A stretch of 64,000 nucleotides of DNA. Origin: Tetradesmus obliquus (lineage: Eukaryota > Chlorophyta > Chlorophyceae > Sphaeropleales > Scenedesmaceae). Every line of letters begins with the position of its first letter. The first letter of the stretch is position 1. Shown in pieces: positions 1 through 64,000 of the stretch. Location: the NCBI GenBank assembly GCA_030272155.1, contig CP126203.1, forward strand, positions 1,550,001 through 1,614,000, read 5' to 3'. The position numbers were made by a program, and so were the translations under genes. The notes under the pieces were generated by a model. It was given only the letters and a program-made list of their open reading frames with translations, made no database searches and was not told the DNA's origin.

Positions 1-515
1 GCAGTGACCGAGTCAATCTCCTGCAGGCCATTTCTCACACGAAGCTTAGCAGGCACTGCAACTGCGCCTGTAAGGTTCACCTGAATATAGTTTGATAATC
101 GTATCAAATAACTATAAGCACATTATACATTATATGGCTGGCACATGTGGGCTGTCGCAAAGGCAATCAACAAAAGGTTGGACATGCAGGCTCCGGAATA
201 GGGACAGTCATATACAATGCCATGCGGCATGTGCCCTGCTGTTGACCTAAGCCGGTTGAAACAGATCCAGATAGAACCCACAGCTGCTGGCGTGTAACAT
301 CTACGCACGCGTCAGACTGCAAGATGCATCAGATGCAGGCTTCTATCTTTCCAACTGGACCTCCTTTGCTAAGACTCACTCAGCTGTTGAACAGCTGCCC
401 AGTGCATCTCGACAAAATGTCAAAGTGTGGACAACTCAGCACAGTCCCAATGTTGACGTATTTATCTCTATATGTATAATCTCACACAGACAGCGCATGT
501 TTGAAAAAGCCCAAT
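1..515. other. Unassigned left-edge DNA
   Basis: I see no convincing exon here. A 21-bp word beginning ctccggaatagg at 191-211 recurs exactly at 956-976, inside the neighbouring inverted-repeat element. The two may therefore share an origin, or the element may have inserted into an older repeat. Confidence 0.4.
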
Positions 516-1163
516 ACCGTATGCGCAGTAAATGCAAGGCAGTGAGTTGGCGAGTTCGAGCGGCGACCAGTGACCGCTGCAGGTTTCCAGATTTACAACA
601 CTATATGCACAGCATATGAAGCGGGGATGATTGGTAACATGCATAAGCCAGAGGGGGGTCCAAGTGCATCCACATTGTGGTGGAGTCACTGCAGTGACCA
701 GTGACATGGCAACCTTAAACTCGCTGACTCGGCCAGGCAAGAAGTGAAATTCGAAGTTCAACTTGCTCGTTGCGAGATTTGCCGCGGACGGAGGCGAGTT
801 GCAACCGAGTTGCAGGTGAGTTGCGAGTTCAGTCGAGTTGGGGCGAGTTGAGAGTTGGCAGTGAGTTGGCGAGTTCGAGCGGCGAGGCGGATCGCGAGTT
901 CAGGTCCCTGTCTCAGTTCCAGTTCAGCGAGTTCTCCCCGTCTCCTCCCCCTCTACTCCGGAATAGGGACAGTCATCAATAATTCAAGGCACCTGGTGAA
1001 AAAAGTCTAAAACATTGGTTTTTGCGGTATGAAATTTCGGGCTCGTCACTGGGCAGTAGGAAAGAAGTGACTTAATTCACCTGTAATTATCGTTCAACTT
1101 TTTTTTGCGGTGAGTCGAAGTCTAATTTTTTTTTTGATAACTTGCATTTACTGCGCATACGGT
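516..1163. mobile_element. Candidate non-autonomous inverted-repeat DNA transposon (MITE-like)
   Basis: A perfect 23-bp inverted repeat bounds this 648-bp segment. The left arm (516-538) begins ACCGTATGCGCAG and the right arm (1141-1163) is its exact reverse complement, ending CTGCGCATACGGT. Each arm is flanked by AAT (513-515 and 1164-1166), which would fit a 3-bp target-site duplication. No transposase reading frame is present. The interior has a purine-rich run at about 770-930 built from the word CGAGTTG, a 27-bp internal direct repeat (about 540-566 and 858-884), and an A/T-rich right third. Family assignment is not possible by eye: a 3-bp target duplication is known for CACTA and Harbinger-like elements, but the ends do not read CACTA. 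A second genomic copy would settle whether it is mobile. Confidence 0.55.
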
Positions 1164-1648
1164 AATCACCCTTAGCGTCACACATCCTCCCTAAGGACTC
1201 CTACTAGGGACTTGGAAAATAAGAGCTGAGCGTTGATTTAGTTCACTCGTACCAATGAAATGTATCATCTGTATCTACAACAGGAATTGTTTTTGATGTC
1301 AAAAGGCCTGAAGTGGCAAGCTTGCAGCACCTGCTACAGGCGCAAACAGGCATCATCTGCAGATACTGTTGACAGCTGCTGATGCTGGGAAAGCATGGTC
1401 TGCGCTATTGTTATGGGGCAGGCTGCTGTGATGCGGGCACACTTGTTTGCAGGGGCAGCTGCTGTCATGCAGACTGTCCACGTGTGCTACTGCTGCCAGC
1501 AGTCTGCTGCTGCTGCTGCTGCTGCTGCCTAGCGTGAATCGTCTCACCTGCTACACTGCTTGAGCTCCCTTGCTAAGGTCGTCACAGTACGCAGTAGCGC
1601 CTTCCCTGTTAGCCTCCAGTCAGTGCTGAACTGAACGCTTTTAGCAAG
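1164..1648. other. No gene recognised
   Basis: The stretch 1164-1300 is relatively A/T-rich and the rest is ordinary. A CTG run at about 1500-1530 is present, but I see no supported exon. Confidence 0.35.
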
Positions 1649-1996
1649 GTGCCAGCAGGGGCTCCAGCTGCACTGCTGCTGCAGGGGCTGCAGGACAGGG
1701 TGCTTAGCACAGCAAGTGCCCGAGAATCCACGGGGTGCCAGAGCTCAGTGTCACCCATATTACTTAATCTCGCAATGATGTTTCATCCTGCACGCAGGAA
1801 CATCTCAAACCTTCTCGTTGATCAGGAGCATCTGACAATGGTCAGCAGCAGTACAGCTGCACTGGACAGGTTGACCACAGACGCACAATCGTGTAAACAG
1901 GACCTGGATGCAGACTTCACATACTTTGACATAGTCAGGAGGTCCATGATGTGCTTTCAATCTTCAGTAGGGCATTCCGAGCTGGCAGACACCTGA
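1649..1996 (+). CDS. Possible upstream exon of the MYND-like gene, uncertain
   Basis: An open stretch of about 115 codons has non-repetitive, protein-like composition and includes the segment NLLVDQEHLTMVSSSTAALD. It lies upstream of the first well-supported exon of the large gene at 2218. No splice donor with the right phase stands out, so the join to the next exon is not established. It could be an early exon of that gene or chance open frame. Confidence 0.25.
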   Translation: MPAGAPAALLLQGLQDRVLSTASARESTGCQSSVSPILLNLAMMFHPARRNISNLLVDQEHLTMVSSSTAALDRLTTDAQSCKQDLDADFTYFDIVRRSMMCFQSSVGHSELADT

Positions 1997-2217
1997 CAGT
2001 GACAGCAGGTCGGGGTGCTGCCATTACAACCGGCATCTACATTGGTCGTCCTTCGATCGGCTTGCACTGGTTCGACGTGAGCCTATTTCGATGCATTGCT
2101 CTTGAAATCGTTTCACGCTGCTCTGCCCCTGTCGCCTGCTGATGACAAGGCACTCGCCCGTGCATGCACGCTGTGTTGACTCATGATGATGCTTCTAAAA
2201 TCTCTTTCTGAATGTAG

Positions 2218-2878
2218 ATGCCAGTGAGATCCAGCGGGAGCGGTGCAGCGTCCGCAAAACTGCTTTGAAGTGGCTGGAGCAGTTCATGAGCAGCAATGCC
2301 GAGGGTCAGGCAAATTGCTGGGTCTGGGAAGGTTCAGCGGCGAGTGGAAGAGGCTGTACTGGTAAGGGCGCTTGACCAGGGGCAACAGCGCTCCCAGCTG
2401 CTGTCATATTGCAGAGCCAGTTTTGCAGTGCCCAACGCATGCTGTCCACCTGCTGTGTGAAGCATGCAGCAGCAGAGGAGGCCTCAGTGCTGGAGTGCTC
2501 AGTGCTTAAGGCTTAGTGCTGAATGTTTAACACAGCTCCGGCTGCCGCAGCAGCATGTGCTGCACTGTGGCATGAGCAGCTGCTGGAGTCCACAACCCTA
2601 GACCTAATTCAAGCCACACGCGCCTGCATTGCCTGGTTTCTTGATGCTCGTAATGCATGAGGTCCAGCAGCAGCAGCACTGCACTTTTACAAAACCCGTC
2701 TTTGCTGCTGCTACCGCTGCCTGTGTCTCTGGTCCACCCGCTCTGCACCACTACAACCTTGCAGGATGACTCCAGTGAGCAGCTGCAGCAGTCTATGGAG
2801 GAGGCTGATGGACTGCTGGGGCCGGAGGGGGCCATGTTGGTCCAGCAGGCAGCATCTGCACTCACTTGCTGCGTTGCA

Positions 2879-2913
<35 letters not shown>

Positions 2914-3093
2914 CTTGCAGGATGACTCCAGTGAGCAGCTGCAGCAGTCCATTGAGGAGGCTGATGGATTGCTGGGCCCGGAGGGGCCGGGGTTGGTGCA
3001 GCAGTCTTCCCATTGGCTCAGGACGATGAGTAGGGCACTTCCCTGGGAGGCAGACTCAAAAGAAGCAGGTGGGGCAGGCGGGTGTGGTCTTTG

Positions 3094-3130
<37 letters not shown>

Positions 3131-3363
3131 GTTAGTAGCAGCGGCAGCTGTGTTAAGTCGCCGGGCGCGCAGCAGCACCAGAGCGAATTGAGCCGCTTCG
3201 ATACCAGAGGCAGGCAGAAACCGCAGCGATACAGTGTAGCGGTGCAGGTGGCAGCATGTGTAGCAAGAGCAGGAGTAGGTGAGGAGTTGTGTAGTTAAAC
3301 AGAGTTGCAGCGCAGCAAGATGGTGTAAGGGCACAAGGTACATGAGGCATCCAGTCATAGAGG

Positions 3364-3412
<49 letters not shown>

Positions 3413-6400
3413 TAAATGCGGCTGGGGTTAGTGCAGTATAATGTGCATGCATCCGGATTTGTTTGTTGGATTATTGTGTAATGTGTTTTCTGCCTGCAGA
3501 CACGTTTCTGGAGAGCTCATGGCAACTTAACCTGCTGCTGCCAACAAGGTCGCCGGCTGCGCACTGCTGGCATGTGTTGTTTTGTGTGCCTGCAGGCACG
3601 TTTTTGGAGGATTGATGGCGCCTGCAGCTCCATCTGGGGTGGTTACAAGAGGTGCTGCCATGCATTCAACATTCCAAATTGGTTTTGAAGTTGAATTTGT
3701 CTTTGTGTTGTTCTGACTGCAGGTCCTTTCTTGGAGAGCAGGTGGCGACTTGACCTGCTGCTGCCAAGGTCGCGTGGCTGCGCACTGCTGGCATGTGTTG
3801 TGTTGTGTGCCTGCAGGCGCGTATTTGGAGGATTGGTGGCGCCTGCAGCTGCATCTGGGGTGGTTGCAAGCGGCGCTGCCATGCATTCATAGTTTCCAAT
3901 GTGTTTTTGATCGTCTTTTTGTTGTTGTGACTGCAGGTCCTTTCTTGGAGAGCTGGTGGCGACTCCACCTGCGGCTGCCGAGGGGAGGCGGCGGCGCACT
4001 GCTGGCATGTGTTGTGTTGTATGCCTGCAGGCGCAAACTTGGAGGATCGGTGGCGCATGCAGCTGTATCTGGGGTTGTCGCAAGAGGTGCTGCCATGCAT
4101 TCATAATCTCCAATATGATTCCATTGTCTTTGTGTTGTTTTGACTGCAGGTCCTTTCTTGGAGAGCTGGTGGCGACTCCACCTGCGGCTGCTGAGGGGAG
4201 GCGGCTGCGCGCTGCTGGCATGTGTTGTGTTGTAAAGGGAGATTTTTGTTGTGTGCCTGCAGGCACGTATTTGGCGGCGCCTGCAGCTCCATCTGGGGTG
4301 GTTGCAAGAGGCGCCGCAACACATTCATACTTGCCAATTACATTTGATTGTCCATGTGTTGTGTTGACTGCAGGTCCTTTCTTGGAGAGCTGGTGGCGAC
4401 TCCACCTGCGGCTGCCAAGGTCACGTGGCTGCGCGCTGCTGGCATGTGTTGTGTTGTGTGCCTGCAGGCGTGTAATGGGAGGATTGATGGCACCTGCAGC
4501 TGCATCTAGGGTGGTTGCAAGAGGTGCTGCCATGCATTCTTTCATTCCACAATTTGATTTTATTGTCTTTATGTTGTTTTGACTGCAGGTCCTTTCTTGG
4601 AGAGTTGGTGGCGACTGCACCTGCGGCTGCCGAGGGGAGGCGGCGGCGCACTGCTTGCGTACGAGCGCGCGATGCGTCTGCGCGGCTACGTGGAAAGGGC
4701 GAGCCGCCCCAACCTGCTGGCCCACGAGCCAAGCCTAGACGCTGTGCTGACGTGAGTGCTGCGGCTGTGTTTGCTTGCTTTTAGTTCTGGGGCTTGTGCA
4801 TATTCATGTGCCTGTGGTGTGTCTGCGAGGCTACGTGGAAAGGCCCAGCCGCCCCAACCTGCTGGCACACGAGCCGAGCCTAGAAGCTGCGCTGACGTGA
4901 GTGCTGTGCTCAATGGTTTAGCGCTGCGGTTTCTGCACGCTTGTATGTAAGTTAAAGTGGTGTGGCTGCGGGGCAACGTGGAGCGCGGCAGCCGCTCCAA
5001 CCTGCTGGCACACGAGCCGAGCCCAGACGCTGCGCTGATGTGAGTGCTGCGGCTGTGTTTGCGTGCTTTAGGTGCTGGGTTTGTGCATATTCATGTGCCT
5101 GTGGTGTGGCTGCATGGCTACGTGGAGCGCGCCAGCCGCCCCAACCTGCTGGCACACGAGCCGAGCCTAGACGGTGTGCTGACGTGAGTAATGCGGCTGT
5201 ATGTGGGTTGTTTAGGTGCTGCTGTGTTTGCGGTTTGTGCACGCTTGTCTGTAAGTGGTGCTGCTGCGCGGCTATGTAGCGCGCGGCAGCCGCCCCAACC
5301 TGCTGGCACACGAGCCGAGCCTAGAAGCTGCGCTGACGTAGCGCTGTGTTTGACGGTCGAGTGCTGCGGTTTCTGCACGCTTGTATGTAAGTGGTGCGTC
5401 TGCGCGGCTACGTGGAGCGCGCCAGCCGTCTGAATTTGCTGGCCCACGAGCCAAGCCTAGACGCTGTGCTGACGTGGGTGCTGTGTTTGGGGTCTTGGTG
5501 CTGCTGTGTGTTCGGGCTGTTGTGCGCATGATGCTGCTGGTGGCGTGGCTACGTCGAGCGCGGCATCTGCCAGAACCTGGCGGCACACACGCCGCCAGTT
5601 TACAGGTTCTCTGTGCTTGATGCGCTTGCAGGGGCTCTGGGCAGGCACAAGTTGTATCAGAGATGCTTGGGGAGGAAAAGCAGGTCGTGCTTGCAGGGGC
5701 TTGTGAATACACACACTAAGGTTGTGTTGTTCTGTGTCTGGTGTGCTTGCAGGGGCTCTGTGCAGGCACAAGACATATCAGATCTGCTGGGCGAAGCCAA
5801 GCCGAGCGTGATGCTGGAGGCGTGGGGCGAGGTGCCCCAGCCTGAGCGCGCAAAGCTGCTGCTGCAGTACACACACGTCGTCACAAACGTCAGGTAAACA
5901 TATGTGTGTGGTAGTGCCTGCCGTCAAGTACTTACTCTTTGCAAGATTGTGGTTCTGGCCTTTGTGTCGTGCTACTGTCTAGAAAGGTGTCTGCCACAGC
6001 TTCCGGCGCAGTCTCTGGTGGCTGAACCTGCATCAAGCGTGCCCGGCAAGGCCTGACAGCAGATGTGCATGTTGCTGCTGTGTCTCTGCTGCAGGCAGCA
6101 TCGTTTCATGAGTGTGGGCAAGCTGTCATGAGTGTGGGTAGCTGCTACAGGAACTACACGCTGCATGCTCTCACACACTTGCTGTTTCTGCTGCTGCTGC
6201 TACTGCTGCTGCTGCTGCTGCTGCTGCTGTTCTCCTGCTGCAGGCAGCATGGTTTCGCGAGTGTGGGCAAGCTGTCATGAGTGTGGGTAGCTGCTACAGG
6301 ATCTACACGCTGCATGATCTCACACACTTGCTGTTTCTGCTGCTGCTGCTACTGCTGCTGCTGCTGCTGCTGCTTTTTCTCCTGCTGCAGGCAGCATGGT

Positions 6401-9290
6401 TTCGCGAGTGTTGGCAAGCTGTCCCCCCACAGCCCCCTGGGGCAGCTGCTGCTGCATGGGCTGCAGCTGATGCTGGGCATGGCCTTTGACGGCAGCATAC
6501 GCCAGCAGCTGGAGAGCAGGCTGGGCAGGTGCGTTACATAACAATGTAACAACTTTTAAATTTGTAGCCATGTTTGACTTTTGTTGGGATGTGGTACTTG
6601 CAGCAGCCTTCCGGCGTACCATTTCTGGTGGCAGCAATCTTGGGCAGCAAGTGTATTATGCAGCTTTATAACAGCTCCATAATAGGCCTTTGAAAACTAC
6701 TAGCCCTGTGTGCTGCCCTGCCGCACATTCTGCTGTTCTTCCTCATTGTCTGTCCTGCAATACTGCTCAGACGTACCTAGACCGTCACTCACCTGCCTGT
6801 GCTCTGCGCTGCCGAGCATTCTCTTCTTTGCTCGCTGTTGTATGCTGCAGCGCTGCTCGGCTGTAGTTTTTGACCAGCGTTGACCTGTATGTGCCGCTGC
6901 CCTGCTGTGCCTGCTGTGTCCCTGCTGCCCTGCCACCTGTCCTGCAGTGCTGCACGGCTCTACTTTCCTAACATGGAGAAGGGCCGGCTGCAAGCCCTCT
7001 ACCAACACAACAACAAAGCAGGCCTCCTAGGAGGCCAGATTGCCCTAGCTGGCCTGACGGTGCCCCTGCCTCCTGCAAGCAGCCAGGTAGGGTGTTTCCT
7101 GCAAGCATGCACAACAGTCCTGTGTCGTATGCGCCTGATTCATGCGTGCTATATGCTCTGGAACAGCTGCTGTCACTCGCGGTTAGACTTTTGGTAGGCC
7201 TGGCAGTGCCCGTGCCTCCTGCAAGCAGCCCAGTGAGTTTCTGTTTCCTGCAAGCATGCGGACAATCTGCTTCTTGCTTGCTTTGAGCATGCACTGTGTA
7301 AGTTCCTCTGTTGCTGCTGCCGCCTGTTTGCGTCTGTTTTGTGACCCTACTGATGTCTGCATCTTCTTTTACTCATGCATATTGTCATTTTCACCGCATG
7401 ATGTTCATGCAAATCGTCATGTCACCTCCAGCATCTCCTGCAAGCGCAGCCATTGACCTCCGTGTGACTTTTTCCCGCCGTGCAGCTGCCCATGTTTGAC
7501 CAGCTGAGCCTCAGCTGCCAGCTGTCATTTGCAAGTGACGTCCTGCAGAGGCTGCTGTGCAAAGAGTGAGTCAAACCCTGACACCCTGCACTCGCCAGCA
7601 CTGGTCTACATGAGCGCTGCTGGGCATGGCAGACTGCTTTCAAAGCTCACCACTGTCAGTCCAATGTGTCAAACATGCTTGCACCAAACTGCTTCCTGCA
7701 GGCATGTAATGTGACCCAGCAGCCATCTACATCTCTCAGATGCACACATACAAACATTTCTCATGTGCGCATCACCTGCTGCAGCAGCTCCGCTTCTTTG
7801 GTCAAACTCTCATGTGTGCATCACCTGCTGCATCAGCTCCGCCTTTTTGGTCAAACTCCTACTCATTTTTGGTCCAGCTCACTGACCTCCACCTTTCCTT
7901 TACGACCTTTGCACAACCTGCTGCTGCACATGCTCTGCAGTCAGCCGCTGCCTGATGACCACGCGCTGAGCTTTGCAGCTTTTCAAAAGCTGCTGCTGCT
8001 GGGGCTGCTAGCCCCGCTGGAAGAGGCCACAGCAGCAGCAAGCGGCCGCAAGGGAGGCCAGCATGTAGCGCTGGCAGCAGCACGGGCAGACAGGCAACGC
8101 ATTGCAGCGGCGCGGCAGGTGTGGCAAGTGTATGATGACCCTTCAACTTGCCGATTGTCGGCCTTAGTGTTATTTCAGGGTTCTGCATCCTAGCTCTGTT
8201 TTGGGTTCGATTGCACAGCAGTGTCCGGCTTTACGTGGCAAGCCACACTTTGCTGCTTGGCTCTGCTTCTTCATGATGCAAAGCTGGGTCAATCTTTTGT
8301 TACATGTGTTACTTGGGTCAAAGTAACGCTGCTGGTGCTGCGTCTGCCTGCAGGAGGAGCAGCAGGGAGCTGCTGCAGCAATGTGCGAGGCTGTGCAGCA
8401 GCTGCGGTTGGTTTTGTATGAAACAGTAACACAGCACGCACAGATCGGCCAAGCAGCACTGCAGCTGCTTGCTGCAGAAGCAGCAGCATCAGCAGGCTCT
8501 GCCAAGCAGCAGCAGCAGCAGCAGGTGCAGCAGGTTGTGCAAGGCGTGGACTTGGCAGCGCTGTGCTCACCAAGCCGCAGCAGCAGCAGCCAGCAGCAGC
8601 AGCAGCAGCAGCAGGCGCTGCTGCAGGCTTGCATGGCGGCTGCATGGCCCACAGCCATCCAGCCTGCAATGTTCACAGAAGAACCAGGTAGCTCCAAGCC
8701 AGAGAATCAAGCAGCAGGAAAGCAGCAGCAGCAGCAGCAGGATAGACAGCAGCAGCAGCAGCAGCAGGAGTCAGGTGTGGCACGGTTGATGGAAACTGTG
8801 CAGAGCATACCCAGCATTAGCACACAGCAGCAACAGCAGCAGCAACAGCAGCTTCTGCCAGAGCAGGAACTCATATCAAGTTTGTCGCAGCTGTTATTGA
8901 AACAGTACGGGGCTACCAGCAGCAGCAGCAGCAGCAGCAGCAGTGCTAGCACGACTAGCAGTATTGATGCAGGATCAGCAGCAGCAGCAGGTAGCGCAGC
9001 ATGTTCACTCAGCTTACAGAAAATAGATGGCAGCCTGCAGCTACAGGGGTATGTCGGGCATGCGTGCAACTTGCTGCTGCTGCGGACCCTTTCAGAAGCC
9101 CCAGCCTGTAGCTCTGCTGCTTGGACTGAGGACAGCATGGTGCAGCTTCTGGAGTTGCTGTTAGACGTTGAAGCAGTAAAGAGTCAGGCAGCTGAGGCAG
9201 CATATCAAGCTGAGGTGAAGGTACAGATGGGGACTTTCCTAGCCATGCAGCAGGAAGCAGATGGCGGCAGCAGCAGCAGTGCGGCAGCAG

Positions 9291-9336
<46 letters not shown>

Positions 9337-11629
9337 GCAGGGTCAGCAGCAGGTGCTGCAGCAGCCTGTGCATGTTATTCTTGTGAAAGGCTTGATCGAC
9401 ATGATCCAGCGCATGCGTTTGTTTAAGGAGCAGTTGCTGCAAGATCCAGAAACTGCTGCTGCTGCCAGCAGCAGCAGCAATGCGCCGCCATCATCAGCAG
9501 AGCCAGCCGCATTTCAGCTGAAAAATAAGCAGCAGCAGCGGCAGAACGGCAGGAATGTCAGCAGAACACAAGAGCAGCAGCGACAGCAGCAGGACAGCTC
9601 AGGCCCTCAGTCTTTGAATGCACGGGCACGAGAAGCAGCTCAGCAGCAGCAGCAGCAGCAGCAGCAAGCTTACAGCTCTGATGATGATGCGGATATGCAG
9701 CAGCAGGCGGCTGCCGCAACAGCAGCAGCTGCTGCTGCCGTTGCTGCTGCTGCTGACAAGGAGGACTTCTGGCGGCTGCAGGCAGTACAGTTGTACCGCA
9801 GCAGCAGGCCTGAGGGCTGGCGGTGGCTGGGTCAGCACTTTGAAGATGCCAGCAGTAGCAACAACCAGCCTGGCTTCTGGGGCTTGGTGAGTTTTGAGGG
9901 TTTTGGGCTGATAACAACCTGAACCTTAGCCAGATGCTGCAAGCGGTGGTCAAGCAGCACCATCCGTGTCATGCTCATCACCTCAAACTCGGTATGTTTG
10001 CGAGCTGCTCCTGCAGCTCTGCTACTTCCTGTCATTGGAGTAGATCTCATCTGCGCTTCCGCAAAGCAGGTGTTGTGGCCTCCGCTGCTGCTGATGCTGA
10101 CATACATCTGCATCCTGCTGACATACACCTGCTTGCTGCTGCTGCAGGTGCGCTACATTATGTCATATGACCAGCTGAACCTGCACTTTCTCGAAGCAGG
10201 TGTTGTGGCTCCCGCTGCTGCTGCTGCTGACACATACTCGCATGCTGCTGCCGCTGCTGCTATCACTGCTGCTGCTGCTGCTGCAGGTGCGCTACTTCCT
10301 GTCATACGACCAGCTGAACCTGCGCTTCCGCGAAGCAGGTGTTGTGGCCTCCGCTGTACGAGCTACCTGGAAGCAGCCAGGCTGGAACCCCCCTGAGAAT
10401 GAGGCGGCAATTGGGCTGCTCAGCAGGCAGGCGGCCCGTTGCGCCAACAAGATGCAGGCGCTGGCTGCGGTACAGGCAGGCACCTTTTGAAGTTTGTTAT
10501 TGTGTTACTTTTGTGCCAGTTTGAAATAGGATGAGATGTCACATCGTTGGTGAATGAGGCGGCAATTGGGCTGCTCAGCAGGCTGGCGGCACGCTGCGCC
10601 AACAAGATGCAGGCGCTGGCTGCGGTACAGGCAGGCACTTTTTTGAAGTCTGTTATTTTGTTACTTACTTGTGCCAGTTTAAGTTAGGATGGCGTGTCGC
10701 ATCGTAGGTGGCTGAGGCGGCAATTGGGCTGCTCAGCAGGCAGGCGGCACGCTGCGCCAACAAGATGCAGGCGCTGGCCGCGGTACAGGCAGGCACTTTT
10801 TTCGAAAGTTTGTTATTGTGTTACTTTTCTGCAGCTTTTGTGTTACATAACTTGTTGCACGGCTGACGAATGACAAGGAAGTGGAGCAGACAGGCGCCGC
10901 GCTGCGCCAACAAGATGCAGGAGCTGGCCGCGGTACAGGCAGGCATTTGAAGTTTGTCATTGTGTTACTTTTGCCGCTTTGTTTTGTAATGGCTGTTACC
11001 TTGTTGCTGGATGTTGAGGAAGACGCGCAGCTGAGCAGGATCGCGCAGCAGCGAGCTGATCAGGTTGACACTTGCACCCCTGATCTTTTACTGCTGTGTT
11101 TGGTTGCAGTTTGTGCGTTGCCGGATGCAACACCAGCAGCACCCATCAGGCATGCATGCCGCAGCCAGCATTCATGAATGAAACCAGTGCCGCTGCATCT
11201 CAGTCTGCCTGACTCTATGCCCGGTCGCTGCTGCTGCTGCTGCTGCTGCCTGTTTGTTTCTTGCAGCATTCCATTATGCCAGTGTGGCCAGATTCCAACC
11301 CCATTGCTGCCGGCTCCCTAGCAGCGCTGCTGCAGCTGGCCTGCCTATCCGGCAGCGCCCCTTGCCTGCTAGCCTATTGCGACCTGAAGCCAGCCGCAAA
11401 AGCAGCAGCAGCAGCAGCAACAGCAGCAGCGCACAGCAAGGGCAGCAGCAGCGGCAGCAGCACACGCGCGCCGGCTGCTAATGTCGTGTACCCAGATCCT
11501 GACATGGTCAGTGATGACGATGATGACGATGCTGCTGCCGTCTTTGAGTCGCCGCTGACCAGCCCAGCCGGCAGAGTTGCTGCTGCTGCTGCTGCTGCTG
11601 ATAATGGTGATGCCTTTGAAGAATGCCTT

Positions 11630-11668
<39 letters not shown>

Positions 11669-12951
11669 GGGTTCCTGTCGCCTTCAGCCTCGTGTGAGCT
11701 AGCAGCAGCGAGTGCTGAAGACAGCAGCACAGACGGCAGCAGCAGCACGCAGAAGGAGGCTTTTGGAGCAGCGCTGGCAGCAGCAGCAGCTGCTGCCGTA
11801 GGGGGCAGCAGCAGCAGCAGCAGCAAGGCGGCTGCGTCTGGCGCTGCAGATGCTGCTGCTGCTGCCGCTGCTGTGCAGTGGTCTGGATCTCCGCTGCATT
11901 TGAGTGTGTGTGTTGCCCTGGGGCCTCTTTTTGAGGAAGCGCAGCAGGGGCCCTGCCTTACAAGGCTTATGCAGCTGCTGGTACAGTATTATGCTGACAC
12001 ACATGCAGCAGCACACCAGCTGGGGTCAGTGCTGGAGCAGCAGCTGCAGCAGCAGCAAGGCAGCAGCAGCTATGCGCATAGGTACGGCAGCAGCAGCAGA
12101 ACAGCAGCAGCAGCAAAGCAGCAGGCAGCAGATCTGCCTGGCAGCAGTAGGCTGCTGGTGCTGCTGATGGGGCTGTATCACCTGGAGATGCGCAAGCAGC
12201 AGCAGCAACAGTGGCAGCAGCAGCAGTGGCTTGCGCGGCAGCGGCAGCGCGGGCGATCCGCACAGCTCAGCAGCAGCAGCAGCAGCAGCAGCAGCGTTTA
12301 CGAGGACCAAACTATCAGGCTGCAGAGCTGTTTTGGAGCCGCTCACTATGCAGGTCAGTTGTCTGACCTGCTGTGGTATTGCACCCTGCAGCCGGATGCA
12401 ACAGCCGGCCTCAGCAGCAGCAGCAGCAGCAGCAGCAAGGACGTGTGCCCGATCGCGTCGGAGCTGATGCATGAGCACCTAAACCTGCAGCACAGGTTCA
12501 AACCTGCTGACTGCACACTGCTCAGCAAGGTCCCTGGCGACAGGCGCAATGACATGTTGCTAGGGTGCTGGCTAGAGGGTTTTGGAGATCCAGCAGAGGA
12601 GGTTATAAAACCGCGGTTCCGCCAGGATCTGGATTGCTGGCGTGCGCTCAGTGAGACCTGCGACGGCTGCGGCGTGCGCGGCAGCAGCAGCAGGCCGCTG
12701 CAGCTGTGCGTGCGCTGCGAGTGTGCCGTGCTGTGTTGGAAATGCATCGCATCGGAGGGACACCCAACAGAAGCGTGCAGCGAGTTATTAAACCTGCAGG
12801 ATGATTTGCGGGAGGCGCAGCAGTACAAGCAACTCGAAATGTGCCGCTGTAACGACTGCATCAGCCGCCGGCTGGTGCAGCTGAGGGCGTTTGAGATGCG
12901 GCCTAGATTCTCGCCGCTGCAGCAGCTGCTGGTGCCCTGGCAGCATTGGCT

Positions 12952-12984
<33 letters not shown>

Positions 12985-13534
12985 CAAGCCGTCGCCAGGT
13001 TGGCTCGGCGAGCGGCAGCAGCGGGATGCGGCACAGCAGCAGCAGCAGGGGCGGCTGCTGCTGCCGGTGACGGTGCTGTCGGCTGATCAGGCCCGGGAGG
13101 TGCGGCGTAACCCAGTGGCAGTGTGCAGGGAGGCTGAGCAGATGCGGTTGCGGCAGTACAGTGCTGCATGGTCAACGCATTTGGCAATGCTGGATGCTTC
13201 GATGGTGGAAGTGATGGCAGAGTATGGAGAGGTGCGACAGAAGGAGGAGGAGACGCTTCAGAAGGAGGGCCAGCTGCAGAAAGACAGCAGCAGCAGCAAG
13301 GCTGCATCAGGAGGTGCAGCATTTGCAGCGAGCATGATAGGTGCGGGCTTGAAAGCTGGCGCCGCCGGAATGTGGGGGGCATTCGGCGCCGGGATGTGGG
13401 GTGGCATGGGCCGGCAGCAGCAGCAGCAGCAGCAGCAGCAGGGGGCTGGTGCGCGTTTTGGTGCCAAGCCTTTCCAGGGGGTTGGTATGTCTGACAGCAG
13501 CCTGTTTGGTCACAGTCTGGATGGTCTGGATTAA
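2218..13534 (+). CDS. Large Gln/Ser/Ala-rich protein with MYND-like zinc cluster, function unknown
   Basis: Phase-consistent exons are 2921-3068, 4589-4751, 5753-5893, 6391-6528, 6948-7086, 7486-7565, 7878-8118, 8354-9886, 9944-9991, 10287-10469, 11019-11063 and 11267-13534, giving at least 1,708 residues. Two probable earlier exons (2218-2361 and 2551-2649) join each other in phase, but their link to 2921 and the start codon are unresolved. The N-terminal third is ordinary helical-looking sequence (PFLESWWRLHLRLPR, LLAHEPSLDAVLT, HSPLGQLLLHGLQLML). The exon at 8354 and the last exon carry long Gln and Ser tracts encoded by CAG/AGC runs. Near 12660-12780 the last exon has CDGC, CVRC, CWKC and a HPTEAC segment, spaced much like a MYND zinc finger, followed by a CRCND cysteine pair. 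I do not recognise the family, and a protein-protein interaction role for the cluster is inference. The 13019 acceptor region is clean but the 11018 acceptor is weak. Confidence 0.7.
2765..2849 (+). repeat. Upstream copy of the 5' edge of exon 2921-3068
   Basis: The acceptor plus the first ~85 bases of the exon (peptide DDSSEQLQQS, EADGLLGPEG) are repeated 156 bp upstream, with a handful of substitutions. The upstream copy runs into (CTG)n intron sequence instead of the rest of the exon. Confidence 0.85.
3490..4588 (+). repeat. Tandem array of acceptor-side copies of exon 4589-4751
   Basis: About five units of roughly 180-240 bp each repeat the 3' splice site plus the first ~70 bases of the exon that encodes PFLESWWRLHLRLPR. 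Within each unit a second, more diverged version is present (encoding LEDWWRLQLHLGWLQ), so the unit itself arose from an older duplication. Each carries TGCAG acceptors at equivalent positions. The real exon follows the last unit and alone continues into LLAYERAMRLRGYVE. Confidence 0.85.
4752..5680 (+). repeat. Tandem array of donor-side copies of exon 4589-4751, plus one acceptor-side copy of the next exon
   Basis: The end of the exon (LRGYVERASRPNLLAHEPS) and its GTGAGT donor recur from about 4823, 4967, 5110, 5264, 5400 and 5542, at spacings near 145 bp. The first copies keep a GTGAGT donor; the later ones have decayed donors. At about 5624-5680 there is a decayed copy of the acceptor side of exon 5753-5893 (GGGGCTCTG...CAGGCACAAG). 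Confidence 0.85.
6071..6390 (+). repeat. Two upstream copies of the 5' edge of exon 6391-6528
   Basis: The acceptor CTGCAG followed by GCAGCATGGTTTCGCGAGTG occurs in degenerate form at about 6090 and nearly exact at 6241, then in the true exon at 6391. The last two are separated by 150 bp, including a (CTG)n run just before each acceptor. Confidence 0.85.
7184..7250 (+). repeat. Downstream copy of the 3' edge of exon 6948-7086
   Basis: The sequence encoding LAVPVPPASS, followed by a degraded donor and TTTCCTGCAAGCATG, repeats the end of exon 6948-7086 and the first bases of its intron about 150 bp downstream. Confidence 0.75.
7777..7877 (+). repeat. Short intronic tandem repeat before exon 7878-8118
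   Basis: The words CATCACCTGCTGCA and CTTTTTGGTCAAACTC occur twice at about 50-bp spacing, and the GGTC element is then seen in the acceptor region. This is a small intron duplication adjoining the 3' splice site. Confidence 0.6.
9992..10286 (+). repeat. Acceptor-side copies upstream of exon 10287-10469
   Basis: A full copy at 10149 encodes VRYIMSYDQLNLHFLEAGVV, close to the true exon start VRYFLSYDQLNLRFREAGVV at 10287. A shorter fragment (CGCAAAGCAGGTGTTGTGGCC) lies at about 10060. A (CTG)n tract precedes the acceptors. Confidence 0.85.
10470..11018 (+). repeat. Three donor-side copies downstream of exon 10287-10469
   Basis: The exon end, encoding GLLSRQAARCANKMQALAA followed by the donor GTACAGGCAGGCA, recurs at about 10555, 10720 and 10885 at spacings of 165-170 bp. 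Each copy drags along the start of the intron (TTTGAAGTTTGTTATTGTG). Confidence 0.9.
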
Positions 13535-14267
13535 GGCGCCATGGTTGCTGTGAACAGTTTCCCTGTGATGTTTGAGGTGTTGCGTCCTGCGAGTGTGAAT
13601 GTGCTGGCGTGTCTGTCGTCAGACTGTGTTGCAGCACCACAGACTTAGCTGCATGGCAGCATGCATGCGTGTATGTTGTGAACTTGAGCGTTGAGTACTG
13701 CTGGCTTGTAACTCTCCTCTTCGTCTCTTGGAAGCAGTTTCCTGCCATAACTTGCGTTGCTGAGGGATGTTTCGACTACCTTATGCATCAGGCTGCATTG
13801 ATAGCTTCAGCAAGAGCAGCGGCAGTGGGACCCTGCTGCACTGCTTGCTGCCAGCGGGCTACTACTGCTGGTGCAGCGAGACTCGGGCTGTCGCGACCTC
13901 ACACAGCAGATAGAGATGTGCAACAGAGTGATAAAATTCATTTCCTCATAGCCAGTTCTCAGCTCTGGCTTCGCCCTTGACTGTACAGCCAGAGCACTTG
14001 ACCGCTGCCCTGCAGCACGTGTGGCATGCTGGAGATCGCAGCAAAGAATAATTATTCTGCAACACATGCAAAACTCCAGCAATTACATGTTTTAGGAGCC
14101 GCGACCGGTGATCTCTCTGGCTAGGTCCTAACAATACCCACGCCCGATGCACCAGGCCCATTGGCACCAAGAAGCAGCCACATTGGAGTGATCAGCCACC
14201 TTTGTGCATCTCACGCCCTCAGCCCGATCAATTAGACTCCGCCGGACCGTCAGCACCACCCATCACC
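13535..14267. other. Intergenic region between the MYND-like gene and PETN
   Basis: No exon is seen. A TGTAA motif, the usual green-algal polyadenylation signal, lies near 13708, about 175 bp after the upstream stop codon. The PETN promoter must lie in the right part, but I see no clear TATA element. Confidence 0.4.
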
Positions 14268-14953
14268 ATGCTGTGCGCAAAGCAGAACGTGGCCATGCAG
14301 CGCCCAGCTGCCCGCACTGTTGCCGCAGTGCGCCCATCCCTGAGGCGTGCAGTGACCGTGAAGGCCGCTGCTGGCCCCGTGAACAAGGCCGCTCTGGCTG
14401 CAGGTGCTGAGCCTTGCTTGTCTGCGGGGTCTGCGCAGCTTAGCAGATCAGCTTGCGGAGTACTCGAATTAATTGTAATAATGGCAGCATTTTGCGTCAA
14501 TTGGGCAGCCGGTCACTAGCAGCAGCTGTCAGGGCGGGAGTGGTGGCTCACCCGGCCCTACTGTGGTTGGTTTGGCCTCATGGGCGTGCCTATGATTTAT
14601 AGTTGATATCCGGCAGTGATTAGACATTCATTAAAGCTAATTCAGCACGCTGCTGCACCAGGCAGCATCAGAATGACCATGCGGCAGTGTCCCTTGCTGC
14701 TTCCCACCCGTCTGCTGTTGCGGAGCAGTAGGAGGCAGTGTTGACTTTCTGCTGACGCTTCTGCTGCTGTTTGACTTTTCCTGCAGGCGCCGCTTCCTTC
14801 GCCATGGCCATTGCCCCCGCAGCACAGGCAGCACAGGAGGTCATGATGGTTGCTGAGGGCGAGCCAGCAATTGTGCAGATTGGCTGGGCAGCAGTGTGCG
14901 TGATGTTCTCATTCAGCCTGTCCCTGGTTGTGTGGGGCCGTTCCGGCATGTAA
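14268..14953 (+). CDS. PETN: Cytochrome b6f complex subunit PetN, nuclear-encoded, plastid-targeted
   Basis: Exon 1 is 14268-14403 and exon 2 is 14787-14953, joined in phase 1, giving 100 residues. The C-terminal part (GEPAIVQIGWAAVCVMFSFS, then LSLVVWGRSGM) matches the single-helix PetN subunit, whose plant form ends SLSLVVWGRSGL. PetN is a tiny thylakoid membrane protein needed for assembly and stability of the cytochrome b6f complex. The first ~45 residues are rich in Ala, Arg and Val with few acids (RPAARTVAAVRPSLRR), typical of a plastid transit peptide. A second hydrophobic stretch, ASFAMAIAPAAQAAQ, follows and may act as a thylakoid-transfer or cleavage region. The mature end is Met rather than Leu. 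The intron separates most of the transit peptide from the mature protein. The ATG at 14268 is chosen because the presequence starts cleanly there. Confidence 0.93.
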
Positions 14954-16184
14954 GCTGCTCGGCATGCATCAAACGTAACGTAACAACATTATGTTTGGGT
15001 GGCGTGGCTAGCATCCTCAATCACAGACCCTAGCAGCAGCACCGGCAGCAGCGCAGCTAGCAGCTAGCGCCAGCAGCAGCAGCAGCTTTCGTGGGTTGCT
15101 GCTGCAGCAGCAACGGCAGCGGCAGCCTGTTGTGCCGGAGTGCTTGCAGCAGGGGCTTAGGCAGCAGAAACGCACATTGGGCAGGAGCGACAGCAGGAGC
15201 CAGGTGGCAGCAGCAGCTGCAGGCCTGGCAGCAGCGGCAGCTGAGCTGGAAGCAGAGCGGGAGCTGGAAGCAGTTACCAGCATGGTTGTTCGACCCAGCA
15301 ACTGCTGGTGCTCGCCTGTTGGTTGTTCTTAGTGATTTGTTTGAACCACATATCCAGCAGGATTGTGGCAGCAGCTTGTCTTCCTGCAAGCTTGCTGCTT
15401 GTTTTCCTGCAAGGTGTCTGTGTTGAGGTGTGATGTCAGCGGCTGCAGCAGTGCTTTGTGCGGAGCAATGAACTCCCCACTTGCATGCTGGCTTTGTTTG
15501 CTGATGTTTGGCCTGAGAAGGTGTTTGGCGGCTGGCTGCATTTCTAGGGGTGGCGGCTGCTTGTAAGTGGATTACACATGCAACCTGTTGCCATCAGTGC
15601 GTGAAATGATCTTGTTAGGTGTGCTGACAGCATAACTGGGCTTCAAAACTTGAACCTTGAAGGCAACCAGTCACAGGGCAACCAGTCACAGTGCTGGGAA
15701 CTCTGCAAACTTCCTGTTCACAGTTGCTGCAAAATGCTAGCTTCCGCTCAGCCAGGGCGAACAGAAATGACACAATGAGAGAACTGCGCTGCAGGGAACT
15801 GCTATGGCGTAGCTTGCAGCTCAGCTGAGCTGCAGAATATTCAAGGGTCATAACGTGCATGCAGGTCAATCATTGCAAGCGCATGCAACATAATGCGTAC
15901 TCAGCAGAGTCAGGGGAACTTCCCAGCAATCGGATTGCTTGCAGCTGAGCTGTGGAGACACACGTGACAACGTCCGTAATGCTTGCCTGCAGCTAACAAG
16001 AAGCGGCAACATCACAGCAGGCCAGGGCAGGCATGCACACGAAGACCTTGTCGGCACACCATTGTGTAACAGCAGCGCAAACTTTCAAAGCATGTGCTAT
16101 GGTCTGCGCAGCCGACAGCACACCACACCAATGAAGGTGGCAGTATCAGCACCGCAGCACTATTTGCCGCATTGACAACAGCCC
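14954..16184. other. Mostly unassigned region downstream of PETN
   Basis: Both neighbours point towards this stretch: PETN ends at its left and SLD5 ends beyond its right. A Gln/Ala/Glu-rich open stretch at 15096-15332 is listed separately as weak. I see no other exon. Confidence 0.35.
15096..15332 (+). CDS. Weak candidate exon, Ala/Glu-rich
   Basis: A 78-codon open stretch includes VAAAAAGLAAAAAELEAERE, which looks like a short coiled coil. It has no ATG in good context, no matching neighbours, and its composition follows from GCAGCA runs. It may be an exon of a small unrecognised gene or only low-complexity DNA. Confidence 0.15.
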   Translation: MLLQQQRQRQPVVPECLQQGLRQQKRTLGRSDSRSQVAAAAAGLAAAAAELEAERELEAVTSMVVRPSNCWCSPVGCS

Positions 16185-16600
16185 CACGGCAGGAGCATCG
16201 CAGTGGGCACGCCTGGCCTGCCTACCAGCGCCGCCTGCTTCTAGTAGAAGCTACTAGAGTAGTACCAGCAGCTGTTGCTCATTGACCCAGCAGCCTGCGC
16301 AGTGTGCGTTTGCTGCCCTTGCTGCGGCCCGCGGCTGGCAACAGCCAGTCCTGGCCACAGCTGCTCCTACAGCTCCACTTGTCATCACAGCTGACAGCAA
16401 GTTCCCTCTTGCTGTTACAGCAGGCACACCTGGCCCGCCTCCACCAACGCCTTGACTGTGGTGGCATGCATGTGCCTGCTGCGCGCGGTTGATGACAGGT
16501 TCTCACCATCAACTGCTTGAATTTCATCACAGCAGGCACACCTGGCCCGCCTCCACCAGTGCCTTGACTGTGGTGTACTTGATGGCCATCATATCAACTG
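16185..16600 (-). repeat. Stop-codon-side copies downstream of the last SLD5 exon
   Basis: The last exon's end (plus-strand word CAGGCACACCTGGCCCGCCT) recurs at about 16420 and 16531, with a decayed version near 16200. These extend into the sequence that follows the stop codon. They lie 3' of the intact exon in the sense of the gene. Confidence 0.85.
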
Positions 16601-16634
16601 CAGCTGGCGACGGCAAGGAGTCTTTGGAGTCCTG

Positions 16635-19321
16635 TTACAGCAGGCACACCTGGCCCGCCTCCACCAGTGCCTTGACTGTGGTGTACTTGATGGCCATGGT
16701 GTCGCCCCGCCGCAGCTCAGCCGTCTGGCCATCAGGGCCGTCCGGCACCTGCAGCAGCAGCAGCGGCGGCAGCAGTTTTCCAACTGTGCTTGCAGCATCT
16801 CCCAGCCTGTTTGCGCTCATGCAAAGTTTCAATTGCTGTGTTTGCCGGCATGCCTGCAATGACAACTTTGGTTTGAGTTGACCTGCTCAGCCTTTCGCCA
16901 CATGCTGCATGCGCATTTTGCATAATCGCCTGCTCATTCGCCTGGCCCTGGCCTATCTGCAATAGGCCACTGCTGCCCACAAGAACACAAGCACAAGCCC
17001 GCCGACCAGGCCCTGGCATACTGCCACAGTAGCTGGCTGCGCTGTGCATGCAGGACATGGCTGAGTCATGGCAGGCCACTGGCCCCGCTGGCCGCACCTG
17101 CCCACAGTCGTCCAGCACGCGCGCAAAGACTGACATGCAGCCACCCCCAGCCAGGCCCTGGCGCACGTTACAAGCCTGAATACAAATTATGCCACCAGAA
17201 TTGACAGCTCACCTGCCCGCAGTCGTCCAGCACGCGCGCAAAGACATACTTGGCTTCATCAGGTGTGTCCAGCAGCCGCTTCTCAGCCTCACCCTCATAG
17301 CGCTTGACCTGTCACAATCAGTGGACAGACACAACAACCAGCAACAGCTATCAGTTTGCGGCAGCAGCAGCAGCCCCATCAATCAGCGACAGTCGCTACA
17401 GTCAGCAGCAGCCGTTTCTCAGCCTCGTCCTCGTCGCGCTGGACCTGCAGCAGCAGCAACAAACAGCAAGCACGTCACATATTGAGCAATTGCTGTGTTG
17501 CTGAGCAAGGGCGGCAATGCAGCAGCCGTTTGTCCGCCTTGCCCTCGCAGCCGCTTGACCTGCCAGCCAACTGGGTGGGGCAGCTGCATCGCTTCATTAC
17601 AGGTTGTTGCTGCTTCCAACACCACACTTTTCCGCGTAGCGCCTCGAGCCATCCGTCACAAAACACTGTACAGCACCACATGGTGGCCTAGCACTTGCTG
17701 AAATCAAGTGGCAGCATCCCATCAACAGCACTCCACCCACCAGGCTCTGGTAGTTGGGCGGCAGATCGTTGAGCACGCTGCTCTTCATGTAGCGCCCCAT
17801 CGCCACGAAGAAGCTGCTGGCGTAGCTGCGCTCCTGCTTCGATAAGCGCTCGCGCAGGGCTTCTGTGTCAAGCATAGAACCTGTCCCGTGGGAAATGTGC
17901 AAACCGCAGGCGAGCAGACAAGCACAGGTCCAAGGTTGCTGTGTGGATGGCATATGTGTGGAAGCAAGCAATAGCGGGCTGGGGCATGCAGGAGGTGTAC
18001 GGTGTGGGCAAACAGGTGGTTGCTGCATACAGAGGATGGCACATGGGCTTGAACGCCCGTTCATATCATCAAGGGTGACGGCTGCGCATGTAGCTGGTTG
18101 TGATTGCTGTGGAAACACCACGAACAGGACAGCCAGCACTACTGCGATTCCCAAGCATTGCTTGAGCAATTGCTGACATTCTTCCTGTTCTTACGTCAGC
18201 ATCTGCTGTAGTTGCACAACTGCTGCTGCCGTCAGCATTGCTGCCTGCGTCATTCACAGCTGCTGCTTTCTTGCTGTCTCTCCAGCTCTGACATGCTGAC
18301 ATGCTTATTGTGGTTGCGGCCACCTGCTGCCCTCACCTGCGCTCTGCTCAATCTTTTCTAGCCGCGCGCGCAGGTATGCCTTCAGCAGGAAACGCACCCT
18401 GTCCTGCTCATAGGACAGCACCTGCCGTACTAGCTCATAGTCCCGCTGCCCCTCCATAGCATCTATTTCTGTTTCCTGCAAGTGTTTGCAGGACATGCGG
18501 CACACAGCATAGGTGTGAGTGAGCCGGCAGCACAGGGCGCAGCACCTGCTGTACCAGCCCTGGGTAATGCTGCCCTGCCAGAGCACCTGCCTCTGTTTCC
18601 TGCAAATGTTTGCAGGAGCATAGCAGAGGTGATACTCTCCCGGATGAGCTTCCCAGCTAGTTTAGTGTTGTTTATTGTTTTTTGATCATGCAATCACCGG
18701 CAGGCTCTGCTGTCTGCTGCACTCTGGCTGCTTTGCAAACCAGCCCAGCATTTGATGGTGGCTTGCAGGACCTAACGGAACATGGTATGATACGCCAAGT
18801 GCTGGCCAGGCAAATACAGCACCGTACCCTACAACCTACACACACAAGGTCACTGTAGAATTGTTGCGGGCATCAGCATAACGCCATGTGCACCCGGCAT
18901 GCAACAACTGCCAACAGTTCCATCTGCAGGGCATTCAGGGCATTCAGAAACGCAGAACACCCACCTGCCGCTTTAGCCCAGCTTTTACTCTTTCTACCAG
19001 CTCCTCCTTATACTGCAGTATTTCTGGAGCCATGCGCTCATTGAGCAGTGCCTGATTTCGAAAAGTGCAGCCAGCAGCAATAGCAGGGTTGAGGCAGGGC
19101 AACCAGCTTGCAGCAGCATGCTGGCCTGCTGATTGCTGAGCAGCCATACAGCAGGCCTTGTTACATACAACATAAGTGAAATCAATTCTCACCCGCTTCA
19201 GCAGCTCAAAGTCGCTGCAGCCCATGTCCAGGGAGCCATCTTGCGTGGCATACTCATGATGCATACCGGAGGTGCTCGGCTGCCCCGACTGGTCTCGCTG
19301 TGAGCTGTCGTTTGGATCCAT
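16635..19321 (-). CDS. SLD5: GINS complex subunit SLD5 (GINS4)
   Basis: Six exons join in phase: 19321-19193, 19051-18965, 18475-18337, 17862-17741, 17308-17213 and 16748-16635, giving 228 residues, close to the ~223 of the human protein. SLD5 is one of four GINS subunits that, with MCM2-7 and CDC45, form the replicative CMG helicase in the nucleus. Recognisable segments are LLNERMAPEILQYKEELVER in the N-terminal helical domain, YEQDRVRFLLKAYLRARLEK and the conserved LSKQERSYASSFFVAMGRYM helix. The C-terminal beta domain is LRRGDTMAIKYTTVKALVEA and ends QVCLL. The start is the only ATG preceding the first exon's acidic, Ser-rich N-terminus. The stop codon overlaps a TGTAA motif. The gene is divergent from the GNAT gene. 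Confidence 0.93.
17095..17140 (-). repeat. Donor-side copy downstream of SLD5 exon 17308-17213
   Basis: The end of the exon (plus-strand GTCGTCCAGCACGCGCGCAA, encoding FARVLDDCG) and its donor recur about 120 bp further along in the sense of the gene. Confidence 0.85.
17405..17575 (-). repeat. Acceptor-side copies upstream of SLD5 exon 17308-17213
   Basis: Two diverged copies of the exon start (plus-strand GCAGCCGCTTCTCAGCCTC and following) lie at about 17405-17455 and 17518-17573, each next to a CTGCAG/CTGCC acceptor-like sequence read on the minus strand. Confidence 0.8.
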
Positions 19322-19628
19322 GTTTGCTTCAGTGGTTCACTTGTCTATCGACTAGGACGACCAACTGTTGGCAACAAATAGTTTTTTTGCAAGCTGTCCC
19401 TCAGCTACAGGCTTGCAACAAAGCAAGCGGTTTGGATACGATAACAGCATTGCAGACGAAACACAGAACGGGGGCGGTGCGGTTGGGTTGGTACTGAAAT
19501 TCAAAACCCTTGTCATGTTACCTGGCCCTGTGATCTCGCAACGGGGCTAAGACTTTTAAATTCTACTTGCAGGATTCGGTTATAATAAAACACTGACCTT
19601 GAGTTCAACCAACGCGGCTTCAGCCCCG
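19322..19628. promoter_or_regulatory. Divergent promoter region between SLD5 and the GNAT gene
   Basis: The two start codons are divergent and only 307 bp apart, so both 5' UTRs and promoters must fit here. An A/T-rich stretch TTATAATAAAACACTGACC lies at 19580-19598, just before the GNAT start. No TATA box can be assigned with confidence. Confidence 0.5.
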
Positions 19629-21386
19629 ATGATAGTAGCAGCAGTAGCTCTACCGTCAGCAGCATGCTCTAGGCCAGTACTGAAGCCATGTAGAACCCGC
19701 CTTAAGGTGCTTGATCAGTTGACACTCGTCCAAAGTGTTACAGCCGTCTTAAACATTGGTTGGTCCTGCTACAATTTCGTCTCCATCTGCCATTGAGCAA
19801 TGCCACTGGATGGCCGCAGGTTGTAGCATGCGCAGCACCAGCAGCTGTGAAGGAAGCTGTGATTCCTGCTGGCAAAGTCACAGTAGGGTGAGCATACCGT
19901 ATGCATTTGATTACATGTCAGGGACTGGCTAATGCACATGCAAGGGCGCTGCAGTGCCATGCTCTGGCAGTTCCCTTTTACGCTGCCAGCTGTGTTACCA
20001 AGGCATGCAGCATCTTCACTGTCAAACAGTAAAGCAAACATCCCACTTGCAAGCATGCAGCATCCTCTGGTCTATCCATAATACCTGCCATGCACCTCCA
20101 CAGCAAGTATGTGCAGCGTTCACCCTGCAGATCACCGCAGCTAGCTGCCGCTTTGCCCTATCGCAAGCTCCTGCAAGCAAAAGATATGCAAGGAGCGGGC
20201 CTGCTGCTCTCTACTCTGTCACGCACCTTGCTGTATAGGCGTTCACAAAGAGACAACACATAAACTGCTGCTGTGTTCTTGCAGGTTCCTGCAAGCAAAC
20301 GATGTGCAAGGAGCTGGCCTGCTGCTGACACGCGCCTTTGCAGGAACTCCGGAAGCAGTAAAGCTGGATGAGGCAGTGTGAGTGGCAGCCGCAGCAGCTG
20401 CAACTGCACAGCAGGGTGTCATTTGTGCCTGCGCTGCTGCAATTGCGCTGAAGAGGCAGCTGTGGGTGCTGCATGCTGCAGCAGTACGCTGTTGCAGTGT
20501 CTGCCCGCACGTGCTTGCAGCTGCTGCTGCTGTTGTGGTTGCAACTGCTGGTGGGGATGCGCTGCTCCGCAAGCCATCAGAGCATAGCAGCAAGCCTGCA
20601 TGAAATGTGTCAGCATGGCAGAGCTGTCTTGAAGCAACATGCGGCCCTGCCATCACAACATCACTTTAAACGCCTGTGCCGGCCAAACTGTCTTGCTCTG
20701 ATGGGTCTCTGTTTTTACCGCTCCCTGCAGCAAGTTCATGCAGTTGCACATCAATGACGAGCAAGAATGCACGCTGGTAGCCAAGCTGCTGCCCACAGGT
20801 GCGCTCAGCCCACCGCCCCGCGCCGCACTTCTGCAGGATTCAGTTCTGCTGCTGCAGGATGTCGTCTTACCCAGCTATCAGCTCCACCCGCTGCCCAGTG
20901 CATGTACTGCCTTTCATGGTTTTGGTTTGCTAGATGGCCCAGCAACTGAACCGCAATGCGACATGCACATTGTGTTTTATGCAGACCCCGCGCTGCTGCC
21001 GCCTGGCAAGTCGGCCCGCCTGGTGGGCGTTGTCAGCCTGTCATTCAGCGCGGCAGGGCGGGAAGATTTCCGCAGCCTTGCGCCACCAGCCGACCAGCCC
21101 TACCTGTCAAACATGGCAGTGGACCCAAAGTTCAGGCGGTGAGCAGATTGTTTATTGCTCAGATAAGTCAGCTGCGTTATGTTCTGTGTCAATTTACAGT
21201 AGAGACGCAGATACCAGCAGCAATACCTGTCAAACATGGCAGTGGACCACAAGTTCAGGCAGTGAGCATATCTCTTGGACTCGAGTATGAAACAGCTGAC
21301 TCGGTGAATACAAACAACGCAACAGCAGGCTTGTCAGGTAGGCTCCATGCAAGAGATGGTGTGTGCCACCTGCCTGACCTGCTATG

Positions 21387-21422
<36 letters not shown>

Positions 21423-21963
21423 TGCTGCTGCCGCCGCAGGCAAGGCATAGCCAGGGCTATGCTTGAAGCGTGTGACAGCGCAGCGCAAGTCAGGGCGCAG
21501 GACACTATCTGGCTGCATGTGCGGCAGGCAGATGAAGCAGCACAGCAGCTGTACACCAGTTACGGTTATAGCGAGGTGGGCGGCTGTGCCAGACAAGTGA
21601 CAATAACTTTGAAAGTGGAAAGTGGCAGCTGCTGTTTCGTTCTTTGTCGGCCGCAGTGCTGTAGTGTGCGAGTTACCCACCTGAAATGCGCAACCAGGAA
21701 CATTCCTATGTTCCTGCATGTCTGCAGCGCGGAGCAGCTTGGCCTGGATCCTGCTTCCAGCCACAAGGCTGCTGATTGGTATAACAGCACATGATGCTGT
21801 ACAGCCAGTAATGATCTTGCCTTCTTGCTTTATCTGCTATGTATTTTATCAGGTGGTGCGCGACCCTGCGTCAGCTCCTGGCGTGTTTGGCCTGCTGCTG
21901 GGGGGAGGCGGCGCGCAGGCAGTGCGGCCACGCATCCTTATGAAGCGACAAGTGGCTCAGTGA
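19629..21963 (+). CDS. GNAT-family N-acetyltransferase, probably plastid-targeted
   Basis: Exons 19629-19706, 19820-19887, 20285-20377, 20731-21138, 21440-21575 and 21853-21963 join in phase to 297 residues. GNAT enzymes transfer acetyl from acetyl-CoA to amines, often protein N-termini or lysines. The acetyl-CoA-binding motif A is visible as YLSNMAVDPKFRRQGIARAM, with the RxxGIA pyrophosphate loop. Strand 7/helix 4 follow as DTIWLHVRQADEAAQQLYTS then YGYSE. The segment GFLQANDVQGAGLLLTRAF is typical of the N-terminal strand and helix. The first exon (MIVAAVALPSAACSRPVLKP) is Ala/Ser/Arg-rich without acids, as in a plastid transit peptide; the plastid location is inference. Substrate cannot be told. 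The unusual insert PPPRAALLQDSVLLL lies in the middle. Confidence 0.85.
20152..20225 (+). repeat. Acceptor-side copy upstream of GNAT exon 20285-20377
   Basis: The words CTCCTGCAAGCAAAAGATAT and GCAAGGAGCGGGCCTGCTGC mirror the exon start (CTGCAAGCAAACGATGTGC, GGAGCTGGCCTGCTGCTGAC) about 125 bp upstream. Confidence 0.8.
21218..21262 (+). repeat. Donor-side copy downstream of GNAT exon 20731-21138
   Basis: CTGTCAAACATGGCAGTGGA, the end of the exon with its GTGAGC donor, recurs about 120 bp downstream. The copy has CAC for CCA and CAG for CGG near the end but keeps the donor. Confidence 0.9.
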
Positions 21964-22510
21964 GGTCATCATGTGCCTCTTGTGGCTGATGTGTGTAAGG
22001 GGAGGGTGCTGCGCAGGCAGTAAGACCGCGCATCCTTATGAGGCGGCAGGTGGCTCAGTGAGGCCATCATGTGCCTCTTGTGGCTGATGTGCATAAGGGG
22101 AGGGTGCTGCGCAGGCAGTAAGACCGCGCATCCTTATGAGGCGGCAGGTGGCTCAGTGAGGCCATCATGTGCCTCTTGTGGCTGATGTGCATAAGGGGAG
22201 GGTGCTGCGCAGGCAGTACGGCCATGCATCCTCATGAGACGGCAGATCATCTGTGCGGCACATTGATGCTCAGTGATGCTCTTGTTGCCTCTTGTGCTGA
22301 GGGCAGGCGGCGCACAGGCAAATCCACGCATTCCAAATGAAGCCACAACTTGAAGTTGTGCAGTGCAGTGAAGTGAGGCCCTTGGCGCCTTTTGTGCCTC
22401 ATGTGAAGATGGACAGTCTAGCATGAAAATGCAAGTTTGCTGTGGGCAGGCGGCCCGCCCGCGCGCAGGCAGCGCGGCCGCGCATCCTTATTAGGCGGCA
22501 AGTTGCGCAG
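21964..22510 (+). repeat. 3' array: copies of the GNAT stop-codon region
   Basis: The exon end, encoding RPRILMKRQVAQ-stop, plus about 60 bases of 3' flank recurs from about 22012, 22115 and 22205 at roughly 100-bp spacing. A more diverged copy sits at 22440-22510. The key words are GCAGGCAGT, CGCATCCTTATGA and GTGGCTCAGTGAGG. These lie beyond the probable polyadenylation site. Confidence 0.85.
21994..21998 (+). terminator. Candidate polyadenylation signal TGTAA for the GNAT gene
   Basis: TGTAA lies 31 bp after the stop codon. It is the main polyadenylation signal known in chlorophycean algae. The equivalent position in the downstream copies reads TGCATAAG, so only the first unit carries it intact. 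Confidence 0.45.
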
Positions 22511-23497
22511 TGACAATCTTGCTGATATGGCTTCTAATAATCTTAGTTAGAAGGTCACAACATGAAGCAGCTTTGCAGTGACACCCTCCTGGGCCTGCCA
22601 GGCGCTGCTTCCATATCATAGCCACTTTTGCACGATGCACATGCCATGGCGGTGTGCATGTGGCCAAGTGGGAGTTGTGTTGCTTCCATAGCATCAATTA
22701 CTTATGTCACATAAGATATGTGTGATCGACATGTACATGTGGACAAGTGGGAGTTTGGCTGTGTATCCTTGTGAAGAGACACGTTGCCTGCACCAGTGGT
22801 TATCAGGATGGGGTGCTGGTACTCATTTGTGACTGACATGAAATTTGAACCAGCACTGCAGCTGAACTGGCTTGCACGGAGAGACGGCATCATGCCAGTG
22901 GCCAGAGTAGTGTGGCCGGTGCTCATGTGTGGTCTTTTGGTTCCTTGCTGTGCGGCTGCATCTGAGGCACGGCCTTTTGCAGTATGCTGCAGCTAGCCGA
23001 TACAGCTGCATAAATATGACACCTGCTTTCTGGGACAGGGGTGTCCACTGATCCTGCATAGAGGGCGGTGCCGTTTTGTAACTGTAGGACACGACCACAC
23101 TCAGTGTGCCACGTCACGTCTCTTTACGTATGCTTCATGCTGGCAACGGCTGATTTGCTTGTACTGTGTGGCATCTGCGCGGCATGCATGGTGATACACC
23201 CTCAGGCATGCTTGCAGGACTCCTGCAGGACTCCTGCACTGACTCGTCCGTTAGTGCCTGCACTGACTCGTCCATCACCAGATGCTACACCCGGTCTGAC
23301 TCCTCCACGGCGTCGGCAGCGACTAGTTGCTAACTTGGGTACTCAAGAACTGATCATGATCAGCTGGGTCACCTAGCTGGTTGTGAGGCACAACTGCAAT
23401 GAGATGCGTCAAGTAATGGCAGCATTGATCTTGGTGTGCCACGTGGAGCCTGCCCCCATATCACAGCCGACACAGGCTTCACAGAAGGCTCTGTTTG
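22511..23497. other. Convergent intergenic region, no gene recognised
   Basis: GNAT (+) and the GON4L-like gene (-) converge here. A short tandem (GGACTCCTGCA, then CACTGACTCGTCC twice) occurs at 23216-23280. I see no exon. Confidence 0.4.
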
Positions 23498-23559
23498 TTA
23501 CCTGGCATCAAATTCCCCAAAGGACTCGCTAGCTGCAGATTTGTAGGTCAGCAAACTTG

Positions 23560-23897
23560 CAGCCACCGCTTCATCTACTGGAAGGCCTGACCTGCAAGGC
23601 TGCAGGCTCGCCATCTGCTGGTTGTGGGTAAGCAAACTCGCCGCAAGTTGTGTTTGACACACCGTGGTGACCGCTTCGCTTCCTGGAAGGCCTGACCCTT
23701 GAGGCTGCCGCTGCAGCTGCCACTTGTAGGGAAGCACACTTGCCGCAAAGTTGTGTTCAAAACACCATGGTGACCGCTTCACTTCCTGGAAGGCCTGACC
23801 CTTGAGGCTGCCGCTGCTAGTTGTAGGTAAGCAAAAGTGCCGCAAAGTTGCCAAGCGGCTTGAAACACCGTGGCCCATAACGGTCACGGTGACCGCT
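23560..23897 (-). repeat. 3'-edge copies downstream of the last GON4L-like exon
   Basis: The exon end (plus-strand CTTCCTGGAGGGCCTGACC, then TGAGGCTGCCGCTGCAGCTG) recurs at about 23785, 23672 and 23575 with approximately 100-bp spacing. Each copy keeps CTTCCTGGAAGGCCTGACC. A short open end near 23510-23570 (VDEAVAASLLTYKS) could be an alternative last exon. Confidence 0.8.
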
Positions 23898-23986
23898 TCA
23901 CTTCCTGGAGGGCCTGACCTTTGAGGCTGCCGCTGCAGCTGCCTCAGCAAGAGCCTCCAGCGCAGAAAAGTGACCAGCCAGGCCCA

Positions 23987-24019
<33 letters not shown>

Positions 24020-24567
24020 GGGCACGTCCGCGCACTTGCCCATGCTGCTGCATCCCTGCATTCCTGGGTGCGGCTGCCCCACCCATACCTGCCCCTGGCA
24101 CTGGTGCATCAGCTGCCTCAGCATACTGCTGCTGCTGCAGAAGCTGCTGCCGCGCCTGCAGCGAGATTGCAGCTGGCGCGCCTGCTCCTGCTCCTGCTGC
24201 TGGCGCCAAGTCGAATCCACCTGTGCCGCCATTTGCCTGGCCATACAATGCTGGCTGCTGATGTGCGAGTTGCAGGTACAACCCCTGCAAGTCTGCTGGC
24301 ACTTGCGGCAGCAGCAGCTGCAAGCCGCTGCTGCTGCTGCCTCCAGCAGCACCTGCTGCTGCAGGAGCTGCAGCTGATAGGGTGCTGCTGCTGTTGACCA
24401 GCCTTGAGGGGACAGCAGCAGACCCCCTTGCAGCTACAGCAGAGTCTGGCACTGCTGCTGCTGCTGCTGCTGAGGTGTCCGAAATATAGTTTGCAGCAGT
24501 GCGGCGGTGAGGGGTGCCCCTAGCAGGCTGCTTTACGCGCTTGCCGAGCCCTGACTTTACATGTCCC

Positions 24568-24616
<49 letters not shown>

Positions 24617-26481
24617 CGCTGACTGCTGCTGCCTCGGCTGCCGCTGCTCTAAACCTGCCTGTACCTTGCTCCTCTTCTGCTGTTGCTGCTGCTGATGATG
24701 ATGCCAGCTCAGCATACCGCCTTGCTGCTGCCACACTCAGCGTCTCACCAAGCACAGGCGGCGGCTGCTGCGGCTTGAACTTCCAAGAGTGACGCTTCTT
24801 GCTCTGCTGCTGCTGCTGCTGCAGTTCGGGTGCCTGAGTACTGCTGCTGCCAGCTGCTGCAAGCCCAGAAGTGGCACCAGCAGCAGCACTTGCATTGAAG
24901 ATACCAGCACCGGCAGGTGACAGCAGCCCTCTCGGCATGGCCCCAAAAGCAGCCGCCGCTGCTGCTGTTGTGGACATGCTGTGCATACTGCTGCCCCTAC
25001 CCACCTGCCCACCCAATGGTTTTAGTAGCGCCTGTGCACTCTGCAGACTATTCAACCGTGTTGCAGAAGGGACAGGGGTAGGAGCGATGGCCCCAAACGC
25101 TGCTGCTGCTGCTGCTGCTGCTGGCTGCCGCGGCCGTTGCTGCTGCAGCTGCTTGCGCTGCTGAGTGATCTGCTTGGCACCTACCCTGCCCAGGCTGATT
25201 ATGCCGCTGCTGCTGCTGCCGCTGCCCAGCGCTGCCGCTGCTGCTGCTGCCGGTGGTGGTTGTGGCCCCCTAAGCTGCTGCTGCTGCTGCTGCTGCTGCT
25301 GCCCCTGGTTGAACCAGCTGCTGCTGCCGAGGCCGAGGCCCAAGCAGCGAACGGCAGGTGCAGCAGCAGGAAGCCCCTGCCTGGCAGATGTAGCACACGC
25401 AGCAGCAGCAGCACCACCAGCGGCAGCAGCAGCAGCACTGCTGAAAGGAACAGCAGCAACAGCAGCAGCAGCACCCGAGCTGCTGCTGGGCTGCTTGCTG
25501 GCTTGCCCAAACAGGCTCCTGCGAAGTTTCTTGCCAGAGCCTAACACAGGAGATGCTGCTGCTGCTGCTGGTGCTCCTGCTGCTGCTGCTGGATCTTGTT
25601 GCTGGGGGGCTGCATTGGCCGTCCTAGCAGAGCCTGCTGCTGGCACTGCAGCAGCCAGCGAGGCTGCCTGTAGTGTACCTGAAGCTGCAGCAGCACCAGC
25701 AGCAGCGGCGGCGGCAGCAGCAGCTTCTCCTTCAAATTCCATATCATCATCGCTGTCAGCACGCCTTGCTGGTGCTGCTTCGGCAGCAGCAGCAACAGCA
25801 CCAGCAGCAGCTGCCTTGCTGTTGGTGGCCCCCGCTGTTGCCGCTGTTGCTGCTGCTTGCGTGTGTTGTGAATGAGCTGCAAGATGTTCTGCACACCGCT
25901 GCTGCTGCTGCTGCTGCTGCTCAGTCTCCTGGTCATCTGCGGTCGCAGCCGGTGCTGCTAGGGCTACTGCAGACTGTCCTGGCACCTGCCGACAGCTGTC
26001 AGCAGCAGCAGCAACAGCAGAAGGTCCAGCAAGGTCGGGGAGTCCACCAGCAGCAGCATTGTCCTTGGCAGAAGTGTTGCTGCTGCTTCCCGGCTGTCGA
26101 CTTCTACCTGCAGCAGCTCCCGCCTTAGCAGCAGCAGCAGCAGAATCTCCTGCAGCTACTGCGGGCAAGCTGCCATGCAGGCTTGTGCATGTTGTCCTTA
26201 TACCCATGTCTGCTAGCACCAGAGAGCTTGCAGGCGGGGGCCGAACAGGGCTCAGCAACTGCTGCTGTTGCTGCTGCCGCTGTTGCAGACGCTGCAGCTG
26301 CTGGGCGATCTGCTCTGTGGTCAGCACCCGCTGCTGCTGCAGCTGCAGCCGCCGCACACCACCCTGCTGCTGCTGCTGCTGCTGTCCAGCTGTGCTGCAG
26401 CTGGCACCTAACACTTTCACGGGGGAGTCACCTATGATGCAGAACCCTGGGTTGCGTGCCTGCTGCTGCATCTGCCTCTTG

Positions 26482-26513
<32 letters not shown>

Positions 26514-26803
26514 TTGCTGTTGGTTGCCCTGCTGTTGAGTCAACGCCTGGGAGGGTTGTTGCTGTGGAGCCAGCTGTTGCTGTGGCTGTTCCTTCTGCTG
26601 CTGCTGCTGCGGCGGCTGTTTCAGCTGCTGCTGCTTGTCTAGGTGTCTGTCAAGCAACTGCTCCAGATCCAAGTCATCTGCTTCGTCACTTTGCTGCTGC
26701 TGCTGCTGCCCAGCACTGCCATTTCCAGCTGCACCTTCTGTGGGCCCTCCTGCTGCTGCCGCTCCACCAGCCCTGTCATCATCAACACTGGCAGCAGCAT
26801 CCT

Positions 26804-26838
<35 letters not shown>

Positions 26839-27147
26839 CCCTCAGCAGCAGCAGCAGCAGCAGCAGCAGCACGCGGCGTCCTGTCCGGCACAGGTGACTG
26901 CAGCAACGCCACGTATGACTTCACAGGTGTCCCCTGCTGCAGCCTGCTGCTGCCGCCGCCGCCACCCGCGCCTGCTGCTGCTGCTGCTGCTGCTGCTGCG
27001 CCCTTCACACCTGACCCTACTGCTGCTGCTGCTAGCCCCACTTCGGTCCCACCGAACACGCCAGCTAGCAAACCCGCCATTCCTCCACTTCCTGCTGCAG
27101 CAGCTGCTGCTCTGTTACTGCCTTCCCCATCTTCCTCTCCCTCCTCA

Positions 27148-27179
<32 letters not shown>

Positions 27180-29491
27180 GGCCTCGTCCTCTGCTGCCTC
27201 TGGCCCCTGCAGCAGCTGCCTTGCTGCTAATGACAGTAACAAATGCTGCCCAGCAGCCACAGCCCCCTCACTGTGCAGCCTTCTTCTTCGCAAGCTAGCC
27301 ACACTTGGAATATCTAGCGGTGCTGGCAGCGCAAACGGCATGCGAGCTGATATGCCTGCAATGAGATCTAGCAGCAGCTGCTGGCCTGCATTGACTACTG
27401 CAGGCTCTGCAGCAGCAGCAGCAGCGCTGGCTGCAACGTTATCACCAGCAGCAGCAGCGCCTGTGTCTTGCAGCAGCACCCCAGCAGCTGCAGCAGCAGC
27501 AGCACTCGGCATGCCGAACTGCTCAGCTGCAAATGCAGCCGTCAGAGCAGCACCCAGCTCAGCTGCTGCCCACATCGGGCCTCGCAGCTCTTTTAGCCGG
27601 CCACTTGTTTGCACACCGCTTGGCCCAATGCCAAACCCTACACCACCGTACTGCTGCTGCAACTGCTGCTGCTGCTGCTGCTGCAGCAATAGCTGATCCT
27701 CATCTGCATCACCATCTGCTGCATCCTCGCTGTCTGCATTGCCCCAGGCTGCTGGACGCTCCTTGCCCAGCAATGCGTGGGACAGCAGCAGCACTGCGCG
27801 GGGGTCTTTGCGCCGGATCTATGGTGGCAGCAGCAGCAGCAGTGCATTGTTCAATGGTTCGGCAGTGGCAGAAGCACATGCATGCGAGCGAATGGCAGCG
27901 CCGCCAGGCACAGCGTCGTGCAAGTGTGACAAGTAGCTGAGCTGGTGGGTTCAGCACAACAACCCTGCTGCTCAACAGGACAGCTGTGCAAGCAGGCTGC
28001 CAGAGTGTCCTCTGCTGCTGTTGCGCCACAAACCACAGCACAAACACAGCATGCCAGCGCCCCGTTCCTGTTTCGCATGAGGATGCTGGCTGGCATCTTA
28101 GGCATAAGTGTGCACAAGCGGACAGAGCAGACTGTTTTTGCCACATGCCGAACACACAACAGTGAAACCACACCTGGTTCCTGTAGCGTGTGAGGATGCT
28201 GGCGGCCGTCTTTGGTGGCAGCAGCTCATGGCTGATGAGCTCCGCGGTGTCCTGCAGGGGGCTGATGGCGTTGTGGAACCTGCATGATGCAAATGGTGGT
28301 GCAGTGCAGCATAAGGCTAAGCATAAGGCTTGCTTGCCCCACCAGAGCCATCAAATCCTTCTGCTGTACACACCCACTGCCGCCTGACATTCCACAATGA
28401 GTTGTACTGCAAGCACTGAGTGCACTCACCAGAGCAGCTTTAAGTTGAAGTATTACACCAGCAGCTGGTTCAGTTGACGATCAGCAGATGGCATGCATCT
28501 CACCATGCATTGCTATATCAGGTCATCCCCGCTGCTGCACCACACCACGCACTGCTGCCACTCACTACAAACAATCTACAATGCAAAAAACAGTGCAGCA
28601 GTCCAGTGAAAGTTCATGCTGCCCGTGGCAAACAATGCACTAGCATATGAGCTTACGAACCTGACAATGCCTAGCCATATCAGATCGTCCTCGCTGCTGC
28701 ACCACACCACACTGCGCACGCGTGGCGCCAGCAGCGGCCAGGCAGCGCCCTCAAAGCTGTCTCTGTAAGGGCCCATGCATGCCTCCAGCAGCTGCGCAAA
28801 ACACAACAAAAGGGCATGAACGGCAGCAAATAAGCTGGATGCCAGCTTTTCTTTAGGGTTGGATTTTTTGGGCACAGCCAGCACCGGCCAGGCAGCAGCC
28901 TCGTAGCTCTCCTTGTAAGGACCCGTGCATGCCTCCAGCAGCTGCAGCACAAAGCAGCTTGTGATCAGGTGTGGCAGTTGTCTGTGCGACGCGTACGGTT
29001 ACTAAGGAGTGCGGCCAGGCAGCGCCCTCGAAGCGGTCTCTGGAAGGGCCCATGCACACCTCCAGCAGCTGCAGCAGCCAAGTAACAGCACACAGACAGC
29101 ACCAGGATGGCTGACATTTGTGGTCCACTGCTGTTACCCATGGAAAGGGCGGGTAACATTACGTGCGGGTTGTTTGGGAGGTGGATGTGGTTCATGTATG
29201 CAGGATGTGGGTTATTAGTGTGCCAGCAGCGGCCAGGCAGCCGTCCCACCAAGGACCAATGCATGCATCCAGCAGCTCCACGGCATATAGCAAGCAAAGC
29301 AAAGGTGAATCCCGTTTGCGATCAAGCTTGAGGCTACACAAAATCGCCAAGCCGCAAGACCCTATTCGTGACCAAGGCAAACAGCTATGGGCTGCCAGAA
29401 TGCACATACAAACATTACCTGCCGGGCTTCCCTCAGCGCCCGCTGCTGGTGCTGCTGCACCGAGCGCTGCAGCCTGCTGCGCGACGGCCGG

Positions 29492-29533
<42 letters not shown>

Positions 29534-30541
29534 TCTGCCGGCAGCCAATCTCCCTCCCACACATCCCAAAGAGGCCCCTCTGTTGTAGGCAGGTGGCGCA
29601 GCAGGCCCACCACATCACCCAACACTCGCAGCGGCTGCGTGTCCCACACAGACCTGCAGCATAGTATGCAGAGGAATGGTTTTGCGAGGGTGGTGAGAGA
29701 CTGGTGCGTCGGTGGCGCAGCAGGCCCACATTATCCCCTAACACGCGCAATGGCTGCGTGTCTTACACAGACTGGCACGAAGGCGGCAGAATCTGCAGCA
29801 GAAGCGATTGTCAGAGAGTGGGCAGGTGGCACAGCAGCCATACCACATCCCCTAGCACGCGCAGCGGCTGCGTGTCCCACACAGACCTGCAGACAGAGCA
29901 GCATAATATGCAGAGGGCATGGTTCTAAAGGAGCGGTGAGAGAGTGGTGGGCAGGTGGCGCAGCAGCCCTACCGCGTCGCCTAACACGCGCAATGGCTGC
30001 GTGTCCCGCACAGACCTGCAACAACACAGAAGATTGTGCAGCTGGTTATGCAGCAAGATCGCTTCAAGGTAGTAGTAGGCAGGCGACGCAGCAGCCCTAC
30101 CACATCGCCTAATACGCGCAGCGGCTGCGTGTCCCACACAGACCTGCAATCAAAACGGCAGATTGTGCAGTACGAACCACTGTAAGGGAGTGGGCAGGTG
30201 GCGCAGCCGTCCCACCACATCCCCTAACACACGCAGCAGCTGCGTGTCACAGATTGAGCTGCAGAGATCATGCATATCATGCAGTACAATCGACTGTAAG
30301 AGACGAGTACGCGTGGCGCTGCAGGCCCCTACCATGTCGCACTGCGCGCATTGACTCAGCATTGCAGCAGACATCAGTGCCGGCTCATGACAGCAAGTGC
30401 AGCCACTCTGCAAGCCTCCAACACAAGCTCACCCAATGTCTTGAAAAGGCGGCTGCCAGCCGCCCCCGCATCCTCTGCTGCTGCTACTGCGCTGCCGCCT
30501 GCCTAGCCTGCTGCCACCACCACCTCCAGCAACCTGCATCC

Positions 30542-30586
<45 letters not shown>

Positions 30587-32979
30587 CTGGCGCTGTCTGT
30601 TCCTCATCATCTACAGCCGCACACTCACTGCTGCTGCTAAAGGCCTGCTGCAGCAGCTGCGCCAGCTGTTGGCCCCTGTAGCTGCCTGCTGCTGCTGCAT
30701 GCAGCCGCCGCATCTCACCAAGCATCTGGCCCACTGAGGAGGCCACAGCCTGGCTGGAGGAGCTCGGGTCCCTGGCAGCAGCAGCAGCAGCAGCAGGGGA
30801 GGGCAGCTTGTCATTTTTGGCAGGTGCAGCTCTGTCAGCACAACCAGCCATGCTGCACTGCCCATCAGGCAAGGATCCGCACATACAGCGATCCAGTGAG
30901 GAGTTACCACTTGATCAGCTGCCGTGGACTAACTGCAACTGATATAAGCACCTCAACAGCATCGCCTGTACCACATATTCTCAAAGTCAAAACGCACCTG
31001 GCAGTCAGCACATACAGCTGAGTCAGCAGCTGTGTATGAAGCGTGACCTGGTGATACAGCTGCTGCAGCTGCGTGTCCTTCAGCGTCAACACTTCAGGCA
31101 CCAGCTGAGCAGCAGCATCCGCTGCTGCTGCTGCTGCTGCTGCCATAGCTGCTGCTGAGCCGTCTGCTGCCCTGGTCATCATTGGGTGTGCAAGCAGCCC
31201 AGCAGCAGCACCTCCTGCCTCAATGTACATAGGCATGTTGTGCAGCTGCATGTCAGCAGCATCAGCATCTGCAGCTACAAACTGCTGCTGCTGCTGCTGC
31301 TGCCATACGCCATCGCTTTCTAACCCGTGTTGCAGCATCTGCAGGTGTGCACTGACATCCACAGCAGCTGCCAGCCCCGCTGCTGCCGCTGGTATCAGCG
31401 GCTTCAGCAGACCAGTAGCAGCAGCATCTGCAACGCCAGACCCACTCGGCAGCAGCTGCTGCTGCAGCTGCATGACGCCGTGCTGCCCCTGCTGAGGCAC
31501 TAAGTGCGGCTGCAGCAGCGCATGCTGCTGATGCTGCTGCTGCTGTAGCTGGGGTTGCTGCAGCACTTGCACACCCCGCTGTGCCTGCTGCATTTGTAGC
31601 TGCTGCTGCATCTGGTTCAGCTGCTGCTGCTGCTGCTGCTGCTCCAATGCAATGCGCTCAGCAGCTCTGCGGGCTGCCTCTCGCTGCGAGCGCCGCCCTG
31701 CAGCCTCCTGCTGCTGATGCTGCTGCTGCCACTGCTGCTGCACCGCGCCTGCACGCCCCTGCTGCTGCTGCTGCTGATGTGGAACCTGTATGTGCACCAG
31801 CTGCGCTAACAACTCTTCCTCTGCAGCATCTCTTTCGTCGTCTAACAGCCAATCTAACGGATCTAGCTGGAACTCTTCATCATCGTCATCGTCATCACCA
31901 GCAGCAGCAGCAGGATTGCCAGCAGCAGCAGCAGCAGCAGCAGCAGCCGCATCTGCAGGTCCTGCTGCTGCCATGCCTGCACCTGTTCCAGCAGCGGCGG
32001 CCACTGCAGCCGCTGCAGCAGCAGTGCCAGGGGCGATCGGCTCTACTGCTGCTGGCACTAGGCTGCCGGCTGGGCCCTCGCCTTGCAGCGACTGTAAGAA
32101 ATGCCAAAGAACAACAGCAGGCAGCGAAGGCAGCGGCAATGGCACAAACACAGATGGCACAAACACAAGCACTGCCAGATGCCGCTGCGGCTGCATGGCG
32201 CTGGCCTAGTTGTCTTTGTGCAAGTTGGATGCATGCCGCTGCACGGAAGTCGCATAACGCCACCCATGGAGGCTATCAAAGCAGCTGCATGCTGAATGTC
32301 GCAAGTGAGTGTGAAACCCTCAGTGTTTTGTGCATGGCAGTGTTGAGCTATGCTGCGGTTATGTTCGTAGCGTCTGGAGTATATTATGTCGGCTCACTTG
32401 CAGGAACTGCTGGTACATGGCGTCATCCATCAGCGGCTCCACATCTGGGTCAAACTCCTCCAGCAGCCGGTCAAACATGTCCGGGTCAAACTCCTGCAAG
32501 TCATAGTTTGGTTAAACTAAACACGTCACATGCTGGGGGTGGCCACAGCAGGTATAGTGACAGCTGACTGCAGCTTGTTTTTGTTGATAGACAAGTCTAG
32601 AGGCGCAACAAGTGCAGTGAACCAGCCATTAATTCGAATTTGGTATAGCTGCAGCTTGCCGGAAGGTGTGCAAGGCGCTGCCATAACCCTTACCTGTGCC
32701 ACCAGTGGGTGCTTGCTGCGTGTGCGCAGGCAGATTGCATCCTGGCTCGCATTGTCAACTGATGCTGCATCATCCGTGACTGCTCCAGCAGCTGCTGCTG
32801 AATCAGATGCAGTGCTTGTCAGCAGGCTGCCGAGCATGTGACTGCTGAGCAGCGATGCCTGAGGCCGCTGCTGCTGCTGTTGCCTATGCCTGTTTGGGGA
32901 CATGAGCTGGTGCCGCTGCTGCTGCTGCTGCTGCTGCTGCTGAGCACGCCTGGAGCTCCTTGCAGGACTGATTCCTGTC

Positions 32980-33013
<34 letters not shown>

Positions 33014-33033
33014 GGTGCCGAAGCTGCATGCTG

Positions 33034-33069
<36 letters not shown>

Positions 33070-33864
33070 GCCCGCCTGGCAGGTGTTGTGTGGGGCCTTG
33101 GAGCTTTGAACCCTGCAGGATCAGCATGTGACGGCTGCTGCTGCAAGGAGGCACCTGCTCCTGCTGAGCTGCTGAGACCAGGCTGCTGCTGTTGCTGCTG
33201 CTGGGCTTGAGTATCACTGTCCGCAGCAGCTGCTGCCCCAGCACTGGCTGAGGTGCTCGGGTCCAGCTTCCTGCGCTTGGCAGCGCTCTGCTCGGGCTGC
33301 TGCTGCAGCTGCTGCTCTGAAACCTGCGCTTGCAACATGCATATGAATACACTAGTGTTACTGTGTCAACCCCATGTGCTTGTCAAGCAGCTAGCCACAC
33401 CAGGCTGGTATGACACCTTGGACCTGGTGTGCATGTGTGTGTGCGCAGCAGTTGCCGGTACTGCACACATCAGCAGATGTATGAGGTTTTGCAGGCTATA
33501 TTTGCACTGCGTAGATCACCTGCGGCTGGAGCAGTGCCTACCTCTGGACCTGCAGGGGTACCTGCCTGTAGTGAGCCACCCCCATCTGCTGCTGCCGTGC
33601 TGCAAGGCGTAGGAGCATCGAGGAAGCCGGCTGCAGCAATCACACGTTGTGTAAAAGCATTTTAAAAGCGTCGAGAGAGCACAGCTGGCGCTCTGCAGCC
33701 AGGAGCTACGCACTTTCAGCTTCATATGGTTGTTCCTCCTGCTCGCTGGGCTCGTCCTCGAGCTCATCTGTATCAGGCAGGGACTCGAGCACAAAGTCAT
33801 CATCTCCATCACTGGTTTCTTCGCTCAATTCGGTCTGATGCTGCTGTGAATCGCGGGCTGCCAT
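23898..33864 (-). CDS. GON4L-like transcriptional regulator with SANT/Myb-like domain
   Basis: A first exon is proposed at 33864-33714 (MAARDSQQHQTELSEETSDG, acidic); its link to the next exon is unresolved. The phase-consistent exons are 33323-32694, 32493-32398, 32091-30998, 30831-30433, 29653-29419, 28791-28661, 28279-28174 and 27818-23898, giving 2,203 residues. Features that recall GON-4-like nuclear proteins are a CLRTRSKHPLVAQ element, acidic EFDPDMFDRLLEEFDPDVEP, and TLHTQLLTQLYVLTA helices. The strongest match is a SANT-like block: WCSSEDDLIWLGI, then LISHELLPPKTAASILTRYR. GON4L proteins are nuclear chromatin-linked regulators of cell division and differentiation. The rest, including the 1,306-codon last exon, is Gln, Ala and Ser tracts from CAG/GCT runs. 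It is unusually long and repeat-rich for the family. The family call rests on recalled motifs, so it is good but not certain. Confidence 0.7.
28040..28115 (-). repeat. Donor-side copy downstream of exon 28279-28174
   Basis: Plus-strand GTTCCTGTTTCGCATGAGGA followed by TGCTGGC matches the end of the SANT-domain exon (encoding ASILTRYRNQ) and its donor region. It is displaced about 110 bp in the sense of the gene. Confidence 0.75.
28880..29290 (-). repeat. Three acceptor-side copies upstream of exon 28791-28661
   Basis: The exon start LLEACMGPYRDSFEGAAWP is repeated as LLEACTGPYKESYEAAAWP at about 28945-28885, LLEVCMGPSRDRFEGAAWP at about 29070-29010 and LLDACIGPWWDG at about 29275-29225. Divergence increases with distance from the intact exon. 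Confidence 0.9.
29700..30340 (-). repeat. Five to six acceptor-side copies upstream of exon 29653-29419
   Basis: The exon start, encoding VWDTQPLRVLGDVVGLLRHL, recurs in units of about 110-125 bp. The plus-strand word CGCGCAGCGGCTGCGTGTC or close variants appear near 29750, 29870, 29990, 30115 and 30235, with a trace near 30320. Each copy has its own GACCTGCA acceptor. Confidence 0.92.
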
Positions 33865-35444
33865 GGCATTGTTTCAAATTCGCGGTCATGCGCTTCCGGT
33901 AACCAGGCTGTGAATGGAATCAACCAACGTCATTGTTGAAGGCAAACAAGCACAACTGATCAGCATCATGCAGGTGATGCTTGAGGTGAGCATACTCAAC
34001 TCACTGCCGAGTTGAGTGCTGAGAGCACCTGCCCTGGTTGCTGCTTCATTACATGCGCAATGTCGACGAGCAGGGGCATGGCTTGCAATACTAAATAAAG
34101 TGGTAGTGTAAACGTTGAACACAGTGGTAATGCCCTTCGCTGTTACCTTGAGTCGGTGTCACAATGCAACAAGCACCAGCAGCTGTCATGTACAGGCCTG
34201 TATGACGACAACAGTTGCCTGACCAACTGCCTGATGATGATGCATGCAGCGCTATGAATTAGTAATTCCTGCCACACCACAACTGCAGCAGAGATGTGGC
34301 ATCTGCAACACATGATCAGCGCACGCCTGGACTGTTCTGGCCCATGGTGTAAAAGCATGGCGGGCACGGAGGACAAGAATCAGCCCTTTCAAAGTCACAT
34401 GATCGCCAAGCAGGATTCCTGCTGGTGACTTGTGAGTACTACGACATAAAACCACAGTTGATAGTAGCGCATGCCAAAATACAATAGGATGCAGCACTAC
34501 TACGAGCTGGCACTGCCAGCTGGCCTTGCAGACCTGACAAGCAGTGTCCTGGAAGCAAAGCCTTGCATGGTGATGGTTCCTAGGCCATGCTCCTGAAAAA
34601 GTCGAGTATTGCCCCCAAGGCATTCAAGCCAGATCAGTGAGCCACGGGCTGCAATATCCTTCAGGCTTACTAGCTGCAAGCGGCACCTACGGCGCTCTTG
34701 TTTCAACATCAGGCCAACAAAAGGAGCTGCCAAGCCATGCGCGCTGATCAAAAAAGACCCTGGGTCCAACGGCCTTATGACGGCCTTATTACGGCAAAGA
34801 GAAGCGTTTGGAATGTCCAGCGCGATGTGCATGCCAAATCACAACACACGTGTGTGCATGTGCTGCATCAAGCACTTGCTGTTGTGTGCTGTGTGGTGCG
34901 GCGCTGCAGGTCAGAGGGAGCTGCAGGAGCCAGCACATACATATCAACATACCAACCAGGGTAACACGATCGCATGGAGGTGACGACAGCAAGCACAGTC
35001 AAAAAAGTTCAGGTTTAAAGCAAGAATGACAGAAGTACGAGGATGCGCAAGGCCATGCCAATCAGTCCTTGACAGCAGTCCTCACCCACAACACACTAAC
35101 AGAACAGGAATATAAGTATGCGATGTGCATGACCAGAGAGCGCATGGTGCAGCACCCACAGGTATACAAAGCAAATGGCTTTACATGCCATGTTCCTTCC
35201 CAGACGTATATGCTCCCTCCTGCAGCTGTAGTGCCACACAGATGGCGCTTTCAGTGCTTTGACATCTCTTTTTTGTATACTCTCAATGTCCACCTTCCAG
35301 GGTATTGAACGCATGTACCATACATCAAGCACACTGCAAGACTACATTTGCGCACAAGCAGCCGTTGTGTTCTCCATCAATCTCCACGCGCAAGATATGC
35401 TGCATACCAAATTACCACGAGGGTGGTAATGCTGCACAGTACAT
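33865..35444. other. Region between GON4L-like gene start and MFS transporter end
   Basis: I find no supported exon. It should contain the GON4L-like promoter on the left and the transporter 3' UTR on the right. A minus-strand TGTAA lies near 35180, about 265 bp after the transporter stop. Confidence 0.4.
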
Positions 35445-36976
35445 TCAAGCGCTGCCAACTGCTGGCTCAGCAGCTGCATCACTGGATGCAATTCCTGCTG
35501 ACAGCAGAGACTTCCTGCTATCATTTGCATTGCTGCCTGCCAGGCTGCCTTTTGTTGAGCCCTCTGCAGCAGCGCTCCCGACTGAGTTGCTGCTGCTGTT
35601 TCCAGCAAGCATGTTTCCTGCAAGCCCGTCACAGCACAGCTGCTGCGGAGGCGTGCTTTCCTGCAAGGTTGGCAGCACTGGCGGCTGCCTAGCGGGCTTC
35701 TTCTTTTTGAAATCCACCTTGGTTTTGAACATGCTCTTGGTGGCGGCCTTGAACCCGCCGCGCTGCCAGGTCTTGTTTGTAAACACGGACGCAATGTTCT
35801 CCATGTCCTGCAAGATACATTACATACCAGCCAGGCAGAAAGGCAGCAGTGGTGCCTCAGCAACATATGTGGGAGGGCAGCACAAGCATGTCTCTCTGTT
35901 GCCTCCATCTTGGCCAAACACAGGTCGTGCAAAGTGTGTGTTGTCCTGCAACGAGGCAGGCTAGCACGCTGCACCACAGCACAGCAAAAGTCCCCAGCAA
36001 TGCGCCATTTGAAATGCTAAATCAGAACGTGTACACAAGCCGCAAAGCAGACCCACCTGCAGCGTGTCTGGCAGTGGCACTCCAAGCGTCTCAGGCAGGC
36101 TGAAGAACAGCAGGCCGGCCAGGAGCGCAACAGCACCAAACGTGGCACACATAAAACCACACATGATTGCACCCACCTGCGTCTGGCAGTGGCACTCCAA
36201 GTGTCTCAGGCAGGCTGAAGATCAGCAGCCCCGCAAGCCAAACACAACACACATCACAGCAAAGCAGACCCACCTGCAGTGTGTCTGGCAGGGGCACTCC
36301 AAGCGTCTCAGGCAGGCTAAAGATCAGCAGCCCCGCCAGCAGCGCGGCAGCGCCAAACGTGGCGAACGGCACCAGGTTGCTGTTGCCGCCTCCACCACTT
36401 GCAGCCCCAGCCATGACGATGAAAGGGGCGATGATGCCGCCCACACGTGCAGCCTGGTTCTGGTAACCGAGCACTGCACTTCTGATGAGCGTGGGAAAGA
36501 GCTCACTGCGGGGTTGCAGGTGTGTGAAATTCAGAAGTAGGCAGCAAATTGTGAGCACCAGCCCACCACGTCTAAGCCAGTTACCATGTGGAGCACCAAA
36601 GACATCAGCTGCCGTATGAGCAGATGTCAGGCTGTGCTGTCACAAGTCGCCCATAAGATGCTTGGAGTTGCCTTCAACCTGCATGTCATCGCACCTTGTG
36701 TAGATGCTGGCGATGGCGAAGCTGCCAGCGATGCCAAACTTGCCGACGGCGGCCAGTGCTGCCCTGCCTGTCGCTGAGGGTGTGACTGCACAGCCGATGC
36801 AGGCAAGGCCACCCAGCAGCATGCCGGAGGCCATCGTGTTGTGCCTGCGCAGGAAAGCAGGCAGCAGCAGCAGCGGCAGCAGCACCATGTGTCAGCTCCA
36901 CAGTCCCTCAGGGTGCCGTGCACCCCAATGCAGGCCAGGCCGCTTATGCCTGCATGATGCGTGCATGCGCATACGT

Positions 36977-37045
<69 letters not shown>

Positions 37046-40000
37046 AGAAGAGGATGTTGGCAGCAGCACATTTCCAGCCCTTGCAGGAGCTATGTAAAGC
37101 CGCTGCTCACACACAGATTGATGCATGGCTGGCCAATCAACTGCGCTGCAAACAGATGTAGCAGCAATCTACACGTGTGCTGCTGCACTTCCATAACACA
37201 GGCAACATGCAGCCAAGGTAGCGAGTAGCCACGTGTAACTTGCATCTGCTTTTAGAGGTTCATTACTGCGTCGTATGTTACACGCACCTGCCCCAGCGCT
37301 CTATGGCCCATGCTGCAATGAGGTAGCTTGGCAGCTCCGCAATGGCTGCAATGCAGAAGGACATCACCAAGCTGCGGCCAATGGATCCAAGCGCAAAGCT
37401 GATGCCTGCAGCACAGTGGCAGCAGACAGGCAGGCAGGCAGGCAGGCAGGCAGGAAGATGCATAAGCATATCGACAGCTACGGCAAGCAGTGGCAGCATC
37501 CAAATGACACATGTTTTGCCTGCCTCACCACGCTCGGCCGCTGCAGCTGCCAGCTGCCTTCCATATCAACACAGTGCACCAGAGTAGCGCAAAGCTCGCC
37601 GCAGCACACCACATAGTCATCACAGCGCACCAGACACTCACCGTAGTACACCATGCACAGCACCATCCACGCATACGCCAGGATCAAGAAGCGCCGCGCG
37701 ATGTGGCGGTCCTTCAGCGCCAGCGCCAGCGACAGCTTCCTTGCAGGGACTGCTGCTGCTGCTGCTGGTCCTGCCTGCGCCGATGCATCTGCTGTGGTCT
37801 GCTGGGTTTGGTCAGAAGCAGGGCTGCCGCCGTTGCGCACTGCTGCCAGCGGCTCCATTGGGGGCCGGCTACCGTTGCGCCGCGCAACCGCTGCCATTTG
37901 CTGCAGCCACCAACAGGCACACGGAGTTGCTGTTAGTGTCATCCATTCGCACTAACTGGTTGCATAGTAAATACAGCAAGTTGAAGAAGCGCCGCAGCTG
38001 CAAACCCCAACCCCCAGATCCTCTCCCTCCGCACCATGATTAATTGACACATCAGCCTCACAAGCAGCACAAATCTTGTCCATTTTTGACCCACCTCCAT
38101 CGCCTCATCTGTGTGGCCCTGCACATACAGCCAGCGGCCGCTCTCTGGCACAAGAGGCCACAGCAGCAGCGCCGCAGCGCACAGCACCGCACCGGCAGCA
38201 AACTGCCCCCGCCAGCTGGGCAGCACCACTGCAATGATCACCAGCGCAAACTCGCCCACAATGAAGAACACCTGTAGGCAGGCAGCAGGCACAAGCAGGT
38301 TGCAGCCCGGTTGAGCGTGTTGAGCAGCCACGGCAGCAGCACGCCTGTCCATTACACTTCTCACCAACTATCCGGCCCCGTTCATGTCACCACGCCCACC
38401 ACAAGTTGCAACAGAAAGCACAGTTCAGGTTGGTGGTGCACAGCAAGTTGCAACAGAAAACACAGTTCAGGTTGGTGGTGCACGGCAAACCAACCCCACC
38501 GCCCTATCTGTGTGAAGATGCCAGCCACGCCCTTCCAGGTGGGCCTCAGCATCCCAATGAACAGCAGAAACAACCCATCCACAAACAGCCAGCAGCAGCA
38601 CAAGCATATCGGAGGCCCTCAACATGCCCCACCTGTGTGATGATGCCAGCCACACCCCTCCATGTGAGCCCCAGCATCTCAGTGGACAGCATGATCAACC
38701 CGTTGACGACAGCCAACAGCAGCAACAACAACATTGATATCTTCAACACACCCCACCTGTGTGATGATGCCAGCCACACCCCTCCATGTGAGCCCCAGCA
38801 TCTCAGTGGACAGCATGATCAACCTGTTGACAAAAAGCCAACAGCAGCAACAACATTGATATCTTCAACACACCCCACCTGTGTGATGATGCCGGCCACG
38901 CCTCTCCAAGTAGGCCCCAGCACCTCAGTGGACAGCATAATCATCCCACCCACAAACAGCCAGCAGCAGAAGCAAAAAACTTGAAATTCCTGATGCGCCC
39001 CACCTGTGTGATAATGCCGGCAAGGCCCCTCCAAGTAGGGCCCAGCATCTCAGTGGACAGCATCATTGACCCACCAACCGACCAGCAGCAGAAGCAGCAG
39101 AAGCAACAGCAGCAACAATGAAACCTTCAGCACAACCCACCTGTGTGATGATGCCAGCCACACCCCTCCATGTGGGCCCCAGCATCTCAGTGGACAGCAT
39201 GAAGGAGCCCAGCGCCTGCCCGGCAACGCCAATACCTGTATCGTGGTGTGCAACCAATAGACACACCGTAGCAGCAGCAGCAGCAGGATCAGTGGAGCAT
39301 TGTGTTGAGACCAGAGCAGCTGCAGCTTGCAGGACACAGCACACGCTGCAAGCAAGTGTGCCAGACAAAAGCTTGTGGTGGCTGAACCGTGCTGTGGACG
39401 ATTGTGTGTCCATGTCTAACTGGTGCTGCTGCGGCTGCACTCCTGCTGCTGCTACTACTACTGCTGCTCTGCCAACAACACAGACCGGCCAGTGCTCTTT
39501 CGGGCAACTCACCTGTCAGCAGCCGCAGCACCATGAGCACCCAATAGTTGGTCACTCCCAGCGCGGCAGCAGTGAACAGCGCCGCCAGCGCAGTCGCCCC
39601 AAACGCCACCACCTTGCGCCCATACGCGTCCGCTACAACCCCACACACGCCAGACCCAATCAGGTACCCCACGAAGAAAAAGGAGTTTGCGAGCTGGCTC
39701 TTCCACTGCTCTGCGCAGATCAGGTTGAACTTTGACACGAAGCCGTGGTTTGGGCTTGTCCAGGTCCACTGGCTGGGGCTTAAGGCGCAGAACCCTGCTG
39801 TGTCGGGCTTTAAATAGACAGCTGCGCAGGCTGGGTCTGCTGCGGCGTCTGCTGTGCATGCCCAGCTGCGGGAGGTGATGGGGCTGCCTAGAGAGAAGAC
39901 CATCAGCAGGATGAGCACTGCGTTGGGGATCTGCAGCAGGCAGGCGCATACATAGATGGCCACCTGCAGGACAGCACAATAGCAGCAGCAGCAGCAGCAG

Positions 40001-41015
40001 AACTAATGAGTCAAGGGCAAGAGGGCAAGAGTTTGAGGCAGCCACGACAGGCACACCGCAGCACTGAACAGGGATGAGTCGCAATTGAAATTGCAGGTGC
40101 TTGTTGGATGAGTCACACAGCGTACAATCACTGACTCATGCCTGCTTGCCTAACTTGCCAAGACCATTGCAAAACAAGCCATGCAAGTGTGTTTCTTCTG
40201 GCGATGCTGCTGTCCTTGCAGGTGCGCTACTGCTGTGGTGCAGTGACACATGCTGCTGTAGACGGCAGCTGCTGATGCACAGGCGAGTGCAGGAGGGCAC
40301 ACTGCTGTTGTGTGCGACCATAGTTCTGCCTGTGGTAGCCTAACGAGCTTAGGCTGCTTGTGCTGCTGTCCACATCTCCTGCTGCTGATGCTGACACGCT
40401 GCTGCGCCTGCAAAGCAATCCTGCTGCGCCTGCTGCAGATGCTGCTTGCATGTGCTGCCGTGGCTGCTCACCTGCCCTTTGCCAAACTCGCCAACATACT
40501 TTGAGAGGGCATCATCAAAGCTGATGCCTTGCGTTCCTGCCTCTGCATCGCCTGCAGGCGCGTGGACATAGCTGTGTGAGCGCTGCAGTGCTCATGACGA
40601 GTCATTCAGGCACTGTCTGCTGCGTGTGGTTGCTGACATGGGAACATCTGAGGTGCTTGTGCTTGCAGGAAGTGCCATGCGTTTATTCAACAGGAATGCT
40701 CAGTCCTGCAAAGCATGGGCGCATGCCCCCGTGGGTATGCTGCAGCTGCAACAAGCTGGCTGCAAAGCATCCTACTGCAGCAGGGTGCTGTGCATGCTGC
40801 TCACCCTCCTGCAGAGCAGCCACGACCTGCTCAGGCTCACATCCAGCACTAAAAGGGTCTCCTATTCCTTCTGCGTGGGTGGGCGAATAGTGCGCTCTGG
40901 CATCCACATTCAACACCAGCCTGGTACCGTCCTGCTGCTTGGTCATGCTGTGGAGCTTGAACGCTGAAAATGTTTCTACAATCGATGGAAAACCTTTTTT
41001 ACTATGCGTATTCAA
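35445..41015 (-). CDS. SLC22/organic-cation-transporter-like MFS permease
   Basis: Ten exons join in phase: 41015-40841 (or starting at the ATG at 40946), 40551-40472, 39963-39513, 39235-39141, 38271-38095, 37900-37642, 37405-37288, 36844-36695, 36505-36274 and 35807-35445. The product is 699 or 676 residues. Family hallmarks are a pre-TM1 ISFDDALSKYVGEFGKGQ, a large Cys-containing loop between TM1 and TM2, GVVADAYGRK after TM2, and PESGRWLYVQGHTDEA after TM6. SELFPTLIRSAVLGYQNQAA precedes TM11 and the last helix ends SLPETLGVPLPDTL. SLC22-type proteins move organic cations, anions or zwitterions across the plasma membrane; the substrate here is unknown. The central loop is Ala/Ser/Gln-rich and the last exon adds a ~120-residue Lys/Ser-rich cytoplasmic tail. 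The N-terminal start is ambiguous. Confidence 0.9.
36058..36250 (-). repeat. Two donor-side copies downstream of exon 36505-36274
   Basis: The exon end (encoding FSLPETLGVPLPDTLQ) and its donor recur at about 36178-36235 and 36058-36115. The first copy has lost a few bases (GTCTGGCAGTGGCACTCCAA). Confidence 0.9.
37428..37452. repeat. GGCA/CAGG tetranucleotide microsatellite
   Basis: Six consecutive CAGG units lie in the transporter intron next to the acceptor of exon 37405-37288. Confidence 0.9.
38500..39090 (-). repeat. Five donor-side copies downstream of exon 39235-39141
   Basis: The exon end, encoding LSTEMLGPTWRGVAGIITQ with its GTGGGT donor, recurs at about 39005-39064, 38881-38940, 38760-38816, 38636-38693 and 38510-38565. 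Spacing is about 122-126 bp. The copy nearest the following exon is the most diverged. Confidence 0.93.
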
Positions 41016-41891
41016 CTACTACTGCTGAGCAGGCTGGCTACGGGACAGCACCGACAGTGCGATTAGCGTGACTTAGCAATCCACAAAAGCTTGACGCGTC
41101 ACGCAAAGGAGCCTACAGTAATACCTATTGGTGTATTTACATGCATGAAATTGGCCTTATACTTCAGGAGGCCGCTGAGGTGGCAGGGTTTGAAGGAAGG
41201 TGGGCGGGAAGAAGCTGCAAGTACAGACGACAACTCACGGCAGCCATTTACAAGCTCCAACAGAATACCAAGTGTATAATGTTGCTCTAGCAGCTGCTGA
41301 GGAACCGGGCGTGGTCATACATCAGCCGATGGACAGCTGTCCCATGCACATGTCACTGGCAGTACTAGTGCAGAGCTGCACATGCTGCACTGCTTTAGCT
41401 CCCCTGCTGTCCATCAAGCAGGTGCCACACCGCATCAGTGGCCACATGTCTACCGCCTACACAGTATCATGCGCAGCAACTGTGCACATCCAACACAAAC
41501 AGATGCCAGTCCATATGATCATCCACACTTTGAGGACAGGCATGCCAGGTACTGCAGCCTTAGCTGGATGGGAACGCTGTGAAAGGACTGAATTAATATA
41601 CACGGCTCCAGCAATGGAGGGCAGCTGTACATGCAGCATTGAGGGTCATCGCAATAACAGTTGCGTTGAACACTGTAGCAACGCTGCAGCTGCCCATCAT
41701 GGGCATGGCGCCATCATCACCATGTCCTGGCACTGCTAACACACATCCTCAACATCCTGCGGCCCATGCATACTGCATGTACAAAATGCATTCCAAACAC
41801 GTTGTGGCAAATCATTTGTTTGAGGATGTCAAATGTTATGGTAACACCACAACAACTATTGCAGACCTCACTGAGGCATGATGTATCAGCA
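41016..41891. other. Intergenic, no gene recognised
   Basis: This is the upstream region of the MFS transporter. I see no supported exon and no clear promoter motif. Confidence 0.4.
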
Positions 41892-42171
41892 CAGAATGCC
41901 ACATGCACACCATAGTGCTGTACTGTCATGATGCCACATGCACACCGTAGTGCTGTACTGTCATGATGCCACATGCACACCGTAGTGCTGTACTGTCATG
42001 ATGCCACATGCACACCATAGTGCTGTACTGTCATGATGCCACACGCACACCGTAGTGCTGTACTGTCATGATGCCACATGCACACCGTAGTGCTGTACTG
42101 TCATGATGCCACATGCACACCGTAGTGCTGTGCTGTCATGATGCCACATGCACACCGTAGTGCTGTACTGT
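41892..42171. repeat. 35-bp minisatellite, eight units
   Basis: Eight contiguous units of exactly 35 bp (consensus beginning CATGATGCCACATGCACACC) differ at one to three positions. It is not CRISPR-like because there are no spacers. Confidence 0.95.
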
Positions 42172-42174
42172 GTA

Positions 42175-42204
42175 GAGCTCATCTGATAAGCTCATGATGA
42201 GCTC
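42175..42204. other. 9-bp inverted repeat (hairpin) at minisatellite edge
   Basis: GAGCTCATC and GATGAGCTC are perfect complements around a 12-base loop, directly after the last minisatellite unit. Its role is unknown. Confidence 0.6.
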
Positions 42205-43079
42205 ATAACGCTAGTGGGGCACCAGCACAGAAAGCCACATGCACAGTGCGCGCATGGAATCTGACAAGGACCCAAGCCCGCTCAGGTCACCCAGCAGAAC
42301 ATGCTTGTACCGCTGTGCGTGCTGTTAGCTCTCCACTATTACTCCGCGCCCCATCCTGCAATCACAAGCCCCATCGCACCCTGACACGCCACGAGTTGAA
42401 ACACCCACACTGAAGCACATCATGCTTTGCAATGCTTCCTGATGCCATCATGAAACAGCAAGCCCCCACCCCAATCCACACCCTGATTTGGCAGCTCCCT
42501 CAAAGGAGCACGCCTGCTGCTGCAGCCCCGTGCAAGATATCTGCCACAGCTTGCCCCATGCTGCACTGCAGTGGCTTGTCACACTGCATCACTCTGGATG
42601 CAACACACTGCAGATTCCCTGCCCTTCAGAGCTTTAGCATGTCTTCTTGGCCACACAAACTTGATGTGGCAGATCACAGTCAGCTCTTGCCCCCAGCCCA
42701 AACCCGTACCATACCTGCCAGTGGTAGTACTGCTTAGTAGTGTCCTGTACAGTCCCATGTATGTATGAACTGTGCAGGAGCCGCCCAAGGCTCGCTGGCA
42801 ACCTGGCAACACAGCCGTTCCCACCACCACCACCACCACCACCACCACCAAAACTGCACCCAAAAAGCCCCAGGCCCACAGCAACCACGCAGCATCAACA
42901 ACTGTGTAGTCAAGTGACTACCAGTGCAGTAACCGCCCCAAGCATCATACGTAACCCTGCTGCTTTGCCTCTTGCCCCTTCCCCCTCCTCCCCGCGCCCC
43001 CCGCCCTCAAAACCACCACCTATAAGACGCCCAAAACTCAAAAAACACTCACAAAACAGCTCACATCCCTGACCACATG
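42205..43079. other. 3' flank of the fucosyltransferase-like gene, no exon seen
   Basis: It contains a (CCA)n run at 42822-42851 and C-rich tracts near 42990-43020. Minus-strand transcripts from the next gene may end here. Confidence 0.4.
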
Positions 43080-43570
43080 CCTGCATCGTCCTCTGGAGGT
43101 GTTGGTTTCCTGGGGTCACATGACAGCGCTTCAGTCTCAGGGAACAGCACAATCTCAAAAATATTGCGCAGCAGCCCGACAGCCGCGCCCCCAGCCGCCC
43201 AAGCCCCCTCGCAGTTGGGATGACTCATCGTCGTACGCAATCCCCCCAGCTATGTTGTGCCCGCCCCCTCCTCACACCGCCACCAAGGTTCAACAGCCAG
43301 CAATTCCAACAAAAAAAGCTCACACGGCGGACCACAGCCTGCATCCACCTCTGGCGGTGTGGGTTTCCTGGGGTCACACGACAGCGCTTCAGTCTCTGGA
43401 TACAGCAAAATAACATACATGTTGCTCCAGCGGCCCGACAGCCACGCCCCCAATCGCCTCAAACCCTCAAAGTTGGGATGACGCGATCCCATTGCCCCCA
43501 GCTGTGTTGTGCCCGCCCCCTCCTCACGCCACCGCCAGATTCAACAGCCAGCAAACCACAAACCCAAAGC
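43080..43570 (-). repeat. Two 3'-edge copies downstream of the last fucosyltransferase-like exon
   Basis: Units of roughly 250 bp repeat the exon end (plus-strand GTTTCCTGGGGTCACA, CAGCGCTTCAGTCTC, GACAGCC) and its flank at about 43340-43495 and 43100-43215. Divergence rises with distance. Confidence 0.85.
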
Positions 43571-45812
43571 TCACACCCCCGACCACATGCCTGCATCTAC
43601 GTCAGGAGGCGTGGGTTTCCTGGGGTCACACGACAACGCCTCAGTCTCTGGATACAGCACAATCTCATATATGTTGCTCCAACGCCCCGACAGCCAAGCC
43701 CCCAGCCGCCCAAAACCGCTCTCATCTGTCACCACGTGATAATCCATCATACTAAAACTGAGTATGCTGCCCAAGCTATGCACGAAAGACAGGTCCATCA
43801 AATCCCGCTGGCACTTTTCGGGGTTGATCGTCGCGCAGTCGGGGTGCCACATGACCAGGTCCGTGTCAGTGATCAGTTTGTCGCCAAACTTCTGCTTGGC
43901 AGACACTCGGAACTGGTGCGAGTCGGAGTTCAGGAACCATATGACCTGCATGCAGGAGGAGGGGCAGCAGTTTGAGGCGGTTGTGTGTGTCAGCAGCCGC
44001 TGCAGCCAGCGCCGCTCTCATCTCCTGGCGGGGAGTACATATGTGCCTAAAATGCATTCTGTGCTGTGCATGCTTCGCAATGGCAGCAGCAACAGTCAAG
44101 CAATGCCTCAAACCACAGCGCTGGCGGGCATAAGTCGTGCATACTTGTGACGCCCACAGTAGTGCTGAGTCAGCAACAGCAGCTCCTGCAGTACAATTCA
44201 CAAACTATTTGTAGCACTATTAGCGCTGCTGCCAGCTCACCTTTTGGCCCGGTGCTGCGAATGCCTTCTCAAGGCGCTCTGCGCACTCAAACCAGCGCGA
44301 GGCGCGCTCCAGCATGGCTTCACCTGCCTTCTGGCCTTTGTCGGCGCCATTCAGTGCCCAGTCCCCTTGGCGCATCTGCGCAGCAGTGCAATTGCAATTG
44401 ACCAGCAAGTCAGTTGGTGCCAAGAGGACACCGAGTAAGCATTAACAGCGCAAGGCGCGCTCCAGCATGGCTTCGCCCGCCTTCTGGCCCTTGTCGGCGC
44501 CATTCAGTGCCCAGTCTCCTTGGCGCATCTGCGTAGCAGTGTAAGTCAGTTGGTGCGCCAAAACAGATAACCAGTTGGTGACAAGTGGCAGGAGAGATGA
44601 GCAGTTGCCAGCAGGAGCAGCAGCAGCAGCAGCAGCTGCACGCATAGGACAAGGAAGAGCCGCAACGCCACACACACAACAGCAGCTTGCCGCTTCTCTC
44701 AAATGAGGGGCATGTTACGCACAAATGTAGCTGCTACGTAATTACGCTGCGTAAACGTATGTGTGACACGGTGTCACCTGGATGCAAATCTTGAGCGCAG
44801 TTACATCTGCCAGCATCTTCCACTAGCGCGCACAGCACCCACCACTGCCGCACTATGGAAACAACTGCAGTATGTTACTGCCTTTACACATGTTACAATC
44901 AGCCGTGTCACCTGGGTGCCAATCTTGAGGGCTGTTGGGTCTGCCAGCATCTTCCACTAGCGCGCATAGCACCCACCACTGCAGCGCTATGGGCACAAGT
45001 GCAGCATGCTACTGCCATAACTTATGTTACATACAGCCGTGTCACCTGGATGCCAATCTTGAGGGCTGTTGGGTCTGCCAGCATCTTCCAGTAGCGCGCA
45101 TAGTACCCACCACTGCCGCACTATCGACAAAGGTGCAGTATGTTACTGACACAACAACATACAACTTATGTTACGTACAGCGGTGTCACCTGGATGCCAG
45201 TCTGAGCGCTGTTAGATCTGCCAGCAACTTCCAAGTGGGCACAGGTGCAGTATGTTACTAACAAAGCTTATGTTACAAACAGCCGTGTCACCTGGATGCC
45301 AATCTTGAGGGCTGTTGGGTCTGCCAGCATCTTCCAGTAGCGCTCATAGTACCCACCACTCCTGCACTATGGACAAAGGTGCAGTATGTTACGGACACAA
45401 CAACATACAACTTATGACTCATGTTACAAACAGCCGTGTCACCTGGATGCCAATCTTGAGGGCTGTTGGGTCTGCCAGCATCTTCCAGTAGCGCTCATAG
45501 TACCTCAACACTGCCGAATAATGGGAACATACACACACATAATGCTACTAAACCATAACACGTGTCACAGTGAGAAAGCCGTGTCACCTGGATGCCGATT
45601 TTGAGCGCCGTTGGGTCTGCCAGCATCTTCCAGTAGCGCTCATAGTACCCCAGCACTGCTGCATTAGGCCGGCACAGCCAGAAGAACCCACACATGAAAG
45701 CATCATGGGCAGGCAGGCCATGCCTCCAAAAGGTTGGCTTGTGGTGTGGGTTGTTGGCGATTTGGAATGTGTGGCCCCTGCACCACAGCATCCAGCAGTG
45801 CATTGGATGATA

Positions 45813-45847
<35 letters not shown>

Positions 45848-46993
45848 GGCGGCTCGCTGAAAAGTATCCTGAGTCCTATCCGTACCTTAGGTGCAGTGTC
45901 AACCCTTGACAGCAACCAGCGCTCAGGGCAGCAGGAGCAGCAGCAGCAGCTCGCTGCCTGGACTCTCAAGTACTGCCCCGCACCTGTTTGAGCTTGCGAG
46001 CAGATACGGCACCTCAGTTTTGTTGACTGGCAGCTGAGTCAGGTCGTCAGTCGCAAAAAAGTCGCCGCCGCTGTTCACCAGGTACAGCGCAGCATACTTT
46101 GACCGGTCAACGCTGGCTGGGAAGGGCCGATCCCCCAGGTAGCCCTGCAGGCAGGCGAGCAATGGCAGCGGCAGGGGTTTTGTCAGGCGGCCACAGCAGT
46201 GTACAGCGCTGCATACTTTGACCGACAGTCAACGCTGGCTGGAAGGATCGTTCGCCCATGAATCCCTGCAGGCAGGCCAGCAACGTTAGCAGCGGCAGGG
46301 TTTGGTCAGGTGGCCGCAGCAGTGCACAGCGCAGCACACTTTGACCAGTCAACGCTAGCTCCAAATAACCGGTCTTAGGCAGGCCATCAGCCTTGCTCGT
46401 TTGACAGCAGTCCTGATGCCTCGCTTTCGCTCATAAGCTGTCAGAATGCCCCCAAGCGCAAAGATGTCTTGACTGAGGTATGGCGCACTGCACACCCTAC
46501 TGCCCTCCCTAAGCACCGGAAAAAAGAAAAGAAACAGAAAAGCTAAACCCACACCCGCGTGTACACTTACCGGCTGCCCCTTGTAAGTGTACTTGAGTGT
46601 GTCTACTGCATCATCTAGCAGGCCATCAGGCGCACTCGTCCAGTTGAAGTGCGGCGCATCACACACTGCACCCCAGCCGGGCAGCATTGCGTGGGGTGCT
46701 GTGGTGAAAGCGCGCTTGGTGAGCATGGCGAGGTAAAACTCACTCATCATGCCTGCAAGCCTGAGAGATTGCAGAAGGGATAGGTTGCAGCAGCAACAGT
46801 ATGTTGCAAGTGTTGAGCGGTTCGATGTTTGTTGCAGCGGGTCACCGGGTCAGCATGCAAAGACATTCTAAAGATGGCAATATGCAGCATCGGCTGCAAG
46901 TGTATCTCACAAGACTGCCAGCAATATTTCAGCCAATGCGCGGCAAGCAACATGGCAGAGTGCTGGACCGGTGGCATGCATGGTATGTTCGTA

Positions 46994-47028
<35 letters not shown>

Positions 47029-47029
47029 G

Positions 47030-47076
<47 letters not shown>

Positions 47077-47517
47077 GCACCTGTCAGCAATGCCAGCTTC
47101 AACAGGCACTGACACCAAGAAGCGGGGTGGTGAACTTCCACTGCGAATTTTAGCGTGAAGTTCCGCATACTCCTGGATCCAGCTGCTGCTGCAGCGCCTG
47201 GCCTGTGGGAAGTATTCGTCTATGACAGCATCAGCTGCTGAAGGCTTCCCTGCTGCTGCTGCTGCTGTTGCTGCTGAACTTGGCTGTCCCAGTTGACCAT
47301 TTGCACCCGCCCTGCTGCTGCTGCTGCTGCTGCTGAGTATGATTGCGTTGCTCCCTCCCATGTTAATCTGTGCAACGTGTGTTGTACTGTGGCTGAAGGA
47401 GAGCAGGGCATACACGCCAGACAGCAGCACAGCGCTTGCGAGCCACTGCAAAATCAAGTGCGGCAAGCAACGCGCTGCGGCATGCTGCTTCTGTTGGTGA
47501 TACAAGCTGCCGTTCAT
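43571..47517 (-). CDS. Type II membrane fucosyltransferase-like glycosyltransferase
   Basis: Exons 47517-47081, 46760-46571, 46144-45984, 45777-45588, 44375-44241 and 43945-43571 join in phase to 495 residues. Near the N-terminus a single hydrophobic helix (LASAVLLSGVYALLSFS) follows a short Arg/Lys/His-containing tail, as in Golgi type II enzymes. A Ser/Ala-rich stem follows. The catalytic region has three signs of the GT-B O-fucosyl/alpha-fucosyltransferase fold: VEAGIADRLAGMMSEFYLAM near residue 140 (compare GLGNRL), IGIQMRQGD at about 323-331 (the hvRxGD donor-binding motif) and TDESGFGRLG at about 444-453. These enzymes transfer fucose from GDP-fucose to glycans or proteins in the secretory pathway. 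The acceptor is unknown and subfamily (GT37-like or a separate algal group) is open. The start is the ATG before the membrane anchor. The last exon may extend by splicing. Confidence 0.75.
44440..44533 (-). repeat. Acceptor-side copy upstream of exon 44375-44241
   Basis: The exon start, MRQGDWALNGADKGQKAGEA, is repeated nearly exactly about 155 bp upstream in the sense of the gene. Confidence 0.93.
44770..45510 (-). repeat. Six donor-side copies downstream of exon 45777-45588
   Basis: The exon end, encoding YYERYWKMLADPTALKIGIQ with its GTGACAC donor, recurs at about 45438, 45290, 45184, 45046, 44903 and 44775 (left ends), mostly 125-150 bp apart. The copy near 45190-45230 is truncated and diverged. 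Confidence 0.92.
46160..46375 (-). repeat. Two acceptor-side copies upstream of exon 46144-45984
   Basis: The exon start, encoding FPASVDRSKYAALYLVNSGG, is present in diverged form at about 46185-46265 and 46310-46360 (plus-strand CATACTTTGACCGACAGTCA, CACACTTTGACCAGTCAACG). The nearer copy keeps CCCTGCAG at its acceptor. Confidence 0.85.
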
Positions 47518-49651
47518 GCTGATGGTGTGCCACAGCCGCCAAATGTCCAATGTACTGGGACACTAGTTATGTGTGTCTGCTGTTGAAGCTATAGAATGGG
47601 CCCCTGGGTTGATTCACTTGGCCCTCACGCTGCTGCTGTGGTGCCCTCTCCGGCTACGGTCTTAGCACCACTGGCAGGTGCTAGTGAGCTCAAGGGCCAG
47701 TGCCTGCAGGGACATGGGCTGTGTACAGTCAGCTGTGTATGCCTGCAGTCAAGTCAGTTGGGTCCTGCACACATATCACAGCCCAACTGCCACACACGGT
47801 GCAAGCACTGCTGCTGCTGCTGCTGCTGCTCCCTGTTGGCCCTGCAGTTGCACCTTTGCAACGCACTTATGACGTGTGCACGCCAAGGCTATTGCTGGAA
47901 CTGCATGCTGAGCACACAGCAGCAGGGAGGAACTCACTGCAACAACAGCAGTGTCCAGTGTTCACCAATGCTGAGCTTAGGTCATCGATGCCACAGCACG
48001 CAGAGTTCAGCTATGACTGTCACGTGATGATATAGCAAGTCTACACGCTCGTCCTCGGTACAAGTGCAGCTCGCTAGGCGAGCTTCACCCAGTTTGTAGC
48101 TGAGCAACTGTTGCAATGGCAAATGCCGGTGGACCGCACAGACTAGGTCGCCGTCATGTATTATTTCATCATTACAGCTTGGAACACGGCCGTATCTTCA
48201 GAGTATGCTCTTTCCAAGCTTGCTGGTGTCGCACACCTGTGATGGACACGGATAGGCGTCAGCCATGGCACACGGTGTAGTGTAATTATTAAGTTTCTTC
48301 ACGATGCCGTGTTCATGCGACGTGCTCATCGCTGCTTGGCGTAAACCATCTGCGTTGATGCGCCCACATGTCACCCGAGCGTAGCTATGACATCGCTAGT
48401 CACCCGATGGACAACAACTCCTCACCGTACGAAATTCAAACACGTACTGTTGCGGTTGTTTCTGCAAATGGACCGGGATGATGCATGCCAATGCCGCGTC
48501 TTGTCCGTGGTTTGTTCCGCGCTCATTCCCGGAATGCCCTGCACAGCAGCCTGCTGTGGCCTGCACTTGACGTGCTGCACTGCCTAAAGGCATGCAGGGG
48601 GAAAGAACATCACGACACATACCTGCGAAGCCTTTTGTGAGTTCCAAGATGCATTTTTCCTCACAAACCGCTTCTTTGGCATGCCGCTCCACCAGCCAGG
48701 AACAAGTGCTGCTCTTGTTAAACACCAATGACACAGCAACACCCATTGGCAGATCACAGCAAAGTGCACCATGTTATGTGCTGGCGCCTGCGCTAGCACT
48801 GTGACTTTCACGGTGAGTGCCGCTCAGCGGCAGCACTGCTGAGCTGGCCAGCTGCATTGGCTGACCGCAGCAGCTGGCTGGGCACCTTCAAGAAGACCGT
48901 CAACGGATCATCAACTGGAATAGGGGTAAATTTGTTGCCCATCAAGCCATAGCATCAATGCCAACTGATCACTGTCAACGGATGTGGTATTAAGCACGGC
49001 AAGGCAGGATGAGCAAGTAAGCACCAACTTGCTCCAAAGATATGCTTTTCATGTGCTGAGATTGCCTGATCACGGTGCAAGGGGCTGTAGCACGCTTGCA
49101 ATCATGATTTAAGAGACCAGGCACTAGTTTGTCAGGAGCTGCCATTCGCTGGCCAGCCCGGCCCTAGGGCTGTGGCAGATCCTTCATCAGTGACCGGGTT
49201 TCATGTAGTCATCAATTGGGTGCATTGCTGTTTGTTGCTTGGATAAGTGCTATTTGTGCTTGGAGAATCCTTCCATTCCATAACAAGGTGCCCTGTGCTT
49301 CGAGCATGCTAGTGAGTGTGCACGTTGTACTGCCTGGTGCCAGGCCAAGAATATCAGGCCTGAACTCAGATCTGACAGTATAGAGCATGTCCGAATGGGC
49401 TGCAAGTACCTTCAGCTGTTTCGACGAGGCGTTCTGCAATACGCTGGGCCAATGCTGCTTCACTGGTCTGCAGAAGCCACAGCCGTCATGACACATGACA
49501 GTGACAGACAGTACACCAGCCTTGACCAGCACTTGGTGCCATCCCGCTGCTGCAACCACCACATTTCCTGCACCCTGTCGTTCAAATTGCATTGACTGGG
49601 TTCTTGTGTGATAAGCGTCGCAAGAGCGTGATCTGCGGCACTGCCACCACC
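47518..49651. other. Divergent intergenic region between fucosyltransferase-like gene and GluRS
   Basis: Promoters for both genes must lie in these 2.1 kb. A few open stretches of 65-115 codons occur (for example 48396-48746, minus strand) but none has splice partners or a recognisable domain. I annotate none of them. Confidence 0.4.
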
Positions 49652-52600
49652 ATGGCTGCTGCCGCGAGCAGCCAGCAGCAGCCCGTGCTCACGTACTGGG
49701 ACCGCAACCCGCCTTTTGCAGCAGTAGCTTTGGCGCAGGCTGCCAATGTAGCTCTGCAGCATGCCGCCGATCTCAAGGCCACGAACAAGACCAACGCCAC
49801 GCTCAAGTTCCCTAGCGGGTGCGCAGCTGTTGCACTCATCATGCCTTCTTGCGATAGATAAGTTGAACCAGGAGTGCAGTTAGTCTTCATACAGCGATCG
49901 GGCTGCAAGAGTCTTGTTGCCTGCTTGGAGGCTGCCAGCAGCTGCTTGACCTACTGTACACCTACTGCTGCTGACACCCTCGTGACCACCCGCATCTTCT
50001 TCGTCCTGCAGGGAAGAGCTCGTCGGTGTGCCCATCATTCTCAAGTTCCTGACCCGCCTGGGAGCGCAGGAGGGCAGCAACCTGTACGGCCCAACACCAC
50101 TGGCAGCATGCCAGGTGCGAGCAGCAGCATAGCTGCTTTCTGCAGCTGCAGGGCTTGCCCAGTTGCCTGCTTCTAACTATACACAGTTCGCTGCTTGTGA
50201 CAGGTCACATGTTAGCAGCTACAGCATCGAACAGCAGCAATTGGCCAAGCAGGCAACACAGCGTCTGACTCGGGCATTGTGCTTTGCCTGCTTCGTTGCT
50301 GCTACTGCTGCCTTGCAGGTCGACCAGTGGATCGAGACATCCAGCCAGCTGGTGTCTGGGCAGCAGTTTGAGGCGCTGTGTGGGCGCCTGAGCGACTACC
50401 TGTCGCTGCGCTCCTACTTTGTGGGCTATGGCGTAACAGCAGCAGACGTGGCCATCTGGGGGCAACTGCAAGGTGAGCGCTTGTTATCTTTGTTTCTTGG
50501 CTGTTCACAACTAGGGTTAGGTGTTGCTTTGCTCCTACTGTGTGGGCTGTGGCGTACCAGCAGCAGACATGGCCATCTGGGGGCAGCTGCAGGGTGAGCG
50601 GCAGCATCTTCCTGTTCCTGCAAGCAAATACGTCAAATGCGTAGAAGCACAGCTGTCGAATGGCTTTGAGATGTGTGCCGCTGTGCAGTCGCCGGTGAAA
50701 GAGCTGTGTTGAATATGGCTGTGTAGTAGTGCACAACAGCGGTGGGGTTTCTCTGCTGCTGTTGGACGTGGAATCACAGCAGCAGGTGATTCTGAGGGCA
50801 CGATGTGTTCTGGGGGGCTGCAGCTTCTACACCCCTTGCTGTTTCTGTGGCTCGTACTGGAAAACCCCCCCAGCGTGCATCAATCTTACATTGTTCTTAC
50901 TGCTTGCTTGCTTGCTTGCTTGCAGCCTGCCCTCTGTGGAAGAAGGTGCGCCAGTCTCCCGCTGCTGCGCACCTGGCACGCTGGTTTGACCACATGTCCA
51001 GCCTGCCGGCCTGCGCAGCAGCAGTGGAGGACCTGTGCCCCACTAAGAAGCGCGAGGCAGCAGCAGCAGCAGACACCGCGGCCGGCAAGGGCGGCGGAGG
51101 TGCGTGTGATTTTGTCTGTTGGTGTGGTTTGTGCTTGCAGGAGGCTTGCAGGAAGCAGCGCTGCACTTGGGGTTGGGGTGATGTGGGATGCTGTCTTGCA
51201 GGAAGCAGCGGTAGATGTGCGGTGTGCCCATGTTTGACTCGTTCGTGTTGTCTTGCAGCAAGCTGCAGCCTTGCTGTCATGCTGCTGCAAGAAGCGCGGC
51301 TGCCACAGATGCTCCTTGACACTCAGCACTCACTCAAACACCTTGCTGCTCCTTGCCGCCTGTTGTGTTTTCGTACTTTTGCAGATGTCGGCTCATTTGA
51401 TGTGGGCCTGCCTGATGCTCAGATGGGCAAGGTGGTCACACGCTTCCACCAACAAAGAGCACTTCGACAATTCACTGCCGCTGCTGCTGCTGCTGCTGCT
51501 TATTCATCCTGCAGATGTCGGCTCCTTTGATGTGGGCCTGCCTGATGCTCAGATGGGCAAGGTGGTCACGCGCTTCCCACCTGAGCCCCTCAACAACTTC
51601 CTTGACACTGCTGCTGCTGCTACTGCTGCTGCTCGTGGCTCTGCTGCATATTCACTGCAGATGTCGGCTCGTTTGATGTGGGCTTGCCTGATGCGCAGAT
51701 GGGCAAGGTGGTCACGCGCTTTCCCCCGGAGCCTTCCGGCTACCTGCACATCGGCCACGCCAAGGCTGCGCTGCTCAACCAGCACTTTGCAAACATCTAC
51801 CAAGGCAGGCTGCTGGTAGGTGCTTCATTTGTGTACTGGCACTGGTGTACACTGGTATTTGGTATCTTGTGTGAAGCTGTACAGCTGTAAGGCCAGCATA
51901 ATGCTTGCAGGAACAGAACTCGATGATACAGTGTGTCGCAGTGAGTGTGTTTAGTGTTGATTGGTGATGAAGCTAGCTGCACGCACACCACCCTGGCCAA
52001 AAGCGGAGGCTAGTTAGGCCGGATTTGACCGGCCCCTGAGCCAGCCTCCTGTCGAGCTCAGGCACAGCACAGCCCAGGAGCTGTTTCTTGGGTGAGCGCC
52101 GCGATGCACCCGAAAAGTGCGCATGAACAGGACGCTCAATCCACAGCCCCACAAAACCAACAGATCTTTCCTCTTTGCGGTGTTCCCTTTTAATCTTGGG
52201 TTGCATCAGCTGTTGGTAAACAAAGCAACTGTGCAGCTGCTGAGTGACCACGTAACAATATAACAACATTTGAATGCAGGTGCGCTTTGATGACACCAAC
52301 CCCACCAAGGAGAAGGACGAGTATGTGGAGAACATTATCAAGGACATGCAGACGCTGGGCCTGCAATACAAGACCATCACCTACACCAGTGACTACTTCC
52401 CGCAGGTGGGCATGAAATCGGTGGTTTGAACCGCTTGGGCTGAAGGCGTGTTTGTGTGTTAGCACGACACAGCAGGGTGAACATGCTGGCCGTCAATCAC
52501 AGGCATGCTGTGTTAACCCCTTGTGCAGCATCAGCTAAGCACATGCTGCACGGCGCACCAGCCGCGGGAATTGCACACATTGCCTTCGTGTTGTCTGCTT

Positions 52601-54011
52601 GTTTGGTGATGGCCAGCTTCTAGCTGCATGCATTTGCGTTGCTGACTCAGTCAAAGGGCCTATGTCACAGTGTTTGCTTAACCTGACGCTGCTGCCACTG
52701 CTGGTGCTGCTGCTGCTGCTGCTGCCAGATGCTGGACCTGGGTGAGCGCCTGATCAAGGCTGGCGTGCTGTACGCGGATGACACGCCGGTAGACCAGATG
52801 CGTGAGGTGGGTGGACAATTGTTTCTGCTGCTGTGCTGTTGCGTGCTGCAGTCATGTGCTACAGTGCAACAGAGATGAGTTCGCTTCGAAATCAGGAATG
52901 AGTAGTAGTGAGTGTGTTGCTTGTGGTGTTGCATGTGGCTGGCAGAGATGGTGTGAGCACAGCCATGGGGGTCCAGTTGGTTGAAGTAATGCTATTGTGC
53001 TGCATGCCATGCCTCCAATGCACTGAGATTTGCATCAGGATTGCAATGCTTGAGCTTGCAGTGTTTTTTAGGCTGCTGTGCGGTCAAGTGATGGGCTGGG
53101 ATGACACAGTTATCCGCGCTACTGAGATTCTCAGTGACGATAACGATAACAATGGTTGAATTTCTTCGACTGAGCCCATATGCATCAATTGTGGCAGAAC
53201 ACCAGCAAAATGACTGTAAAATATGATAGCGTGTGTTACAACTGTCTGCTTGTTACAATTTGTTGAAGACTTTGCACAGTCTTATGTTGCGTCCAGAAAA
53301 GCAGTGATCACTGTGCATGTGCATGTGTTGTGTGAGACGCAGAGCCTGCTTTTGCATCAGATGCTCGGCACTGCATGCTGCTGTTGGGCAGGGATGACAC
53401 AGTTATCCGCGCTACTGAGTTCCTCAGTGACGATAACGATAACAATGGTTGAATTTCTTCGACTGAGCCCACAGTCACATGCTGCCTTCTTCCGCTCCTC
53501 TTTCAAATGTGTATGGCTGTATGGCTGTGCGTGCTGCTGGCAAACCTGTACTTAACCAGACATTTGCAGCTGCTCCTGCTTGCTGCTGACAAACTGTGCA
53601 CCTTTGCTGCTGTCTGTTCTTTTTTCTTTCCTTGTGCTGTGCAGGAGCGCATGCACGGCATTGAGTCAAAACGCCGTGGCCGCTCGCCAGAGGAAACGCT
53701 GGCGATGTTCAAGGAGATGCAGGTGAGTGTTATGTTTGTAACTCATTAATCCATGAGGTATGTGATGTAACACATGTTGCCTGTCATCACAGCACAATTC
53801 CACTACTGGTGCTGCTGCTGTTGGGATCATAGCTGCACACAGGCATTACACATGGTGTGGCAGTAGAGCAACAGTCGGCCGTGAAATGCCAGTGCATGGA
53901 TCTGCCACTCACTCCAAGCTTGATGTTGCTGCTGCTGCTGCTGTCCACAATACAGGCTGCAGCGAGGAGGGGCTCAAGCACTGCCTGCGCTTCAAGCTGC
54001 TACTCATGTTT

Positions 54012-54046
<35 letters not shown>

Positions 54047-57000
54047 GCTGCTGCTGTGCAACAGGCTGGCAGCGAGGAGGGGCTCAAGAACTGCCTGCGC
54101 TTCAAGCTGGACATGCAGGCGGGCAACAAGGCGCTGCGCGACCCCGTGGCCTTCAGGTGCAACCTGACACACCACTGGCGCACAGGCCACGCCTACAAGG
54201 TGAGGGACAGGGCTTTTGGTCTCTTTATGTAGTGCAACTGGTGTTGCATTCCACGTAAGAAGCAGCTGCTGCAAGCAAGGGGCACAGAGTCATATCACAG
54301 CTTACAAGGTGAGTTTGTATATGCACACACTACCCTGGCCAAAAGCGGAGGCTAGTTAGGCCGGATTTGACCGGCCCCTGAGCCAGCCTCCTGTCGAGCT
54401 TAGGCACAGCACAGCCCAGGAGCTGTTTCTTGGGTGAGCGCCGCGATGCACCCGAAAAGTGCGCATGAACAGGACGCTCAATCCACAGCCCCACAACCCG
54501 GTGTTTATGCAACTTTTCCATGCCTTGGAGGCGTGACTGTGTGATGTGGTTCCATGTAACACTTTTGTCCTCTTAAACCACCGTCACATTATTACAGTCC
54601 TGGCTCCGTTGGCTCCGCCCTCTGCTTCGCACGTCAATGGCGCCAGATGCACAAAGGTTTGTCTGCCATGCACTGCGGCCTGACCCACGATGCCTTTGGC
54701 GGTATGCGGCATGACGCGTGCCGCTCTTTTGCGTTATGGGTGAGGTCACAGTGTATGGCAGGTCAACCTGTGTGCGTCTGGTGCTGCTGTCAAGTCAAGG
54801 AGAGGGCGGGTGTGACAGCGACAAGGGGTTTGCATCCACAGCTGCCCGTGAACCGACTGCTCACTTGTTGTGCACGGCGTGTCTCGTATTCCTGTGCACA
54901 CACCACAACACCACGCCAGGTGTACCCCACGTACGACTGTGTGTGCCTCTTTCTCGATGCGCTGGAGGGCGCCACGCATGCACTGCCATAACAGAACATG
55001 TTATTTCACGTAGTGTTCCAATGTTTCCGTCTCCTTTCTCATCTGCAGCTGCCCCGGTGAACTGATTGCTCGCTTGTGGTGCACCCCCTGTCTGCCTGCC
55101 CGGGTTTCTGTCTACAACACCACGCCAGGTGTACCCTACGTATGACTTTGCGTGCCCTTTTGTGGACGCGCTCGAGGGCGTCACACACGCGCTGCGCACC
55201 AGCGAGTACAAGGACCGCGAGGCGCAGTACTACTGGATCCTGGAGCAGCAGCAGAAGGTGTGGCCGGGGCTGCCCAAGGTGCACATCTGGGACTACAGCA
55301 GGTGAGGCAACTTTATGTTGAGTGGAGCTGATAGGCTGTGCCATCACAGTACAGTGCATATGTACAACAGCTGTTTGGCTGCATCGACGTCATAAAACAA
55401 ACAATACTTGGTTGTTTTGTGCTGTTGGGTGAGTGTGGATGTGCGCGCGTGCCATCACAGTTTGACGTTTGTGATGTGGCTGGCTCTGGTTGTGGTAGCG
55501 CGTCCATGAAATTGCTTTGCTGCAGTGAGGATAGCTTTCTCAGAGGTCACGACCACTGACGATCACTCACAACTCCTACTCATTCTGAGCAGCAAAGCCA
55601 AGTGTCAAGAGCTACTTTAGCAGCTCAGCGTTACATGTTGTTGTATTTGCTGGCTGGCTGTGTAGATTGATGGATTCTAAATTGGCAGTACACCACATGC
55701 TGCAGCAGGTCCTTCCATACTGTGTTTGTCTCATATTTACATCTAGTACTGATGTTTGTGTGTGGGAGTGTCGTCCATTGTGTGGTACGGCGTGGTGCTG
55801 TGAGGAAGAACCTTGGCAGAGATTTCACTGTGAAGATCAACTCTACTCCTACTCATTCTGAGCACCCTGTGATTGTTAACTCGCACTGGCACGCCACATC
55901 CTGTGGAGGCGCACCGTGCAAAACCATCTGTGGTGCGCGCTGCTGCTGTGGAGCGCACCTTGGCTGCTTGATGGGTCCCCTGCACTCACTCAGCAATCGC
56001 CTTATTATGTTCTTTTGCTGCTGCTGCCGCATCCTGCAGGCTCAACTTCGTGTACACCGTGCTCTCCAAGCGCAAGCTCACCTGGTTTGTGCAGACCAAC
56101 CGTGTGGACGGCTGGGACGACCCGCGCATGCCTACAGTGCAGGGCATCTTCAGGCGGGGCCTGCAGGTTGAGGCGCTGCGGGAGTTCATCCTGAGCCAGG
56201 GGGCCTCGAAAAATGTAACATACCAGGAGTGGGACAAGATCTGGACGATCAACAAGAAGCTGATCGACCCGGTGTGCCCGCGGCACACCGCCGTGGCGGC
56301 GGCTGGCAAGGTGCTGCTGACGCTGGAGGGTGAGTGGCGGGCTGCGGCGGGCGCTGCTTTCCTGCGAGTGTCCTGCAAGCTGTGATGCAGCATGAGTGAG
56401 GCTGTGAGCAAGTTGGTTGCCCGTTGGATGTTGTGCGCCTGACTGCAAGCAGACAGCAGCGGTCGCCTCCAGCAAGCTACTTTGCTGGTCTGGCAGGCCG
56501 AAGATCGGCGGCTGCAGGGCTCCTGCACATTTCCTGCAAACTGTTGATGGCCTCCTGCATGCCGCACTTGTTGTTCAAGTACTTCCTGCAAGCGATGGAT
56601 GCCTGGCAGAACCTTCTTGTGTAACGTCTGCCCAACAGGATATCTGCTTATAACATGCTCGACACTGCTGCTCAAGTGCCCACCCTGCTGCTGCTGCTGC
56701 TGCCCGCAGGTGCGCCCGCCAGCCCTGAGTCCTCCACCATCGCCAAGCACAAGAAGAACGCTGCCGTGGGCAGCAAGACGCTGCTGAGGCTGGGCCGGGT
56801 GTGGCTGGATCAGGCGGACGGGCAGGAGGTGCAGGAAGGGGAGGAGGTCACGCTCATGGACTGGGGCAACGCCATCATCAAGGTGCGCTGGAAGATGATG
56901 TTAACCATCATTTCAGGTTGTACCCAAAATGTTTGAAGAGTAGCAGCATCTAGCATTGGAGGCGGATGGTAGGGTGTGCATGTGTGTTGCGTCTGGTGTG

Positions 57001-58344
57001 CGGGCTGGAGGTGCGTTGCGGTTGTGCTGCCTGGCTGTTGGTGTGTTTGGGTGTGGCTGGACCAGGCTGATGGCCAGGAGGTGCCCGAAGGGAGGCAGGT
57101 GACGCTCATGGATTGGGGCAACGCCATCATCAAGGTGCGTTGGGCACCTTGAAACAGGGCACTTCACTTCAGGATGTTGTGCTGTCGCTTGCTAGCATCA
57201 AGGTCGCAGTGCAGGGCATTTACAGCTGTGTTGTGATTGCTGGTTCGCAAGACTCTTGGGGGGTATTCTTTGTGGATGTGCATTGCCGATGCTGTTGTGT
57301 GCGTACTGGGTCGCGGCAGCTGGTGGCTATCGTGTTGGCAGCTGGCGTATGGTGTTGCCATCATGAGGCAAGCTGTAGATAAGGCCAAGTTGCAGTATTA
57401 GTTGCATTGTTAGTTTGCTGTTCAAAGGTTACTGCTGCCCGCCCTGTGAGGACAACATCACGTTGTAATGTTGACGCGGCTGCTCCCAAAGCAGCTGGGG
57501 TGATGCTCCGAAAAGCGATTCTGAGGGCTGCAACCTGCATCTGTGTCATTTTGCCTTTTTATGTCGTCTCAAGTGATGAGGTGGCAGCAAAAACACTTAC
57601 ATTACATATCCGCCCCACTTCCTCGTGCATCATGCACATCTCACGCTGACTGCACCTGTTTTCCTGCCTTCTTTCCTGCAGTCCGTGAGCAAGGGCCCGG
57701 ATGGCCAGGTCACTGGCCTGACAGGGACGCTGAACCTCGCAGGAGACTTCAAGAAGACGCGGCTCAAGCTGACGTGGCTTGCTGACGTGTCTGAGCTGGT
57801 GCCGCTGACGTTGACCGACTTTGACTACCTCATCACCAAGAAGAAGGTACGCTGCTGCTGCCTGGTTTGCGGTACAGCTTGTGGGACTAAAGAATGGGGC
57901 GAATGGCTGGTGCTTCTTTACGGCTGTTGCCTGCTTGCTCTTATGAGCTGATGGGTGGCAACTGGTATAGGCATGCCACAACATTCGCAAATCAACGTGC
58001 CACTGCTAAAACTATGCTGGTGGAGGAGGACGATGATTTCGAGCAGCTGGTCAACCCCACCACCACGGTTTGATGCGTTTACTCTTGTTAATGTCAGGGT
58101 TCCAGTCTGACCACATCACTTGCGCTGCTTGCAGGTTGAGGAGGACGATGATTTCGAGCAGCTGGTCAACCCCACCACAAAGTTTGAAAGCGCAGCGCTG
58201 GGCGACGTCAACATGGCGGCCCTGAAGAAGGGCGACCTGCTGCAGCTGGAGCGCAAGGGCTACTTCATCTGCGACGTGCCGTATGGCGGCAGCGCGGACA
58301 AGCCTGCGGTGCTGTTCAGCATACCCGACGGCCGCACAAAGTAA
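49652..58344 (+). CDS. Glutamyl-tRNA synthetase, cytosolic (EC 6.1.1.17)
   Basis: Fourteen exons join in phase: 49652-49818, 50012-50114, 50319-50472, 50926-51099, 51661-51815, 52280-52405, 52729-52806, 53645-53722, 54065-54199, 55129-55301, 56040-56329, 56710-56882, 57682-57846 and 58135-58344. The product is 726 residues, near the ~720 of plant cytosolic GluRS. It charges tRNA-Glu with glutamate using ATP. The N-terminal ~170 residues form a GST-like domain ([20 protein letters not shown]). A Lys/Ala linker follows. The class I catalytic core has [20 protein letters not shown] (HIGH at 229-232), [14 protein letters not shown] and the KMSKS-equivalent VLSKRKL (about 455-461). [16 protein letters not shown] and the C-terminal beta-barrel anticodon-binding domain ([24 protein letters not shown]) complete it. 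The ATG at 49652 has a CCACC context. No transit peptide is seen, so the cytosol is the likely location. Its introns host snoRNA candidates. Confidence 0.97.
50526..50601 (+). repeat. Donor-side copy downstream of GluRS exon 50319-50472
   Basis: TGGCCATCTGGGGGCAGCTG and the GGTGAGCG donor repeat the exon end about 120 bp downstream. Confidence 0.92.
51384..51600 (+). repeat. Two acceptor-side copies upstream of GluRS exon 51661-51815
   Basis: GCAGATGTCGGCTCATTTGA and the following ~60 bases, encoding [16 protein letters not shown], occur from about 51384 and 51513 before the true exon at 51661. Both carry usable CAG acceptors. The second extends into CCACCTGAGCCC before diverging just short of the HIGH motif. 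Confidence 0.93.
51990..52154. repeat. 165-bp structured intronic repeat, copy 1
   Basis: It lies in GluRS intron 5 and matches copy 2 (54332-54496) at 164 of 165 positions. It folds on paper: GGAGGCT/AGCCTCC encloses GGCCGG/CCGGCC with loop ATTTGA. A rival stem is CCTGAGC/GCTCAGG, and a second domain has GAGCG/CGCTC around GCAC/GTGC. An ACAGCA word lies between the domains and ACA lies near the 3' end. That layout is reminiscent of an H/ACA snoRNA, but a SINE-like or other structured RNA is equally possible. Confidence 0.7.
53092..53178 (+). ncRNA. Box C/D snoRNA candidate, copy A (GluRS intron 7)
   Basis: Terminal stem TGGGCT/AGCCCA (53092-53097 and 53173-53178, overlapping the last base of box D) brackets C box GGGATGA (53098-53104). 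D' CTGA is at 53122-53125, C' GTGACGA at 53134-53140 and D box CTGA at 53170-53173. The 14 bases GGTTGAATTTCTTC (53154-53167), two bases before box D, are complementary to GAAGAAATTCAACC. That is a conserved stretch of eukaryotic large-subunit rRNA as I recall it. The D+5 rule would place 2'-O-methylation on the second A of GAAG, probably the site called Am2220 in yeast. Confidence 0.8.
53385..53471 (+). ncRNA. Box C/D snoRNA candidate, copy B (GluRS intron 7)
   Basis: This is a second copy 293 bp downstream of copy A. The 81-bp core is near-identical, with changes confined to the bases between D' and C' (ATT to TTC). Boxes are C GGGATGA 53391-53397, D' 53415-53418, C' 53427-53433 and D 53463-53466. 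The stem is TGGGC/GCCCA and the same 14-base guide lies at 53447-53460. Confidence 0.8.
54332..54496. repeat. 165-bp structured intronic repeat, copy 2
   Basis: It lies in GluRS intron 9, just after a duplicated donor junction (TTACAAGGTGAGTTT at 54302). The single difference from copy 1 is C to T at 54401, which keeps a G-U pair in the CCTGAGC/GCTYAGG stem. No target-site duplication is seen. Confidence 0.7.
54830..55128 (+). repeat. Acceptor-side copy upstream of GluRS exon 55129-55301
   Basis: CACCACGCCAGGTGTACCCC at about 54911 begins a diverged copy of the exon start ([16 protein letters not shown] against [16 protein letters not shown]). The preceding intron segment (GAACTGATTGCTC / GAACCGACTGCTC) is also repeated, so the unit is about 215 bp. 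Confidence 0.88.
55514..55598 (+). ncRNA. Box C/D snoRNA candidate, copy C (GluRS intron 10)
   Basis: A perfect 10-bp terminal stem GCTTTGCTGC/GCAGCAAAGC (55514-55523 and 55589-55598) brackets C box variant GTGAGGA (55525-55531) and D box CTGA (55585-55588). A D'-like CTGA lies at about 55556. The bases before box D, ACTCCTACTCATT, contain CTCCTACTC. This is complementary to GAGTAGGAG in the conserved LSU rRNA segment ACGAGTAGGAGG (recalled, one mismatch nearer the box). Confidence 0.72.
55794..55866 (+). ncRNA. Box C/D snoRNA candidate, copy D (GluRS intron 10)
   Basis: Same C box GTGAGGA (55800-55806), D box CTGA (55858-55861) and guide CTACTCCTACTCATT as copy C. The terminal stem differs: GGTGC/GCACC (55794-55798 and 55862-55866). 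Two different stems that are each self-complementary around the same boxes argue for a selected RNA structure. Confidence 0.72.
57035..57134 (+). repeat. Donor-side copy downstream of GluRS exon 56710-56882
   Basis: The exon end, encoding [11 protein letters not shown] and [10 protein letters not shown] with its GTGCG donor, is repeated about 250 bp downstream. A few substitutions change the protein meaning (VPEGRQ for VQEGEE). Confidence 0.92.
58018..58075 (+). repeat. Acceptor-side copy upstream of GluRS exon 58135-58344
   Basis: GAGGAGGACGATGATTTCGA and the next ~30 bases repeat the exon start 117 bp upstream. The copy ends in ACCACGGTTTGATG. Confidence 0.92.
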
Positions 58345-59929
58345 ATGTGTGCAAGCTGCCGAATGGCTCCAACGCACGGTGTCGCGCTTGGCGTGTGCTG
58401 CTGTGAACTTGAGAGGCGCTAAGCTATTTTGCTGCGTGCAGCACCGTGTTTCGTGAGCGCGAGGGTTTGCTGCAGCAGGCGGCCTGACAACGCTTGTTGC
58501 ATGTACATACTACAAAAGCTTTCTGCTGTTGCTGTACACGCGTATTGCATACTCATCATCCATGTGGTTTGGGTTTTGTGGTTCTGGCACATGGGTTTGT
58601 TGCTGTTTGAATGCCTGCTGTTGCTGCGCAAGCTGCTGCAGTGTAATCAAGAGTGGTGTTGATGGGATTGCCATGCTCTTCTGGAGCGCCATAACCTGCA
58701 TTAATTGGCCTGCTTGGACGCTATAACCCTTATATACCATAAGCACTGCAGAAGTGCTGTCAGTGCATGTGTTGTAGTCCACCTTGGACCTTCCCTAACG
58801 AAAGATTCACAGTGTGAGTCGGTGGTGTTCACCTGGTAATGAGAGAGGATAGTTACAAGTGGGTCCTGGCACCATCTTGGATGGTATGAGCCACAACAGG
58901 TTGAAATGGTAATGGTTTCACATTATGCTGGTCAACATAAGTTGAGCTTAAACTGGCCAATATCACTATGTCATGCACGCCGCGATGATTGACCTGCTTG
59001 CACGTTGTACCTTACATTCTACCTGTACTGACGCACTCATGACCTAGGAGTTACTGTTATATAATACGGAACTACCACATGCCTGTACTGTCGGGGGAAG
59101 AGTAGGTGCTCATACACCAAGGAGGTATCCTCACTGCATATAACACATCCCATACGATCACTCGCACGTGACGATGGGGAGCGCTGAGCGCCCGTCGTCT
59201 GATAAAGGACGACAAAATTTACAACAGGCCATGCATGGTCAATAGGACAATCAACTTTGAATGACAGTGGTACGAAACGGTAAAGCAGGCATACACATTC
59301 CCCCATTACATGCAATTTACACTACTGCCACTCCTGCTTCTTGCGAGGAAAACTTCAACTTCAATCTGAGCTACGGTGTCAACCAAGTGGCGTCACTGAC
59401 AAGGTGTCACTACCCAGGCTACCAAGGACTACAAGAGGATGGAAGGCTGTCAGTGCCGTTGCCCCCGAAGGGCATCGTGGCTCTTCGGGACGGCGCTGAC
59501 CAGGTGTTATTATGGTTGCAGGTAATACTAGACGACGTAGGAGCAGAAGCAGGAGCTGCACATGCTAATCTGAGGTTCAGCAGCCACGGTGGCCTTTCGG
59601 GGGACCACTTCTTGCCATGTGAGTGCGCATTATGTTGCATGATGCTGATGCTTGTAATGAATGCAATTCGGCAACTTTCCTTATACGTTGTACCAATTTT
59701 ATACGCAGCAGCTCGTCGAACAGCTCCCTGGGCAGGCAAGGCTCCAGCAGCACAGGTCTGGCCGCATCAATCACACCTAAGCCAGTGTGCCGCACAGTAG
59801 CCGCTGCGCCTGCTGCAGCGCTGCCTTGCAACTGACGCTCGTCAGCCATCTTCGTCCATCATGCCTGTCAGTATGGTTGAAACTGCTTCCAGACAGCAGA
59901 CTGTATGCGATAGCCGACCAATGGTTGCA
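58345..59929. other. Convergent intergenic region with weak candidate exon
   Basis: GluRS (+) and the right-hand gene (-) converge here. A TGTAA at 58642-58646 may end GluRS transcripts. A minus-strand open stretch at about 59812-59650 includes DAARPVLLEPCLPRELFDEL, which looks protein-like but has no joined partner. The stretch 58790-59400 is relatively A/T-rich and otherwise featureless. Confidence 0.35.
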
Positions 59930-60421
59930 TGCTGAGGTCCTTGGCAGCCTACAGTACGCTGATCCACACTTCAGAGTTTGGTTCGCTGCTGCTGTCGCCT
60001 GCTGCAACAGCCATCTCCACAGCAGAACGAATGCATGCTGAGGTCCTTGGCAGCCTACAGCACGCTGATCCACACACCAGAGTTTGGTGCGCTGCTGTTG
60101 CCCTTGGTAACAGCCATCTCCACAGCAGACCAGATCCTGTAGCTGACCGTATGCCATACGGTGCAGCATGATGCTGAAGTCTTTGATTGGCAGCTCACAG
60201 CACGCTGATCCATACACCAGAGTTCGGTTCGCCGCTGCTGTCGCCCTTGGTAATCGCCATCTCCAAAGCAGACCAGATCCTGCAGCTGGGTAGTGTGTGT
60301 CAATGCCCGAATATGCACCCTAGAGTTGTGAGCCGCCTTGACGCAGCTGAAAATACTGTACAAACAAAGGCAGCCAAGCACAAGAAGCACCTGCGTGCGT
60401 GCCAAGGCCACCCCTGGCAGC
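59930..60421 (-). repeat. Three stop-side copies downstream of the last exon of the right-hand gene
   Basis: The exon end, encoding YRIWSAVEMAVTKGNSSAPN then SGVWISVL-stop, recurs with left ends at about 60190, 60055 and 59940. The first copy is about 240 bp from the original and the others about 125 bp apart. Confidence 0.88.
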
Positions 60422-61068
60422 TCACAGCACGCTGATCCACACTCCGGAGTTTGGTGCGCTGCTGTTGCCCTTGGTAACAGCCATCTCCACAGCAGACCAT
60501 ATCCTGTAGCTCGGGTAGTGTGTGTCGATGCCCGCGTATGCACCCCAGAGCTGCGAGCCGCCTTGTGTTACGCAGCTGGCCCCTGGCTTGATCAAATTGA
60601 AGGCCGGCGCTGCTGCTGCTGCTGCACTGCTGCTGCTGCCGCTGCTGATGGGTATGGTGGAGTAAGCTACACCAGGGTAAGCAGGGGTGCCGCTTCCATC
60701 GGGCAAGTGACGGATGCCGGCGTAGCTGTATGTTATTAACATGTTATTTCCCCGCACAACCACCTGCGGGAATGCGAGGCCAACTGGATCCGACTTGGCT
60801 CTTGCAGCAAAGTCCAGCACTCCGCTGTTGGACACGACGGCGCCAAATGTAATCGTGTTGTCAGCCACCCAGTTGGAGTAATACTTGCAGGGGTTGACGC
60901 TCGGCTGAATATCAATATTTATGTTGTTTTCGTAGTGGGCCTGGCTCCAGTAGGAATAGTAGTCGGAATAGTACCACGGGAAGCTCCAGCCAAGGAAACC
61001 ATTCCAGATGAATGAAGCCGCCCCAAGCAGCAAAAAGCCGCTTGCAGTCACTGTGGCGTTGCTCGCCG

Positions 61069-61136
<68 letters not shown>

Positions 61137-61891
61137 GGCGTGGTCAGTGCTGCAGCATTATGACCGGCCGGAGTGCCGCCGCCACTGCTGCTGCTGCTGC
61201 CGCTGTTGTTGTCTGCTGGCTTTCTGAACATGATGTGAGGGCCTCCTCCTGCTGCTCTGGCAAGCTTCAGCGCCTGCCTGTACTGCTGCCGCGCAGATGC
61301 AGAGGCACCTGCCTGCAAGCCCGCTGCAGACACAGCAGGCGCCGCTGCTGCTGCTGCTGCATGTGCTTGCTGCAATGCCATCGCTGCACGCAGCTGCTGC
61401 CGGCTGGTTATGGGGCCGGCTTGGCTCGATGCTGAGTCAGCAGCAGCAGCTGCAACATTGGCAGGCAGAGGCACTCCCAGGGTATCCCTTGCTGCTGCTG
61501 CTGTTGCTGCTGCTGTCAGCCTCCTCTGACTGCTGCTGTCGCTGCTCCTGCTGCTGCTGCTGCTGCTGCCCTCCTCATGCAGCCTCCTCCCTGCGCCTTG
61601 CCCCGGATACACATACATCCTGTTTGTGTAGTAACCAGCATCAGAGTACATGCTTCTGCCCCTGTCACTGTTGGTTGCCCATGTGCCCGTAGCCCAATCC
61701 CAGCCGCTGCTCCAGCCCCAATTGCTGCCAAACCAGGGGGCGCAAGCTCCAGTTATGCAAAAGGAGGGATTCACCATGCCCCACCAGATTGTGGGCTGCA
61801 GCTGCTGGTATGCGTTGAGCATGTCAGGTCCTCGGTCGGCAAGGTAGATGCGGTCCGCATAGAGTACCGCCTGTGGTGGCAATGCAAGTGT

Positions 61892-61944
<53 letters not shown>

Positions 61945-63089
61945 GGTGAGAAGAAGTGGTGGGCATGTCGGGCCTGCTGTTGGCAAGGTAGAGGCGGTCT
62001 GCACAGGGCACGGCCTGAGGTACAAATGGCACTGTGCAGCAGCAGCCTTGAAACCTTACTGCCATGCACTCACCCCTCCGTCCCAAAACCCTGGGGGCCG
62101 TGCAGCGCCAGCATGCAGCGTGCCGCACTGCTCAGGCTGCTGCAGCTGCGTTTCCTGAGGCTTGATGAGGCAGGATGTGCCTCGGGGGTTGATGCGGGTG
62201 ACCAGCAGGGGTGATGGTGACTGGCTGTGCGGCCCTTCGTACAGCCACAGGCTGCCTGCAGCAGGAAGGGGATCATGACAGTGTTACTGATTGTTACATT
62301 GTTACTGTTATAATATAAGCGTAACTAGTGACAATCAGCTGCACTGATGCGGGCGACCAGCAGGGGTGATGGTGACTGGCTGTGCGGCTCTTCGTAGAGC
62401 CACAGACTGCCTGCAGCACATAGGGGATCATGACAGTGTTACTGATTGTTACATTGTTACTGTTGTAATGTAGGCGTAACTGGTGACAATCAGCTGCACT
62501 GATGCGGGTGACCAGCAGTGGTGATGGTGACTGGCTGTGCGGCCCTTCATACAGCCACAAACTTCCTGCTGCGGACAGTGTGCAGAGCTCGATGACATCG
62601 TGCTTTGTGTTCGACTAATGTGCACGAATGTGCATGGCTGCTGTTCGCTTGACTCGAGATGCGGTGTGTGGAAGAACGGCATGTGCAACCCTCCAGTTTT
62701 GCTTCAATTGTGTGTGAATGTGACATGGCGTCACCATTCCACCCGTACTGGTATACAAAGGTGAGCACCATCTGCAGCTGCCATACCAGCTGTACTGCCA
62801 GCCGGCAGTACTGCCATGCCAGCTGGCAGTACTGCCATACCAGCTGCCATGCCAGCTGGCAGTACTGCCCTGCCAGCCGTGCTGCTGCAGAGGCCTAAGC
62901 CTCAACTTACCCAGGAGCTGCAGACCTGCCTGGGTTGTCACTCACTACGCAGATGCTGCAGCTGCCATGCACCATAGCATGCACACGTACCTGTGTTGAT
63001 CAGCGCAGTGAGAGCCAGCTCTGTTCGCTCAGCCCCCTGCTTCTCATACCGGGCATAGTCAGTCCAGTAGGCGATGAGCTGCAGTGTCA

Positions 63090-63130
<41 letters not shown>

Positions 63131-63929
63131 GAGTTAATGTGAGTCCCGCGTGTCTGCCTGTTCACTCTCTGCTCCTCATACCGGGCATAGTCAGTCCATT
63201 AGGCAATGAGCTGCAGCAGCAGCGGCAGCAGCGTGCAGGTGAGAGCAGCAGCAGCAGCAGCACCAGCATGATTGCTTGGCGATTTGCATGTTGCTGTGGG
63301 ACCTTTGGCATTTGCTTCAAAACATGCACACCAGATCAGCAAAATGGGAGATCATTTCAGCGTCTGTTTTAACAATGAAACAACCCTTTGCCCCGCACTC
63401 ACGTCTGTGACAAAGTAGGCAACCTCAGCAGCAACGTCCGCTTCTCTCTGCGGCTGCTGTGCATGGTTTCCGGAACTGTGGCTGCTGAGCAAAGCTGCCG
63501 GGTAGCAACACCACACTTCACCTACCTGGCTTTGATCCGAAAGAGCCGCAGTGGGGTGGTGAGAAGGAGACAGCATAAGCAAAAAATAAAATCCCACACC
63601 CCAAAATCATTGAAGTAGGCCACTTCAGCAATGAAAATGATTCCTTTTTTGATGACTCACGTCTGTCACAAAGTAGGCCACTTCAGCAGCAACGTCCGCT
63701 TCCCTCTGTGGATGCACCGGCTGCATCTGCACAAAGGCCATGGGCGGGTAATCATGCAAATTGCCATGGTAGCATGCCGCCTTTTGCACATCATATGCGG
63801 TCCACACAGGCACCCAAAAGTAGGTGGCGCCGCGGTATGCTGCCCACTTTGGCAGGGCGTAGAGTACTGCGCCGGTGGCTGAGAAGGGATCGTCGGGGCA
63901 GTTCTGGACGTAAGATATGAAGACACCAT
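60422..63929 (-). CDS. Unrecognised Trp/Tyr-rich protein, 5' end beyond the window
   Basis: In-phase exons are 63929-63661, 63078-62991, 62925-62911 (15-base microexon), 62255-62074 and 61870-60422, giving about 667 residues of C-terminal sequence. Upstream exons are outside the window. Segments include DDPFSATGAVLYALPKWAAY, AYWTDYARYEKQGAERTELA, LYADRIYLADRGPDMLNAYQ and an aromatic GSNWGWSSGWDWATGTW. Four Ser/Ala tracts separate it from a C-terminal part with YYSDYYSYWSQAHYENNINI and PGASCVTQGGSQLWGAYAG. Scattered single cysteines and aromatic, Asn/Gly-rich stretches suggest an extracellular or vacuolar protein, but no signal peptide is visible because the start is missing. I do not recognise the family. 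The stop codon TGA overlaps a possible GTGAGC donor, so the true last exon could differ. Confidence 0.65.
62330..62560 (-). repeat. Two acceptor-side copies upstream of exon 62255-62074
   Basis: Units of about 145 bp repeat the exon start (encoding SLWLYEGPHSQSPSPLLVTR) and the adjacent intron with its TGTTACTGATTGTTACATTG word. Copies lie at about 62340-62415 and 62495-62560. Confidence 0.9.
62785..62885. repeat. Palindromic short tandem cluster
   Basis: The 12-bp palindrome GGCAGTACTGCC occurs at 62804-62815, 62825-62836 and 62858-62869, interleaved with the palindrome TGCCAGCTGGCA. It lies inside an intron of the right-hand gene. Confidence 0.85.
63160..63235 (-). repeat. Acceptor-side copy upstream of exon 63078-62991
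   Basis: CTCATACCGGGCATAGTCAG and the following bases up to GAGCTGCAG repeat the exon start and acceptor about 140 bp upstream in the sense of the gene, separated by a (CAG)n run. Confidence 0.88.
63395..63635 (-). repeat. Donor-side copies downstream of exon 63929-63661
   Basis: CACGTCTGTGACAAAGTAGG and the next ~45 bases repeat the exon end with its donor at 63400-63460. A fragment (AAGTAGGCCACTTCAGCAAT) lies at about 63614. Confidence 0.88.
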
Positions 63930-64000
63930 CTGGGAGTACAGCGCAGTGTACAGCAGCATGTTTAATTTAGTCCAAGGTTTGGAGGTGCATAGAGTACTGC

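Follow-up and report, generated by a model that had tools for sequence, protein, structure and literature searches.

Short direct duplications at the edges of coding segments are a recurrent feature of genes in Tetradesmus obliquus, and we confirmed that they are real, have arisen repeatedly, are of many ages and occur beyond the window as well as in it. The window is the whole stretch of DNA that was analysed, 64,000 nt of the forward strand of contig CP126203.1 (assembly GCA_030272155.1, positions 1,550,001-1,614,000). The splice site lies at the centre of the units, and in arrays the extra copies drift neutrally next to a constrained exon. Such copies had been proposed as a route to intron growth, and this is supported: collapsing the detected copies in eleven genes reduced the intron bases from 41,437 to 29,675, so that they form about 28% of the intron sequence.

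Results

Number, size and age of the duplications

Self-comparison of the window, with simple repeats filtered as in all our BLAST self-comparisons, gave 80 direct HSPs within 1 kb, which were grouped into 37 loci at a step of at least 90 bp. No inverted HSPs were found within 1 kb in the window (overlapping palindromes were excluded from this count) and none of either kind appeared in one block-shuffled window control. The wider scan covered 324 kb on eight contigs, comprising the window and seven further regions on other contigs of the assembly (104.7 Mb in 17 contigs), and 116 direct loci were observed. All seven further regions carry loci, one of them 2 only. Inverted pairs within 1 kb were absent from the 324 kb apart from one 66-bp palindrome in block C1, and the shuffled controls contained no such loci. 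These counts bear out the frequent short tandem duplication that a sequence-only reading of the window had suggested.

The loci were classified in an anchored set of 11 genes (96 exons in four regions) modelled on annotated T. obliquus proteins, with 5 genes (46 exons) located in the window. Self-comparison with a count by class, which had been recommended as a check, gave 46 short direct-repeat loci in these genes: 20 at acceptor edges, 19 at donor edges, 4 at stop codons, 2 complex and 1 intron-only, with none wholly inside an exon. Edge duplications were found at 39 of the 96 exons, or about two in five. The five window genes hold 26 of the 37 window loci, on both strands, and the window class counts cover these 26, the other 11 lying outside the anchored genes. 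As had been read from the letters, the places are exon/intron edges at 23 anchored window loci; two others (43053-43724 and 59926-60578) turned out to be annotated stop-codon edges and one is intron-only.

Each splice-edge locus has 1-6 extra copies, as described earlier, with 45 in the 23 window loci and 77 in the 39 simple loci of the anchored set. Over the 46 anchored loci, those of the window together with those of the other blocks, the step ranges over 106-293 bp with a median of 134. Steps vary between loci and the unit is specific to each locus, while nearest-copy identity in the exon part extends from 0.75 to 0.98 (39 loci). Each of the 39 simple splice-edge loci has a single copy that spans one exon edge, and the remaining copies fall within the same intron; whole-exon units were absent from the 44 simple loci. 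The complex locus at exons 6-7 of P0148 may also consist of one-edge and intron copies.

Duplicated edges in the window genes

Gene 1 (2296-13531, forward strand) encodes an 874-aa protein in 11 exons, according to a spliced alignment of P0127 with 869/869 codon pairs identical, and has 8 edge-duplication loci. The acceptor-edge copy at 2765, exactly the start coordinate of the earlier reading, is the first splice-edge extra copy in the window and precedes exon 2 (2921-3068; locus 2758-3004, step 156, exon part 84). Exon 3 (4589-4751) has an acceptor-edge array at 3723, 3937, 4150 and 4374 (3481-4658, step about 215-222) and a donor-edge array mapped at 5039, 5183, 5337 and 5473, with another copy near 4897 by tblastn (4673-5594, step about 145). 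Acceptor-edge copies are also located at 5632 before exon 4 (5753-5893; locus 5610-5810), at 6095 and 6244 before exon 5 (6391-6528; locus 6070-6423, step 149) and at 10017 and 10148 before exon 9 (10287-10475; locus 10004-10356). Exon 9 is followed by donor-edge copies at 10630, 10788 and 10938 (10397-10980, step 155), and the donor-edge copy at 7233 after exon 6 (6948-7086; locus 7051-7259) has lost its splice dinucleotide.

Genes 2 and 3 are on the reverse strand. Gene 2 (35448-40946) encodes a 687-aa MFS transporter in 10 exons (P0125, 676/682 codon pairs identical), with donor-edge arrays at 36177 and 36057 after exon 9 (36274-36505; locus 36042-36363) and at five extra edges from 39004 to 38508 after exon 4 (39141-39235; locus 38500-39202, step 125). 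Gene 3 (43574-47361; 445 aa, 6 exons; P0121, 438/441 codon pairs identical) has a T. obliquus relative, P0135, which carries the name fucosyltransferase. Copies across the stop codon of its exon 6 are found at 43053-43724 with a step of 259, and the seven best relatives stop at the same residue. Acceptor-edge copies lie at 44528 before exon 5 (44241-44375; locus 44293-44544, 93% identical) and at 46265 before exon 3 (45984-46144; locus 46082-46360), and a donor-edge array of six extra edges extends from 45443 to 44778 after exon 4 (45588-45777; locus 44769-45666, step 134).

Gene 4 (49652-58344, forward strand) encodes the cytosolic glutamyl-tRNA synthetase of 726 aa, with 721/726 residues identical to T. 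obliquus A0A383W857 (P0001), and 6 of its 14 exons have edge copies. Donor-edge copies are located at 50593 after exon 3 (50319-50472; locus 50401-50600) and at 57134 after exon 12 (56710-56882; locus 56797-57143). Acceptor-edge copies are found at 51385 and 51515 before exon 5 (51661-51815; locus 51380-51733), at 53956 before exon 9 (54065-54199; locus 53921-54109), at 54920 before exon 10 (55129-55301; locus 54833-55195) and at 58020 before exon 14 (58135-58344, stop included; locus 58015-58187), the last having lost its splice dinucleotide. The intron-only pair of this gene (53089-53471) is formed by two snoU36a C/D-box snoRNAs (53093-53177 and 53386-53470), which are 95.6% identical and separated by a 203-nt spacer.

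Gene 5 (60425-63957, reverse strand) encodes a 577-aa protein with residues 183-577 in the window, in 5 exons (P0138, 369/389 codon pairs identical); one spurious 3-nt exon was removed from the model and the last exon start was set by hand. At 59926-60578 copies cross the annotated stop of its last exon, and this stop overlaps a donor-like GTGAGC. Acceptor-edge copies lie at 62014 before exon 4 (61785-61870; locus 61816-62046), at 62410 and 62565 before exon 3 (62074-62255; locus 62190-62572, 92% identical) and at 63210 before exon 2 (62991-63078; locus 63037-63262). The donor-edge copy at 63403 after exon 1 (63661-63957; locus 63397-63715) has six differences, all at third codon positions, and its homology stops at gtgagt.

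The anchored proteins align to single intact exons (gene 5 from residue 183 onward), and the intact edge gives every anchored protein in frame in the protein models, as expected from the earlier observation that phase is kept at the intact sites. The reported polarity, with acceptor-side copies upstream and donor-side copies downstream, was found where stated. It has no evidential value, because the geometry leaves no choice: a tandem duplication across an acceptor necessarily places the partial copy upstream, and across a donor it places that copy downstream.

Placement of the units

Placement was tested with 44 of the 46 loci, leaving out the two complex ones, against a null in which introns were collapsed by detected copies only. 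Exon-internal loci were 0/46 with 11.6% expected (P=0.0035), and intron-only loci were 1/40 with 47% expected (P=2.6e-10). When the anchored exons were masked, the repeat search still detected 23 of the 45 edge loci, against 1 intron-only locus (P=5e-6). Since that many edge loci survive exon masking, purely intronic duplications of equal age should be visible. A relaxed search (E 1e-3) added just one more intron-only pair, which is CAG-rich and 736 bp apart. Genic DNA has 83 loci in 207 kb, as against 3 in 57 kb of intergenic DNA (P=1.8e-6). DNA lying outside both predicted and anchored genes was counted as intergenic, and two window stretches were set as genic by eye; all three intergenic loci are in block C3. 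The equal intergenic frequency which the earlier reading had named as evidence against itself was not observed.

The centring of the units on the splice site is seen from both sides. An exon part shorter than 28 nt was never observed (8.3 expected, P=5e-5), nor was an intron part shorter than 30 nt (6.7 expected, P=3.5e-4), and the exon fraction of the unit has an SD of 0.135 compared with 0.272 expected, with 0/20,000 simulations as narrow. Start-codon edges were not involved in any of the 46 loci of the 11 genes, while 4 simple loci, and one complex locus in part, involve stop-codon edges. The five stops are those of P0121, P0148, P0144, P0138 and P0211, and relatives back the position of the first three, for which the check was made. 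As the gene 3 stop overlaps GTGAGC, a misread donor was considered for the stop-codon loci; the shared final residue of the relatives led us to drop this for P0121, P0148 and P0144. CTG/CAG slippage was also rejected as a driver: runs at the junctions have a mean of 5.4 nt against 6.6 nt at random intron sites, and those at exon breakpoints are not enriched either (mean 3.7 against 4.7).

Fate of the extra copies

In the arrays, 175 copy-specific changes (53 copies, 16 arrays) are distributed 59/55/61 over codon positions, and changes marking off the intact exon are distributed 5/6/24. This shows that array copies drift neutrally next to a constrained exon (P0138 was excluded from these array counts, from the codon counts of the next two sentences and from the 35 loci of the open-frame test below). 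A first impression of constraint in the extra copies, from a copy-copy pN/pS of 0.47, was not upheld in arrays once copy-specific changes had been isolated. The splice dinucleotide (AG or GT/GC) is kept in 72 of 77 extra copies and in-frame stops occur in 9 of 72 copies.

The case for neutrality is less clear for single copies. At the 22 single-copy loci, differences from the exon are 28/28/83 of 139 over codon positions (summed by hand), a third-position share which exceeds what a neutral copy beside a constrained exon would give (maximum 50%, P=0.014). Five loci, picked after looking and summed by hand, total 0/2/27: P0138 E1, P0145 E3 acceptor, P0145 E3 donor, P0144 E6 acceptor and P0121 E5. 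Homology ends at the splice consensus in at least 4 of ten single-copy alignments examined, and frameshifting gaps are present at 5/22 single-copy loci (also counted by hand). At 15/22 the intron flank past +10 is without detectable homology and the exon part is homologous, with the borderline P0121 E5, P0138 E2 and P0001 E9 taken as flank-homologous.

If the nearest extra site were used, an open in-frame exon would result at 3/35 loci, and the steps are even modulo 3 (15/14/17); in-frame extension was therefore rejected. Together with the even codon-position counts of the array copies, this gives little support to the new exons that had been envisaged. The GluRS proteins of three relatives (P0002-P0004) were seen by eye to lack inserted repeats. 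Strict budding from the exon end was not supported, as identity declines only weakly with distance (slope -0.013 per rank, P=0.10). Copy divergence is 0.146 in the exon part against 0.199 in the intron part, being lower in the exon in 8/9 arrays (68 unalignable pairs dropped); this is compatible with conversion as well as with a constrained exon being copied repeatedly, and decides nothing between them. A second gene copy as the donor sequence was also rejected for COX15, which has one locus. In the young Clp-protease array (P0144) there are 4.58 units and the last copy ends at GTGAGT, which fits an expansion from two exon-edge repeats.

Discussion

Alternative explanations

The sequence-only reading held that duplication is even and merely filtered by splicing, being tolerated only where the extra copy can be skipped. 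Such a filter agrees with the lack of exon-internal loci and with the intact coding sequence of the anchored genes. However, duplications ought to be no less tolerable in introns and intergenic DNA, yet these hold almost none (1/40 and 3 in 57 kb), the unit placement is non-uniform, and stop-codon edges, which need no splicing, are affected too; we therefore consider this version unlikely. The same shortage of intron-only loci (1 against 23 with exons masked), the genic excess and the narrow exon fraction would be expected from a duplication machinery aimed at coding edges, with breaks or template switches about 60 nt from the boundary on the exon side and about 75 nt on the intron side, and with intronic or intergenic units hardly made. 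The stop-codon edges imply that splice signals alone are not its target, the junctions lack CTG-run enrichment (other motifs were viewed by eye only), and the bias must owe something to visibility, since every edge pair has one constrained half. Such a machinery is conceivable, although we are doubtful of it.

Some extra copies could be present or past working alternative exon ends under coding constraint, as the single-copy skew, the 0/2/27 of the five loci, the homology stopping at splice consensus and the retained dinucleotides would suggest. Against this are the array changes without codon-position bias, the frameshifting gaps and in-frame stops, the rarity of open in-frame sites, the three GluRS relatives and the choice of the five loci after looking, which make it improbable. 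Mobile elements, or introner-like insertions accompanied by target duplications, were considered in view of the spacers, since similar stretches are split by a non-matching spacer of 26-197 nt at 20/39 splice-edge loci. Two of the 20 spacers were searched genome-wide and match themselves only, and against 264 kb matches elsewhere were found for five only, via CTG-type runs, so mobile spacer families were rejected. A 171-bp intron repeat has exactly two occurrences in 104.7 Mb and each locus has its own unit; insertions of this kind are very improbable. Equally hard to credit is an assembly or sequencing artefact. Misassembly is a well-known risk with tandem repeats, but assembly stutter does not fit here because nearest copies are 75-98% identical (2-25% different in the exon part) and steps differ per locus, in an assembly of 17 contigs.

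Proposed explanation

The explanation that we favour, with slightly better than even confidence as a whole, is ongoing direct duplication with skipped copies, followed by persistence and expansion through the constrained half. In T. obliquus genes, segments some 100-300 bp long are repeatedly duplicated as direct, adjacent copies. A duplication inside an exon would alter the protein and be lost, and one over the start codon, of which none was seen, would add an upstream ATG and probably be lost as well. Across an acceptor, donor or stop codon, the gene models indicate that the coding edge contiguous with the remaining exon stays intact and that the partial copy ends up outside the coding sequence. 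The protein models suggest that the spliceosome chooses the earliest of several donors and the final one of several acceptors, in keeping with exon definition. Neutral drift of the extra copy follows, as seen in arrays, and the functional copy stays constrained. Since divergence is barred in the functional half, such a pair would remain similar for much longer than two purely noncoding copies. Lasting similarity would permit recombination and hence arrays by unequal exchange, the exon may partly refresh the copies by conversion, and noncoding pairs would lose similarity and disappear from view. The expected outcome is that surviving duplicates are found at coding edges, where they account for more than a quarter of the intron length in the genes examined.

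A role of constraint is backed by the stop-edge loci, by the snoRNA nature of the intronic pair, by exon parts never shorter than 28 nt and by the 15/22 diverged flanks. Persistence by constraint may be insufficient, since purely intronic pairs of the same age are absent with exons masked, except for the snoRNA pair. The centring of the units and the intron part of never less than 30 nt are unexplained by persistence, and the single-copy third-position excess (83/139) counts against the proposed explanation. A tentative alternative, which we think possible at well below even confidence, is that a process acts at the coding edges and recopies into the flank units that have the splice site or stop codon at their centre. 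The exon half would then be kept by constraint and conversion and the intronic half would diverge; each edge would be a small engine of intron growth, and some single copies would once have been real exon ends.

Relation to known systems

To our knowledge, proven cases of intron gain by tandem duplication are few. Vaughn and Bennetzen are said to have reported in 2014 that plant tandem duplications from patch-mediated double-strand-break repair, with or without filler, are a common natural type of insertion. These are also short, direct and tandem, and we know of no tie of theirs to coding edges; in T. obliquus the junctions have diverged and the breakpoints are old. Algal introner elements, which are dispersed families, likewise build introns, whereas the T. 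obliquus units are locus-specific, and dispersed copies in many genes were not found for the sequences tested genome-wide (two spacers and the 171-bp repeat). Tandem mutually exclusive exons also place repeated exon sequence beside an exon, but there whole exons with both splice sites are repeated, while the copies described here are partial exons with one splice site.

In the available parts of the report on potato RdRp (PMC4974935), a short direct intragenic duplication was likewise tolerated through splicing. It created a new intron and a piece of exon, one of few proven cases there, whereas the simple loci of T. obliquus form no new intron, the other copies at the 39 simple splice-edge loci are wholly intronic, and edge duplication is found at 39/96 exons. 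The Exonize classes 'partial', 'inter-boundary' and 'intronic', as given in the accessible passages (PMC12343006), similarly contain exon pieces copied within a gene and into introns, some degenerate. Exon-derived sequence in an intron of the same gene, which defines the inter-boundary and intronic classes, is found here in 77 copies at 39 loci. Those passages state that events are generally fewer in lower eukaryotes, and they make no mention of tandem arrays centred on edges, of where such arrays lie or of copy neutrality. No description of edge copying appeared in the accessible portions of the literature searched, which included Haematococcus and Sphaeropleales genome papers and the DOE0152z announcement and lay mostly outside subscription journals.

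Implications

Gene finders may take edge copies as exons. The simple gene finder used in this analysis did call copies as exons. These genes make it testable how a spliceosome passes over decoy sites that look intact and lie 100-300 nt from the true site. According to the available text of PMC5966456, T. obliquus introns have a mean length of 462 bp, compared with 230-302 bp in four other green algae, and edge copying may help to explain these long introns. Within one genome, 39 of 96 exons carry copies of about 2% to 25% divergence, each fossil with a functional exon beside it as the reference. Natural short duplications thereby become measurable in size, rate and placement, providing a dated record of gene growth.

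Distribution of short tandem duplications

Self-comparison of 324 kb from eight contigs of the assembly (104.7 Mb, 17 contigs), comprising the window (C13:1550001-1614000), four 50-kb blocks and three 20-kb blocks, gave 116 direct-repeat loci with a step between copies of at least 90 bp. Shuffled controls gave zero repeats, and inverted pairs within 1 kb were absent from the 324 kb, bar one 66-bp palindrome. The short direct tandem duplication described in the sequence-only reading is thus real, and beyond the window the pattern is general in the regions sampled, with uneven density. The duplication load differs strongly between regions: the window holds 37 loci in 64 kb, a block of contig C2 (C2:3000001-3050000, L014-L018) only 2 in 50 kb despite its intron-bearing genes, and a block of contig C16 (C16:1500001-1520000, L033-L034), the densest stretch among those sampled, 18 in 20 kb. 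The anchored NEDD8-activating enzyme gene of C2 (7 exons) has zero loci.

To avoid guessing, exons were defined by spliced alignment of annotated T. obliquus proteins with a purpose-written aligner, which agreed with an independent search for 14/14 exons of the glutamyl-tRNA synthetase gene; the synthetase of the window matches T. obliquus A0A383W857 at 721/726 residues. The anchored set comprises eleven genes and 96 exons (five genes in the window, two in C1, three in C3 and one in C2). Ten of the eleven proteins aligned end to end; P0138 (gene 5) is truncated by the window edge, and its model took one correction by hand.

Placement at coding edges

The anchored genes contain 46 loci, of which 20 lie at acceptors, 19 at donors and 4 at stops, with 2 complex and 1 intron-only, and 39 of the 96 exons have at least one duplicated edge. 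Counted by position, 39 loci cross a splice edge and none of the 46 is exon-internal against 11.6% expected (P=0.0035); exon interiors are avoided through selection. None of the 46 was observed at a start codon. The duplicated units are centred on the exon edge: in the 39 loci the exon part measures 28-90 nt (median 62) and the intron part 30-203 nt (median 77), where 8.3 loci with an exon part below 28 nt (P=5e-5) and 6.7 with an intron part below 30 nt (P=3.5e-4) were expected and none was found. In gene 1, for example, exon 3 (4589-4751, forward strand) is preceded by four copies of its acceptor side and followed by four mapped copies of its donor side, and two edge arrays cover nearly all of the following intron (4752-5752). 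Copies lie on the sides originally claimed, but this polarity carries no evidential weight because the geometry of tandem duplication forces it.

Unlike polarity and exon avoidance, the dearth of purely noncoding duplications is the surprise. Among intronic or single-edge loci, 1/40 is wholly intronic against 47% expected on genes with copies collapsed (P=2.6e-10), and duplications are far from equally common in intergenic DNA, with 3 loci in 57 kb, whereas genic DNA has 83 in 207 kb. The sole intron-only locus, located in intron 7 of the glutamyl-tRNA synthetase gene, is a near-identical pair of snoU36a C/D-box snoRNAs (53093-53177 and 53386-53470, forward strand; 67 bits each). A relaxed search added one intronic pair, CAG-rich and 736 bp apart. 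Visibility accounts for part of the deficit because one half of an edge pair is constrained. With anchored exons masked, 23/45 edge loci remain detectable, so noncoding pairs of equal age should be visible; this comparison (1 intron-only against 23 edge loci, P=5e-6) is not an airtight control and is carried mainly by arrays.

Annotated stops are straddled by four simple loci and part of one complex locus. The stops of P0121 (gene 3), P0148 and P0144 (Clp protease) look real because relatives end at the same residue (7/7 best, 4/7 and 1/6, respectively); P0138 and P0211 are without a usable relative. The annotated stop of gene 5 (window about 60418-60430, reverse strand) overlaps a donor-like GTGAGC, and no relative was found for comparison; the same overlap at the gene 3 stop is harmless since relatives share the end residue. 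As stop-codon edges are duplicated too, splicing is not the sole way for an extra copy to be harmless, and the proposal of tolerance only through splice skipping is incomplete; real duplication beside intact coding sequence stands, which leaves the original interpretation partly supported. Duplication formation itself may be aimed at coding edges, but the stop-codon loci argue against a pure splice-signal target.

Fate and age of the copies

Arrays reach six extra copies with the coding sequence beside them intact. Changes confined to a single copy are spread 59/55/61 over codon positions in the 16 arrays that have at least two extra copies (53 in all), and those setting the intact exon apart from all copies 5/6/24; array copies drift as neutral DNA. 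The splice dinucleotide is retained in 72/77 copies. Nearest-copy exon identity ranges from 0.75 to 0.98 (39 loci), which indicates a long-running process active until recently. Detected copies form 28% of intron bases in the 11 genes.

Intron homology beyond 10 nt from the edge is not significant in 15/22 single-extra-copy loci (three borderline), whose exon parts are 76-98% identical, whereas 14/17 loci with more copies do have it. The match ends inside the splice consensus (gtgagt, gtgcg, gtgg, cag) in at least 4 of 10 loci inspected. Differences in the 22 loci fall 28/28/83 over codon positions, a stronger third-position bias than can arise between a neutral copy and an exon under constraint (P=0.014). 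We favour conversion from the exon, which would keep the exon half alone alike; that the exon edge alone was copied, or that some copies were formerly genuine exon ends, remain as alternative accounts.

Other repeats

At CSP41 exons 6-7 (joined block L019-L023, 47285-47627), 64 bp from exon 6 and its acceptor recur across the exon 7 start with 100% identity. This is the one place that looks like a tandem duplication giving rise to an intron, unless the annotation is mis-spliced. The glutamyl-tRNA synthetase gene also carries a 171-bp repeat, once in intron 5 and once in intron 9 (51984-52154 and 54326-54496, forward strand; 98.8% identical); it is a non-tandem local copy with exactly two occurrences genome-wide, zero Rfam matches up to E=1 and a fold z-score of -1.7. 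An intergenic 35-bp minisatellite (window 41896-42171; about 8 copies, 97% identical) forms a class distinct from edge duplications. CAG/CTG runs are very abundant in many window genes (e.g. 8573-9365, 26791-26871, 61069-61135), in coding DNA (poly-Gln, poly-Ala) and introns alike.

Proposed mechanism and known systems

Splicing would pick the first donor and last acceptor, as in exon definition, and edge pairs would be long-lived because one half is constrained. Arrays may grow by unequal exchange between exon-edge repeats, an expansion that the 4.58-unit Clp-protease array suggests.

In the literature searched, no published description of the edge-duplication pattern was found. Exonize catalogues inter-boundary and intronic exon duplications across 20 genomes (PMC12343006). 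The nearest published case comes from potato, where a gene acquired a new intron through tandem duplication of an intron end together with an exon head (PMC4974935). T. obliquus introns are the longest among five algae tabulated in PMC5966456 (462 bp vs 230-302 bp), and edge duplication in this alga is unusually intense.
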